In this document: positions 1 through 39,096 of the stretch, piece after piece
Numbering within the stretch: position 1 is the stretch's first letter
Layout of the letters: every line of letters begins with the position of its first letter
Assembly (NCBI GenBank): GCA_019752115.1
Contig: JAIEMN010000063.1
Span: 1 to 39,096 of the forward strand
Origin: Gemmatimonadaceae bacterium
GTDB lineage: Bacteria > Gemmatimonadota > Gemmatimonadetes > Gemmatimonadales > Gemmatimonadaceae
Length of the DNA stretch: 39,096 bases
Direction: 5' to 3'
Notes under the pieces: generated by a model
Told to the model about the DNA's origin: nothing
The model's database searches: none
The model's input: the letters and a program-made list of their open reading frames with translations, nothing else
Made by a program: the position numbers and the translations under genes

Positions 1-1170
1 GCGGCCGGCGCCGGCGGGGGGCGTACCGGCGCCACCGGCCGGCGCATCCGGCGCCGCGGCGCTCTGGAGATAGATCAGCCCCGGGCCGACCGGATTCCAC
101 TGGAAGTTGCGACGGCCGAGGGAATCGCCCGCCGGCGGCGCGCCAAACGCGGGCGCCGCGTCGTCACCGCCGCGGCCGCCTTCGCGGAGCGGATTGTTGG
201 CGAGCGTGGCGAGCACCTTGCCACTCGCATCCCACAGCTCCTGCACACTGCCGAAGTTCGTGACCGGCACGAGATACGAGAACGGCTCGGTCATGCGCGT
301 CACGCGCAGATAGGCGCCGTCGTACGCCGCATCGATGTCGCGCACCATTGTGGGCGCGCCGACAGGCTTCACGGCCTTGGTCTTCACATCGACGAGCGCG
401 ACCTGACCAGTGGTGTAGTACTTGAGCTGCGCCTTCTCGTGCACATCCTGCAGCAGCGAGAAGTGCACCGGCTGCGGCACCGCGCGCGAGTCGGTCAGGC
501 GCACCTGCGGGCCATCTTCCACATCGCCGTCGCCGTGCGTGGGCGCGGCGCCGCGGTTGGCGGGCACGAGCACCGCGACGAGGTTCTTGCCGTCGCCCGT
601 CCACGCCAGGTCGGTGACCAGCGTGGCGAGCAGCGGGCGTTCGGAGAGCCGTACCGACTTGCCCGTGGCGACATCCGCCACGTACGCGTAGCTGGCCGCG
701 GGGAAGTTGGCGATGAACGCCACGTGGGTGCCCTTGGGCGACCACACCGGCGACGACAGCGTGGCGCCCGCCGGCACCTGCAGCTCTCGGGTCGATCCGG
801 TGTGCGGATCGACGAGCTGCAATCCGGTGCGCGTGCTCGTGGTCACGCTGCGATTGCGGTTGGCCTTGGTATCGACCTGCAGGCCACCGAGCCAGATGTG
901 CGGCGCGCCATACGCCTTGATGTCCCCACGATCCGCGCCCGAGGCCCGCAGGAAATACTTCCGGTCGGGGCTCGGGTTGGTGAACGAGATATCGACGCGC
1001 GGCGTCATGATCATCCGTTCGATGTTCGCCGGCGGCTTCACGAACTTTTCGGTGCGGAGAATCGCCTGCGGATCCCACGCCGCCGGGGCGGCATTCTGGG
1101 CGGCGAGCGGTGACGCGAGGGTCGCGAGCAGCGCGAGGGGGAGGGCGCGCTGGCGGGACGAGAGGGACAT
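1..1170 (-). CDS. S9-family (prolyl oligopeptidase-like) secreted peptidase, N-terminal part, cut by the window edge
   Basis: The reading frame starts with ATG at 1170 and stays open to base 1, giving 390 residues without a stop, so the C-terminus lies outside the window. Residues 1-25 form a signal peptide with a short basic start, a hydrophobic stretch and an Ala-Gln cleavage region (SPLAAQ). The remainder has the short beta-rich repeats of a beta-propeller, with phrases such as SPVWSPKGTHVAFIANF and FTNPSPDRKYFL. These resemble the propeller of S9 peptidases, including the glutamyl-endopeptidase-like branch. The catalytic alpha/beta-hydrolase domain would follow to the left of the window, so Ser-Asp-His cannot be checked. 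The gene is divergent from the isomerase-like gene at 1439, and the 268-bp gap holds a long palindrome. Family assignment is likely; substrate is unknown. Confidence 0.68.
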   Translation of the reverse strand, partial: MSLSSRQRALPLALLATLASPLAAQNAAPAAWDPQAILRTEKFVKPPANIERMIMTPRVDISFTNPSPDRKYFLRASGADRGDIKAYGAPHIWLGGLQVDTKANRNRSVTTSTRTGLQLVDPHTGSTRELQVPAGATLSSPVWSPKGTHVAFIANFPAASYAYVADVATGKSVRLSERPLLATLVTDLAWTGDGKNLVAVLVPANRGAAPTHGDGDVEDGPQVRLTDSRAVPQPVHFSLLQDVHEKAQLKYYTTGQVALVDVKTKAVKPVGAPTMVRDIDAAYDGAYLRVTRMTEPFSYLVPVTNFGSVQELWDASGKVLATLANNPLREGGRGGDDAAPAFGAPPAGDSLGRRNFQWNPVGPGLIYLQSAAAPDAPAGGAGTPPAGAGR

Positions 1171-1280
1171 GAGAGGGGGCTCCGGGGTTGGGCGGGGACG
1201 TACGAGGGAATGTACGGCCGACTCTTGCGGGGGGTTGGGGTGGTGGGGGCTTCGGCGGGAGACTGCGCGCTTCGGACGGG

Positions 1281-1395
1281 AACCCCTGAGAGGTCAGGGG
1301 GGAGAACGTCAGGGGGACGAGCTCAGGACTGCCCAAGGCGACGCTGTCCTGACTCCTCCCCCCTGACGTTCTGCCCCCTGACCTCTCGGGGGTGA
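1281..1395. repeat. Long intergenic palindrome, family I copy 1
   Basis: The left arm (1281-1332) and right arm (1343-1395) are near-perfect inverse complements around a loop of about 10 nt. Each arm carries two sub-repeats containing TCAGGGGG. A second copy of the same family lies at 2287-2399, on the other side of the isomerase-like gene. This copy sits between divergent genes, so a terminator role is unlikely here. It could form a very stable cruciform or a transcript hairpin. No transposase or flanking target duplication is evident. Confidence 0.85.
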
Positions 1396-1438
1396 CGAAT
1401 CCGCCACCCGCTCGGATCTGACCGTAAGTTCCTCCCCT

Positions 1439-2278
1439 ATGAACCGTCGCCACTTCCTCCTCCTCTCCGGTGCGGCCCTTGCCGCCCGGCGCCTTTCGGC
1501 GGCCTCGCTCGCGAGCGCCGGCAAACTCGATCGCATTGGCCTCGAGCTCTACGCCGTGCGCAAGGCGATGCGCGCGGACCCCGAGCGCACCCTCGCCGCG
1601 ATCCGCGCGATCGGCTACACCGATGTGGAGCTTCTCTGGAGCTTCAAGAACTTCGATCGCTCGGTGAAGCAGGTGAAGGACGCCCTCAAGCAGACCGGCC
1701 TCAAGGCGCCGTCGGCGCACATGGCGCCAGAAACGATTCTCTCCGGCTGGGAGGGCAAGCTCGCCGAGGCGAAGGAGCTGGGGCATCAGTATCTGATCGT
1801 GCCCAGTCTGCCGAGCGAGGCGAATACGTCGATCGCGGCGTGGAAGCTGTGGGCCCAGCGCTTCAACGCGGCCGGTGAGGAGGCGCGCCGTGCCGGCATC
1901 TGGCTCGCGCTGCACAACGAGCCCAATCACGAGAAGAAGCTCCAGGGCGAGCACCCGCTCGAGGTGTTCCTCGCCGAGACCGATCCCAAGTATGTCCGCT
2001 TCCAGCTCGACGTCGGCAACATGATCGCCGGCGGTGGCGACCCGATGGCATTCTTTGCGAAGCACAAGGATCGGTGCTGGAGCTTTCACATCAAGGACAT
2101 CGTGCCGGGTACGGCGAAGGACACCGAGCTGGGGAAGGGCTCGTTTGACCTGAAATCGTTCCTGTCGCAGGTGCCGGATTTGGGGAAGAAGCCGTGTTAT
2201 GTGGAGCAGGAGGGGCCGGTGGACGAAATGGCCAGTGCGAAGGCGAACTTTGAGTACTTGAAAGGGCTGAGCTGGTAG
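1439..2278 (+). CDS. Tat-exported sugar phosphate isomerase/epimerase-like TIM-barrel protein
   Basis: This is a 279-residue protein of the xylose-isomerase-like TIM-barrel (AP endonuclease 2) superfamily. The N-terminus, NRRHFLLLSG followed by an Ala-rich stretch, looks like a twin-arginine export signal, so the enzyme probably folds before export to the periplasm. Barrel strands and metal-site-like acids and histidines are seen in LALHNEPNHE, FQLDVGNM, SFHIKDI and YVEQEGP, in the order expected for this fold. Length fits the family. Such secreted members often act on sugars or inositols, but no substrate can be assigned. The gene stands alone between a divergent peptidase and a convergent SDR gene and is flanked on both sides by copies of the same long palindrome. 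Confidence 0.85.
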   Translation: MNRRHFLLLSGAALAARRLSAASLASAGKLDRIGLELYAVRKAMRADPERTLAAIRAIGYTDVELLWSFKNFDRSVKQVKDALKQTGLKAPSAHMAPETILSGWEGKLAEAKELGHQYLIVPSLPSEANTSIAAWKLWAQRFNAAGEEARRAGIWLALHNEPNHEKKLQGEHPLEVFLAETDPKYVRFQLDVGNMIAGGGDPMAFFAKHKDRCWSFHIKDIVPGTAKDTELGKGSFDLKSFLSQVPDLGKKPCYVEQEGPVDEMASAKANFEYLKGLSW

Positions 2279-2286
2279 AACGAACG

Positions 2287-2399
2287 GCGGAACCCCCGAG
2301 AGCTCAGGCGGGAGAACGTCAGGGGGAGAGCTCAGGACCGCGTGCAGTCCTGAGCTCTCCCCCCTGAAATTCTTCCCCCTGAGCTCTCGGGGGTTCCGC
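2287..2399. repeat. Long intergenic palindrome, family I copy 2
   Basis: The arms are about 2287-2340 and 2345-2399 and pair almost perfectly. They start from GGAACCCCCGAGAGCTCAG on the left, which is mirrored at the right end. The sequence is clearly related to the element at 1281-1395, with the same sub-repeats AGAACGTCAGGGGG and GAGCTCAGGAC. Arm differences between the two copies are largely compensated within each copy. It fills the gap between two convergent genes, where it could act as a bidirectional terminator, although no T-tract follows. Confidence 0.87.
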
Positions 2400-2406
2400 T
2401 GTTCAC

Positions 2407-3975
2407 CTACCAGTCGGTCTCGCGATAATCCTTGAGAAACTTGCCCCAGATGTGCTCCCCGGTATTAATCCCATCGATAATGGGGTCCACAATCCGCGCC
2501 GCCCCGTCCACGATATCGAGCGGCGGATGGAAGCGGTGCTCTTCCACCTTGCGCGCGGCGATGTGCACGGGGTCTTCATCCGTCACCCAGCCCGTGTCCA
2601 CGGCATTCATGTGAATGCCGTCGTGCCAGTAGTCGGCGGCTGAGGTGCGCGTCATCATGTTGAGCGCGGCCTTGGCCATGTTCGTGTGCGGGTGGCGTGT
2701 CGTCTTGAACTTCCGGTAGAACTGCCCTTCCACCGCGCTCACGTTCACGATGTGCTTGTCGCGGTTTGGCGTGCGCAGCATGAGCGGCTTGAGGCGCGCA
2801 TTGATGAGGAATGGCGCCACCGCGTTCACCAGCTGCACTTCCAGCAGTTCCACGCTCGGCACTTCGTGCATCAGCAGACGCCACGAGTTGCGCTCGCGGA
2901 GATCGACCTGCTGGAGATCCTGGTCGAGCCGCCCCTCGGGGAAGAGGTGCGCGTTGTCCTGATGCTCGTCGGCCAGGAGCGCTACCTGACTCAGCTCGGC
3001 GGCATGCGTGATGCCCGCGACGCGCTCGAGTTCACGGGGCAGGGTGGCCGGCGTGAGCATCTCGTCTTCGCGCTTGACGCCGGCTTCGGGGAGCATGTGA
3101 TAACCGCGCACCCCTTCGTACGCCCCCAGGAGCTTGCGCGCGTTGGCGGGCATGTCGGCGAGCGAGGCGCGCTCGAGGTCCATCATGTGCTTGTAGAAGT
3201 CGGGCGGGCGCCGGACGGTCTGACAGGCATTGTTCACGATGAAGTCGAGGCGCTCGTGCGTCTCCATCAGGTGATGACAGAACGCTTCGACGCTGGGCGT
3301 GTGGCGCAGGTCGAGCCCGAAGATCTCGAGGCGATGCCCCCACTGTTCGAAATCGGGCTCGCTGGCGTAGCGCTGCGCCGAGTCGCGCGGGAAGCGCGTG
3401 GTGACGATGAGGTGCGCGCCGGCGCGCAGCAGCTTGATGCCGGCCTGATAGCCGATCTTGACGCGGCCACCGGTGAGCAGCGCGACACGCCCGGTCAGAT
3501 CGGCCAGCTCGGTGCGCTTCCGATAGTTGAACTCGGCGCACGTCGGGCACAGCTGATCGTAGAAGTGGTGGATGACCGTGTACTCCTGCTTGCACACGTA
3601 GCAGTGCTGCGCCTCGAGCGCCTCGCGGAACTCGGGCTCGTCCACCGTGATCTGGTCGTCCGACCCGGGCGGCAGGTAGTTCGGCGTCGTGAAGACCGTC
3701 TGGCGACGCAGGCGGCGGATCCCCGTCTCCTGCAGCTGGTTCTCGGCTTCCTTGAGCTTCTCCGTCCGCTCGGCCTTCTTCTGCCGCTTGGTCGCCTTCA
3801 CCATCTGCCGGCGCAGGATCGCATCCGGGCGCGAGACCTCGCCGGCGGCCTTGAGCAGACGCGTGCGCTGGTCTTCGGGGATCGCGAGAAGGTTCGCGCG
3901 GTCGGCCGCCAGGCGCTCAAGGAGCGCCGTGGCGGCGGCGATTTCGGAGGGGGTGAGGTCGGGCGTGTCGGACAT
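2407..3975 (-). CDS. Zinc-ribbon short-chain dehydrogenase/reductase (SDR) family protein with atypical active site
   Basis: This 522-residue protein is about twice the size of a classical SDR. Residues 1-120 are charged and helical. A likely zinc ribbon follows, with Cys125/Cys128 (CYVC) and Cys143/Cys146 (CPTC). The Rossmann domain starts near residue 160 with TGGRVKIG (168-175) as the NAD(P)-binding glycine motif, and NNACQ at 248-252 matches the NNAG element. The usual catalytic Ser is Ser413 (NVSAVEG). The YxxxK motif reads TNMAK (431-435), so Thr replaces the catalytic Tyr while Lys435 remains. It may bind NAD(P) yet use different chemistry, or be a structural or regulatory protein. It is convergent with the isomerase-like gene, and a 70-bp perfect palindrome lies upstream of its start. 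Confidence 0.8.
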   Translation of the reverse strand: MSDTPDLTPSEIAAATALLERLAADRANLLAIPEDQRTRLLKAAGEVSRPDAILRRQMVKATKRQKKAERTEKLKEAENQLQETGIRRLRRQTVFTTPNYLPPGSDDQITVDEPEFREALEAQHCYVCKQEYTVIHHFYDQLCPTCAEFNYRKRTELADLTGRVALLTGGRVKIGYQAGIKLLRAGAHLIVTTRFPRDSAQRYASEPDFEQWGHRLEIFGLDLRHTPSVEAFCHHLMETHERLDFIVNNACQTVRRPPDFYKHMMDLERASLADMPANARKLLGAYEGVRGYHMLPEAGVKREDEMLTPATLPRELERVAGITHAAELSQVALLADEHQDNAHLFPEGRLDQDLQQVDLRERNSWRLLMHEVPSVELLEVQLVNAVAPFLINARLKPLMLRTPNRDKHIVNVSAVEGQFYRKFKTTRHPHTNMAKAALNMMTRTSAADYWHDGIHMNAVDTGWVTDEDPVHIAARKVEEHRFHPPLDIVDGAARIVDPIIDGINTGEHIWGKFLKDYRETDW

Positions 3976-4025
3976 AGCCTTGAAAGATAGCTAGGTCCGG
4001 GAGGGGAGCAGGTTTGTGACTCGTT

Positions 4026-4095
4026 AACCCCCAACCCTAAGACCCCAAACCCCAAACTGATCAGTTTGGGGTTTGGGGTCTTAGGGTTGGGGGTT
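4026..4095. repeat. Perfect 70-bp palindrome, G-rich (family II)
   Basis: Every base from 4026 to 4060 pairs with its mirror in 4061-4095. There is no mismatch and no loop, and the centre is TGATCA. The right arm has runs of three to five G separated by short T-rich spacers (GGGGTTTGGGGT), so one strand could also form a G-quadruplex. It lies between two minus-strand genes, 6 bp after the stop of the small gene at 4102 and upstream of the SDR start. The core of 26 bases at 4055-4080 recurs exactly at 34517-34542. Confidence 0.95.
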
Positions 4096-4101
4096 CTTGG
4101 G

Positions 4102-4407
4102 TTACTCCCCGAATGCGTCCCCCGGATTCCTCGGCAGGCGCCAGTACCACCAGTGCACATCCTTGTCCCAGTGCTCGGCCGCCGCATTGTCGGGGCCCCA
4201 GACGCAGCCGCCGGCGGGGTAGGATGCCTTCACGAAGCGGGCGTCGAGCTCGGCGAGCTCCGCGCTGGGTGGGTGCTGCGCGAGCTCGTGGCGCACATCG
4301 AGATCGTTCAGATAATCATCGAAGGTGAGCGGGTACCCACGCTCGACATCTTCCACCGTGCGGGCCCAGCTGGCGAGCAATTCGTCGTGCCGATGTTCGA
4401 GCGTCAT
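4102..4407 (-). CDS. Small hypothetical protein, candidate immunity partner of the upstream toxin-like protein
   Basis: This is a 101-residue acidic protein with no signal peptide or membrane segment, so it is presumably cytoplasmic. Visible traits are a helical N-terminal half (LTFDDYLNDLDVRHELAQ), a conserved-looking Trp-rich stretch (DVHWWYWRLP) near the C-terminus and several Asp/Glu patches. I cannot assign it to a named family. It starts 17 bp after the stop of the BECR-domain gene on the same strand, so the two are almost certainly cotranscribed. A small acidic protein directly downstream of a nuclease toxin domain is the typical arrangement for an immunity protein; that role is inferred from position, size and charge. 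A 70-bp palindrome lies 6 bp beyond its stop and could end the transcript. Confidence 0.72.
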   Translation of the reverse strand: MTLEHRHDELLASWARTVEDVERGYPLTFDDYLNDLDVRHELAQHPPSAELAELDARFVKASYPAGGCVWGPDNAAAEHWDKDVHWWYWRLPRNPGDAFGE

Positions 4408-4424
4408 GGCGAGTGGGGCGGGGC

Positions 4425-4907
4425 TCAGCGTGGGACGCGGCGGGCCTGACGGCGGAAGTAGTCCTCGCCGTCATTGGGTTTGAAGAACGTGCGGATCGTG
4501 CCGTCGGGGTCGTACGCAATGAAGGCGCCGGTCTTCTTGTCGAAGCGGTTCACGACGCCGTCGAGGGGGCGGACGAGTTCGAGGATGTCGGGACCGGCCG
4601 GCGCATCGCGCAGGGCCTGGGCCATGGCCAGATACGCCTCCTTCGTCGGCGCATCGAACTCCTGACCGTGCTTGGCAAAGTGCTCGGCGAGGCGCTCGGC
4701 GTTACGAAATCCGACGGTCGCGCCTCGCGAGGGCGCGTTGGCGGTGGATGTGGCGGCTGGCGCCGCCTCGGTTGGATTCGCGGAGGCGGCGCCTTCGGCG
4801 GCCGCCGCGGAGGGGGACTCGGCGGGGCGGCGTGGGTTGCAGACCAGCCACGTCGCGGCCACGAAGGCCAGGAACGCGAACACGAAGGAGCGGGTGGCGC
4901 GATTCAT
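4425..4907 (-). CDS. Membrane-anchored protein with C-terminal BECR-type (Barnase-EndoU-ColicinE5/D-RelE) nuclease toxin-like domain
   Basis: From ATG at 4907 the protein has 160 residues. Residues 8-23 are hydrophobic and act as a signal anchor or signal peptide; WLVC is not a proper lipobox. Residues 28-62 are an Ala/Pro/Ser-rich linker. Residues 65-155 match, in my recognition, the C-terminal RNase-like domain of polymorphic toxins: HFAKHGQEF (His76, His80), a Tyr-rich helix, RFDKKTGAF (121-129), DGTIRTFFKP (135-144) and a final DYF (149-151). The His, Arg139/Thr140 and Tyr150 are plausible active-site residues. The upstream in-frame start at 4970 would add a non-signal-like extension, so 4907 is preferred. 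It is divergent from tesB and lies directly before the small gene at 4102-4407. The nuclease role is inferred from family resemblance. Confidence 0.72.
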   Translation of the reverse strand: MNRATRSFVFAFLAFVAATWLVCNPRRPAESPSAAAAEGAASANPTEAAPAATSTANAPSRGATVGFRNAERLAEHFAKHGQEFDAPTKEAYLAMAQALRDAPAGPDILELVRPLDGVVNRFDKKTGAFIAYDPDGTIRTFFKPNDGEDYFRRQARRVPR

Positions 4908-4981
4908 GGCCACAACCCTACGAGTCCCAACGGCTGGGCACAACCGGCCACGCCGCTGGGTCGGCGACACATATTTCAGTC

Positions 4982-5836
4982 ATGAGCATTGTCAAAGCGC
5001 TGGTGGAGCTGCTCGAGCTCGAGCAGCTCGAGATGAACATCTATCGCGGACAGAACCGCGACCTTGGCACCGGGCGCGTGTACGGCGGGCAGGTGTTTGC
5101 CCAGGCGCTGGTGGCGGCGCGGCGCACGGTGAGCGAGCCGCGCGAGGCGCACTCGGTGCACGGGTACTTCCTGCGCGCCGGCGACCTCAAGGCGCCCATC
5201 GTGTTCTTTGTCGATCGCCCGCGCGACGGCGGCACGTTCACCTCGCGCCGCGTCACCGCCATTCAGCATGGCGAGGCGATCTTCCATCTCTCGGCGAGCT
5301 TCCAGATCAGCGAGCCCGGGCTGGACCATCAGGCGTGGCCCATGCCGGACGTCCCCGATCCGGATTCGCTCAAGCCCGAGCTCGAGCAGATCCGCGAAAA
5401 GGCCGAGCGCTTGCCGCCCGAGCTGCGCGAGGTGCTCACGCAGGACCGGCCGATCGACTTCCGCAGCAGCCACTCGCACGTGCCCGGCAGCGAGCATGGC
5501 GAACCGCAGCGTTTCGCGTGGTTCCGCGTGCAGGACACGCTCCCGGACGACCTGATCACGCATCAGGCCGTGCTCGCGTACGCCAGCGATTACGGGCTGC
5601 TGCCGACGTCGCTGCTGCCGCATGGGGTGTCCTATCGCGACCCGCGACTGCAGCTGGCGAGCCTCGACCACACCCTCTGGATGCATCGCCCCTTCCGCGC
5701 CGACGAGTGGCTGTTGTACGTGATGGACAGCCCCACCGCCGCCGGCGCCCGCGGGTTCACCAGAGGTCAGGTGTACACCAAGCAGGGCCAGCTTGTGGCG
5801 AGCGTCGCGCAAGAGGGCCTCATCCGCCTTCGGTAG
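4982..5836 (+). CDS. tesB: Acyl-CoA thioesterase II
   Basis: This is a 284-residue double-hotdog protein, matching TesB in length. It hydrolyses acyl-CoA to free fatty acid and CoA in the cytoplasm. The N-terminal hotdog includes RVYGGQVFAQAL and HSVHGYFLRAGD, the typical opening of the family. The catalytic Asp-Thr-Gln triad of TesB is present as Asp203 (ASDYG), Thr231 (SLDHTLWMH) and Gln277 (AQEGLIR). The start has no strong Shine-Dalgarno but is the only ATG in the right place. The gene is divergent from the toxin-like gene 74 bp away and is followed by a long palindrome. It seems to be a single-gene unit. Confidence 0.96.
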   Translation: MSIVKALVELLELEQLEMNIYRGQNRDLGTGRVYGGQVFAQALVAARRTVSEPREAHSVHGYFLRAGDLKAPIVFFVDRPRDGGTFTSRRVTAIQHGEAIFHLSASFQISEPGLDHQAWPMPDVPDPDSLKPELEQIREKAERLPPELREVLTQDRPIDFRSSHSHVPGSEHGEPQRFAWFRVQDTLPDDLITHQAVLAYASDYGLLPTSLLPHGVSYRDPRLQLASLDHTLWMHRPFRADEWLLYVMDSPTAAGARGFTRGQVYTKQGQLVASVAQEGLIRLR

Positions 5837-5868
5837 TCCGACGTCCCGCGCCCTGTAGTCTGACGTCA

Positions 5869-5981
5869 GCGCCCGCGGGACGAGCGCCCGTGCAGGCCGA
5901 GGTCTCCCGGCTTCGGAATCGCCGCAGGCGATTGCCGAACCCGGGAGACGCGGCCGAAACGGGCGTTCGTCCCACGGGCGC
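5869..5981. repeat. Long intergenic imperfect palindrome
   Basis: The left arm (5869-5924) and right arm (5926-5981) pair over about 56 nt with a handful of mismatches. Matching blocks include GCGCCCG, GGACGA, CGCCCGT, GGCCG, TCTCCCGG and TTCGG. It lies between the codirectional genes tesB and the YdeI-like gene. There is no T-tract. Its sequence is unrelated to the other palindromes in the window, although the architecture is the same. Confidence 0.85.
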
Positions 5982-6044
5982 TTGCTCAGCCCACCCCCAA
6001 CGCGCAGCTTCGCCGAGAGCCACGACCACAAGGAGACGAGCCAG

Positions 6045-6653
6045 GTGGGCACGAGAGACCCGCGCGTCGACGCGTACATCCAGAAGAGCCAACCCTTTGC
6101 GCAGGAGATCCTGTCGTACCTCCGGGAGCTCGTGCACGTAACCGTCCCCGACGTACAGGAGACGATGAAGTGGAGTTTCCCCCACTTCGACTACAAGGGG
6201 ATCTTCTGCTCGATGGCCAGCTTCAAGGCGCACTGCGCGTTCGGCTTCTGGTTGCAGAAGGAGGTCGTGGGCGAGGTGGCCGAGGAAGGGATGGGGAGCT
6301 TCGGCAAGATCACGAGCATCAAGGACCTGCCCAGCAAGACCAAGCTCAAGGCGTATCTCAAGAAGGCCAAGGCGCTCAACGACGACGGCGTGAAGCGCGC
6401 GGCGCCGATGCAGAAGAAGCCGAGCGCCGCGAAGCCCATCGAGATCCCGCCGGCGTTCGCGAAGGCGCTGGCCCGGCATCCGCAGTCCAGAAAGCACTTC
6501 GACGCCATGAGCCCCTCGCATCGCCGGGAGTACTGCGAGTGGATCGCCGGAGCCAAGCAGGAGGCCACGCGCGAACGACGCATCGAGAAGGCGATCGAGC
6601 AGCTGGCCGAAGGGAAGTCGCAGAACTGGAAGTACGAATCGAAGCAGGCGTAG
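6045..6653 (+). CDS. YdeI/OmpD-associated family protein (DUF1801 plus OmdA-like C-terminus)
   Basis: Residues 1-115 form a DUF1801-type domain (SYLRELVHVTVPDVQETMKWSFPHFDYKG), and residues 135-200 form the bacteriocin-protection YdeI/OmdA helix (FAKALARHPQSRKHFDAMSPSHRREYCEWI), ending in a Lys-rich tail. The GTG at 6045 is chosen because AAGGAG at 6030-6034 lies 10 nt before it; this gives 202 residues. The upstream TTG at 5982 would run straight out of the palindrome. Members are small cytoplasmic proteins of uncertain function, linked in a few species to resistance to antimicrobial peptides or bacteriocins. The gene precedes two regulatory-like secreted proteins, but with a 22-bp gap and no clear functional link. 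Confidence 0.88.
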   Translation: MGTRDPRVDAYIQKSQPFAQEILSYLRELVHVTVPDVQETMKWSFPHFDYKGIFCSMASFKAHCAFGFWLQKEVVGEVAEEGMGSFGKITSIKDLPSKTKLKAYLKKAKALNDDGVKRAAPMQKKPSAAKPIEIPPAFAKALARHPQSRKHFDAMSPSHRREYCEWIAGAKQEATRERRIEKAIEQLAEGKSQNWKYESKQA

Positions 6654-6675
6654 CAGACCCAATCCAGGACGGACA

Positions 6676-8088
6676 ATGAACCGAGTGCGAGTGTGGGCGA
6701 GTGTGTGGCTGATGGCGGCGGCGATGGCGGCGCGCGCGCTGCCGGCGCAGCCGGTGCAACCGCTGCGGGGGGTGGTCTATGACTCCCTGGCGCGGAAGCC
6801 GCTGGTGGATGCGACCGTCCGCGTGAGCGGTGCCGCCGCGTTCGCCAGAACCGACGACAAGGGGCGCTTTCGCTTTGACAGCGTGCCCACGGGCCAGGTG
6901 GAGCTGTCGGTGGAGCACCCGATGCTCGATTCGCTCGGACTCTACGAGCTGGCGGCCCGCGTGCCGCACGATGGGAAGAAGGAGCATAAGCTCGGTGTCC
7001 CCAGCATGGCGACGTTGAGCCGTGCGATCTGCGGGCGTGAGCTGCCGCTCGACAGCGCGATCGTATACGGCACGGTGAAGACACCGGAGAGTAAGCCTGC
7101 GCGCGAGGCCGACGTGGTGATCTCGTGGATGGGCGTCAGCCGCACCGCCGGCGGCAAGCTCGGCCAACAGCGGCTGTCGTACGTGACGAAGACCGATTCG
7201 CTCGGGCGCTATGTCGCGTGCGGGTTGCCGGCCGACGAGCCCTACACGTTCCTCTCGCGCGGATACGGGGCGGACACCGTGACGACGTTGGCGCTGCAGC
7301 TGCCCGCGCGCAGCACGCCGATCCTGCGGCAGGAGCTGATGTTGAGCGCGCCCGTCGTGGCGACACGCACCGATTCGACCAACCCCGACGCGCCTGCACG
7401 CAGCAAGCCGACTGGCCCGACCGGCGTGGTGCGCGGCACCGTGCTCGGGCAGAGTGGTGAGCCGGTGCCCAACACGCGCGTGGCGATCGCCGATATCGCT
7501 GACGTGCGCACGGATTCCGCCGGGCGCTTCCTCATGCTCGATGTGCCCACGGGGTCCCGGCAGCTCGAAGCGGTGGCGGTGGGGCGCAGCCCGGCGTCGC
7601 AGTTGATCACCGTCAAGTCGCAGGACACGGTGGCGGTCACCCTCACGCTCGAGCGCGTGACCACACTGAAGGAAGTGCGCACCGAGGCCACGGTGCTCAC
7701 CGAGTTCACGCGCGGCTTCGAAGAGCGTAAGAAGACCGGGCTGGGCAAGTACCGCGACTCCACGGAGATCGCCAACTCACCGTCGCTGGTGGCGTCGCTG
7801 TCATCGATCCCCAGTGTGACCGCACGCACGGGCCGCGGTGGCATTCCGCTCGTGCTCCTACCGAAGATCGCGAGCATTACCGGCGGCGTGGGGCAGTGTG
7901 TCGCCCGGCTGTACGTCGATGGCCGTCCCGACGCATGGGAGCGCGTCGCCGGGCTCGACCCCAAGGAGATTGCGTGGATGGAAGTCTACGTGCGCGCGGC
8001 GCTGCTGCCGGCTGAGTTTCAGGTGACGACCATCGGTGATGCCTGCGGCGTCGTCAGCCTCGTCACCAAGGCGCGGGTGGCCAAGTAA
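6676..8088 (+). CDS. Secreted carboxypeptidase-regulatory-like/plug-like protein, tandem copy 1
   Basis: This 470-residue protein has a signal peptide (residues 1-24, ending LPAQ). The first beta-sandwich repeat (about 29-110) opens with LRGVVYDSLARKPLVDATV and has TDDKGRFRFDSVPTG, the signature of carboxypeptidase-regulatory-like domains. A middle section (130-220) is a second such fold, and a third (about 245-335) has GEPVPNTRVAIADI and TDSAGRFLMLDVPTG. The C-terminus (340-470) resembles the plug module of TonB-dependent receptors (GFEERKKTGLGKY, LYVDGRPDAWERV, WMEVYV) without any barrel. It is thus a periplasmic or surface protein of unknown function. The next gene is its close paralogue and starts at the base after its stop codon, so the pair is cotranscribed and translationally coupled. 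Confidence 0.86.
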   Translation: MNRVRVWASVWLMAAAMAARALPAQPVQPLRGVVYDSLARKPLVDATVRVSGAAAFARTDDKGRFRFDSVPTGQVELSVEHPMLDSLGLYELAARVPHDGKKEHKLGVPSMATLSRAICGRELPLDSAIVYGTVKTPESKPAREADVVISWMGVSRTAGGKLGQQRLSYVTKTDSLGRYVACGLPADEPYTFLSRGYGADTVTTLALQLPARSTPILRQELMLSAPVVATRTDSTNPDAPARSKPTGPTGVVRGTVLGQSGEPVPNTRVAIADIADVRTDSAGRFLMLDVPTGSRQLEAVAVGRSPASQLITVKSQDTVAVTLTLERVTTLKEVRTEATVLTEFTRGFEERKKTGLGKYRDSTEIANSPSLVASLSSIPSVTARTGRGGIPLVLLPKIASITGGVGQCVARLYVDGRPDAWERVAGLDPKEIAWMEVYVRAALLPAEFQVTTIGDACGVVSLVTKARVAK

Positions 8089-9495
8089 GTGCGCAACCGG
8101 CGACGTCTGCTGCTGGCGGCGGCGCTCCTGCTCGGCGCTGTGTCGCGCGCCCAGGGGCAGGACGCCGCGCCGCCACGCGCGGAGCCGCCGCGCGCGGAAC
8201 CGCTGCGGGGCGTCGTCTTTGATTCCCTCGCCCGCAAGCCGCTCGCCGACGCGATGGTGCGCATCGTGGGCACCTCAGCGCTGGCGAAGACCGACGACAA
8301 GGGGCGCTTCCGCTTCGACAGTGTGACCACGGGACCGGTAGGACTGCAGGTCGAGCATCCCATGCTCGACTCGATCGGTCTCTATGAGCTTACGGCGCGC
8401 GTGGCGCACGATGGCCGTACCGAGGCGCGCGTGGCGGTGCCGAGCTTTGCCACCATGACCCGCGCGGTGTGCGGGCGAGCCGTCGCGGGCGACAGCGCGA
8501 TGGTGTACGGCACGCTGCTCACGCCGCAGTCGGCGCCGGCGGCCAATGCGCCGGTGCGCTTCAGCTGGCTGAGCGTGCGCGTCGCTGGGAGCACCATCGC
8601 GCCGCGGCAGATGCACTACGACACCCACACCGACTCGCTCGGCCGCTTCGCCGCCTGCGCCCTTCCGTACGATGAGCCGGTGGAGTTCACCGCTCACGAC
8701 GCGCGCAACGACGGCTGGACGCTGACGATGCCCATCCCGGCGCAGCATGCCCGCATTCTGCGGCAGGAGCTGATGCTGTCGGTGACGGCCGATGTCCGGG
8801 CGCTGACCGAGGGGGATGTGCTGGGCGTGCGCCCCACGCGCGGCCCGCGCAGCGTGGTGCGTGGGGCGGTGCAGGGTACCGATGGGCAGCCGGTGCCCAA
8901 TGCGGTGGTCTATGTCGGCACCCTCGCCGAGCTGCGCGCCGATTCCAGCGGGCGCTTCTTTGCCCCCGACATCCCTGTGGGCTCGCACCGGATCGAAGCC
9001 TTCGCCGTGGGGCGTATGCCCCGGTCGCGTGTCGCCAATGTGCGCGTCGGCGACACGGCGAACGTGGTGCTCACGCTGGATCGCGTCACCGCGCTCGGGA
9101 TCGTGCGCACGCAAGCCACCACCGCGAGTGCGCTGGTGCTCGGCTTCGAAGAACGGAAGCGGCAGGGGTTCGGCTATGCGCGCGACTCCCTGGAGCTCGC
9201 CCGCATGCCGAGTCTGATGGCAGCGATGTCGACCGTGCCGAGCGTTGTGGCTCGTACGGGGCGCGGCGGTATTCCCATCGTGCTGTTGCCGGCGCCGAAG
9301 GGCGGGCAGTGCGAGGCTCGCCTGTTCGTCGATGGCCGCCCCGACACCTGGGATCGCGTCGCCTCGATGATCCCCAAGGATCTGGCGTGGATGGAGATCT
9401 ACCCACGCTGGGTGTTGCAGCCGATGGAGTTTCAGGCGCCGATGACGGCGTGTGGGTCGGTCAATCTCGTGACCAAGTGGCGCGTCAACCCCTGA
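8089..9495 (+). CDS. Secreted carboxypeptidase-regulatory-like/plug-like protein, tandem copy 2
   Basis: This 468-residue paralogue of the preceding gene has the same domain order: signal peptide (RRRLLLAAALLLGAVSRAQGQ), beta-sandwich repeats with TDDKGRFRFDSV and ADSSGRFFAPDIPVG, and a plug-like end (GFEERKRQGFGYARDS, LFVDGRPDTWDRV, WMEIYPRW). The start is GTG at 8089-8091, directly adjacent to the TAA of copy 1, which fits translational coupling. First-domain similarity to copy 1 is very high, while the middle linker has diverged, so this is a tandem duplication. The stop lies 12 bp from the end of a convergent hydrolase gene, with a small hairpin between. The function is not known. Confidence 0.86.
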   Translation: MRNRRRLLLAAALLLGAVSRAQGQDAAPPRAEPPRAEPLRGVVFDSLARKPLADAMVRIVGTSALAKTDDKGRFRFDSVTTGPVGLQVEHPMLDSIGLYELTARVAHDGRTEARVAVPSFATMTRAVCGRAVAGDSAMVYGTLLTPQSAPAANAPVRFSWLSVRVAGSTIAPRQMHYDTHTDSLGRFAACALPYDEPVEFTAHDARNDGWTLTMPIPAQHARILRQELMLSVTADVRALTEGDVLGVRPTRGPRSVVRGAVQGTDGQPVPNAVVYVGTLAELRADSSGRFFAPDIPVGSHRIEAFAVGRMPRSRVANVRVGDTANVVLTLDRVTALGIVRTQATTASALVLGFEERKRQGFGYARDSLELARMPSLMAAMSTVPSVVARTGRGGIPIVLLPAPKGGQCEARLFVDGRPDTWDRVASMIPKDLAWMEIYPRWVLQPMEFQAPMTACGSVNLVTKWRVNP

Positions 9496-9512
9496 GCTGA
9501 TCGTCGATCAGC
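9496..9512. terminator. Short perfect hairpin between convergent genes
   Basis: GCTGATCG (9496-9503) and CGATCAGC (9505-9512) form an 8-bp stem around a single T, so in vivo it would open to a small loop or act as a cruciform. It overlaps the stop codon of the minus-strand hydrolase gene and follows the plus-strand stop by 0 bp. A bidirectional termination role is plausible, but there is no T-tract. Confidence 0.5.
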
Positions 9513-10485
9513 GACCCTGACGTACGAAGTCGGTGATCTGCTGCACGAACGTGGCCGTCTGACTGGGTGCCACGATGCGCCCCGCGATCACGTGCCCGTC
9601 TTCGCCCGCGGTGGGCACCACGAGCTGCTGCCGCACCGGCACGTTGGTGGCCTGGCGTGCGCGCGCGACCCATGCGTCGGTGCGGGCGGCGTCCACCACC
9701 TGATCGTCGTGGTTGTTGAACACGAGCGTGGGCACGACGAAGGTGGTGAAGTATGCGCTGCGGACGCGCTCCACCAGCGCCTGCATAGGGAAGAGCGCGG
9801 TGCTGGGATACGACACGGTCCAGTAGCGCGTCTGCTCGTCGTTGCGCGCCTTCCAGGTGCGCTGCGGAATGAAGCGCGGCAGGATCACCTGCGCCCACGG
9901 CAGGGTGAGCGCTTCGGCGGCGCGATCCTTGGGTCCGAAATTGGGGGAGATCAACACGAGGCGCGCGAGGCCGCGCTGCTGCTCCGGCGGTTGGGTGGCC
10001 AACCAGACCGCGAGCGTCCCGCCGGTGGAGGTGCCAATCACGAGCACCGAATCCCCCAGTCGCTGCGCAATCGCGAAGGCTTCCTGCGTGTCGGCCAGCC
10101 AATCCTGCGCCGTCACGTGCGCGAGCGAGTCACCGGGGAGACCATGCCCGCGGAGGCGCGTCTCGAACAGGTTGGCACCAAGGGCGCGCGCCACCTCGGC
10201 CGACACCGGCGCCGTTTCCTGCCGCGTGGCCGAAAAGCCGTGCAGGTAGATCACGCTCCATGGCGTGCGCGCCGGATTGGCCGAGTCGGCAAACGTGATG
10301 TGCTTGGCGACGTTGGCATCGGTGACGCCCGCTTTCGCCTCACGCTCGGCCAGCCATGCCGGCAGCGCGGTCAACTCCTTTGGCAGGGTCGGCGGGGTCG
10401 CCGGCATGGCGACGCGCGGGCGCGGGCCGAGGACCACCACCGCAAAGAGGAGAGCTACCGCTGTCAGCCACGTTCTGCGTGTCAT
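9508..10485 (-). CDS. Secreted alpha/beta hydrolase (serine esterase/lipase-like)
   Basis: From ATG at 10485 the protein has 325 residues; an upstream ATG at 10533 would bury the signal sequence. Residues 1-27 start MTRRTWLTAVALLFAVVVLG, a signal peptide or anchor. The fold is a serine alpha/beta hydrolase: oxyanion region YLHGFSA (80-86), nucleophile Ser153 in GTSTGG, acid in NNHDDQVVD (Asp260 or 261) and His298 in DGHVIAG. This layout resembles monoacylglycerol lipases and carboxylesterases. It likely hydrolyses an ester in the periplasm; the substrate is unknown. It is codirectional with the dienelactone-hydrolase gene upstream, separated by a palindrome. Confidence 0.87.
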   Translation of the reverse strand: MTRRTWLTAVALLFAVVVLGPRPRVAMPATPPTLPKELTALPAWLAEREAKAGVTDANVAKHITFADSANPARTPWSVIYLHGFSATRQETAPVSAEVARALGANLFETRLRGHGLPGDSLAHVTAQDWLADTQEAFAIAQRLGDSVLVIGTSTGGTLAVWLATQPPEQQRGLARLVLISPNFGPKDRAAEALTLPWAQVILPRFIPQRTWKARNDEQTRYWTVSYPSTALFPMQALVERVRSAYFTTFVVPTLVFNNHDDQVVDAARTDAWVARARQATNVPVRQQLVVPTAGEDGHVIAGRIVAPSQTATFVQQITDFVRQGR

Positions 10486-10508
10486 GCCTGAAAAGTAACT
10501 GCCGCAAA

Positions 10509-10574
10509 GGATCACGAAGAGCCAGAAGGCCACGAAGCAGTCAGTGCTTCGTGGCCTTCAGATCCTTCGTGTCC
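10509..10574. repeat. Intergenic palindrome between two hydrolase genes
   Basis: The left arm (10509-10539) and right arm (10545-10574) pair with a 5-nt loop; the central 16 bp (GAAGGCCACGAAGCA and mirror) are perfect, with small slips further out. The arms contain repeated CACGAAG units. It lies between two minus-strand genes. It may end transcription of the upstream dienelactone-hydrolase gene. Confidence 0.85.
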
Positions 10575-10598
10575 TCAGTTCGGCTGTTTCACAGCGCG

Positions 10599-11450
10599 CT
10601 ACTTGAGCATCGCCTTGAAGAAGGCGAGGCTCTTGGCCCACGCGTCGTTCGCGGCCTTCTCGTTGTAGGCCGTGCCGGTCGGGTTCGCGAAGGCGTGTGC
10701 GGCATCCTCGTACACGCTGAGGCGCATCGCGCCGCCCTGCTTGGTGATGGCCGCGTTCATGGCCTTCACGCTGTCCACCGGGATGCCCGTGTCCTTGCCG
10801 CCGAAGAGGCCGAGGACCGGCGCCTTGAGGCGGGCGAGCTGCTTCGGGTCGGTGATGGGCGCGCCGTAGTAGATCACGACCGCGTTGACATCCTTGCCGC
10901 CGGCGAGGCCCGTGCGGAGCGACCAGTGGCCGCCGAAGCAGTAGCCCACCGAGCCCACGCTCGTCGCGCCGTTCTTGCGCAGGTAGGCGACGGCCGCGGC
11001 AACGTTCGCTTCGCCGCCGGCGATGTCGGCCATGCCGGCCTGATAGAGCTTCATGGCCTCATCGGGCTTGGTCGCGACCTTGCCGTCGAACAGGTCCACG
11101 GCGAGCACCGTGTAGCCTTCGCCGGCGTAGCGATCGGCCATGCTCTTGATGTTGTCGTTGAGCCCCCACCACTCATGCACCATCACGATGGCCGGTCCGG
11201 CCTTGGCGGCCTTCGGCTTGGCGAGATAGCCCTTGAGCGTCTTGCCGCCCACGGTGCCGTAGGTCACGGTCTCACCAGTGGCGACGGCGAGGCGCGGGGC
11301 AATCTTGGCGCCCGGCGACGCGACCGCCATGTCATGCGCGTGTTCACGCGCCATTTCGTTGGCGTAGGTGGGCTGCTGCTGCGCGCCGGCCGAGGTGGCG
11401 GCAGCGAACGCGGACACGAGGCCCAGCGTGCGGAGAATCGAACGGGTCAT
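10599..11450 (-). CDS. Secreted dienelactone hydrolase family protein
   Basis: This is a 283-residue protein from ATG at 11450. Residues 1-24 form a signal peptide ending in SAGAQ. The catalytic domain matches dienelactone hydrolases: Glu93 in HEWWG, nucleophile Cys171 in GYCFGG, Asp220 in GGKD and His252 in DAAHAF. Classical members hydrolyse the dienelactone ring in the chlorocatechol pathway, but no other gene of that pathway is nearby, and exported members usually have unknown esters as substrates. An insert after residue 25 (ANEMAREHAHDM) is seen in secreted forms. The longer frame starting at 11645 overlaps the dehydratase gene and lacks a signal peptide. Confidence 0.9.
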   Translation of the reverse strand: MTRSILRTLGLVSAFAAATSAGAQQQPTYANEMAREHAHDMAVASPGAKIAPRLAVATGETVTYGTVGGKTLKGYLAKPKAAKAGPAIVMVHEWWGLNDNIKSMADRYAGEGYTVLAVDLFDGKVATKPDEAMKLYQAGMADIAGGEANVAAAVAYLRKNGATSVGSVGYCFGGHWSLRTGLAGGKDVNAVVIYYGAPITDPKQLARLKAPVLGLFGGKDTGIPVDSVKAMNAAITKQGGAMRLSVYEDAAHAFANPTGTAYNEKAANDAWAKSLAFFKAMLK

Positions 11451-11481
11451 GGTCTCAGGCGAAGAAGGCGGAGCAGGGTCG

Positions 11482-12474
11482 TTACACCGCGCCGATGGCG
11501 CGGGCGAGAATCTGCGGGTCGATGTTGCCACCCGTGGTGACAACGAGGGTGGTGCGGTCACGGGTTTCCACCTTATGGTGCAGCAGCGCCGCCAGCGCGG
11601 CCGCGCCGCCGGGCTCGACCACGATCTTGAGCTCGCGCACGGCAAAGGCGATGGCAGCCAGCACCTCGTCGTCGGTCACGCGCAACCCGGCCCCGACGCG
11701 CGGCTGGTTGATGCTGAAGGTGAATTCACCGGGCATCTCGGTCACGATGGCATCGCAGATCGAGCGCTTGCCCGGTTCGTTGGCCACCCGGTGCCCTAGT
11801 TCGAGTGAGCGGGCCGTGTCATCGAACTCGGCGGGTTCGCAGGGGTGCACCTTGGTGGTCGGCGACACCGCTTCGGCGGCCAGCGCGCAGCCGGCGGTCA
11901 GCCCGCCTCCTCCGCAGCAGACGAGGAAGGTGTCGGGAGTGACGCCCATCGCGCGTGCCTGTTCGAGTGCTTCGAGGGCGATGGTGCCCTGACCGGCCAC
12001 GATGTGCGGATCTTCAAACGGGGGCACGACCACGCTGCCGCGTTCGGCGGCGATTTTACCGCCAATCGCCACCCGGTCTTCGGTCCAGCGGTCGTAGAGC
12101 ACCACTTCGGCGCCAAAGGCGCGGGTGCGCTCGATCTTGAGCGGCGGCGCGTCCTTGGGCATCACGATGACCGAGCGCATGCCGAGCAGGGTGGCGCTGT
12201 AGGCCACCGCCTGCGCATGGTTGCCGGATGAATAGGCCACGACGCCCCGCGTGCGCTCCTCGGCGGAGAGCTGCAGCAGGCGATTGAGCGCCCCGCGCAG
12301 CTTGAAGGAGCCAGTGTGCTGCAGCACCTCGGTCTTGAGCAGCACGCGCCCGCCGGCCACGGCGTCGAGCGCCGGCGAGGAGAGCAGCGGCGTCACGGCC
12401 GCGTAGGGACGAATGCGATCCGCGGCGGCGCGGATGTCGGCGATGGTCGGGGCGATGAGGGCACTCATGTCCAT
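11482..12474 (-). CDS. PLP-dependent threonine/serine (or hydroxyaspartate) dehydratase
   Basis: This 330-residue fold-type II PLP enzyme has the cofactor lysine Lys58 in TGSFKLRGA, the substrate loop SSGNHAQ and the phosphate-binding glycine loop CGGGGL. It lacks the C-terminal ACT regulatory domain of biosynthetic IlvA, so it belongs to the short catabolic group, which deaminates threonine or serine to 2-oxoacids; some members act on threo-3-hydroxyaspartate or are serine racemases. The second ATG (12468) is an equally good start. It is upstream of, and codirectional with, the dienelactone-hydrolase gene and divergent from the DUF5916 gene, with 77 bp between the two starts. Confidence 0.9.
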   Translation of the reverse strand: MDMSALIAPTIADIRAAADRIRPYAAVTPLLSSPALDAVAGGRVLLKTEVLQHTGSFKLRGALNRLLQLSAEERTRGVVAYSSGNHAQAVAYSATLLGMRSVIVMPKDAPPLKIERTRAFGAEVVLYDRWTEDRVAIGGKIAAERGSVVVPPFEDPHIVAGQGTIALEALEQARAMGVTPDTFLVCCGGGGLTAGCALAAEAVSPTTKVHPCEPAEFDDTARSLELGHRVANEPGKRSICDAIVTEMPGEFTFSINQPRVGAGLRVTDDEVLAAIAFAVRELKIVVEPGGAAALAALLHHKVETRDRTTLVVTTGGNIDPQILARAIGAV

Positions 12475-12480
12475 AAGATC

Positions 12481-12519
12481 CCGCCGGGGACAATCCGGCG
12501 GAAGCGGTCGCCTTGTCCC
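12481..12519. promoter_or_regulatory. Overlapping inverted repeats in a divergent promoter region
   Basis: CCGCCGG (12481-12487) pairs with CCGGCGG (12495-12501), and an overlapping pair GGGACAA (12487-12493) and TTGTCCC (12513-12519) is also perfect. They lie in the 77-bp gap between the divergent dehydratase and DUF5916 genes. They could form operator half-sites or alternative hairpins. The role is inferred. Confidence 0.4.
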
Positions 12520-12551
12520 AGCGTCTTGGGGCGGTTAGCCGTTGTCTCACG

Positions 12552-14744
12552 ATGCTCCCGCCGTCCATTCGCTCCCTCGCCGCCGCCCTGCTGGTCGCGG
12601 CCGTTGCGCCACGTGCGCAGGCCCAGTCCACGGCGCCGCCGGTGGACTTCCGCGTCACCCGCAGCCCGGTGAACATCCGGCTCGACGGCAAGCTCGACGA
12701 AGCGGCCTGGTTCTCGGCCGACTCGATCACCGACTTTCGCCAGCGCGATCCCCAGGAGGGGGCGCCCGGCAGCGAACGGACGGTGGTGCGCGTGCTGGCG
12801 ACGCCGGCGGGGCTCGCGGTGGGGTGGTGGTGCTACGACCGCGAACCGGCGCGCATCGTGCGCTCGCAGTTGCGTCGCGACGCCGAGTTGCGACCGGATG
12901 ACTACGTGTCGCTGGGCGTGGACGGCCTGCACGACAAGCGCAGTGGCTTCTACTTCCGGGCCAACGCCAACGGCGCGTTGTGGGACGGCGAGCACATCGA
13001 TTTCGAAAGCGGCAACGAAAGCTGGGATGGCATCTGGGACGTGCGCAGCCGCGTCACCGCCGACGGCTATGTCGTGGAGATGCTCGTCCCGTGGGCCACG
13101 CTGCGCTACGCGGACGGCGACAGCCTGATGGGGATGAACTTCCGTCGCTTCATGCCGCGGAAGAATGAGGAGGTGCTGTGGCGCGCGTGGAAGCGGACCG
13201 AGGGGTTTCGCTTTCTCGAGAAGGAAGGGCTGGTCGGCGGTTTCGCCGATTTACCGCGCCGCCCACTGGTGGAGGCGCGTCCGTATGTGTCGAGTGAGCT
13301 CAAGCTCCCGGAGCGGCGCTTCTTCACGGGAACGGGCGATACGCTGCTGGCGCGCGGCACGCAGGATGCCAACATCGGGCTCGATCTCAAGCTGCCCATC
13401 GGGAACACGCTCACGGCGGACGTCACCGTCAATCCCGACTTTGCACAGGCAGAGGTGGACCGTCAGGTCGTCAATCTGTCGCGCTTTCCGCTGTTCTTTC
13501 CGGAACAGCGGCCGTTTTTCACGGAAGGATCGGCGATCTTCGACTTTGGCCGCCGGCAGCAGACGCAGATGTTCTACTCCCGTCGCATCGGCCTCGGACG
13601 TGATGGACGCCCGGTCAACATTCCGGTTGGGCTCCGGATGCAGGGGCGGATTGGCGGGGAGCAGGTGGGGTTGCTGGCGGTGCGGACCGGTGGCGCGGAA
13701 GACGCCACGGCCGCCGTGCTGCGGATCAAGCACGATGTGCTCGGGCGCGGCTACGTCGGGGCGATGACCACGCTCGCCGCGCAGGATGGGCGGTCAGGTA
13801 GTGTGGCCGGCGGCGTCGACTTCTCGTTGCCCTACATCGTACAAGGCGGGCAGAACCTGGTGGTGTTAGGCAACGCCGCCTGGAGTCAGGATTCATCGGG
13901 CGCGCCGGTGGGTGGCCACTACCGTCTCATGGTGGACTATCCGAATGACAACGCCGACATCGTCATGCGTTTCGATCGCGTGGACTCCGCGTACAATCCC
14001 ACGCTCGGTTTCGTGCAGCAGCGGGGGATCTACCGGTTTGGCGGCAGCACGTCACTCACGCCACGTCCGCGGCGCAAGAGCCGCATCCGGCGTTATGAGT
14101 TCGATCTGCTGACCTACAACGTGGTCTGGGGACTCGACTGGCGGCCCAACAACGCGTCGCTGGAGGTGAAGCCGCTGGGGTTGCAGTTCCAGACCGGCGA
14201 TCGCTTTGAGTTCAATCTCCAGCGCCGCTTCGATGCGCCCACGGAGGCCTTTGAGCTCATCGATGGGGCCACGATCCGCCCGGGTGCGTACTGGTGGAAT
14301 CGCGCCGAGCTGCAGTACACCACCACCGATGCGAGAGCGATCCGTCTCGATGCGACGGTGAGCGCCGGTGAGTTCTACACCGGTCGCTCGGCGCAGGCCT
14401 CACTGGGGCTGCGCTTCCGCCGCACGCCGCACACGCTCGCGACGGTGGATCTGTCGCGCGAAGCCGTCACGCTGGGCGCGGCGCGCTTCACGGCAAACGT
14501 CGTGCGCGTCCGGTCGGACTACGCCTTCAGCCCGCGGCTCAACGCCACGCTCTTCGCGCAGTGGGACAACCAGTCGAACCGCGCGTCCGTCAATTCCCGC
14601 GTGCGCTGGACGGTCACCCCGGGGAGCGATCTCTACGTGGTGTGGAATTCCAACTGGCCCACCGGGCTCGATCGCCCCATCCCGTGGAGCCGCCCGTCGC
14701 GCGGCGGGTTGGTGGCGAAATACGTGTACTTCTTCCGCGGGTAA
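12552..14744 (+). CDS. DUF5916 outer-membrane protein with CBM9-like N-terminal domain
   Basis: This 730-residue protein has a signal peptide (residues 1-24, ending ARAQAQ). Residues 35-200 form a carbohydrate-binding-module-9-like sandwich opening with NIRLDGKLDEAAW and including YVVEMLVPWATLRY. Residues 230-730 match DUF5916: FPEQRPFFTEGSAIFDFG, the FYSRRIG element and many alternating beta strands ending with KYVYFFRG, whose final aromatic strand fits outer-membrane insertion. Such proteins are common in Gemmatimonadota, Bacteroidota and Acidobacteriota, next to TonB-dependent receptors, and are suspected to handle glycans or lipids at the surface. The ATG at 12552 is preferred over an upstream TTG because it gives a clean signal peptide. 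A receptor gene follows on the same strand. Confidence 0.9.
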   Translation: MLPPSIRSLAAALLVAAVAPRAQAQSTAPPVDFRVTRSPVNIRLDGKLDEAAWFSADSITDFRQRDPQEGAPGSERTVVRVLATPAGLAVGWWCYDREPARIVRSQLRRDAELRPDDYVSLGVDGLHDKRSGFYFRANANGALWDGEHIDFESGNESWDGIWDVRSRVTADGYVVEMLVPWATLRYADGDSLMGMNFRRFMPRKNEEVLWRAWKRTEGFRFLEKEGLVGGFADLPRRPLVEARPYVSSELKLPERRFFTGTGDTLLARGTQDANIGLDLKLPIGNTLTADVTVNPDFAQAEVDRQVVNLSRFPLFFPEQRPFFTEGSAIFDFGRRQQTQMFYSRRIGLGRDGRPVNIPVGLRMQGRIGGEQVGLLAVRTGGAEDATAAVLRIKHDVLGRGYVGAMTTLAAQDGRSGSVAGGVDFSLPYIVQGGQNLVVLGNAAWSQDSSGAPVGGHYRLMVDYPNDNADIVMRFDRVDSAYNPTLGFVQQRGIYRFGGSTSLTPRPRRKSRIRRYEFDLLTYNVVWGLDWRPNNASLEVKPLGLQFQTGDRFEFNLQRRFDAPTEAFELIDGATIRPGAYWWNRAELQYTTTDARAIRLDATVSAGEFYTGRSAQASLGLRFRRTPHTLATVDLSREAVTLGAARFTANVVRVRSDYAFSPRLNATLFAQWDNQSNRASVNSRVRWTVTPGSDLYVVWNSNWPTGLDRPIPWSRPSRGGLVAKYVYFFRG

Positions 14745-14749
14745 GAAAC

Positions 14750-14829
14750 CCGGGGGCGACGCAGGGCCCCCGAGGGTACGCCACCGAACCGTTACGGGGC
14801 GTCGTCGGCTTCGTTACGCCACCGACGCC
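14750..14829. terminator. Two hairpins after the DUF5916 gene
   Basis: GGGGGC near 14752 pairs with GCCCCC near 14766-14772, just 6 bp after the DUF5916 stop. GGCGTCG (14798-14804) pairs with CGACGCC (14823-14829). They lie between codirectional genes and may separate DUF5916 transcription from that of the receptor gene. No T-tract is seen. Confidence 0.45.
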
Positions 14830-14843
14830 GAGCCGTCACACAC

Positions 14844-14886
14844 TGCTCCGATGCTTGGGGACCCGTCTTTCCCCCCTCTCGGAGCA
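14844..14886 (+). promoter_or_regulatory. Hairpin that buries the receptor gene's Shine-Dalgarno
   Basis: TGCTCCGA (14844-14851) is the exact inverse complement of TCGGAGCA (14879-14886). The right arm contains GGAG, the only Shine-Dalgarno candidate, ending 5 bases before the ATG at 14890. A GGGG run at 14857-14860 can also pair with the C-run at 14871-14876, extending the stem. In the mRNA this would hide the ribosome site, suggesting translational control. No known riboswitch core is recognised. Confidence 0.55.
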
Positions 14887-14889
14887 AGC

Positions 14890-17334
14890 ATGTCTCACAC
14901 GCGTCGTCTGTCGACTTTCGCGTCCCTGACGTTGGCGCCGCTCATGGCGCTGCCCCTCGTTGCGCTGCCGCTCGGCGCCCAGCAGCCCGCTGCCAAGCGC
15001 GACACCGCGCAACGGCTCACCACGATGAAGGTGACCGGCGTGACCGGGCGCGGCAGTGCCCGCGCCGCCGCCGCCATCGACAGCACCACCCTCAAGTCCG
15101 CCGCCCCCGGGACGAGCGCCCTCAAGGTCATCGAGCGCCTCCCCGGCGTGAACATGCAGTCGGTGGATGGGTTCGGCATGTACGAGTGGTCCAATCGCAT
15201 CACCATGCGCGGCTTCCAGACGCAGCAGATTGGCCAGACGATGGACGGTATTCCGCTCGGCGACATGTCGTACGGCAACTTCAATGGTCTCGGCGTTGGC
15301 CGCGCGGTCGATGCGACCAACCTCGCTTCGACCGCGGTGACCCAGGGAACGGGCAGCCTCGGCACGGCCAGCGGCAACAACCTTGGTGGCGTGGTGCAGT
15401 ACGCGAGCGCCGATGCGGCTGCCCGGCCGACGTTCCTGCTGCAGCAGATGGGCGGCCAGAACAGCGCGCGTCGGACCACGCTGCGCTATGACCTCGGCCT
15501 CAAGCAGTTCGGCAACAACGGCTTCAACGGCTTCCTCTCGGTCTCGCGCTTCGACACGGACAAGTGGAAGGGCGGTGGCACGCGGTTCTCCAGCTTCCCA
15601 GGCGAGCAGAACCTGCTGTTCGGCCAGAACGGCTTTTTGGGCGGCGCGGGCCAGACCTGGCATGAGCAGGTCAACCTGAAGGGTACGCTGTTCCTGGGGG
15701 GCAACAAGATCACCGCGTTCTACAACTACGCGAATCGCAAGGAGGCCGACTACATGGACCTCTCGCTGGGCGTGTTCAACAAGTCGGTGCAGGCCCCGGG
15801 GGTCGCGTTCGGTCCGATGTTCGACTACTTCACCGACTGGGCCACGTCGAAACAGTTCGCCGAGCTCAGCACCAGGAGCTACAACCCGCTGACCGACGCC
15901 GCGTACTACAGCTCGGCCCAGGGCGCGCGTCTCGATCACCTCGCCTATCTCAAGGGTGAGTTCCGTCTGAATGACGCGGTTCGTCTCGAGGTGCAGCCGT
16001 ACTTCCACATCAACCGCGGCGGGGGCGACTGGCATGCGCCCAGCTACGGCGCGAGCTACAGTCCCGATCCGATCATGTTCCGCCAGACGCAGTACAAGGC
16101 GAACCGGGGCGGCGTGCTGGGCAAGCTCACGTCATCATTCATGGTCGGCGATGTGTCGAACGCGCTGGAAATGGGGACGTGGATCGAGACCAACAACTCG
16201 AGCAACCGCCGTCCGCGCTGGCGCCTCAAGAACTATGCGGCCGGACCCGACGTGGACTTCAACAACGTCCTGCGTCTCGACTACGATCGCACGGCGGACA
16301 TTACCACCACGATGTTCTACGCGCAGAACACGAGCCGCCTGCTCGAGAACAAGCTCACGCTGACGTATGGGGCGAAGTACCTCTACGTGGGGGCCGACTT
16401 CAAGAACAACGGCAACACGCCAACCAATGGCGTGATCGCCCCGATCTTTGCCGATCCGGCGCGCCCGTCGCTCTCGGCGCCGACGAAGGGCGGCATCCTG
16501 CCGCAGGTCGGCGCGGTGTATCAGGCGAGCGCGACCGAGGAGCTGTTCGTCAACTGGTCGGAGAACGTCAATCAGTTCCCGAACAGCCCGGCGGGCGGTG
16601 TGTACAACGCGTCGCCGGCGACCTTCGACTACTTCAAGAGCAAGTCGAAGAACGAACGGGCGACCACGATTGAAGGCGGTGTCCGCACGCGTCGTGGTCG
16701 TATCGAGGCGGGGCTGACGGGCTACGTCATCGATTACCGCAACCGCCTGCTGGGGATCGCGCTTTGCCCGGCGACCGTCACGTGTGCGACCGGGTTCGGC
16801 AATGTCGGCACGGTCAACACGAGCGGTGTTGAGGGCGTACTGAACGCCGATCTGACCAATGGCTTCCGCCTGTACGCATCGGCCTCGCTCAACAACTCGA
16901 CCTTTGGCTCGAACTATCGCACCAACGAGAACGATCCGACCACCGAAGTGCAGACCAAGGGCAAGACCGTGCAGGACGCCCCGAAGCAGTTGCTGAATGC
17001 CTCGCTTTCGTACAGCAAGGCCAAGTTCAGCGGTTCGCTGGGCGGGCGGTTTGTGAGCGAGCGCTACTTCACCTACACGAACGACCTCAACACCGCGGGT
17101 GACGGCGCCGGCAAGGTGCCGAGCTACTTCGTGTCGGATGCGTCGCTGCGCTACGACTTTGGCCGCGTGGGCGCGCTCCGTGGGCTCGAGGCGCAGCTCA
17201 ACCTGAACAACCTGTTCGACAAGCGGTACATCGCCACCATGGGCTCGAACGGGTACACCGCCCGCGGTGACAACCAGACGCTGCTGACCGGCGCCCCGCG
17301 CCAGTTGTTCCTGACGCTCAGCACCCGCTTCTAG
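14890..17334 (+). CDS. TonB-dependent outer-membrane receptor
   Basis: This 814-residue protein starts with a signal peptide (about 1-30, ending LPLGAQ). A TonB-box-like stretch (RLTTMKVTGV) lies near residues 41-50. The plug spans about 60-175, with VIERLPGVNMQSVDG, ITMRGFQTQQIGQTMDGIPL and TQGTGSLGTASGNNLGG, and the rest is a 22-strand-type barrel ending in the aromatic residue Phe (LFLTLSTRF), with LNNLFDKRY near the end. The plug resembles siderophore and ferric-citrate-type receptors, but ligand prediction from this is weak. No SusD, ABC importer or sigma/anti-sigma pair is adjacent. It follows the DUF5916 gene by 145 bp. Its ribosome site is within a hairpin. Confidence 0.93.
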   Translation: MSHTRRLSTFASLTLAPLMALPLVALPLGAQQPAAKRDTAQRLTTMKVTGVTGRGSARAAAAIDSTTLKSAAPGTSALKVIERLPGVNMQSVDGFGMYEWSNRITMRGFQTQQIGQTMDGIPLGDMSYGNFNGLGVGRAVDATNLASTAVTQGTGSLGTASGNNLGGVVQYASADAAARPTFLLQQMGGQNSARRTTLRYDLGLKQFGNNGFNGFLSVSRFDTDKWKGGGTRFSSFPGEQNLLFGQNGFLGGAGQTWHEQVNLKGTLFLGGNKITAFYNYANRKEADYMDLSLGVFNKSVQAPGVAFGPMFDYFTDWATSKQFAELSTRSYNPLTDAAYYSSAQGARLDHLAYLKGEFRLNDAVRLEVQPYFHINRGGGDWHAPSYGASYSPDPIMFRQTQYKANRGGVLGKLTSSFMVGDVSNALEMGTWIETNNSSNRRPRWRLKNYAAGPDVDFNNVLRLDYDRTADITTTMFYAQNTSRLLENKLTLTYGAKYLYVGADFKNNGNTPTNGVIAPIFADPARPSLSAPTKGGILPQVGAVYQASATEELFVNWSENVNQFPNSPAGGVYNASPATFDYFKSKSKNERATTIEGGVRTRRGRIEAGLTGYVIDYRNRLLGIALCPATVTCATGFGNVGTVNTSGVEGVLNADLTNGFRLYASASLNNSTFGSNYRTNENDPTTEVQTKGKTVQDAPKQLLNASLSYSKAKFSGSLGGRFVSERYFTYTNDLNTAGDGAGKVPSYFVSDASLRYDFGRVGALRGLEAQLNLNNLFDKRYIATMGSNGYTARGDNQTLLTGAPRQLFLTLSTRF

Positions 17335-17407
17335 TCGCGGTCGGCAGGGCAATGACCAACTGACAATGCTGCAGGAGGGACGGTCCATGGGGCACGGGCC
17401 GTGGAGT

Positions 17408-17445
17408 GGCGGCAGTCACTGCGTGAGGGCGCGGTGGCTGCCGCC
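17408..17445 (+). terminator. Hairpin after the TonB-dependent receptor gene
   Basis: The left arm GGCGGCAGTCACTGCG (17408-17423) pairs with the right arm ending GGCTGCCGCC (17429-17445), about 14 of 17 bases matched. It is 74 bp after the receptor stop and 74 bp before the next gene. No T-tract follows, so termination is inferred from position. Confidence 0.45.
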
Positions 17446-17518
17446 GTGCGTTGGGGATTGTAACGAGCCGTGACGCCACCACGGTTGCTGCGGTCCGGGA
17501 TATGCCGCCATCCCGACC

Positions 17519-18019
17519 ATGCGCCCATTCGCCCCGCTCCTCGCCCTCGCGCTGCTCACGCCTCGCCCATCTGTCGCCCAGACTGCGGCGCCCGGAGAGG
17601 CCGCCGCATTGACGGTGCTGGCAGCGCAGGGACAGCTCGCGGAGGCGTTGCAACGGACGCATCGTGGACGTTCCGCGACACTACCACCGTTCTATCGCAC
17701 CGTGCTCGCGTCGGTCGAGCGGAACCTGGGCTTGCGCTGGCGTGGCCCCTTGCCGCGCGCCGTTGTGGCCGATGCGATCCCCGATGCCGTGGCGTGCGAT
17801 GGCGCCCGATGCGACGGTCGCCTCGAAAGCCTGCGGCTAATTGACGGCGCGGACAGCGTGGTCGCCGTGGTAGTGGTGCTCGCGGATCATTCGCTGCTGG
17901 ACGAGCGCGTCTGGGCGCACGAACTGACGCATGCGCTCCTCATGCAGCACGGGCTCATTGCCGAGAGTGTTCGACACGATCCCCGCTGGTTCCCGCGCGC
18001 CCTCCTCGCGCAGCGCTGA
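17519..18019 (+). CDS. Small secreted protein with HExxH zincin-like motif
   Basis: This is a 166-residue protein with a signal peptide (1-20, ending PSVA). The middle has a pair of Cys (Cys93 and Cys98) that could form a disulphide. Near the C-terminus is HELTHALLMQH, with His134, Glu135, His138 and His144. The first three match the zincin HExxH zinc motif, and His144 sits at the position of the third ligand in metzincins (HExxHxxGxxH), although Leu replaces the Gly. The protein is very short for an active metallopeptidase, with only 22 residues after the motif. I do not recognise a named family. It stands alone between the receptor and hsp20, with gaps of about 180 bp on both sides. Confidence 0.7.
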   Translation: MRPFAPLLALALLTPRPSVAQTAAPGEAAALTVLAAQGQLAEALQRTHRGRSATLPPFYRTVLASVERNLGLRWRGPLPRAVVADAIPDAVACDGARCDGRLESLRLIDGADSVVAVVVVLADHSLLDERVWAHELTHALLMQHGLIAESVRHDPRWFPRALLAQR

Positions 18020-18047
18020 GCCCGCGCGCGGGCGCGTTTGGGCCCGA

Positions 18048-18063
18048 TATCCGCATGCGGATA
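18048..18063. promoter_or_regulatory. 16-bp perfect palindrome upstream of hsp20
   Basis: TATCCGCATGCGGATA reads the same on both strands. It lies 137 bp upstream of the hsp20 start and 29 bp after the preceding gene. This fits a dimeric repressor operator. It does not match the CIRCE element. A regulatory role is only inferred. Confidence 0.4.
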
Positions 18064-18199
18064 CGCGAACTCACCGCTCAGTCCGCGTATGACTTTCCGC
18101 TACAGCGCGCCCAGCAAAGCCTGATCGACGCGCGGCAAATCCCTGCTAACGTGCACGCACAACCGTTTCACTCAGCGCGAAGACGCGCAGGAGGGTTGT

Positions 18200-18649
18200 A
18201 TGTCCACACTCATGCGGAGAGTGCCAAGCCCGGTCTCGAGCGACGACATGTTCTCCGGGGTGATGCGCCGTCTGTTCAACGAACCGTTCCTGTCCACCAG
18301 CCCCCCGATCTCGTCGTGGGTGCCGGCCATGGAAGTGTCGGAGACGACGGACGCGATGATCCTCACGGCGGAACTGCCGGGGATCGAGGAGAAGAACCTC
18401 AAGGTCACGATCGAGAACAACGTCCTCACGATCGCCGGGGAGAAGGAGCAGGCGATCAACGACAGTCCGCCGGCGAAAAATTTCTATCTGGCGGAGCGGT
18501 TCTACGGCGCGTTCCAGCGCGCGCTGTCGCTGCCGCGCACGGTGGATGTGGAGCATGTGAAGGCCGAGTTCGACAAGGGCGTGCTGACGATCACCCTGCC
18601 CAAGGTGCCGCAGGCGAAGGGGCGCGTGATCGAGGTGTCGCATCGGTGA
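18200..18649 (+). CDS. Small heat-shock protein, Hsp20/alpha-crystallin family
   Basis: This is a 149-residue cytoplasmic chaperone that holds unfolding proteins without ATP. The alpha-crystallin domain covers about residues 42-140, with the usual elements AELPGIEEKNLKVTIENNVLTI, the loop before ERFYGAFQRALSLP, and GVLTITLPK. The C-terminal IxV-like tail is VIEVSHR. The N-terminal arm has the typical SSDDMFSGVMRRLF amphipathic helix. A good ribosome site (CAGGAGGG, about 18188-18195) sits before the ATG at 18200. It is preceded by a 180-bp untranslated gap with a perfect 16-bp palindrome that may matter for heat control, and it ends convergent with a membrane protein gene. Confidence 0.95.
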   Translation: MSTLMRRVPSPVSSDDMFSGVMRRLFNEPFLSTSPPISSWVPAMEVSETTDAMILTAELPGIEEKNLKVTIENNVLTIAGEKEQAINDSPPAKNFYLAERFYGAFQRALSLPRTVDVEHVKAEFDKGVLTITLPKVPQAKGRVIEVSHR

Positions 18650-18651
18650 GC

Positions 18652-18689
18652 GATGCCTGAGGGCGCGGGGAGCGCTCCGGGCAGGCATC
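18652..18689. terminator. Hairpin between convergent hsp20 and membrane-protein genes
   Basis: GATGCCTG (18652-18659) pairs with CAGGCATC (18682-18689), enclosing the perfect palindrome GGAGCGCTCC (18669-18678). It starts 2 bp after the hsp20 stop and ends 9 bp before the other gene's stop, so it is well placed as a bidirectional terminator. It lacks a T-tract. Confidence 0.6.
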
Positions 18690-18698
18690 TGCTCCCGG

Positions 18699-19199
18699 TC
18701 ACCTGTCTGGGACGCTGAGTAGGCCGCGCAGGTCGTGGGCCTGGTCGACGAAGACGGCGATGCGATGCGCCGACTTCGTCACCAGGCCCATGATGCGCAC
18801 AGGTACCGGCTCGCGCAGCGTCAGCAGCAGCGCGGGTTCCGATGGGCCGGTGACATTCACGTACCCGTCGGCCTCGGCGGTGCCTTTCTGCGGCAGGTTC
18901 GTCCACGATGCCTTCACGACGTCCAGAATGAGCGCCCGCGGAATGGCGACGTGCGCCATGCGACCCGCGTGAATCTCGACCGTGTCGTCACTGACGGTCA
19001 CGCGGCCGCCGGCGAGCGAGCCGAAGAGTCGCCACATCTGCACGAAGGCGAGCACGCCCACGACTTCCATGGGATACGCGATCCACGGATAGCGGGCGGC
19101 GAGCACCAGATGCAGCACCACGGCCTCCACCACGCTCGCCATGCCGATGCCGATCAGCAGGATGTTTGGCTGCGCGCCGCGCATGGTGAAGGTCTGCAT
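18699..19199 (-). CDS. Two-span membrane protein with PH-like cytoplasmic domain
   Basis: This is a 166-residue protein from ATG at 19199. Two hydrophobic segments (about residues 12-33 and 39-58) form a hairpin in the membrane. They are followed by a beta-rich C-terminal domain (GRVTVSDDTVEIHAGRMAHVAIPRALILDV, then LLLTLREPVPVRI) with the look of a bacterial PH-like domain. I do not recognise the exact family, and no function can be given. It starts 5 bp after the ispE stop, so the two genes form an operon. The partner ispE gives no obvious hint of function. Confidence 0.75.
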   Translation of the reverse strand: MQTFTMRGAQPNILLIGIGMASVVEAVVLHLVLAARYPWIAYPMEVVGVLAFVQMWRLFGSLAGGRVTVSDDTVEIHAGRMAHVAIPRALILDVVKASWTNLPQKGTAEADGYVNVTGPSEPALLLTLREPVPVRIMGLVTKSAHRIAVFVDQAHDLRGLLSVPDR

Positions 19200-19204
19200 C
19201 GCGC

Positions 19205-20086
19205 CTAGTACGTGGTGGTGTGCACCAGGCGTGCACCGACGGGGAGCGCCGGATTGATCGTCGTGCCGTCGGGGTGGAGCGCGAAGCAGGTGGCGCCGCT
19301 CCCACTCAGCAGCGCGCAGGCCGGCAGCCCCTGCAGGCGCAGGGCGCCCGTCAGGTCGCGCAGCACGGGCAGCACCTGCGCCACGCCAGCGTGCATGCCG
19401 GGCACCACCTGCTCGAAATCGTTCGCGGCGAGTGTTACGAGCGCTTCCCACGTGTCGAACGCGCCAGCGTCGTACGTGTGCGCCGTCAACGGTGCACTCT
19501 GCGCCTCACGGGCCGACGCAAACGCCCCATACGCGCGCCCGGTGTGCACACCTTCGGTAAAGGCCACGAGCGTCACCGGCATCGCCGGCAGTGGCGCCAG
19601 CGGCAGCAGCCGATCGCCGCGATTCCACGCCCACGCGCGCGACACATCGGTCACGAAGAACGCCACGTCGGCGCCGAGGGTCCCGCCGAGCGCGATGAGC
19701 GCGTCACGCCCGATTGGGGTGGGGCAGAGCGATTCCAAGGCGCGCAGCACGGCCGCCGCATCGGCGCTGCCCCCGCCAAGGCCACCGCCCACCGGGATCT
19801 GCTTCTCGATGGTGATTTGCCACCCCGTCTCCCACTTGGCCGCCGCGGTGTACAGCTCCGCCGCCCGCCACGCGAGATTCTGCTCCGGCGCCCCGATCCC
19901 ACCGGCCGGCATCGCCGGCCCATCGCAGGTCAGCGCGCGCGCCGCGTCATTCACCGCCACCTGCACCACATCATGCAGCGCGAGCCGCTGAAAGAGCGTC
20001 TCGATGCCGTGGTATCCGCTCGCCTCGCGGGCGAGGATGCGGAGGAGGAGATTGACTTTCGCGTGGGCGCGGAGGGAGCGGTGCAT
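19205..20086 (-). CDS. ispE: 4-diphosphocytidyl-2-C-methyl-D-erythritol kinase
   Basis: This 293-residue GHMP kinase uses ATP to phosphorylate the 2-hydroxyl of CDP-methylerythritol in the cytoplasm, the fourth step of the MEP isoprenoid pathway. Lys10 (AHAKVNL) and Asp140 (TLGADVAFF) match the catalytic pair. The glycine-rich ATP loop IPVGGGLGGGSADAAA covers 97-112, and the C-terminal LLSGSGATCFAL matches motif 3. The ATG at 20086 begins right at the standard MHRSLRAHAKVNL opening; upstream starts would add an atypical tail and run into a palindrome. The start region itself (GGAGCGGTGCAT) is inversely repeated at about 20245-20252. Confidence 0.95.
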   Translation of the reverse strand: MHRSLRAHAKVNLLLRILAREASGYHGIETLFQRLALHDVVQVAVNDAARALTCDGPAMPAGGIGAPEQNLAWRAAELYTAAAKWETGWQITIEKQIPVGGGLGGGSADAAAVLRALESLCPTPIGRDALIALGGTLGADVAFFVTDVSRAWAWNRGDRLLPLAPLPAMPVTLVAFTEGVHTGRAYGAFASAREAQSAPLTAHTYDAGAFDTWEALVTLAANDFEQVVPGMHAGVAQVLPVLRDLTGALRLQGLPACALLSGSGATCFALHPDGTTINPALPVGARLVHTTTY

Positions 20087-20108
20087 GGGGAGGAGGGGTT
20101 TTATGGCA

Positions 20109-20213
20109 ATGGAGAGGCGAGAGGCGAGTGGGAGCTGGGGACCTGAGCAGGAGTGGTGAGGCTCACCCCTCACACGCTGATCTCAAACTCCCACTCGCCT
20201 CTCGCTTCTCCAT
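20109..20213. repeat. Long intergenic palindrome with an extra third half-copy
   Basis: The left arm (20109-20160) and right arm (20162-20213) pair, perfectly over the outer 26 bp except one base (GGCGAGAGGCGAGTGGGAG and mirror) and less well near the centre. A further copy of the right-arm core (CTCCCACTCGCCTCTC) follows at about 20228-20244. Material next to the ispE start is mirrored at about 20215-20252. It lies between two codirectional minus-strand genes, upstream of ispE. Confidence 0.82.
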
Positions 20214-20269
20214 GGAAACCCCTCTCCACTCCCACTCGCCTCTCACCGCTCCATCAAACCCGATCAAGA

Positions 20270-21283
20270 TCAGGTGGTCCCCGCCAGCTCCAGCAAATCG
20301 CTCAGTTCCTCGAACAGCGCATGCGCCGCCGGTTCGCCGAGGCTGCCGCGCTGCCAATGGGCGGCGAGTTCGTCGCGAACCTGACGCGCGCGCAGGATCG
20401 CCGATTTGCCGCGATAGAGCAGGGACTCGATGGGCACCACGGCCGGTTCCACGGCCGGTGCGCCGACCCAGGTGGTGTTGGCCTGCTTCACCTGCTGCGC
20501 GAGCTGCGCGTCGGTGAGCTCGCGGTTCATGAGCAGCTGCGCGAACGCCTGCACGCCGGCGTGTTCGCTGGGGGCGCTGAGCGGGGCGCGCGACATCTTG
20601 GTGGCCAGCGACACGATGCTGGCCGCGCCATAGCTCTCGGCGACATCGGCGAGCCCCACCAGCGCGCGACGGACGCCGTCGGCGATGGCGAGTTGCGCGG
20701 GGCCCGCCTGACTCGTGGCGAGCGACTGCGCTTCACGCGCGACGCCATCGGCTGCGGCGGCCATGTCGCTCCGGAAGCGCTGCGCGAGAGTGACCGGCGG
20801 GTTGGGATTGCGCTGCACGATCCCCGGGACGCCGTCGTCGGGGAAGAGGCGCGCGATCGGCACGACCTGGCTGGCCGGCGAATCGGGAGGCGCGCTGGTG
20901 GCGAGATACCCGGCGGCGACGGCGGCCAGGGCGACCGACTGGGTGCGCGCGCGGCGGGTGTCGTGTTCGTTCCAGAGGCCGGCGCGTTCGACCAGCGCGC
21001 GCAGTTCGACGAGGGCACCGCGCACGGCGAAGTGCAGGCGATCGTCCCAGCGCAGCTCCTGATCGCGCAGGCCGGTGGCGATGCGCTCCACGGTACTCGC
21101 CAGATCGGGGAGGCCGTCGAGGCGCGTCATGGTGGCGCTGCCACGCAGGGCGCGGGCGCTCGTGAGGAAGGCCGCCGCATCGGGGCTCGCGGACTCGCCA
21201 CTAGCGAGCAGCCCGTCGAGCCGGTCGAGATACTCGGTGGCTTCCTTCTGGAAGAATTCGATCAGCGCCTGCGGTGCAGTCAT
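20270..21283 (-). CDS. HPt-like helical protein lacking the phosphate-accepting histidine
   Basis: From ATG at 21283 the protein has 337 residues, mostly Ala-rich helix, with no signal peptide and no clear membrane span. The N-terminal 100 residues look like a histidine phosphotransfer (HPt) domain: FFQKEATEYLDRLDGLL, then FLTSARALRGSATM. In true HPt domains this reads A-H-x-L-K-G; here Arg44 stands where the phosphorylated His should be, so phosphotransfer by this site is unlikely. The rest (100-337) has no recognised domain. The gene starts 4 bp after the pdxJ stop and is coupled to it. It may be a pseudo-HPt protein that binds a response regulator without phosphotransfer. Confidence 0.72.
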   Translation of the reverse strand: MTAPQALIEFFQKEATEYLDRLDGLLASGESASPDAAAFLTSARALRGSATMTRLDGLPDLASTVERIATGLRDQELRWDDRLHFAVRGALVELRALVERAGLWNEHDTRRARTQSVALAAVAAGYLATSAPPDSPASQVVPIARLFPDDGVPGIVQRNPNPPVTLAQRFRSDMAAAADGVAREAQSLATSQAGPAQLAIADGVRRALVGLADVAESYGAASIVSLATKMSRAPLSAPSEHAGVQAFAQLLMNRELTDAQLAQQVKQANTTWVGAPAVEPAVVPIESLLYRGKSAILRARQVRDELAAHWQRGSLGEPAAHALFEELSDLLELAGTT

Positions 21284-21287
21284 GGGC

Positions 21288-22028
21288 TCAGAACCGGTCG
21301 GCTTCGCGTGCGTCATCCATCGCCGCCCGGATCTCGCGGACGGCGTCCTTCAGTCCGACAAAGATGGCGCGTCCGATGATCGCGTGCCCGATATTGAGCT
21401 CCTCGATCTCCGGAATCGCCGCCACCGGCCCCACATTCGCCACCGACAGCCCGTGGCCGGCGTGGACGGCCAGCCCCAGTTGGGCCCCGAGCGCGGCGGC
21501 CTGCTGCAGCGCCCGGAGGGTGGCCGGGTCCCGCGGGGCATGCGCGTACGAGCCGGTATGCAGCTCGATGGCGTCGGCCCCCACGGCGTGCGACACGCGC
21601 ACCGCCGCTTCGTCGGGATCGATGAAGAGACTCGTGCGAATGCCGGCCTGCTTCAGGCGGGCCACCGCGTCGCGGCAGGCCGCCTCGTGGCGGACGACGT
21701 CGAGCCCGCCCTCGGTCGTAATCTCCTCGCGGCGCTCCGGAACCAGTGTCACCTGCCGGGGCCGAAGTGTTTCGGCGAGCGACAGCATGTCGTCGGTAAT
21801 GGCACACTCGAGATTGAGCAGCGTCTTCACCGCGACCGCGAGGCGGTGAATGTCGCTGTCCTGGATATGCCGCCGGTCTTCGCGCAGATGCGCGGTGATT
21901 CCGTCGGCGCCGGCCTCTTCACAGAGGGTGGCCGCCGCCACCGGATCGGGTTCGGCTCCCCGCCGGGCCTGTCGGACCGTGGCGACGTGGTCGATGTTGA
22001 CGTACAGACGTTGGTAGCGAAGCGACAT
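21288..22028 (-). CDS. pdxJ: Pyridoxine 5'-phosphate synthase
   Basis: This 246-residue TIM-barrel enzyme condenses 1-deoxyxylulose 5-phosphate with 3-amino-1-hydroxyacetone phosphate to make pyridoxine 5'-phosphate in the DXP-dependent vitamin B6 route. Signatures are YVNIDHVATVRQARRG (10-25), TAHLREDRRHIQD (His47), LNLECAIT (Glu74), VHAGHGLSVANV and ELNIGHAIIGRA near the end. Length and motif order are normal. It is the first gene of a two-gene unit with the HPt-like protein and is divergent from the lipoprotein gene. PdxJ activity uses DXP, the same precursor as the MEP pathway of ispE. Confidence 0.97.
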   Translation of the reverse strand: MSLRYQRLYVNIDHVATVRQARRGAEPDPVAAATLCEEAGADGITAHLREDRRHIQDSDIHRLAVAVKTLLNLECAITDDMLSLAETLRPRQVTLVPERREEITTEGGLDVVRHEAACRDAVARLKQAGIRTSLFIDPDEAAVRVSHAVGADAIELHTGSYAHAPRDPATLRALQQAAALGAQLGLAVHAGHGLSVANVGPVAAIPEIEELNIGHAIIGRAIFVGLKDAVREIRAAMDDAREADRF

Positions 22029-22133
22029 CCGTGGGGTAGCAGAAGACGTCCAGCGGCAGGGCCCGCGCCATGTGCGGCACGCCCCACGCTGGTAGTTTTC
22101 AAAGATGGTCAGTTTTCAGGCAAGGAGGCCTGT

Positions 22134-22652
22134 GTGCGGCAGCAAACGCGTCATGTGAAGCATGGTAGCAGGATGGTGGTAATGGCGGCCGGGGCCGCCG
22201 TGTTCCTCAGCGCCTGCGCCAAGCAGGTGGTGGGCACCACAACGGCCCTGCCGGGGAACGCCCCGACGCCCAGCGTCGGCGACGCCCCGAGCACCATCGG
22301 CGCCGCCTCAGCCAAGGGGGCCGTGGAAGCGTTCCTGGTGGCCGTCAACAAGCAGGACCTGCAGGGCATGTCCGGCTTGTGGGGGAACGCCAACGGGCTC
22401 GCCCGGGACCAGCTCAAGCGCGAGGAGCTCGAAAAGCGCCTGATCATCATCCAGTGCCTGCTCGCCCATGACCGCTATCGCTACGTCGAGGAGTCGCCCC
22501 GCCTGAGCACCGGCGGCCGCCAGAACTTCCAGGTCGAGCTGACCAAGGGGTCGAACAAGGCGATCGCCCCCTTTACCGCGGTCCCCTCCAAGGGCGGCCG
22601 CTGGCTGGTGGAAGACGTGGACGTGACCAAGCTCCGCGAGTTCTGCCGCTGA
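22134..22652 (+). CDS. Lipoprotein of unknown function
   Basis: The GTG at 22134 is chosen because a full Shine-Dalgarno AAGGAGG (22122-22128) lies 5 bases before it, giving 172 residues. The basic start (RQQTRHVKHGSR), hydrophobic stretch and lipobox LSAC (25-28) mark a lipoprotein with Cys28 as the lipidated residue. After a Pro/Thr-rich linker, residues 63-172 form a compact alpha/beta domain (AVEAFLVAVNKQDLQGMSGLWG, then WLVEDVDVTKLREFCR) similar in shape to small NTF2-like or DUF4878-type lipoprotein domains, though I cannot assign it. It stands alone, divergent from pdxJ and convergent with the epimerase. Confidence 0.82.
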   Translation: MRQQTRHVKHGSRMVVMAAGAAVFLSACAKQVVGTTTALPGNAPTPSVGDAPSTIGAASAKGAVEAFLVAVNKQDLQGMSGLWGNANGLARDQLKREELEKRLIIIQCLLAHDRYRYVEESPRLSTGGRQNFQVELTKGSNKAIAPFTAVPSKGGRWLVEDVDVTKLREFCR

Positions 22653-22655
22653 CCC

Positions 22656-22696
22656 GGGGGGCGGCGAGCTCACGGCTGAGCTCGCCAGCTCCCCCC
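22656..22696. terminator. Bidirectional hairpin terminator between convergent genes
   Basis: A perfect 10-bp stem GGCGAGCTCA (22663-22672) and TGAGCTCGCC (22677-22686) has the loop CGGC. An outer GGGGGG (22656-22661) faces CCCCCC (22691-22696). It lies between the lipoprotein stop (22652) and the epimerase stop (22711). It is well placed to end both transcripts, though without a T-tract. Confidence 0.75.
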
Positions 22697-22710
22697 GCTG
22701 GACAGCGCGA

Positions 22711-23121
22711 CTAGTATTCGGACAGTTCGACGAGGACCCCGCCCGTGCCGCTCGGATGCAGGAAAGCGATCCGCTTTCCTTCGGCGCCAATGCGGGGTGT
22801 TTCGTCGATAAGCCGGAGACCGGCGTCGCGGCAGCGTTGGAGCATGCCGTCGAGGTCGTCCACGGCGAAGCACACGTGATGAATGCCGGGCCCCCGCTTC
22901 TCGACGTATTTGCCGATCGGGGTGTCCTCGGCCTGGGCTTCGAGCAGTTCCACCAGGGATTCGCCGGACGCGAGACCGACGATGGTCGCGCCATCGGAGT
23001 TCCCCAGCGGGACCTCGGGCATCTGCAGCACGTCGCGCAACACAGGCAGCAACTCGTCGATGGCACGCACGGCGACCCCGATATGGGCGATGCGCGTGCC
23101 GCGGCGAATGGAATCAGTCAT
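22711..23121 (-). CDS. mce: Methylmalonyl-CoA epimerase
   Basis: This is a 136-residue VOC-superfamily (glyoxalase-fold) enzyme that interconverts (S)- and (R)-methylmalonyl-CoA in the cytoplasm, linking propionyl-CoA breakdown to succinyl-CoA. The two beta-alpha-beta-beta-beta repeats open with RIAHIGVAVRAIDELLPVL and GIHHVCFAVDDLDGML; the metal-binding His in each repeat and the Glu in VLVELSEY are present. Length and the phrase FLHPSGTGGVLVEL are typical. No mutase gene is in the window. It is divergent from trxA and ends convergently with the lipoprotein gene. Confidence 0.95.
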   Translation of the reverse strand: MTDSIRRGTRIAHIGVAVRAIDELLPVLRDVLQMPEVPLGNSDGATIVGLASGESLVELLEAQAEDTPIGKYVEKRGPGIHHVCFAVDDLDGMLQRCRDAGLRLIDETPRIGAEGKRIAFLHPSGTGGVLVELSEY

Positions 23122-23213
23122 GACGGGCTAGGTGAGTCGTGGTGAGTGGTGCCGAATTCTAATCCCAGCGGGACCCGTCGCCTGGCGGCGATGTCCGGTC
23201 CACGGAGCACACG

Positions 23214-23537
23214 ATGGCCAACGCAGTCGAAGTGAAGGACGACAACTTCGCGACCGAGATCGAACAGCAGGCGGGTCTTTCGGTCGTCGACTTCTGGGCG
23301 ACGTGGTGCGCGCCCTGCCGCATGATTGCCCCGATCGTGGAGCAGCTCGCGGTGGAGTACGCCGGCAAGGTGAAGGTCGCCAAGCTCGACGTCGACAACA
23401 ACCAGCGGACGGCGGCGCGCTTCAACGTGCGCAGCATCCCCACGATCCTGTTCTTCAAGGACGGCAAGCTGGTCGATCAGGTGGTCGGCGCGGTGCCGCG
23501 TCCGGCGCTCGAAGCGAAGTTCAAGGAGCACGCCTGA
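23214..23537 (+). CDS. trxA: Thioredoxin
   Basis: This is a 107-residue classical cytoplasmic thioredoxin that reduces protein disulphides, recycled by thioredoxin reductase. The active site is WCAPC (Trp31 to Cys35), slightly different from the common WCGPC; Ala in this place is seen in many thioredoxins. The cis-Pro loop (RSIPTI) and the buried Asp (VVDFWA) are in place. The rsmI frame follows 53 bp beyond the TGA, so the two are probably cotranscribed. Confidence 0.97.
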   Translation: MANAVEVKDDNFATEIEQQAGLSVVDFWATWCAPCRMIAPIVEQLAVEYAGKVKVAKLDVDNNQRTAARFNVRSIPTILFFKDGKLVDQVVGAVPRPALEAKFKEHA

Positions 23538-23590
23538 GTCACCCGGGCGACGCGCCCGGGCCGGCGGCGTCGGAGGCTTCGGCCCCTGAC

Positions 23591-24451
23591 GTGGCCGCCC
23601 GGGCGGCGACGCTCTGGCCCGACGCGGCCATCCCCGGGGCGCTCCATGTGGTGAGTACGCCCATCGGACATCTGGGGGACATCACGCTGCGCGCCCTCGC
23701 GGTGCTGCAGCAGGCGGCGGTGATCTGCTGTGAGGACACCCGGCACACCCGCGCGCTGCTCGACCGCTACGGCATCCGCACGCCGACCCTCGCGGTCCAT
23801 GAGCACAACGAAGCCAGCATGGCCCCGCGCCTGCTGGCCCGCCTCCGCGAAGGCGAGGCGATCGCGCTCGTCACCGACGCCGGAACCCCGCTGGTCTCCG
23901 ACCCGGGAGGGCGACTGGTCCAGACCGTGGCCGCGGAAGGCATCCGGGTCGTCCCCATTCCCGGGGCATCGGCCACGCTGGCCGCACTGGTGGCCTCCGG
24001 ACTCGCCGCCCACCCGTTCACCGTGCTGGGCTTTCTTGACCGCAAGGGCAAGGAGCGGGAGAACCTGCTGGCGATGGCCGCCCGGCTCCCCCACGCCGTC
24101 GTGCTCTTCGAGTCGCCCAACCGCCTGGTGGAAACGCTGGAGGAGCTGGCGAGTGTCACAGGCGAGGGGCGCCCGGTGGCGGTCGCCCGCGAGTTGACCA
24201 AGCATTTCGAGGAAATCCGTCGCGGAACGCTGGCTGACGTCACTGCGTACTACCGAGACGTCCCTCCGCGGGGGGAGATCGTGATCGTCCTCGCGGGCGC
24301 CACGGCCACCGAACCCACGGAAGACGGCCTGCGCGCGGCCGCTGCGGCGTGGCGAGCCGAAGGCTTCCGCCCTCGCGACATTGTCCGCATGCTGATGGAC
24401 GAACACGGGGCGAGCCGCAATCTCGCGTACCGCCTCGCGCACGACACCTAG
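23591..24451 (+). CDS. rsmI: 16S rRNA (cytidine(1402)-2'-O)-methyltransferase
   Basis: This SAM-dependent tetrapyrrole-methylase-fold enzyme methylates the ribose of C1402 in 16S rRNA at the decoding site. Family motifs are clear: VVSTPIGHLGDITLRAL, CCEDTRHTRALLDRYGI, VTDAGTPLVSDPG, PIPGASATLAALVASGL and FESPNRLVETLEEL. The start at GTG 23591 gives 286 residues, the usual family length, with GGAGG at 23572-23576 somewhat far upstream. A CTG at 23534 overlapping the trxA stop is an alternative. Its 3' end is only 17 bp from the DUF4159 start, placing it at the head of the envelope module's transcript. Confidence 0.95.
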   Translation: MAARAATLWPDAAIPGALHVVSTPIGHLGDITLRALAVLQQAAVICCEDTRHTRALLDRYGIRTPTLAVHEHNEASMAPRLLARLREGEAIALVTDAGTPLVSDPGGRLVQTVAAEGIRVVPIPGASATLAALVASGLAAHPFTVLGFLDRKGKERENLLAMAARLPHAVVLFESPNRLVETLEELASVTGEGRPVAVARELTKHFEEIRRGTLADVTAYYRDVPPRGEIVIVLAGATATEPTEDGLRAAAAAWRAEGFRPRDIVRMLMDEHGASRNLAYRLAHDT

Positions 24452-24468
24452 CCCTACTTCATTCCGGC

Positions 24469-25179
24469 ATGCGGTTTCGGCAGCGTTTTCTCCGTGGGTC
24501 CCTCATTGCGACGACGCTGCTCCTGCCGGGGCTCGTGGCGGCGCGGCCGTTCGCGTACCCGATGGCCGGCCCCGGGCGCCTCGCGATTGCCCGCCTCCAG
24601 TACGAGGGCGGCGGCGACTGGTATGCCAACCCGTCCAGCCTGGTCAACCTGATCAAGGCGATCGCCGAACGGACGTCGCTCCCCATCGAGCGTACCGAGG
24701 CCAAGGTCAAGCTCACCGACTCGGCGCTGTTCGACTACCCGTTCCTGCACATGACGGGACACGGGGATGTGAAGTTCAGCGACGCGGAAGTGAAGCGCCT
24801 GCGTGAGTACGTCACGCGTGGCGGCTTCCTCCATGCCGACGACAACTACGGGCTCGACGAATCGTTCCGCAAAGAGATCGCGCGCGTCTTCCCCGATCGC
24901 CCGATGGTCGAGGTGCCGCTGTCGCACCCCATCTACCATCTCGTGTACGACCTGCCGGGCGGCGTGCCAAAGATCCACGAGCACGACGGCAAGCCGGCGA
25001 AGGGCTACGGCATCTTCATCGGCAATCGGCTCGCGGTGTACTACACGTTCTCGGCTGACCTCGGCAATGGGTGGGAAGACGTGGGGACGTACGCCGATCC
25101 GCCGGCGCTGCACGAGTCGGCGCTGCGCATGGGGATCAACCTGTTCACGTACGCGGTCACCAGCCGCGTGACGCCGTAA
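24469..25179 (+). CDS. Secreted DUF4159 protein
   Basis: This is a 236-residue protein with a signal peptide (1-25, ending LVAA). The core matches DUF4159, a glutamine-amidotransferase-like Rossmann fold: LAIARLQYEGGGDWYANPSS, LFDYPFLHMTGHGDVKFSDAE, REYVTRGGFLHADDNYG, PMVEVPLSHPIYH and a C-terminal TYAVTSR. The family often lies in clusters with MoxR ATPases, DUF58 and VWA proteins and is of unknown function. Here no MoxR, DUF58 or VWA gene is seen; instead it follows rsmI and precedes the DUF4175-like gene by 36 bp. The first gene of a four-gene run of exported or membrane proteins. Confidence 0.92.
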   Translation: MRFRQRFLRGSLIATTLLLPGLVAARPFAYPMAGPGRLAIARLQYEGGGDWYANPSSLVNLIKAIAERTSLPIERTEAKVKLTDSALFDYPFLHMTGHGDVKFSDAEVKRLREYVTRGGFLHADDNYGLDESFRKEIARVFPDRPMVEVPLSHPIYHLVYDLPGGVPKIHEHDGKPAKGYGIFIGNRLAVYYTFSADLGNGWEDVGTYADPPALHESALRMGINLFTYAVTSRVTP

Positions 25180-25215
25180 CCGGCGTTTTCTACTTCGTCT
25201 CTTTTCGGCATCGGC

Positions 25216-28200
25216 ATGACTGCTCCCGCTCTGTCCGGCCTGTCGGTCCCGCGTTCGTCGCTCGCTGATCGCCTGCGCGCCGAGCAGCAATCGCTGCAGG
25301 TGCGCGCGATGGCGTCGGCGGTGCTCGCGGGCGTGGCGGTCGCGCTCTTCGTGCTGGGCGTGGCGGCGTTCGGTTTGGCCGGCGGTCGATGGATGGTGGC
25401 GCCGCGCGTTGTGCCGCTGCTCGCCATGGCGTTCGGGATCGGCGCGGCGGTCGTGATGTACGTGCGTCGCCAGCGAGCGCTTACCGCGCAGCTGTCGGTG
25501 CGCGCGCTGGCCGGCACCGTGGAGCAGGAGCAGCAGCTGCGCGCCGGTTCGCTCATGGGCGCGCTCGAAGTGTCGCATACCGGCGTGCTCGGCGCGCGCG
25601 CAGCGGATGACGTGGCGCGGCGGCTCAACGCGGGCGCACTGGCACCGCAGTTCGCAGCCGGGCTGACGAAGGCGTTGCTGGTCGCGGCGGGCGCCGCGGT
25701 ACTGGGCGCGGGCGTGTTGGGCACGAGTGCAACGATCGCTCCCGATGGCTTTGCCGCGGCCACCAACCCGATTGGCGCCTGGCGCGGCACGCTGTTGCCG
25801 GCGCTGGCGTTCGAGAAGGTGCCCACGTCGGTGCCGCGCGGGATGCCGCTGACGCTCACGGTGAACGCCGAAGGGCGTCGCCAGATCACGATTTCGCGCC
25901 GCGCGGAAGGCGAGGCGTGGCGCGACAGCACGATCACGGTGCCGGCGAGTGGCCGCGTGCCATTTGCGTTGGGCCCGATCCGTTCGGCGACGACCATTCG
26001 CGTCAACGACGGACGCGCGCCGGAACTCTCGGCCACGCTCACCGTGGAGGATCGCGGCTGGCTCGGCGATGTGGCGCTGCGCGCGATGTACCCTGGCTAT
26101 CTCGGCCGCGCCGACGAAACGCTGGAGCCCGTGCCGCCGCTGCGCGTGCCGCGCGGGACGCGCATCCGGGTGCATGTGATGCTGCGTGGTGGCGCGCGCG
26201 ACGCGGCGATTACCGACGGGCGCGACACGGTGCGGCTGACGGCGCTCGCGGCGAGCGGCGATGGGACGCCGGCGGAAGGCGTGATCGCGATTGATCGCGA
26301 GGGGACGTGGACGTGGGCGGCGCAGGCCACCCCGCGCGCCGATGGGGCGGTGCTGCCGCCCGAACTGCCCGACGCTTTGCCGTTCACGATCATCCCCGAC
26401 CAGCCGCCCGAGATTGCGATCGTGAGCCCGGAGTCGGACACGGCGATCGGAACGAGCGGCGTGGTGCCCATTCTGATCGACGCCACGGACGACCACGGCG
26501 TTGGGCATGTGCAGCTCCAGCTCTGGCGCGAGGCCGCCGGTGGTGGTGGCACCGTGGTGCGCGAGAAGCTCGAGGTGGCGTCCCCCGCCGCGCCGATCTT
26601 TGAAGGCGGCGCCACGATTCCGCTCGATGGCCGCAAGCTGGAGCCGGGTGACAAGCTGCACGTCACCGCCATTGCCACCGACGATTCGCCCTGGCACCAG
26701 CAGGTGACGAGCGCCGAGATTGTACTGCGCGTGCCGAGCCTCGCTGAACAGCGCTCGATTGCCCGCGACCTGGCGGACTCGCTGGCGGCGCAGGCCAAGC
26801 GCCTTGCCCAGCAGGAACAGCGGCTGGCCCAGAACACGGGGGACGCCGCGCGGAACCGCGAACTCAAGAACGGCGACCAGTCGGCCGGTGGGAAGAGCGA
26901 CTCCAAGTCGATGAGCTTCCAGCAGGCCGAGAAGGCGAGGCAGATGGCGCGCGATCAGCAGCAGATGAGCGCGCGTGTGGATTCGCTGCGGCAGAGCGCC
27001 AAGGAGCTCGAGAACCGCCTCAAGAACGCCAACGCGCTCGATACGACGCTCGCCGGGCGCATGCGCGACATCCAGAAGATGCTGCGCGAAGCGATGACGC
27101 CCGAGATGCAGAAGCAGCTCGAGCAGCTTAACAAGAACACGGATCGCCTGAGCGGCACCGAAGCGCAGCAGAGCATGCAGCAGCTCGCCGAGCAGCAGAA
27201 GCGGATGCGCGAGCAGCTGGAGAAGAGCGCCGAGATGCTCAAGCGGGCGGCGCTCGAAGGCGCGATGCAGACGCTCAAGGACGATGCGTCGGAGTTGGCC
27301 GAGCGGCAGCAGAACCTGAGCAAGCAGCTGGGCGGGCAGAAGCCCGGGCAGCAGAGCGGTCAGCAGGCGGGGCAGCAGAGCGGGCAGCAGGCCGGCCAGA
27401 GGAACGGGCAGAAGGGCGAAGCGAGTGAGGAGGACGCGCGCACGCTCGCCGATCGCACCAAGCAGCTGGAGAAGGAGCTGCAGTCGCTGGCCAAGCGCCT
27501 CGAAGAAGCGGGGGCGAAGCAGGGGGCCAGCAAGACGCGTGAGGCGCAGCCGAATGTGAAGGAAGCGGGCGATGCGCTGGAGCGCGCGCTCAAGCAGCAG
27601 TCGGCGGCGTCGCAGGATGGGAAGCAGGAGAAGCAGCCGGGCCAGCAGAATCAGCAGGGGCAGCAGGGACAACAGGGACAACAGCGGCCGCCTTCGGCGG
27701 GACAACAAGGACAGCAGCAGGGACAACAGGGACAGCAGCAGCAGGGCGGCCAGCAGAGCGGGCAACAGCAGGGCGGGCAGCAGGGAGGCCAACAGGGCGG
27801 GCAGCCCTCGGCGGCCGATCAGGCCAACCGTGCGGCCGATGCCATGAAGAAGGCGGCGCAGCAGCTGCAGGACGCGCGCAATGCGCAGGTGGACGCGTGG
27901 AAGGGCGAGTTGAGCGATCAGCTCGATCAGTCCATCAACGAGACGATGCAGCTGGCGCGGCAGCAGGCCGAGCTCGAGAAGAAGGCACGGCAGCAGGGCG
28001 CGCAGGGGATGCAGGGCGAACAGAGCGCGTTGCAGCAGGGCGTGCAGCAGGCCGCCGAGCGGCTCGAGCAGGCGGGGCGGTCGTCGTCGCTGCTGTCGCA
28101 GCGTTCGCAGAAGGCGATGGGTGAGGCGCAGCGGCGGGTGCAGCAGGCCACGCAGGCGATGCAGCAGCCGCAGACGCCGGATGGCAATCAGCAGGCGCAG

Positions 28201-28836
28201 AACGCCATGAAGGACGCCACCGAGGCGCTCAATCAGGCGCTGTCGTCGCTCGTGCGCGATCGCGAGAAGGTGAACAACGCGAACTCGGCGTCGGGCTTCC
28301 AGGAGATGATGGACCAGCTCAAGCAGCTCGCGCAGCAGCAGGGGAAGCTCAACAGCCAGATGCAGGGGCTCAATGCGCTGCAGGGTGGCGCGCAGGGCGA
28401 GGCGGCCCGGCAGCAGGCGCGGGTGCTGGCCAAGCAGCAGCGCGAAGTGGCGCGCACGCTGAACGACGTGTCGGACAACGACGAGACCGGACGCACCGAC
28501 GCGCTGGCCAAGGAAGCGCAGAACCTGGCGCAGCAGCTCGAGCGCAACGGGCTCGATCCGAGCGTCGCGCAGCGGCAGCAGCAGCTGTACCGCCGTCTCC
28601 TCGACGCGGGGCGTTTTCTGGAGCAGGAGGAGCGCGACGATCAGGGGCCGCGGGAAGCGAAGGCGGGCACCGGGGCCGGCGCCGGCGGGACGATGAGCGG
28701 GCCGATGTCGGGCAAGAACGCCAGCAAGTTCGCACCGCCCACGTGGAACGAACTGCGCGGGCTGGGCGCCGACGAACGTCGGCTGGTCATCGAGTACTTC
28801 AAGCGGCTGAATGGTCCCGACGGCAAGCAGCCGTAA
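25216..28836 (+). CDS. DUF4175-like large membrane protein with long coiled coil and Gln-rich tract
   Basis: This 1206-residue protein has two membrane spans near its start (about 31-54 and 63-83) and a third at about 152-175, giving the DUF4175 layout. Residues 200-510 are beta-rich, with Ig-like sandwiches (GWLGDVALRAMYPGYLGR, then DDHGVGHVQLQLWREA). Residues 515-1130 are a long alpha-helical coiled coil rich in Gln, Glu, Lys and Ala. Within it, about 705-865 holds low-complexity GQQ repeats coded by 27331-27800, where the DNA itself is repetitive. The C-terminal 30 residues end in WNELRGLGADERRLVIEYFKRL, a recurrent end of such proteins. It probably acts as a large envelope-spanning scaffold; function unknown. 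The next gene overlaps its end by 26 bp. Confidence 0.85.
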   Translation: MTAPALSGLSVPRSSLADRLRAEQQSLQVRAMASAVLAGVAVALFVLGVAAFGLAGGRWMVAPRVVPLLAMAFGIGAAVVMYVRRQRALTAQLSVRALAGTVEQEQQLRAGSLMGALEVSHTGVLGARAADDVARRLNAGALAPQFAAGLTKALLVAAGAAVLGAGVLGTSATIAPDGFAAATNPIGAWRGTLLPALAFEKVPTSVPRGMPLTLTVNAEGRRQITISRRAEGEAWRDSTITVPASGRVPFALGPIRSATTIRVNDGRAPELSATLTVEDRGWLGDVALRAMYPGYLGRADETLEPVPPLRVPRGTRIRVHVMLRGGARDAAITDGRDTVRLTALAASGDGTPAEGVIAIDREGTWTWAAQATPRADGAVLPPELPDALPFTIIPDQPPEIAIVSPESDTAIGTSGVVPILIDATDDHGVGHVQLQLWREAAGGGGTVVREKLEVASPAAPIFEGGATIPLDGRKLEPGDKLHVTAIATDDSPWHQQVTSAEIVLRVPSLAEQRSIARDLADSLAAQAKRLAQQEQRLAQNTGDAARNRELKNGDQSAGGKSDSKSMSFQQAEKARQMARDQQQMSARVDSLRQSAKELENRLKNANALDTTLAGRMRDIQKMLREAMTPEMQKQLEQLNKNTDRLSGTEAQQSMQQLAEQQKRMREQLEKSAEMLKRAALEGAMQTLKDDASELAERQQNLSKQLGGQKPGQQSGQQAGQQSGQQAGQRNGQKGEASEEDARTLADRTKQLEKELQSLAKRLEEAGAKQGASKTREAQPNVKEAGDALERALKQQSAASQDGKQEKQPGQQNQQGQQGQQGQQRPPSAGQQGQQQGQQGQQQQGGQQSGQQQGGQQGGQQGGQPSAADQANRAADAMKKAAQQLQDARNAQVDAWKGELSDQLDQSINETMQLARQQAELEKKARQQGAQGMQGEQSALQQGVQQAAERLEQAGRSSSLLSQRSQKAMGEAQRRVQQATQAMQQPQTPDGNQQAQNAMKDATEALNQALSSLVRDREKVNNANSASGFQEMMDQLKQLAQQQGKLNSQMQGLNALQGGAQGEAARQQARVLAKQQREVARTLNDVSDNDETGRTDALAKEAQNLAQQLERNGLDPSVAQRQQQLYRRLLDAGRFLEQEERDDQGPREAKAGTGAGAGGTMSGPMSGKNASKFAPPTWNELRGLGADERRLVIEYFKRLNGPDGKQP
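27655..27800 (+). repeat. Short-unit DNA repeat coding the GQQ tract
   Basis: The unit GGACAACAG / GGACAGCAG / GGGCAGCAG (each 9 nt, Gly-Gln-Gln) recurs many times within the DUF4175-like gene. The varied third bases suggest that the tract is old rather than a fresh slippage expansion, yet unit number may vary among strains. Frame is kept throughout because the unit is a multiple of three. Confidence 0.85.
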
Positions 28837-30649
28837 GCGGCGGATCGGTACGGCCGCGCGCGTGATGGGCGCGGTCGTGGGCGCGGCGCTGCTGCTGCGC
28901 GCCGCGCCGGTGCGTGCGCAGAGCGCCGAGACGCGCTCGCCGCAGCAGACGGTCAAGCCGGATACCACCGATCCGATGGCCCGCGCCCTCGCCGCCGAAG
29001 AAAAGAACGACATCAAGGCGGCGTCGAAGGCCTATCGCGACGTGCTCGACAAGGCGCTGCAGGCCGGCGCGCCCGATGGTGACCGCATCGCCTTCGCGTT
29101 GCTCGGCCTCGAGCGCAACATGGTGGACATGGGCGCACTCGATTCGCTGGTCCCGATCGTGAGCCGCGTGATCGTCGTGCGCCCGACTGATCCCATTGCG
29201 CGGGGGATCGTGTTGCGGTCCCTCGTGACGCTGGGGCGCGCCGACGATGCACAGGCCGCCTTTACCGCCTGGCGACGCGCCGTGGGCAACGACGCCACGC
29301 CATTTCGCGAGTATGCGCGCCTGCTCATGGGGCAGGGACGCGCGCTCGCGGCCGACAGTCTGCTCAACGAAGCCGGCCGCCTGATGGGCATGAAGGGCGC
29401 GCTCTCGGGCGAAACGGCGCAGCTCAATGTGTCGCTGCAACGCTGGAATGCCGCGGCGGTGGCGTATCGCGAGGCGCTCATCGATCAGCCGTATCTCGAA
29501 ACGGCGGCGCTGTTCGGGTTGGGGCGTGCGCCGGCGGCCGCGCGCGATTCGATCCGCGCGGTGCTCATCGCGCCACCGGTGGCGCTGCTGCCGCGGCGCT
29601 TGCTCAGTCAGCTGGAGTTTGCCTGGAGTGAACCGCGCCGCGCCTGGCAGGCGCTCGGGGCGGTCACGCCGGTGGACGATTCCACGCTGGCCTCCTGGCG
29701 CGCCTTTGGCGAACGCGCCGAGTTGGGCGAGAGCTGGCTGGTGGCGCGCGATGCGTGGACGGCGGTATTCGACCGCAAGCCGGACCTCGAGAGCCAGCGC
29801 CGCGCCGCTGATGCCGCGATCCGCGCCGGTGATGCTACGGCCGCACTCGCCCTGCTGCGACGCCCGGCCCCCGGCGATGCGACCGCTCGAGCGAAGGCGC
29901 TCCTCGGCCTTGAGATCGCCGCGCTCGGCGAGCTCGGGCGCGTGGACGAAGCGCAGCAGCGCATGGACAAGGAAGGGAAGGCGCTCGACGCCACGGCGCG
30001 CGCGGCGCTCTCGCGCCCGCTGGTGATTGCGATGCTGCGCAGCGGTGATGTGGCGCGCGCGAAAACGCTCATGAAGGACCCCGAGCTGCTCGATGACGAC
30101 GAGATGGCCGGCTGGGTGGCGTTGTACGACGGCGACCTCGCTGCCGCGCGCAAGCGCCTCGTGCGATCGGCGACGCAACGCCCCGAGCTGGTCGACGCGT
30201 TGGGCGTCCTGGCGCGCGTCCGGCTCGATGTGCAGCCCAGTCTTGGGCAGGCCTTTCAGCTGCTCGCCCGGCGCGATTCGGCCGGGGCGGCGGCGCGCTT
30301 TCGCACGCTGGCCGATTCGGTCGGCACCGCCGCACCGGCGCTGCTCGCCTTCTCGGCACGGCTCACCCCCGCGAAGAGTGCCGGGCCGATGTGGGAGCGC
30401 CTGGTGAAGGACTATCCCAAGAGCCCCGAAGCCCCCGAAGCGCTGCTCACCTGGGCGCGACAGCTCCGTGATGCGGGTGACAAGGCGGGCGCAACGGCCA
30501 AGCTCGAGCAGCTGCTCGTGGAGTACACCACGAGCGCGCTCGCGCCGCAGGCCCGACGGGAGCTCGAACGGCTGCGTGGTACCGTGCCGCCGGACGCCGG
30601 TGCGATGCACGCCGGCCAGGCCGGAGACTTTCCCCGCACTTCACGGTAG
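28811..30649 (+). CDS. Secreted tetratricopeptide-repeat protein
   Basis: This 612-residue protein overlaps the end of the DUF4175-like gene by 26 bp, so translation is probably coupled. The start region has a basic stretch (SSRKRRIGTAAR), then a hydrophobic core and PVRAQ, a signal peptide of about 37 residues. The rest is made of Ala- and Leu-rich helix pairs of TPR type: AYRDVLDKALQAG, VAYREALIDQPYLETAALFGLGR, ARKRLVRSATQRPELVDALGVLAR and, at the end, WERLVKDYPKSPEAPEALLTWARQLRDAG. TPR proteins serve as periplasmic scaffolds. Its tight link with the DUF4175-like and DUF4159 genes suggests that they form one complex; this is inferred from gene order. No enzymatic motif seen. Confidence 0.87.
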   Translation: MVPTASSRKRRIGTAARVMGAVVGAALLLRAAPVRAQSAETRSPQQTVKPDTTDPMARALAAEEKNDIKAASKAYRDVLDKALQAGAPDGDRIAFALLGLERNMVDMGALDSLVPIVSRVIVVRPTDPIARGIVLRSLVTLGRADDAQAAFTAWRRAVGNDATPFREYARLLMGQGRALAADSLLNEAGRLMGMKGALSGETAQLNVSLQRWNAAAVAYREALIDQPYLETAALFGLGRAPAAARDSIRAVLIAPPVALLPRRLLSQLEFAWSEPRRAWQALGAVTPVDDSTLASWRAFGERAELGESWLVARDAWTAVFDRKPDLESQRRAADAAIRAGDATAALALLRRPAPGDATARAKALLGLEIAALGELGRVDEAQQRMDKEGKALDATARAALSRPLVIAMLRSGDVARAKTLMKDPELLDDDEMAGWVALYDGDLAAARKRLVRSATQRPELVDALGVLARVRLDVQPSLGQAFQLLARRDSAGAAARFRTLADSVGTAAPALLAFSARLTPAKSAGPMWERLVKDYPKSPEAPEALLTWARQLRDAGDKAGATAKLEQLLVEYTTSALAPQARRELERLRGTVPPDAGAMHAGQAGDFPRTSR

Positions 30650-30657
30650 TATTCGGG

Positions 30658-31938
30658 ATGCGTTCGCCTCGCCACTTTCTGCACCCGCTGCTGCGTGCCG
30701 CGGTCCTGCTCGTCGTCGCGGTCATGCCAGCGATGGCGCAGCAGCTGCTCGTGCCCATGGACGACGGCCAGCGCAATCACCTGAAGGCCTACGGGGTCAC
30801 CTATCAGGCGCTCAAGGCCGGTCAGAAGGCGGAGTGGTTGCTCAACTATCGGGGCGGCGCGTTTCTGCTGCCCGATGTCCCCGATGTCCGCAAGCGTGCC
30901 GCCCTCGAAGGCGTGAGCGTCGAACCGGTCACCGATGGCGATGTGGCGGCGATCCGTCGCGAGATCGCCGGCGGCAACATGGACGCGGTGGTACTCGAGC
31001 GGTCGCCGCGCATTGCGATCTATCGCCCCGTCGATCAGCCACCCTGGGACGACGCCGTGACGCTGGCCCTGACCTACGCCGGCATCGACTTCACGAGCAT
31101 CTGGGACGACAACGTGATGAACGGGGAACTCAGCAAGTATGACTGGGTGCACCTCCATCACGAAGACTTCACCGGTCAGTACAACAAGCTCTATCTCGCG
31201 TATCGCGATGCGCCGTGGTTCGTGGCGCAGCGTGAGCGGGACATGGGCATGGCCAAGCGCTTCGGCAAGAACGATGTGCCGGCACTCAAGAAGGCGGTGG
31301 CGGACAACATCCGCGGCTTCGTGGATCGCGGCGGCTTCCTCTTCGCCATGTGCGGCGCCACCGAATCGCTCGATCTCGGCATCGCGGCGCTCAATGTCGA
31401 TATCGCCGGGCCCTACTCCGACGGGACGCCGGTGCAGGGCGATGCCGATGCGAAGCTCGACTGGACGCGTGCGCTCGCCTTCAGCGGGGCCCACATCGAA
31501 CCGAGCCCGTACATCAACGCGCTGTCGGACATCGACGGCCACCAGGTGAACGTGCCGTCGCGCCGGCAGCCGCTCGGCGCGTTCACGCTCTTTGGCTTCT
31601 CGGCCAAGCTCGACCCGGTCGCGACCATGCTGGTCCAGGATCATCGCACGGTAATCCCCGATTTCTTTGGCGTGACCACGAGCTTCAACAAGGCCGTGAT
31701 CAAGCCGACTGTGACCATTCTGGCGCAGGAAGACGGCGCCCCGTGGGCCAAGTATCTGCACGGCGACTACGGCAAGGGGTCGTGGACGTTCCTCGGTGGC
31801 CATGATCCCGAGGACCCGCAGCACGCCATCGGCAGCCCGCCGACGGACTTGTCGCTGCATCCGAATTCGCCGGGCTACCGGCTGATTCTCAACAACGTGC
31901 TGTTCCCGGCCGCCAAGAAGAAGCCGCGCAAGACCTGA
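30658..31938 (+). CDS. Secreted GATase-like-fold protein, 'asparagine synthetase B' look-alike family
   Basis: This 426-residue protein starts 8 bp after the TPR gene's stop and has a signal peptide (1-27, ending PAMAQ). The opening (LLVPMDDGQRNHLKAYGVTY, WLLNYRGGAFLLPD) matches a family commonly named 'asparagine synthetase B' in Bacteroidota databases, but it has no AsnB domains: no N-terminal Cys for glutamine hydrolysis and no SGGxDS ATP motif, so that name is misleading. The second half has FVDRGGFLFAMCGATESLD, like the RGGFL element of DUF4159, and HGDYGKGSWTFLGGHDPEDPQH, typical of a GATase-1-like fold. It is the last gene of the envelope module. Function unknown. Confidence 0.8.
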   Translation: MRSPRHFLHPLLRAAVLLVVAVMPAMAQQLLVPMDDGQRNHLKAYGVTYQALKAGQKAEWLLNYRGGAFLLPDVPDVRKRAALEGVSVEPVTDGDVAAIRREIAGGNMDAVVLERSPRIAIYRPVDQPPWDDAVTLALTYAGIDFTSIWDDNVMNGELSKYDWVHLHHEDFTGQYNKLYLAYRDAPWFVAQRERDMGMAKRFGKNDVPALKKAVADNIRGFVDRGGFLFAMCGATESLDLGIAALNVDIAGPYSDGTPVQGDADAKLDWTRALAFSGAHIEPSPYINALSDIDGHQVNVPSRRQPLGAFTLFGFSAKLDPVATMLVQDHRTVIPDFFGVTTSFNKAVIKPTVTILAQEDGAPWAKYLHGDYGKGSWTFLGGHDPEDPQHAIGSPPTDLSLHPNSPGYRLILNNVLFPAAKKKPRKT

Positions 31939-31963
31939 GCGGCGCGGTGAGCACGCAGTGGCC

Positions 31964-34522
31964 ATGAAGGCAAAACGGGCGCGCTCGAGCACGAGCGAAC
32001 CGATCGGCGAGGCGCGGCTGTCCACCAAGGCGGCCGCGTCGATTCGCAGCACCATTCGCCTGCACGGCGGCAACGAAGTCTGCTTCGTGTGCGGCGTGGA
32101 TGAAGACGGCACGATCATCAGCGCGCGCAAGGTTGCGGCCGGTGATGTGCAGAGTGTGCTCGCGCTGCCGGGGTGCGCCGAGCGCGGCGAACTGCTGCTG
32201 CACAACCATCCGAGCGGGGAGCTCACACCCAGCGACGCCGACATGGAAGTGGCGTATCGCTTCCACGGCAACGGCGTGGGCTTTGGCATCGTGGACAACG
32301 ATGCGACGCGGGTCTACATCGTGGCCGAGGTGCCCAAGGGCAAGGTCCTCACGCCGGTTGATCCCGATGTGGTGGATGTGACGCTCGGGCCGTACGGCCT
32401 CGTGGCGCAGGCCATGCGGCAGTTGCACGGGGCGCGCGATTACGAAGATCGCCCGGCGCAGCGCGCGATGGCGGCGGCGGTGACCGACACCTTCAACGAT
32501 GGCGGCGTGGCGCTGCTCGAAGCCGGCACCGGCGTCGGCAAGTCGCTCGGCTATCTCGTGCCCGCGCTCCGCTGGGCGGCCGCAAACGGCGAGCGCACGA
32601 TCGTGAGTACCGCGACGATCACGCTGCAGGAGCAGCTGGTCACCAAGGACCTCCCGTTCCTGCAGAAGGCGCTGAGTGATCAGGAGGTGCGGTTCGCGCT
32701 GCTCAAGGGGTGGCGGAACTATCTGTGCCTCTATCGCCTGGAGCAGGCCACCGGGGCTGGCGCGGCGCTCTTCGAGAATGACGCGAGCGCCGAAGTGGAG
32801 CGGCTGCGCACATGGGCGGAGAAGACCACCGACGGCTCGCTCGCCGATTTGCCCGATCCCCCACGCCCCGATGTGTGGGACGAAGTCTCCGCCGAGCCCG
32901 ATCTCTGCGGGCGGCTCAAGTGCGAGTTCTACGCCAAGTGCTTCCTCTTCAAGGCGCGGCGCGAAGCGGCGGTGGCCGATGTGGTGGTGGTGAACCATCA
33001 CCTGCTGCTGAGTGACGTCGCCGTGCGGCGTCAGGTGCAGAACTGGGATGATGCGGCGGTGCTCCCGGCATACAAGCGGCTGGTGATCGACGAAGGGCAT
33101 CATCTCGAGGAAGCGGCCGGGTCGCACCTTGGGAGTTCGATCACGCGACGTGCCTTGGCGCGGCTCTTCAATCGGCTGGAGCGGCGCGGCAAGGGGCTGT
33201 TGCCGGCGCTCGCGGCGAAGCTGGGCGGCATGAACGACCTGCTCGCGGTGGCGAGTCTCGATCTCGTGCGCGAGCGGTTGTTCTCGAGCACGCTCACCGC
33301 GCGCGATCGGACGCAGCTGCTCTTTGAGCTGCTGGGTGCGGTGCTCGAGATGCACAGCGGCCCCGTCATGCGTCTCACCGAGGACTTCCAGCAGCACCAG
33401 CTCTGGATGAACGGCATCGAGCGCGCGTTGGGGGAGCTGCTCACGGAGATCGACGCGCTCGCGCAGGGGCTGCAGGTGGTGCAGCAGCGCCTGGAGAGCG
33501 ACGAGAAGCGTGCCGAGGAGATGGCGCCGTTCCTTGGGGAAGTGCGCGCGGTGATCCGGCGGCTGCAGGGAGCGGGCGACTCGCTCAACAAGGGGCTCCG
33601 CCCACCGGAGAAGGGCCCCGATGTGGTGCGCTGGATGGAGTTCCAGGGCAAGCCCACACCGAACGAGCGCAACATCGCGGTGCACTGCGTACCGCTCGAC
33701 CTGGCGCCGGTCCTGCGCGAGGATCTGTTCGGGCGCGTCGAGACCACCGTGGTGACGAGTGCGACGCTGGCGACCCACGGGGGCTTCGACTTCTTGCAGC
33801 AGCGCCTCGGGCTCGATGCACGCGAAGCGCCGACGCGCACGGCGGTGTTTCCGAGTCCGTTCGACTATCCGCGACAGGCGTTACTCGTGGTGCCGACGGA
33901 TTTGCCGGCGCCCAACGAGAACGCCGCTGAGCACTTCGCGCAGGTGTGCCGCCATCTGCGCGATCTCATGACGGCCAGCGACGGCGGGCTCTTTGCGCTG
34001 TTCACGAGCCATCGCGACGTGCGCGAGATGGCGGCGTGGCTACGCGGCCCGGGGCAGGGCGCGAGCTGGCCCCTGCTGGTGCACGGCGAGGAGCCGCGCG
34101 ATGTGTTGCTGCAGCGCTTCCGCGACGCCGGCCGCGCGGTACTGCTCGGCACGGCGACGTTCTGGGAAGGCGTGGATGTGCCGGGCGACGCGCTGCGCGG
34201 GCTGCTGATTGCGAAGCTGCCATTCCGCGTCCCCACCGAGCCCATTGTCGCCGCGCAGTGCGAGGCGATCGAAGCCCGCGGCGGGAATGCGTTCGGCGAG
34301 TTCATGCTCCCGCACGCGTCGCTCCGCCTCAAGCAGGGGTTCGGGCGGTTGATCCGCACCGCAACCGACCGCGGCGTGGTGGTGCTGAGTGATCCGCGCG
34401 TCATGACCAAGCGGTACGGGCGCGAGCTGCTGGACGGGCTGCCGCCGGCCAAGCGGGTGGTGGGAGCGTGGGGGGAGGTGCGGGGGGAAGTGTCAGCGTT
34501 CTATCGGGGGCGGCGTAACTGA
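31964..34522 (+). CDS. JAMM/Prok-JAB metalloprotease domain fused to a DinG-type Fe-S superfamily 2 helicase
   Basis: The protein has 852 residues. Residues 18-135 form a JAMM domain with all metal-site residues: Glu38 (NEVCF), His80 and His82 (LLLHNHPSG), Ser90 and Asp93, in the exact HxHx7SxxD spacing. Residues 160-850 form an XPD/DinG-like 5'-3' DNA helicase: Walker A EAGTGVGKS (186-194), four cluster cysteines Cys255, Cys315, Cys320 and Cys326, the DEGH box (376-379), TSATL, and QGFGRLIR near the end. DinG unwinds R-loops and damaged DNA; classical Gram-positive DinG has an exonuclease in place of JAMM. A GTG six bases upstream is another possible start. The TGA stop lies within a palindrome's AACTGATCAGT core. 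Confidence 0.92.
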   Translation: MKAKRARSSTSEPIGEARLSTKAAASIRSTIRLHGGNEVCFVCGVDEDGTIISARKVAAGDVQSVLALPGCAERGELLLHNHPSGELTPSDADMEVAYRFHGNGVGFGIVDNDATRVYIVAEVPKGKVLTPVDPDVVDVTLGPYGLVAQAMRQLHGARDYEDRPAQRAMAAAVTDTFNDGGVALLEAGTGVGKSLGYLVPALRWAAANGERTIVSTATITLQEQLVTKDLPFLQKALSDQEVRFALLKGWRNYLCLYRLEQATGAGAALFENDASAEVERLRTWAEKTTDGSLADLPDPPRPDVWDEVSAEPDLCGRLKCEFYAKCFLFKARREAAVADVVVVNHHLLLSDVAVRRQVQNWDDAAVLPAYKRLVIDEGHHLEEAAGSHLGSSITRRALARLFNRLERRGKGLLPALAAKLGGMNDLLAVASLDLVRERLFSSTLTARDRTQLLFELLGAVLEMHSGPVMRLTEDFQQHQLWMNGIERALGELLTEIDALAQGLQVVQQRLESDEKRAEEMAPFLGEVRAVIRRLQGAGDSLNKGLRPPEKGPDVVRWMEFQGKPTPNERNIAVHCVPLDLAPVLREDLFGRVETTVVTSATLATHGGFDFLQQRLGLDAREAPTRTAVFPSPFDYPRQALLVVPTDLPAPNENAAEHFAQVCRHLRDLMTASDGGLFALFTSHRDVREMAAWLRGPGQGASWPLLVHGEEPRDVLLQRFRDAGRAVLLGTATFWEGVDVPGDALRGLLIAKLPFRVPTEPIVAAQCEAIEARGGNAFGEFMLPHASLRLKQGFGRLIRTATDRGVVVLSDPRVMTKRYGRELLDGLPPAKRVVGAWGEVRGEVSAFYRGRRN

Positions 34523-34646
34523 TCAGTTTGGGGTTTGGGGTCGTTGGTTTGGGGTTGCTGGGTTTCGGACTAGCGACCTGTCGTGCCAATTACCCGTGAA
34601 CACCGAACCCCAGAACACCACACCCCGAACCGATCTGTTCAAACCC
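34517..34646. repeat. Imperfect intergenic palindrome, family II copy 2
   Basis: It begins with AACTGATCAGT at 34517, inside the helicase stop region, and shares 26 exact bases (34517-34542) with the perfect palindrome at 4026-4095. G-rich material (to about 34568) is loosely mirrored by C-rich material at 34602-34644, separated by about 33 nt. Pairing is much poorer than in the other copies, so it may be a decayed element. It ends 4 bp before the next start codon. Confidence 0.7.
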
Positions 34647-34650
34647 ACCC

Positions 34651-35277
34651 ATGCCGCTTAGCCAGCTCCCCTCCAAGATCATTTGCGTCGGCAAGAACTA
34701 CCTCGACCACGCCAAGGAAATGGGTGGGGAGGTCCCGCCGTATCCGCTCCTCTTTTTCAAACCGGCGTCCAGTCTGATCGCGGACGGGGAATCCATCGTG
34801 CTCCACCCGGTGTCGAACCACATCGACTACGAAGGGGAGATCGCGTTGGTCATCGGGAAGCGGCTGTCGAAGGCCAAGGATGAAGCGGAAGCGGTGGCGG
34901 CGATCAGTGGCGTGGCGGCGTTCAACGACGTGAGCGCGCGCGACCTGCAGAAGGCCGACGGCCAGTGGGCCCGGGCCAAGGGGCTCGATACCTTCGGGCC
35001 GGTGGGGACCCCGGTGCCGCCGCCGGCGGATTTCGACGCCATCGAGGTCATCACCCGCCTCAACGGCAAGGTCGTGCAGCACGCCAAGGGTGGAGACATG
35101 GCCTACAAGATCCCCTTCCTGGTGCACTACATCAGCCAGTACTTCACGCTGGAGCCGGGCGACCTGATCGCCACCGGGACCCCCTCGGGGGTGGGCCAGA
35201 TCCGGCCCGGGGACGAGGTGGAGGTCGAGCTGGTCGGGTTCAGCCGTATCAAAAATCCGGTCGTCGCGGGCACTTGA
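34651..35277 (+). CDS. Fumarylacetoacetate hydrolase (FAH) family protein
   Basis: This 208-residue single-domain FAH-fold protein is a metal-dependent hydrolase or decarboxylase of 2-oxo acids; close relatives act on acylpyruvates or oxaloacetate, and specificity cannot be read here. Motifs include IICVGKNYLDHAKEMG at the start, the metal-site acids in HIDYEGEIALVIG, the lid and active-site stretch AAFNDVSARDLQ, and GDLIATGTPSGVGQIRPGD near the end. Length fits the short FAH group. The start is preceded by a palindrome; the next gene begins 27 bp after its stop. No catabolic partner is seen. Confidence 0.93.
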   Translation: MPLSQLPSKIICVGKNYLDHAKEMGGEVPPYPLLFFKPASSLIADGESIVLHPVSNHIDYEGEIALVIGKRLSKAKDEAEAVAAISGVAAFNDVSARDLQKADGQWARAKGLDTFGPVGTPVPPPADFDAIEVITRLNGKVVQHAKGGDMAYKIPFLVHYISQYFTLEPGDLIATGTPSGVGQIRPGDEVEVELVGFSRIKNPVVAGT

Positions 35278-35304
35278 CGGCCAAAATCGGGTATCTTTCT
35301 CGAC

Positions 35305-36327
35305 ATGACCGCCTCCCGCCCGCCTGAGGCCCCCAACGGGGGTCTTCCACCGGAGCGCCCAACAGCGCCCCGGCGGCGGGCCGTGGAGGGACTGCCAGAG
35401 CGCAAGCGCCTGTCCCCATCGGTGGCGGCACTCGCCGTGGGCGCGCACATCGCCATCGGCTTCGTGCTGGTGCAGGTGCTCACCTTCGGGCATGGGCTGC
35501 CGGGGTGGCTGCGCTTCGAAAACGAGCGCATGCCCGAGGAGCGGCTTACCTACGTGACCCCCAAAGCGCCGGTCACGCCGCCGCCGGCGCTGCGACAGGT
35601 GCCGCGTCGGGTGGACGAGCGCCTGCAGCCCCCCGCGCCCACGGTGGCGCCGGCGGGCGTACCGGAAGCACCGCCCGAGGTGAAGCCGCTGAGCCCCCGC
35701 GATACGGGGAGTGGCGGCACCGCCGGCAACGGCGTTGGCGCGCTCGATCCGAACGTGCGCGGCGTGCGTCCGGGGTATACCGACGAACGCGTGTGGCGCG
35801 GCACCACCGGCAACGGTGGTGATGGCAGCGGCGGCGCGGCGCGCCGCGGCGATCGCGCCGACAACCTCGATTCGATCATGGCCAGCGCCATCATGGGCGC
35901 CGCCGATTCGCTCGACTCCATTGCGCGCGCGTCGGGCAAGTACGGCCGGCAGCCGGGCGACTGGACCAAGACCGACAAGAACGGCCGCAAGTGGGGCTGG
36001 GACCAGCAGGGCATCCGCCTCGGCAAGTACACGCTGCCGAACGCGCTGCTCGCGCTGCTCCCGATGAACGCGGCCACCGCGGCGGGCATGTCCGCCAACC
36101 CGGTGGGCATGGCGGCCGGCGCGCGCATCAGCGCGGCCAGTGCCGACATTCAGCGCATGGCCGCCCGCGGCATGGGCGACGCCGAGTTCAAGCGCATCGT
36201 GAAGGAAATGGACGCGAAGCACGACACGCAGCGCCGCGAGCGTCTGCGCGCGCCGAGCGCGAGCTACGCGGCCCCGCTCAAGAGCGACGGCAAGCCCACG
36301 AGCAACGGGCAGCCCAGCGGGCGCTGA
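35305..36327 (+). CDS. TonB-like single-span protein of unknown function
   Basis: This is a 340-residue protein with the architecture of TonB: a short basic cytoplasmic N-terminus, one membrane span (about 38-60, SVAALAVGAHIAIGFVLVQV), then a Pro-rich stretch (VTPKAPVTPPPALRQVP, then PPAPTVAPAGVPEAPPEV) able to cross the periplasm. The C-terminal half, however, has no recognised TonB domain; it includes a Gly-rich linker (GSGGTAGNGVG), WGWDQQGIRLGKYTLPNALLALLPMN, and a charged helical end. I do not recognise this domain. The next gene, a plug-like secreted protein, starts 6 bp after its stop, which suggests the two act together. Confidence 0.72.
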   Translation: MTASRPPEAPNGGLPPERPTAPRRRAVEGLPERKRLSPSVAALAVGAHIAIGFVLVQVLTFGHGLPGWLRFENERMPEERLTYVTPKAPVTPPPALRQVPRRVDERLQPPAPTVAPAGVPEAPPEVKPLSPRDTGSGGTAGNGVGALDPNVRGVRPGYTDERVWRGTTGNGGDGSGGAARRGDRADNLDSIMASAIMGAADSLDSIARASGKYGRQPGDWTKTDKNGRKWGWDQQGIRLGKYTLPNALLALLPMNAATAAGMSANPVGMAAGARISAASADIQRMAARGMGDAEFKRIVKEMDAKHDTQRRERLRAPSASYAAPLKSDGKPTSNGQPSGR

Positions 36328-36333
36328 GGCACC

Positions 36334-37077
36334 GTGCGCCGACGCGGGTCGTGCGCGTGGCTGGGTCTCGCGAGTGTGATCCCCGCGCTGCTCAGCGCGC
36401 AGACCAGTGTCCTGCGTGGTCGGGTGATCGACGCGCGATCGAAGCGGGCCGTGCCTGCGACCGTGGAGTTCCGCGCGGCCGATACGACCATCGTGCGCGA
36501 GGGGGCATCCACCTACGCGATTCCGGCGTTACCGGCGGGGCGCTTTGAGCTGATCGTGCGCGCGATCGGCTATCAGTCGGTCACCATGCGCGTCGAACTC
36601 GCCGCGAATGACACGGTGGACGCGGATGTCGAACTTGAGCGCATTGCGACCAAACTGGCCAAGGTGCGCACCGACTCGGTGGCGCTTCCGGCCGTGTATG
36701 CGGGGCGACTCGCCGAGTTCGAGGAGCGACGCGCCTTCGGGATCGGGCGTTTTCTCGACTGGACGTTCTTCGCGCAGAACCAGAACCGCGCCCTGTCGTC
36801 ATTGCTCGACGGCCGGTTCGCCAGCCTGCGCGTGAACCGCAAGGGAACGGCCAAGCATCAGTTCACCACCAGTCGCAGCGGCCGGGCCTGTCCACCGCAG
36901 GTGCTGATCAACGGCGTCATCGATGACGAGTATGATCTCTCCCTGCTCGACACCCGCGAAGTGATCGGCTTCGAGTACTACACGCCCACCAACACGCCGC
37001 TCAAGTTCAATCGCACCACGATCGGTCGCGATCGCCCCGGCTCCGCGTGCGGCACGGTGTTGCTCTGGTTGCGCTGA
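36334..37077 (+). CDS. Secreted carboxypeptidase-regulatory-like/plug-like protein (short form)
   Basis: The start is GTG at 36334, 6 bp after the preceding stop; the protein has 247 residues. A signal peptide (about 1-22, ending LLSAQ) is followed by one beta-sandwich (SVLRGRVIDARSKRAVPATV, then AIPALPAGRFELIVRAIGYQSV). Residues 105-247 resemble the plug-like end of the tandem proteins at 6676-9495: AEFEERRAFGIGRF, a putative disulphide Cys pair, and VIGFEYYTPTNTPLKF. Unlike them it has one sandwich only. It is paired with a TonB-like protein. A long palindrome separates it from the convergent gltX. Confidence 0.83.
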   Translation: MRRRGSCAWLGLASVIPALLSAQTSVLRGRVIDARSKRAVPATVEFRAADTTIVREGASTYAIPALPAGRFELIVRAIGYQSVTMRVELAANDTVDADVELERIATKLAKVRTDSVALPAVYAGRLAEFEERRAFGIGRFLDWTFFAQNQNRALSSLLDGRFASLRVNRKGTAKHQFTTSRSGRACPPQVLINGVIDDEYDLSLLDTREVIGFEYYTPTNTPLKFNRTTIGRDRPGSACGTVLLWLR

Positions 37078-37124
37078 AGCGAAGCGCCGTACTGGTGATG
37101 AGGCCGCTGGTACACCGATGAGCA

Positions 37125-37225
37125 CTGTACCTGACCTGCGGAGGGGCGGAGCCGCGGTGCAACGGAGGGACGCCACTGACGTCTCCGTTGCGCCAATGCT
37201 CCGCCCCTCCGCAGGTCAGGCACAG
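37125..37225. repeat. Long intergenic palindrome between convergent genes
   Basis: The left arm (37125-37172) and right arm (37180-37225) are inverse complements over about 46 nt with few mismatches; the outer 28 bp has one (CCTGACCTGCGGAGGGGCGG and mirror). The loop is 7 nt. It lies between the plug-like gene (+) and gltX (-), so it may act as a two-way terminator. Its sequence is unlike the others in this window. Confidence 0.88.
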
Positions 37226-37260
37226 CCCGCTGATCGATTTCGCGCGCTCAGTCGAGCGGG

Positions 37261-38724
37261 CTAAACCGGCGCGCGCAGGTACTCCACCGCCGCCTTGATG
37301 CGCTTGAGGCTCTGCTCGCGCCCCACGTAGAGCAGCACGTCGAAGATGCCCGGGCTCACCGTGAGCCCGGTGAGCGCGACACGGAGCGGCTGGAAGATCT
37401 TGCCCCCCGAAATGCCGCGCTGCTCGGCAAGCGTGCGGAGCGCTTCCTCCATCGCCGCCGGTTCCCACCTGGCGAGGCCCGCGAGGCGCTCGTGGGTGGC
37501 TTCGAGCACATCGGCGGTGGCCGTCGCATCGCGCCACTGCTTGCTCACCGCGTCGGCGTCGTACTCCACGCCGTCGGTGAAGAAGACCTTCGCCTGCGTC
37601 ACGATCTCGTCGGTGAGACGCGCGCGAATGCGCAGGAGCTCCAGCACGCCGCAGAACCACGCGTGGCGGGCCTCCAGGTCCTCGGCGGTCGCAAAGCCCG
37701 CCTTCACCACGAGCGGCGCCACGATGCGCGCCAGTTCGTGAATATCGATCTTCGCGAGGTGCTGCCCGTTCATCCACTCCAGCTTCTTCGTGTCGAACAC
37801 CGCCGCCTTGGCGTGCAGGTTCTTCACATCGAACCGCTGGATCAGCTCCTCGAGGCTGAGCACCTCGACATCATCGCCCGTGCTCCAGCCGAGCAGCGCG
37901 AGGAAGTTGAGCATCGCCTGGGGCAGGAAGCCCTGATGCTGATAGTCGCCCACCGCCGTCGCACCGTGGCGCTTCGACAGCTTCTTGCCGTCGGTGCCGT
38001 GGATCATGGGCACGTGGCCGAACTGCGGCTCCTCGGCGCCGAGGGCTCGGTAGAGCAGGATCTGCTTGGGGGTGTTCGAGATATGGTCGTCGCCGCGCAT
38101 CACGAGCGTGACGCGCGCGGCGATGTCATCGCTCACCACGGCCATGTTGTACACCGGCGTGCCGTCGGAGCGGAGGATGACGAAATCCTCGATGTCCTTG
38201 TTCGGGAAGGAAATCCGCTCGTGCACGAGATCGTGCCACTCGGTGTGCCCCTCGGGGACCTTAAAGCGAATGGCGTACGGCTCGTTGTTGGCGAGCTTCT
38301 GGGCGAGCTCCGCGTCACTATACGTCGCCAGGCTGCGGTCGAAGCGGAACGCCTCGCCCTTGGCCTCGGCCTCGGCGCGCAGCTGCTCGATCACGCTCGC
38401 CGGCGTGAAGTCGCGATACGCCGCGCCGGTCTCGAGCAGGCGGTGCGCGTCGGCATAATGGCGGGCGACGTTCGCGCCCTGGTAGACGACCTCTTCATCC
38501 CACGTGAGGCCGAGCCACTCGAGCCCTTCGAAGATCGCGCGGGTGCTTTCGTCGGTGCTGCGCTGGCGGTCGGTGTCCTCGATACGGAGGAGGAAATCGC
38601 CGTCGTACTTCTTGGCGTAGAGCCAGTTGAAGAGCGCAGTCCGCGCGCCCCCCACATGGAGAAAGCCCGTAGGCGACGGGGCAAAGCGCACACGCGGGCG
38701 CTTCGCAGCAGGCGCTGACGACAT
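37261..38724 (-). CDS. gltX: Glutamyl-tRNA synthetase
   Basis: This 487-residue class I aminoacyl-tRNA synthetase charges tRNA-Glu with glutamate in the cytoplasm. The HIGH motif is FAPSPTGFLHVGGARTALF (His23 region) and the KMSKS motif is KLSKRHG (248-254). The 190-240 region (VYNMAVVSDDIAARVTLVMRGDDH) is typical. The C-terminal anticodon-binding helical domain (residues 320-487) looks complete. Whether it also charges tRNA-Gln cannot be judged here. The start at 38724 leaves a 10-residue Ala/Lys-rich lead. A tRNA-Ser gene lies upstream on the same strand, separated by a T-tailed terminator. Confidence 0.97.
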   Translation of the reverse strand: MSSAPAAKRPRVRFAPSPTGFLHVGGARTALFNWLYAKKYDGDFLLRIEDTDRQRSTDESTRAIFEGLEWLGLTWDEEVVYQGANVARHYADAHRLLETGAAYRDFTPASVIEQLRAEAEAKGEAFRFDRSLATYSDAELAQKLANNEPYAIRFKVPEGHTEWHDLVHERISFPNKDIEDFVILRSDGTPVYNMAVVSDDIAARVTLVMRGDDHISNTPKQILLYRALGAEEPQFGHVPMIHGTDGKKLSKRHGATAVGDYQHQGFLPQAMLNFLALLGWSTGDDVEVLSLEELIQRFDVKNLHAKAAVFDTKKLEWMNGQHLAKIDIHELARIVAPLVVKAGFATAEDLEARHAWFCGVLELLRIRARLTDEIVTQAKVFFTDGVEYDADAVSKQWRDATATADVLEATHERLAGLARWEPAAMEEALRTLAEQRGISGGKIFQPLRVALTGLTVSPGIFDVLLYVGREQSLKRIKAAVEYLRAPV

Positions 38725-38766
38725 ATGAAAACCGACCGAAGGTCAGGGGAAGAGCAGGGGGCAAAT

Positions 38767-38802
38767 AAAACGCGGGTCCGCCGGCTACCCAGCGGACCCG
38801 CG
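38767..38802 (-). terminator. Intrinsic terminator of the tRNA-Ser gene
   Basis: On the minus strand an 11-bp perfect stem (CGCGGGTCCGC, 38792-38802 paired with 38771-38781, loop 10 nt) is followed by TTTTATTT (38763-38770). It starts 4 bp after the tRNA's 3' end. This is the only classic stem plus T-tract terminator I see in the window, and it separates the tRNA from gltX. Confidence 0.9.
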
Positions 38803-38805
38803 GAA

Positions 38806-38895
38806 CGGAGAGAGCGGGATTCGAACCCGCGATAGAGGTTGACCCCCTATGCCGGTTTAGCAAACCGGTGCCTTCAGCCTCTCGGCCATCTCTCC
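38806..38895 (-). tRNA. tRNA-Ser (anticodon GCU)
   Basis: The 90-nt minus-strand gene has a 7-bp acceptor stem (GGAGAGA pairing with TCTCTCC), a D arm with GGCCGAGAGGCTGAAGGC, an anticodon arm CCGGTTTGCTAAACCGG with anticodon GCT, a long variable arm (CATAGGGGGTCAACCTCTATC, read with its stem) typical of serine tRNAs, and the T arm GGGTTCGAATCCC. The discriminator base is G. CCA is not encoded. It decodes AGC and AGU. Confidence 0.97.
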
Positions 38896-39029
38896 AAACC
38901 CCACGCCTTTCAGCTAACGCATTGCAGTGCAACGAGTTGCTGGTGGCGCGCCGCCTTGGCTCGGGGGAGCCGCGACAGATCCACAATGTAGTGGGGGGGG
39001 CGGGGCGGGGGCAACCGTTGGGATGCTGC

Positions 39030-39096
39030 AACTGATCAGTCATGGGTTTCGGGTTCTTGGTCGTGGGTGGTGGGTTACCGCGGTTGAACCCACCAC
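39030..39096. repeat. Family II-like palindrome cut by the right edge
   Basis: The core AACTGATCAGT at 39030-39040 is shared with the elements at 4055 and 34517. It is followed by GGGTTTCGGGTTCTTGG and then GTGGTGGGTT (39067-39076), which is exactly mirrored by AACCCACCAC (39087-39096) at the window's end. The palindrome presumably continues outside. It lies upstream of tRNA-Ser. Confidence 0.7.

What the first reader, a model, noticed from the sequence alone, without database searches (positions are those of the whole stretch)
1281..39096. Many long intergenic palindromes with matching arms but mostly unrelated sequences
At least eight gene junctions carry palindromes with arms of about 30-56 nt (1281-1395, 2287-2399, 4026-4095, 5869-5981, 10509-10574, 20109-20213, 37125-37225, and a truncated one from 39030). 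Arms agree closely within a locus, yet most loci do not resemble each other, and only one has a short A/T tract nearby. They sit between convergent, codirectional and divergent genes, so simple termination does not explain all of them. Recurrent fresh formation, for example by template switching or inverted duplication in intergenic DNA, or strong selection for the hairpin fold, would fit. I know of REP/BIME-type elements, but those share a sequence family.
Basis: partly seen in the sequence, partly recalled or inferred. Interest (0 to 1): 0.72.

Follow-up and report, generated by a model that had tools for sequence, protein, structure and literature searches.

The report
Gene-less copies of protein-coding hairpin elements
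The long palindromes between genes are mostly dispersed, gene-less relatives of small hairpin elements that elsewhere carry one of two poorly understood protein genes between the same repeat arms, and such elements turn up in many bacterial phyla, settled just behind other genes.

Summary
The palindromes are real: 62 of score >=60 in 839 kb of this genome, 0 in one shuffle. They are not unrelated. Those genes encode a four-helix-bundle protein (PF05635, 23S rRNA "IVP") or a GxxExxY PD-(D/E)XK protein (PF13366). Arm-gene-complementary arm holds for 33 of 50 PF05635 loci of relatives, 22 and 21 of 30 loci in a many-phylum sample and 9 of 12 plasmid loci; controls 2 of 485, 1 of 183, 1 of 288. 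Arm words follow the protein family. Palindromes sit 3' of genes: 28 of 41 convergent, 4 of 97 divergent gaps. At one Nostoc plasmid site relatives show an empty gap, a gene-less hairpin and a gene-bearing one. Fresh formation at each locus is not supported. No RAYT was found. Best reading: a REP/RAYT-like arrangement with two other proteins. Mobility by these proteins is inferred; gene number did not predict palindrome density in nine genomes.

The parts
1282..1393 (.). Family A palindrome (arms 51 nt), between divergent genes; gene-bearing relative at G000:C32:138501 (PF05635)
2272..2413 (.). Family A palindrome (core 2287-2399), between convergent genes
4026..4095 (.). Family B palindrome, perfect 35-nt arms, centre TGATCA; gene-bearing relative at G000:C62:23336 (PF05635)
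5868..5982 (.). Singleton palindrome (arms 56 nt); no family member or cognate gene found in the 839 kb
10513..10571 (.). Weaker palindrome with CACGAAG words, the word type seen round GxxExxY genes in other phyla (L395, L398); no own gene matched
20109..20213 (.). Family E palindrome (GAGAGGCGAGAGGCGAGTGGGAG); an extra arm copy lies at 20229-20254; gene-bearing relative at G000:C64:16313 (PF05635)
34517..34564 (.).
37125..37225 (.). Family F palindrome behind gltX (37261-38691, minus); arms match those bracketing the GxxExxY gene at G000:C31:43569
39030..39096 (.). Left part of a family B element, cut by the contig end

Best explanation
The palindromes are gene-less members of a class of small hairpin elements. 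A full element is arm - small gene - complementary arm (448-494 nt in three filled/empty plasmid pairs), the gene encoding either a four-helix-bundle protein (PF05635/TIGR02436) or a GxxExxY PD-(D/E)XK protein (PF13366/TIGR04256). SHOWN: arm families shared between palindromes and gene-bearing loci in this genome; the arm-gene-arm anatomy in many phyla; arm words that go with the protein family; a place just behind stop codons; empty, gene-less and gene-bearing states at one orthologous site. INFERRED: that elements spread by copying into gaps behind genes, replacing some tens of bases, and that the encoded protein acts on its own arm words, also in trans on gene-less copies, as is proposed for RAYTs and REPs. 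Cutting by GxxExxY and hairpin binding by the helical-bundle protein are guesses from sequence and fold.
For: Own genome: flanks of 10 of 15 PF05635/GxxExxY genes match palindrome families that hold 49 of 62 palindromes; other small genes 29 of 179 (p 5e-5). Bracketing arms: PF05635 33 of 50 in relatives; GxxExxY 7 of 32 bracketed and 24 of 32 with any element; many-phylum sample 22 of 30 and 21 of 30; plasmids 9 of 12 plus one just under the threshold. Controls 2 of 485, 1 of 183, 1 of 288. Words: CACAGAG-like pairs in 27 of 30 GxxExxY and 2 of 30 PF05635 flanks of the same genomes. Place. States at one site: Nostoc TraM|hypothetical gap, 42 nt in C057, 486 nt with gene in C052, gene-less hairpin in ATCC 53789. 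Active-site residues E, D, E, K kept in 100, 98, 100 and 100% of 62 GxxExxY proteins.
Against: Gene number does not predict palindrome density over nine genomes (Spearman 0.23, p 0.55; one has 12 genes and none in 100 kb). 5 of 15 own genes and 13 of 62 palindromes have no partner. In the genus GxxExxY genes are more often tailed (13 of 32) than bracketed, and tails are also found on 89 of 660 ordinary genes. Four own gene-family links rest on one side only (C7, C37, C24, C11). Nothing shows that either protein moves DNA.
Confidence: 0.65

Rival explanations
1. Host hairpins: the palindromes are kept by the host as bidirectional terminators or mRNA 3'-end stabilisers, and the small genes are passengers in some of them.
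For: 28 of 41 convergent but 4 of 97 divergent gaps carry one; most begin 3-36 nt behind a stop (40 of 54 distances); strong folds.
Against: 3 of 62 have a T-run; several congeners do without a palindrome behind mnmE (14 of 23 gaps); it does not explain word sets that follow the protein family or gene-bearing copies inside operons. Avoidance of promoters would give the same bias.
Confidence: 0.17
2. Palindromes come first and the two small genes home into the centre of existing palindromes, like a homing gene in a target.
For: Gene and palindrome share arms; gene-less copies outnumber genes.
Against: At the Nostoc site the gene-less and gene-bearing forms differ through most of the arms and loop; arm words depend on the protein family and keep their polarity (23 upstream forward against 2 reversed).
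Confidence: 0.1
3. Fresh formation in each gap by template switching or inverted duplication.
For: Unrelated palindromes in the same gap of relatives; arms made of quasi-repeated words (25 of 61 arms at p<0.05); with all copies counted, arms of a family A locus are slightly closer (p 0.013).
Against: No within-locus excess without two divergent copies and none in the flanks; families of up to 40 places.
Confidence: 0.04
4. Known REP/BIME moved by a RAYT, or MITEs of an insertion sequence.
For: Dispersed extragenic palindromes with many copies per flanking gene.
Against: No PF01797 match in the own genome; the flanked genes are PF05635 and GxxExxY; no target-site duplication seen at the Nostoc site. 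Other transposase families were not searched.
Confidence: 0.04

Closest known systems
REP/BIME/REPIN elements with RAYT transposases (PMC2817692, passages)
   Same: Extragenic palindromes in many copies; a gene flanked by two copies in inverted orientation; several families per genome, each with its own gene.
   Different: Gene is PF05635 or GxxExxY, not a RAYT; arms about 50 nt made of repeated words instead of a short hairpin with a GTAG-type head; no RAYT in this genome.
23S rRNA intervening sequences with S23p/IVP ORF (PMC4990558, passages)
   Same: A PF05635-type gene in the loop of a hairpin with complementary ends; heptamer repeats noted in Coxiella; an older idea cited there that the ORF serves mobility.
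   Different: Here between protein genes, dispersed over the genome, with gene-less copies; cutting by RNase III not examined.
IS1272 stem-loop-replacing transposition (PMC5678879, passages)
   Same: Target sequence is replaced, no duplication.
   Different: IS1272 has a transposase and replaces stem-loops; here I saw spacer bases replaced, and no transposase.
Stem-loop repeat families of 40 bacterial genomes (PMC2267715, abstract and outline)
   Same: Intergenic stem-loop families.
   Different: The abstract names no link to these two proteins; the body was not read.
TAACTGA heptamer repeats (PMC4679880, abstract and outline)
   Same: Short heptamer words in intergenic DNA, patchy over phyla, horizontal spread suspected.
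   Different: Direct repeats, mostly near start codons.

Membership tests
REP/BIME with RAYT | RAYT (PF01797) gene in the genome | tested here: not met
   0 matches in the own genome; 6 of 18 congeners have one
REP/BIME with RAYT | Gene flanked by two inverted copies of the repeat | tested here: met
   Met in form, with other proteins
REP/BIME with RAYT | Dispersed extragenic palindrome in many copies | tested here: met
   Family A 40 places, 62 palindromes in 839 kb
REP/BIME with RAYT | GTAG/CGTC-type head next to the palindrome | not tested
   No scan was made
rRNA intervening sequence | PF05635 ORF in the loop of a long hairpin | tested here: met
   33 of 50 and 22 of 30 loci
rRNA intervening sequence | Inserted in a 23S rRNA helix | tested here: not met
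   Window sites lie between protein genes and Rfam finds only a tRNA in the window; annotated plasmid loci lie between protein genes
rRNA intervening sequence | Excision from RNA by RNase III | not testable with these tools
   needs RNA
MITE of an insertion sequence | Target-site duplication | tested here: not met
   Nostoc site: 42 nt replaced by 486 nt, no duplication seen; one site only was aligned in full
MITE of an insertion sequence | Transposase gene with the same ends | tested here: inconclusive
   Only PF01797 was searched
Intrinsic terminator | T-run after the hairpin | tested here: not met
   3 of 62 on either side
Intrinsic terminator | RNA 3' ends at the site | not testable with these tools
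   needs term-seq

The most novel reading that the evidence does not exclude
Two unrelated small proteins, the four-helix-bundle IVP and the GxxExxY nuclease, are the spreading factors of a so far unnamed, widespread class of hairpin elements that move without a transposase, replace DNA behind stop codons, and leave populations of gene-less palindromes recognised through short protein-specific words. rRNA intervening sequences would be one branch of this class.
Probability: 0.42. Interest if true: 0.92.

Novelty: new variant of a known kind. Interest (0 to 1): 0.82.

Why it matters
If true, it gives a genomic setting and a testable role to two common orphan protein families, explains a recurrent kind of intergenic hairpin in many phyla, suggests where rRNA intervening sequences come from, and adds a counterpart of REP/RAYT with other proteins. 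Palindromes of this kind may also break assemblies: this contig ends inside one.

Tried and rejected
Rfam: only tRNA-Ser in the window. RAYT: none in the own genome. Per-locus arm correction and flank extension: little or no support. Palindrome density against gene number: no correlation. PDB by sequence for GxxExxY: nothing up to E 1. GxxExxY near the CACAGAG pattern loci, sought with a Gemmatimonas-only profile: none in those loci. Terminators with T-runs: few. Literature searches; 'GxxExxY' is in 2 papers and 'PF05635' in 1, and the passages I read (the second GxxExxY paper, PMC12085832, was seen as a listing only) do not make this link. Only open-licence PMC text was searched.

Weak spots and rows left out: palindrome counts use score >=60. 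One search used 23 convergent gaps of at most 400 nt; in two of them the neighbour does not begin like the others. Two bracketed GxxExxY loci (L284, L311) scored 'none' and are added. Several of the 50 PF05635 loci are one site in sister species (for example L333/L334, L337/L361), so they are not independent; L343's gene was probably misread and counts as none. The 48 many-phylum genomes were picked because they hold the CACAGAG pattern, which may favour GxxExxY words. Of 30 plasmid records 12 were fetched (4 of 6 GxxExxY, 8 of 24 PF05635); L466's gene is in two pieces and its end is uncertain. The gene caller is a rough one of my own. argG loci were not read except L290 and L306, which I held already.
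Full report
What is there. In 839,096 bp of the same genome I count 62 palindromes of score >=60, 60 intergenic, 2 partly over a gene edge and none inside genes, against 0 in one dinucleotide shuffle. In the first 439 kb the median arm is 52 nt and the median loop 5.5 nt. The seven measurable window palindromes fold with z from -8.8 to -13.8.

Where they sit. Of gaps of 60 bp or more, 28 of 41 convergent, 27 of 178 co-directional and 4 of 97 divergent carry one (convergent against divergent p 3e-15). In the first 439 kb, 40 of 54 distances from a stop codon to a palindrome edge are 3-36 nt. 3 of 62 have a run of T beside them. They are 3'-end features without the hallmark of intrinsic terminators.

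They are families. Blast clustering gives 18 groups; 12 have two or more members, the largest 15, 9, 8 and 5. Window 1282 and 2287 are family A, 4026 family B, 20109 family E, 37125 family F; 39030 goes with B; 5868 is a singleton. Family A matches 40 places in this genome (75 rows on both strands) and none of 40 relatives, 24 of them congeners. Family B is weakly present in 6 congeners. Neighbouring palindromes share a family somewhat more often than shuffled labels (11 against 5.7, p 0.018). The genus is probably Gemmatimonas: G021 is 4,636,964 bp, which I recall as the length of G. aurantiaca T-27.

Not made on the spot. In family A the arms of one locus agree 83.7% and arms of different loci 84.3% when two divergent copies are left out; with all 25 copies the figures are 83.7 and 81.2, p 0.013. 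Flanks outside the arms are no more complementary within a locus than between loci (26 copies, p 0.86). That speaks against per-locus template switching as the main source.

The lead. By record title the 80 listed include Planctomycetes, Chloroflexi, Acidobacteria, Bacteroidetes, Verrucomicrobia, several proteobacterial classes, Spirochaetes, Cloacimonadota, Aminicenantes, Calditrichaceae, Streptomyces and an archaeon. 62 of 102 matches lie in an inverted repeat, both arms of a palindrome counting. I recalled, without a source, that such words occur near GxxExxY and four-helix-bundle genes, and tested it.

Genes between the arms. This genome has 8 GxxExxY and 7 PF05635 genes. GxxExxY was found in 18 of 19 genomes of the genus and 0 of 12 others of the order. 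Of 32 GxxExxY loci of the genus, 24 have a palindrome at the gene's edge or bracketing arms; 7 are bracketed. Of 50 PF05635 loci (7 own, 31 of congeners, 12 of other genera of the order) 33 are bracketed and 40 have some element. Controls in the own genome: 2 of 485 genes bracketed, both lying between two complete family A palindromes, and 89 of 660 tailed.

Which gene goes with which palindrome. Flanks of 10 of the 15 own genes match palindrome families: A with C32, B with C62, E with C64, fam13 with C16 and fam11 with C11 (PF05635); F with C31, C with C7 and C20:201066, fam8 with C20:201066, fam10 with C37, fam12 and fam15 with C24 (GxxExxY). These families hold 49 of the 62 palindromes. Among 179 other small genes 29 match a family and 4 do so on both sides. 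C7, C37, C24 and C11 are matched on one side only in the rows shown.

Beyond the phylum. In 48 genomes behind the pattern loci, PF05635 occurs in 35 and PF13366 in 38. Of 30 loci each, 22 and 21 are bracketed; controls 1 of 183 genes and 1 of 288 random intervals. Arm words follow the protein: CACAGAG-like pairs in 27 of 30 GxxExxY flanks and in 2 of 30 PF05635 flanks. In the plasmid collection, searched by protein and not by words, the 12 loci fetched of 30 all have arms: 9 bracketed at the threshold, 1 just under it, 2 with an upstream palindrome. Several sit inside operons: fabD-fabG, cas6-cas4, cas10-cmr3.

Gain and loss at one site. In Nostoc plasmids, between a TraM-domain gene and a hypothetical gene, C057 p057_A has 42 nt where C052 has 486 nt with a PF05635 gene between GGGAACAGG arms. 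A second C057 plasmid is also empty, N. edaphicum carries the same gene and arms, and ATCC 53789 has a gene-less hairpin with GGGAAC words. Flank identities C052/C057 are 91.6% and 97.0%. The element starts at the upstream stop codon; spacer bases are lost and no duplication is seen. PCC 7003 against PCC 7002 (448 nt for 32) and N. edaphicum against Calothrix NIES-4105 (494 for 13) are further filled/empty pairs. Anabaena 90 carries a gene with GGTGACAGG arms at a cas6-cas4 gap where Dolichospermum, flanks 97.9 and 99.1% identical, has a different palindrome. In Gemmatimonas 9 of 23 gaps behind mnmE hold palindromes of six unrelated families; the other 14 are 7-135 nt long. Behind argG this genome has a fam13 palindrome, G014 and G017 a GxxExxY gene, and G002 a PF05635 gene, the last by position only.

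How it may work. GxxExxY keeps a full PD-(D/E)XK set (E 100, D 98, E 100, K 100% of 62). Its model (pLDDT 88) is closest to SSO0001, recalled as a Cas4, with lambda exonuclease next; TM-scores are modest and only two matches reach E 0.001. PF05635 has two related solved structures (2gsc, 2rld) and a weak, below-cut-off likeness to DGR Avd (PMC10053308 passages). I infer that each protein works on its own words and serves gene-less copies in trans, and that DNA behind stop codons is replaced, in a way like that reported for IS1272. None of this was observed.

Against. Gene number does not predict palindrome density in nine genomes. Five of fifteen genes and thirteen of sixty-two palindromes remain unmatched. 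A host role at 3' ends is possible as well.

Known kinds. It works like REP/RAYT but is not a member, since the defining RAYT was not found. The PF05635 form has the anatomy of rRNA intervening sequences, outside rRNA; PMC4990558 cites an older idea that their ORF is a mobility component. I found no paper linking either protein to dispersed palindromes in my searches, which cover open-licence text only.

Noticed in passing
window 39030-39096: The contig ends inside a family B palindrome; family A matches also lie close to the start of contigs C51 and C77, so palindromes may break this assembly.
   Followed up: no
C20:135636-135737, window 4026-4095, window 39030: Family B exists in two permutations: AACTGATCAGTT in the centre, or at both ends with a CGCG-type centre, like BIME units in alternate orientation.
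   Followed up: no
C4:43519-43637 and C23:152668-152849: Two palindromes share the outer arm GGTGCTCGCTGCGCTCGCGAG but have unrelated inner arms, a nested or modular build.
   Followed up: no
L311 (G013:C69): A GxxExxY gene bracketed by inverted arms of about 320 nt built from repeated words.
   Followed up: no
L300 (G000:C25) and L346 (G000:C32): The bracketing arms contain GC-rich terminator-like hairpins on both sides of the gene.
   Followed up: no
L296, L297, L329, L348 and other gene-bearing loci, upstream of the gene: A GGTGA/GATGACG-type motif recurs some tens of bases before many of the genes and may be a shared promoter; seen by eye.
   Followed up: no
L482 (Dolichospermum), 732-956: A GTAGGTTGGGTTG..AACCCAACCTAC hairpin occupies the cas6-cas4 gap that holds a PF05635 element in Anabaena 90.
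   Followed up: partly
window 38806-38895: tRNA-Ser (GCT) on the minus strand, the only Rfam hit in the window.
   Followed up: no

Follow-up and report, generated by a model that had tools for sequence, protein, structure and literature searches.

A RadC-like DinG helicase of Gemmatimonadota with a conserved, separable RadC-type JAMM domain

RadC-type JAMM proteins are widespread, and to our knowledge no activity has been agreed upon for them. The JAB enzymes that have been characterized biochemically are peptidases of ubiquitin-like tails (PMC5512222). RadC has been argued to lack the groove for a ubiquitin tail and to take the place of nucleases in fusions; its contexts include fusions with DinG/RAD3 helicases, and a nucleic-acid substrate was predicted for it in preference to a ubiquitin tail (PMC5512222). 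The absence of the groove and the direction toward nucleic acid were argued likewise for the RadC clade elsewhere (PMC3482391). A subgroup of helicases termed “RadC-like DinG” was named by Cheng (2025; section 3.8, PMC11981726), who modeled a member from Desulfuromonas soudanensis with zinc, stated that there had been no research on it, and described it as structurally similar to YoaA, yet without HolC. That survey sampled one strain per order, and at least its main text names neither Gemmatimonadota nor Fusobacteria (PMC11981726). It also covers ExoDinG and pExoDinG, the N-terminal domain of which is active in the one and dead in the other (PMC11981726). In the open-licence literature, neither biochemistry of a RadC-like DinG nor an activity of a RadC-type JAMM domain on DNA or RNA was found.

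The gene analyzed here lies on a contig of 39,096 nucleotides from a Gemmatimonadaceae bacterium (JAIEMN010000063.1), the whole of which is referred to as the window (Table 1). Its product shares with the RadC-like DinG of Cheng (2025) an N-terminal RadC-like domain containing one glutamate, two histidines and one aspartate, a DinG motor composed of MD1, MD2, Arch and FeS following that domain, a four-cysteine Fe-S motif, and a genome without HolC. The JAMM-DinG fusion is, as an architecture, already in the literature and not new; the original prediction, which knew of no characterized example, was right with respect to the bench, but the fusion itself had been described (PMC11981726, PMC5512222). 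In contrast to that earlier account, the protein is found here throughout a phylum, together with relatives in which the domain is absent, has been swapped, or has lost its metal site. ExoDinG and pExoDinG resemble it in that an Fe-S DinG motor carries an additional N-terminal module, of which both active and dead versions exist; the module is an exonuclease domain of the DEDD type in these two and a JAMM domain in the window protein.

Table 1. Positions of the RadC-like DinG gene, its predicted functional elements and the flanking genes in the window.
Feature	Position	Strand	Basis or remark
Syntenic upstream gene, 426 aa, secreted-looking	30658..31938	+	about 20 nt separate it from the helicase ORF
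RadC-like DinG coding sequence	31958..34522	+	854 aa from GTG, stop included; open throughout
RadC-type JAMM domain, residues 18–127	32009..32338	+	PF04002, 2QLC profile match, model
E40, JAMM glutamate	32075..32077	+	in 49/49 intact members; none of the four eroded ones has it
H82-N83-H84, ligands H82 and H84 (predicted)	32201..32209	+	49/49 intact members
S92..D95, JAMM serine and aspartate	32231..32242	+	49/49 intact members
Inter-domain linker, residues 134–171	32357..32470	+	alignment invariants; L142–L149 sequences
Walker A GTGVGKS, residues 190–196	32525..32545	+	alignment
Fe-S cysteine C257	32726..32728	+	invariant in 81/81 full-length sequences
Fe-S cysteines C317, C322, C328	32906..32941	+	invariant in 81/81 full-length sequences
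Walker B DEGH, residues 378–381	33089..33100	+	relatives mostly DEAH
Motif VI QGFGRLIR, residues 793–800	34334..34357	+	alignment
Syntenic downstream gene, fumarylacetoacetate-hydrolase family PF01557	34651..35277	+	Pfam

Pfam, NCBIfam and the structural models agree that a JAMM domain and a DinG-type helicase reside on one chain, as originally predicted and at the coordinates given then. The ATG at 31964 is a start equally possible as the GTG and would yield a protein of 852 residues; the exact start can only be placed approximately because many homologues align only from about residue 14–20. Glu38, His80, His82, Ser90 and Asp93 of the original prediction, which were counted from that ATG and are therefore two lower, correspond to E40, H82, H84, S92 and D95 in the GTG numbering used here. 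All five are present, and Walker A, the four Fe-S cysteines, DEGH and QGFGRLIR are intact as well. The 854-residue protein matched DEAD (PF00270) above the cut-off and Helicase_C_2 (PF13307) with an E value of 7e-44. Residues ~151–845 were covered by the YoaA/DinG models of NCBIfam with E values down to 5e-169, all of them below the equivalog cut-offs. The full-length model (pLDDT 92.1, pTM 0.92) had DinG from E. coli (6FWR) as its top structural match (E 5e-42). Judged by its sequence, the gene encodes an Fe-S superfamily-2 motor of the XPD/DinG type that is preceded by a RadC-type JAMM domain, and both are intact.

Motor, Fe-S cysteines and helicase motifs are shared with YoaA and DinG, and the protein might simply be an ordinary YoaA that carries an incidental N-terminal domain and works as YoaA-HolC does at the fork. 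YoaA is indeed the best NCBIfam match (E 5e-169), but the 563.8 bits obtained are below its equivalog cut-off of 680. The resemblance of the model to 6FWR and that of RadC-like DinG to YoaA (Cheng, 2025; PMC11981726) would also fit. However, HolC was missing from the genome (97% complete) in a search that found it in both E. coli and Caulobacter, which weakens this reading, and the JAMM domain, which YoaA and DinG do not have, is conserved across the phylum. An ordinary YoaA is thus considered very unlikely.

By sequence type, the fused domain is RadC and not Prok-JAB. RadC (PF04002) was matched over residues 29–103 of the window protein (E 3.8e-6, above the cut-off) and was found in all 49 members of the alignment, whereas Prok-JAB (PF14464) gave weak matches in 32 of the 49, the window domain not being among them. 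From the label “JAMM/Prok-JAB” that had been assigned initially, JAMM can be retained and Prok-JAB cannot. The best sequence match in the PDB was RadC 2QLC (E 4.9e-7, profile), with which (and with PF04002) the domain shares the JAMM subtype and the HNHPSG...PSxxD motif. The EXnH(x)HX7SXXD site is present in the sequence and, in the model, is placed in a JAMM fold. The domain differs from RadC proper, which this genome encodes as a protein of its own (C18, E 3.8e-43), in being divergent (28 bits, ~86 of 121 profile positions covered); against the RadC equivalog model NF000642 the window protein scored 23.6 bits, the cut-off being 180. The linker carries a conserved glycine (G147, in LGPxGPxA) ahead of the DinG entry motif YEDRPxQRxM, its invariants in the alignment being G130, E146, R148 and Q151 (subsequence numbering), and these motifs stay even in relatives without a JAMM domain (L142–L149). 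At residue 61 (32138–32140), within the VARG motif, the window protein has alanine where all 48 other intact members have arginine.

The model of residues 18–150 (pLDDT 89.7) had RadC 2QLC as its top Foldseek match (E 1.8e-5), and its JAMM part aligned to Rpn11, PfJAMM1 and AfJAMM at Z 8–9.6. Judged by Z, the fold is at least as near to peptidases (Rpn11, BubCD) as to RadC, and since the structural scores do not separate the two, the substrate is not decided by structure. The best VIA Z values, to the peptidases Rpn11, BubCD, CSN5 and PfJAMM1, together with the complete EXnHxH...SxxD site and the action of characterized JAB enzymes on ubiquitin-like tails (PMC5512222), would suit the proposal, made in the original prediction, that the domain is an isopeptidase or peptidase stripping adducts, either ubiquitin-like or other proteins, from a partner or from proteins on the DNA as the helicase advances. 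The idea gained no positive support from the analysis, the domain being RadC-type, for which the ubiquitin-tail groove is argued to be absent (PMC5512222, PMC3482391). The genome encodes one clear ThiF (E1-like) protein, beside one ThiF hit below the cut-off, and one ThiS/MoaD-like protein; a UBact query found no match, its control being likewise empty. With a RadC-type domain and no dedicated modifier system apparent from these searches, the isopeptidase reading is the weaker one, and we regard it as quite unlikely.

To what extent the gene is conserved was examined in 200 genomes of Gemmatimonadota, in 159 of which the JAMM part and in 168 of which the helicase part found a match. RadC-like DinG is a near-universal chromosomal housekeeping gene of this phylum, and its synteny is conserved: the upstream gene (mean identity 72%) adjoins the helicase in 71 of the 73 relatives whose sequence extends far enough upstream, the fumarylacetoacetate-hydrolase gene lies downstream in 64 of the 69 extending far enough in that direction, and gltX is next in many. 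The upstream 426-residue protein had no match in Pfam or NCBIfam. Neither a mobile or defence gene nor a repair gene was recognized among the neighbors examined, the context being housekeeping, and a search around the gene turned up no promoter-like site. Control by the SOS response was considered and rejected, as the single SOS-box-like match had one mismatch, is no more than expected by chance, and is located past the end of the gene. An origin from a phage or mobile element was likewise discarded: 46 viral RadC-like loci were without DinG, an annotated phage collection was unmatched, and the synteny is that of housekeeping genes. Scanning contigs with patterns derived from the window protein retrieved almost only records of Gemmatimonadota, a result that does not gauge the breadth beyond the phylum. 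Records labeled Kuenenia (L042) and Phycisphaerales (L085), the copies in which share 75% and 60% identity, respectively, with the window protein, are probably mis-binned contigs.

Together with the window protein, the family set comprised 147 distinct sequences. The whole site is covered in 132 of them, and in 128 of these, E40, H82, H84, S92 and D95 are all intact; the intact site persists down to ~43% full-length identity. Conservation of the metal residues in all fusions, as envisaged in the original prediction, holds among these 132 with four exceptions, and the erosion in most homologues that would have spoken against a functional site is not what was found. Of the remaining 19 sequences, six are partly or wholly uncovered (the open stretch misses part or all of the domain, four still showing H/H/S/D), nine are without the domain, and four have lost the metal site. 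The median dN/dS was 0.15 for the JAMM part and 0.14 for the helicase (Nei-Gojobori; 224 pairs with 78–97% helicase identity); with overlapping pairs and synonymous divergence close to saturation, these values demonstrate purifying selection rather than a precise ratio. Recurrence across Gemmatimonadota and purifying selection on both halves argue against a chance fusion, and the retention of the five JAMM residues, together with a dN/dS like that of the helicase, implies a metal site that is probably working.

With moderate confidence, the protein is interpreted as a housekeeping RadC-like DinG in which a 5′-3′ Fe-S motor is combined with a metal-dependent RadC-type accessory hydrolase acting on nucleic acid. 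As known members of its family suggest, the motor would translocate 5′ to 3′ on single-stranded DNA and would open forks, D-loops or R-loops. The JAMM domain, situated at the slot of the exonuclease domains of ExoDinG, may be the metal-dependent accessory hydrolase and could act on nucleic acid that the motor lays bare, such as a strand it has displaced or an end carrying damage. Nucleic acid rather than ubiquitin-like tails is suggested by context, that is, by the missing ubiquitin-tail groove of RadC and its nuclease slot in fusions (PMC5512222, PMC3482391), and this assignment has less support than that of translocation.

Relatives with a deviating N-terminus bear on how separable the two parts are. 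The nine sequences without the domain (L095, L142 and L144–L150) include DinG proteins of the Gemmatimonadaceae-level family f1 in the genera g3, g4 and g7 (L095 and others within L142–L149). In another, L150 (G070:C1:1157800-1161300), the place of the JAMM domain is taken by an in-frame DUF1707 (SHOCT-like) stretch (E 4.9e-9, above the cut-off). The domain is present but its metal site lost in L151, L152 and L153 (genomes G122, G110 and G132, respectively) and in L162 from Fusobacterium vincentii (NZ_CP084075.1, 1006178-1016583; a record of 2.1 Mb entered as a plasmid). None of the four retains E40, N83 or D95, and H82 and H84 are replaced in three each. The scaffold residues F43 and G147, by contrast, occur throughout the set, and V41, V59-A60-R61, G106 and G108 persist in the three members from Gemmatimonadota. 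The Fusobacterium domain aligned to JAMM with an hhalign E value of 4e-5 (probability 70%) and the full-length alignment starts from residue 20, which is moderate evidence that it is homologous to the JAMM domain.

In a fast maximum-likelihood tree built from the helicase portions (67 rows, support by SH-aLRT only, direction of change not inferred), the rows without JAMM fall apart among those bearing it, into g3 with g4 (one clade), g7, and G070, and the metal-less g69 pair and G132 stand separately. Four changes to “absent” were counted, three of which are forced by starred branches, and three to “dead”, all forced, including that of Fusobacterium, the long branch of which is unreliable. Within Gemmatimonadota, at least three losses of JAMM and at least two erosions are needed on this tree; the spread of the domain across the phylum suggests that it is ancestral there. 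The loss in g7 took place in situ, given that the upstream gene still adjoins the helicase there. Assembly errors are unlikely for g3, g4 and g7 because several genomes per genus have the same state; the states of G070 and G132 each rest on one genome. Gene fission was rejected as an explanation, as the JAMM query found no separate copy in the JAMM-less genomes, although one that had strongly diverged would escape it. Thus, the two modules are separable: on several occasions the JAMM domain was deleted, swapped or stripped of its metal site with the motor intact, and the occurrence of eroded and domain-less members in several lineages indicates that the helicase does not depend on JAMM activity.

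Such losses raise the question of whether the chemistry of the domain matters at all, or whether it serves mainly a structural, regulatory or partner-docking role, as was proposed for pExoDinG. That the metal-less g69, G132 and Fusobacterium versions keep the scaffold positions would be expected from such a role, and the full-length pTM of 0.92 suggests that the domain may be fixedly seated on the motor. Loss of the whole domain, tolerated in at least three lineages, can be reconciled with it, too. However, without selection on the site itself, E, H, H, S and D would hardly all be present in the 128 intact sequences; these do not fit a purely structural role, whereas the eroded members do. A mainly structural, regulatory or docking role is rated unlikely.

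A further, tentative possibility goes beyond the accessory hydrolase favored above: the JAMM domain might represent a kind of enzyme new for RadC-type domains. It could be a nucleic-acid hydrolase dependent on zinc or a protease that attacks DNA-bound protein independently of ubiquitin, coupled in either case to a 5′-3′ Fe-S helicase and repeatedly lost or switched off. If so, RadC-like DinG would provide the first handle on the role of RadC. Its close relatives supply natural knock-outs (domain deleted), point mutants (metal site gone) and one domain swap, and fusion to a motor of known kind together with these variants makes a practical system for finding the activity of RadC-type JAMM domains. 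The gain lies in the testability of the RadC question and not in a new class.

A survey of separate RadC proteins in the genomes of the deviating relatives yielded no RadC-family match in the three with a metal-less domain (G110, G122 and G132). Only two events stand behind these three genomes, and the absence is a lead only. In all JAMM-less genomes sampled (G016, G021, G023, G026, G105, G108 and G070), a separate RadC is kept.
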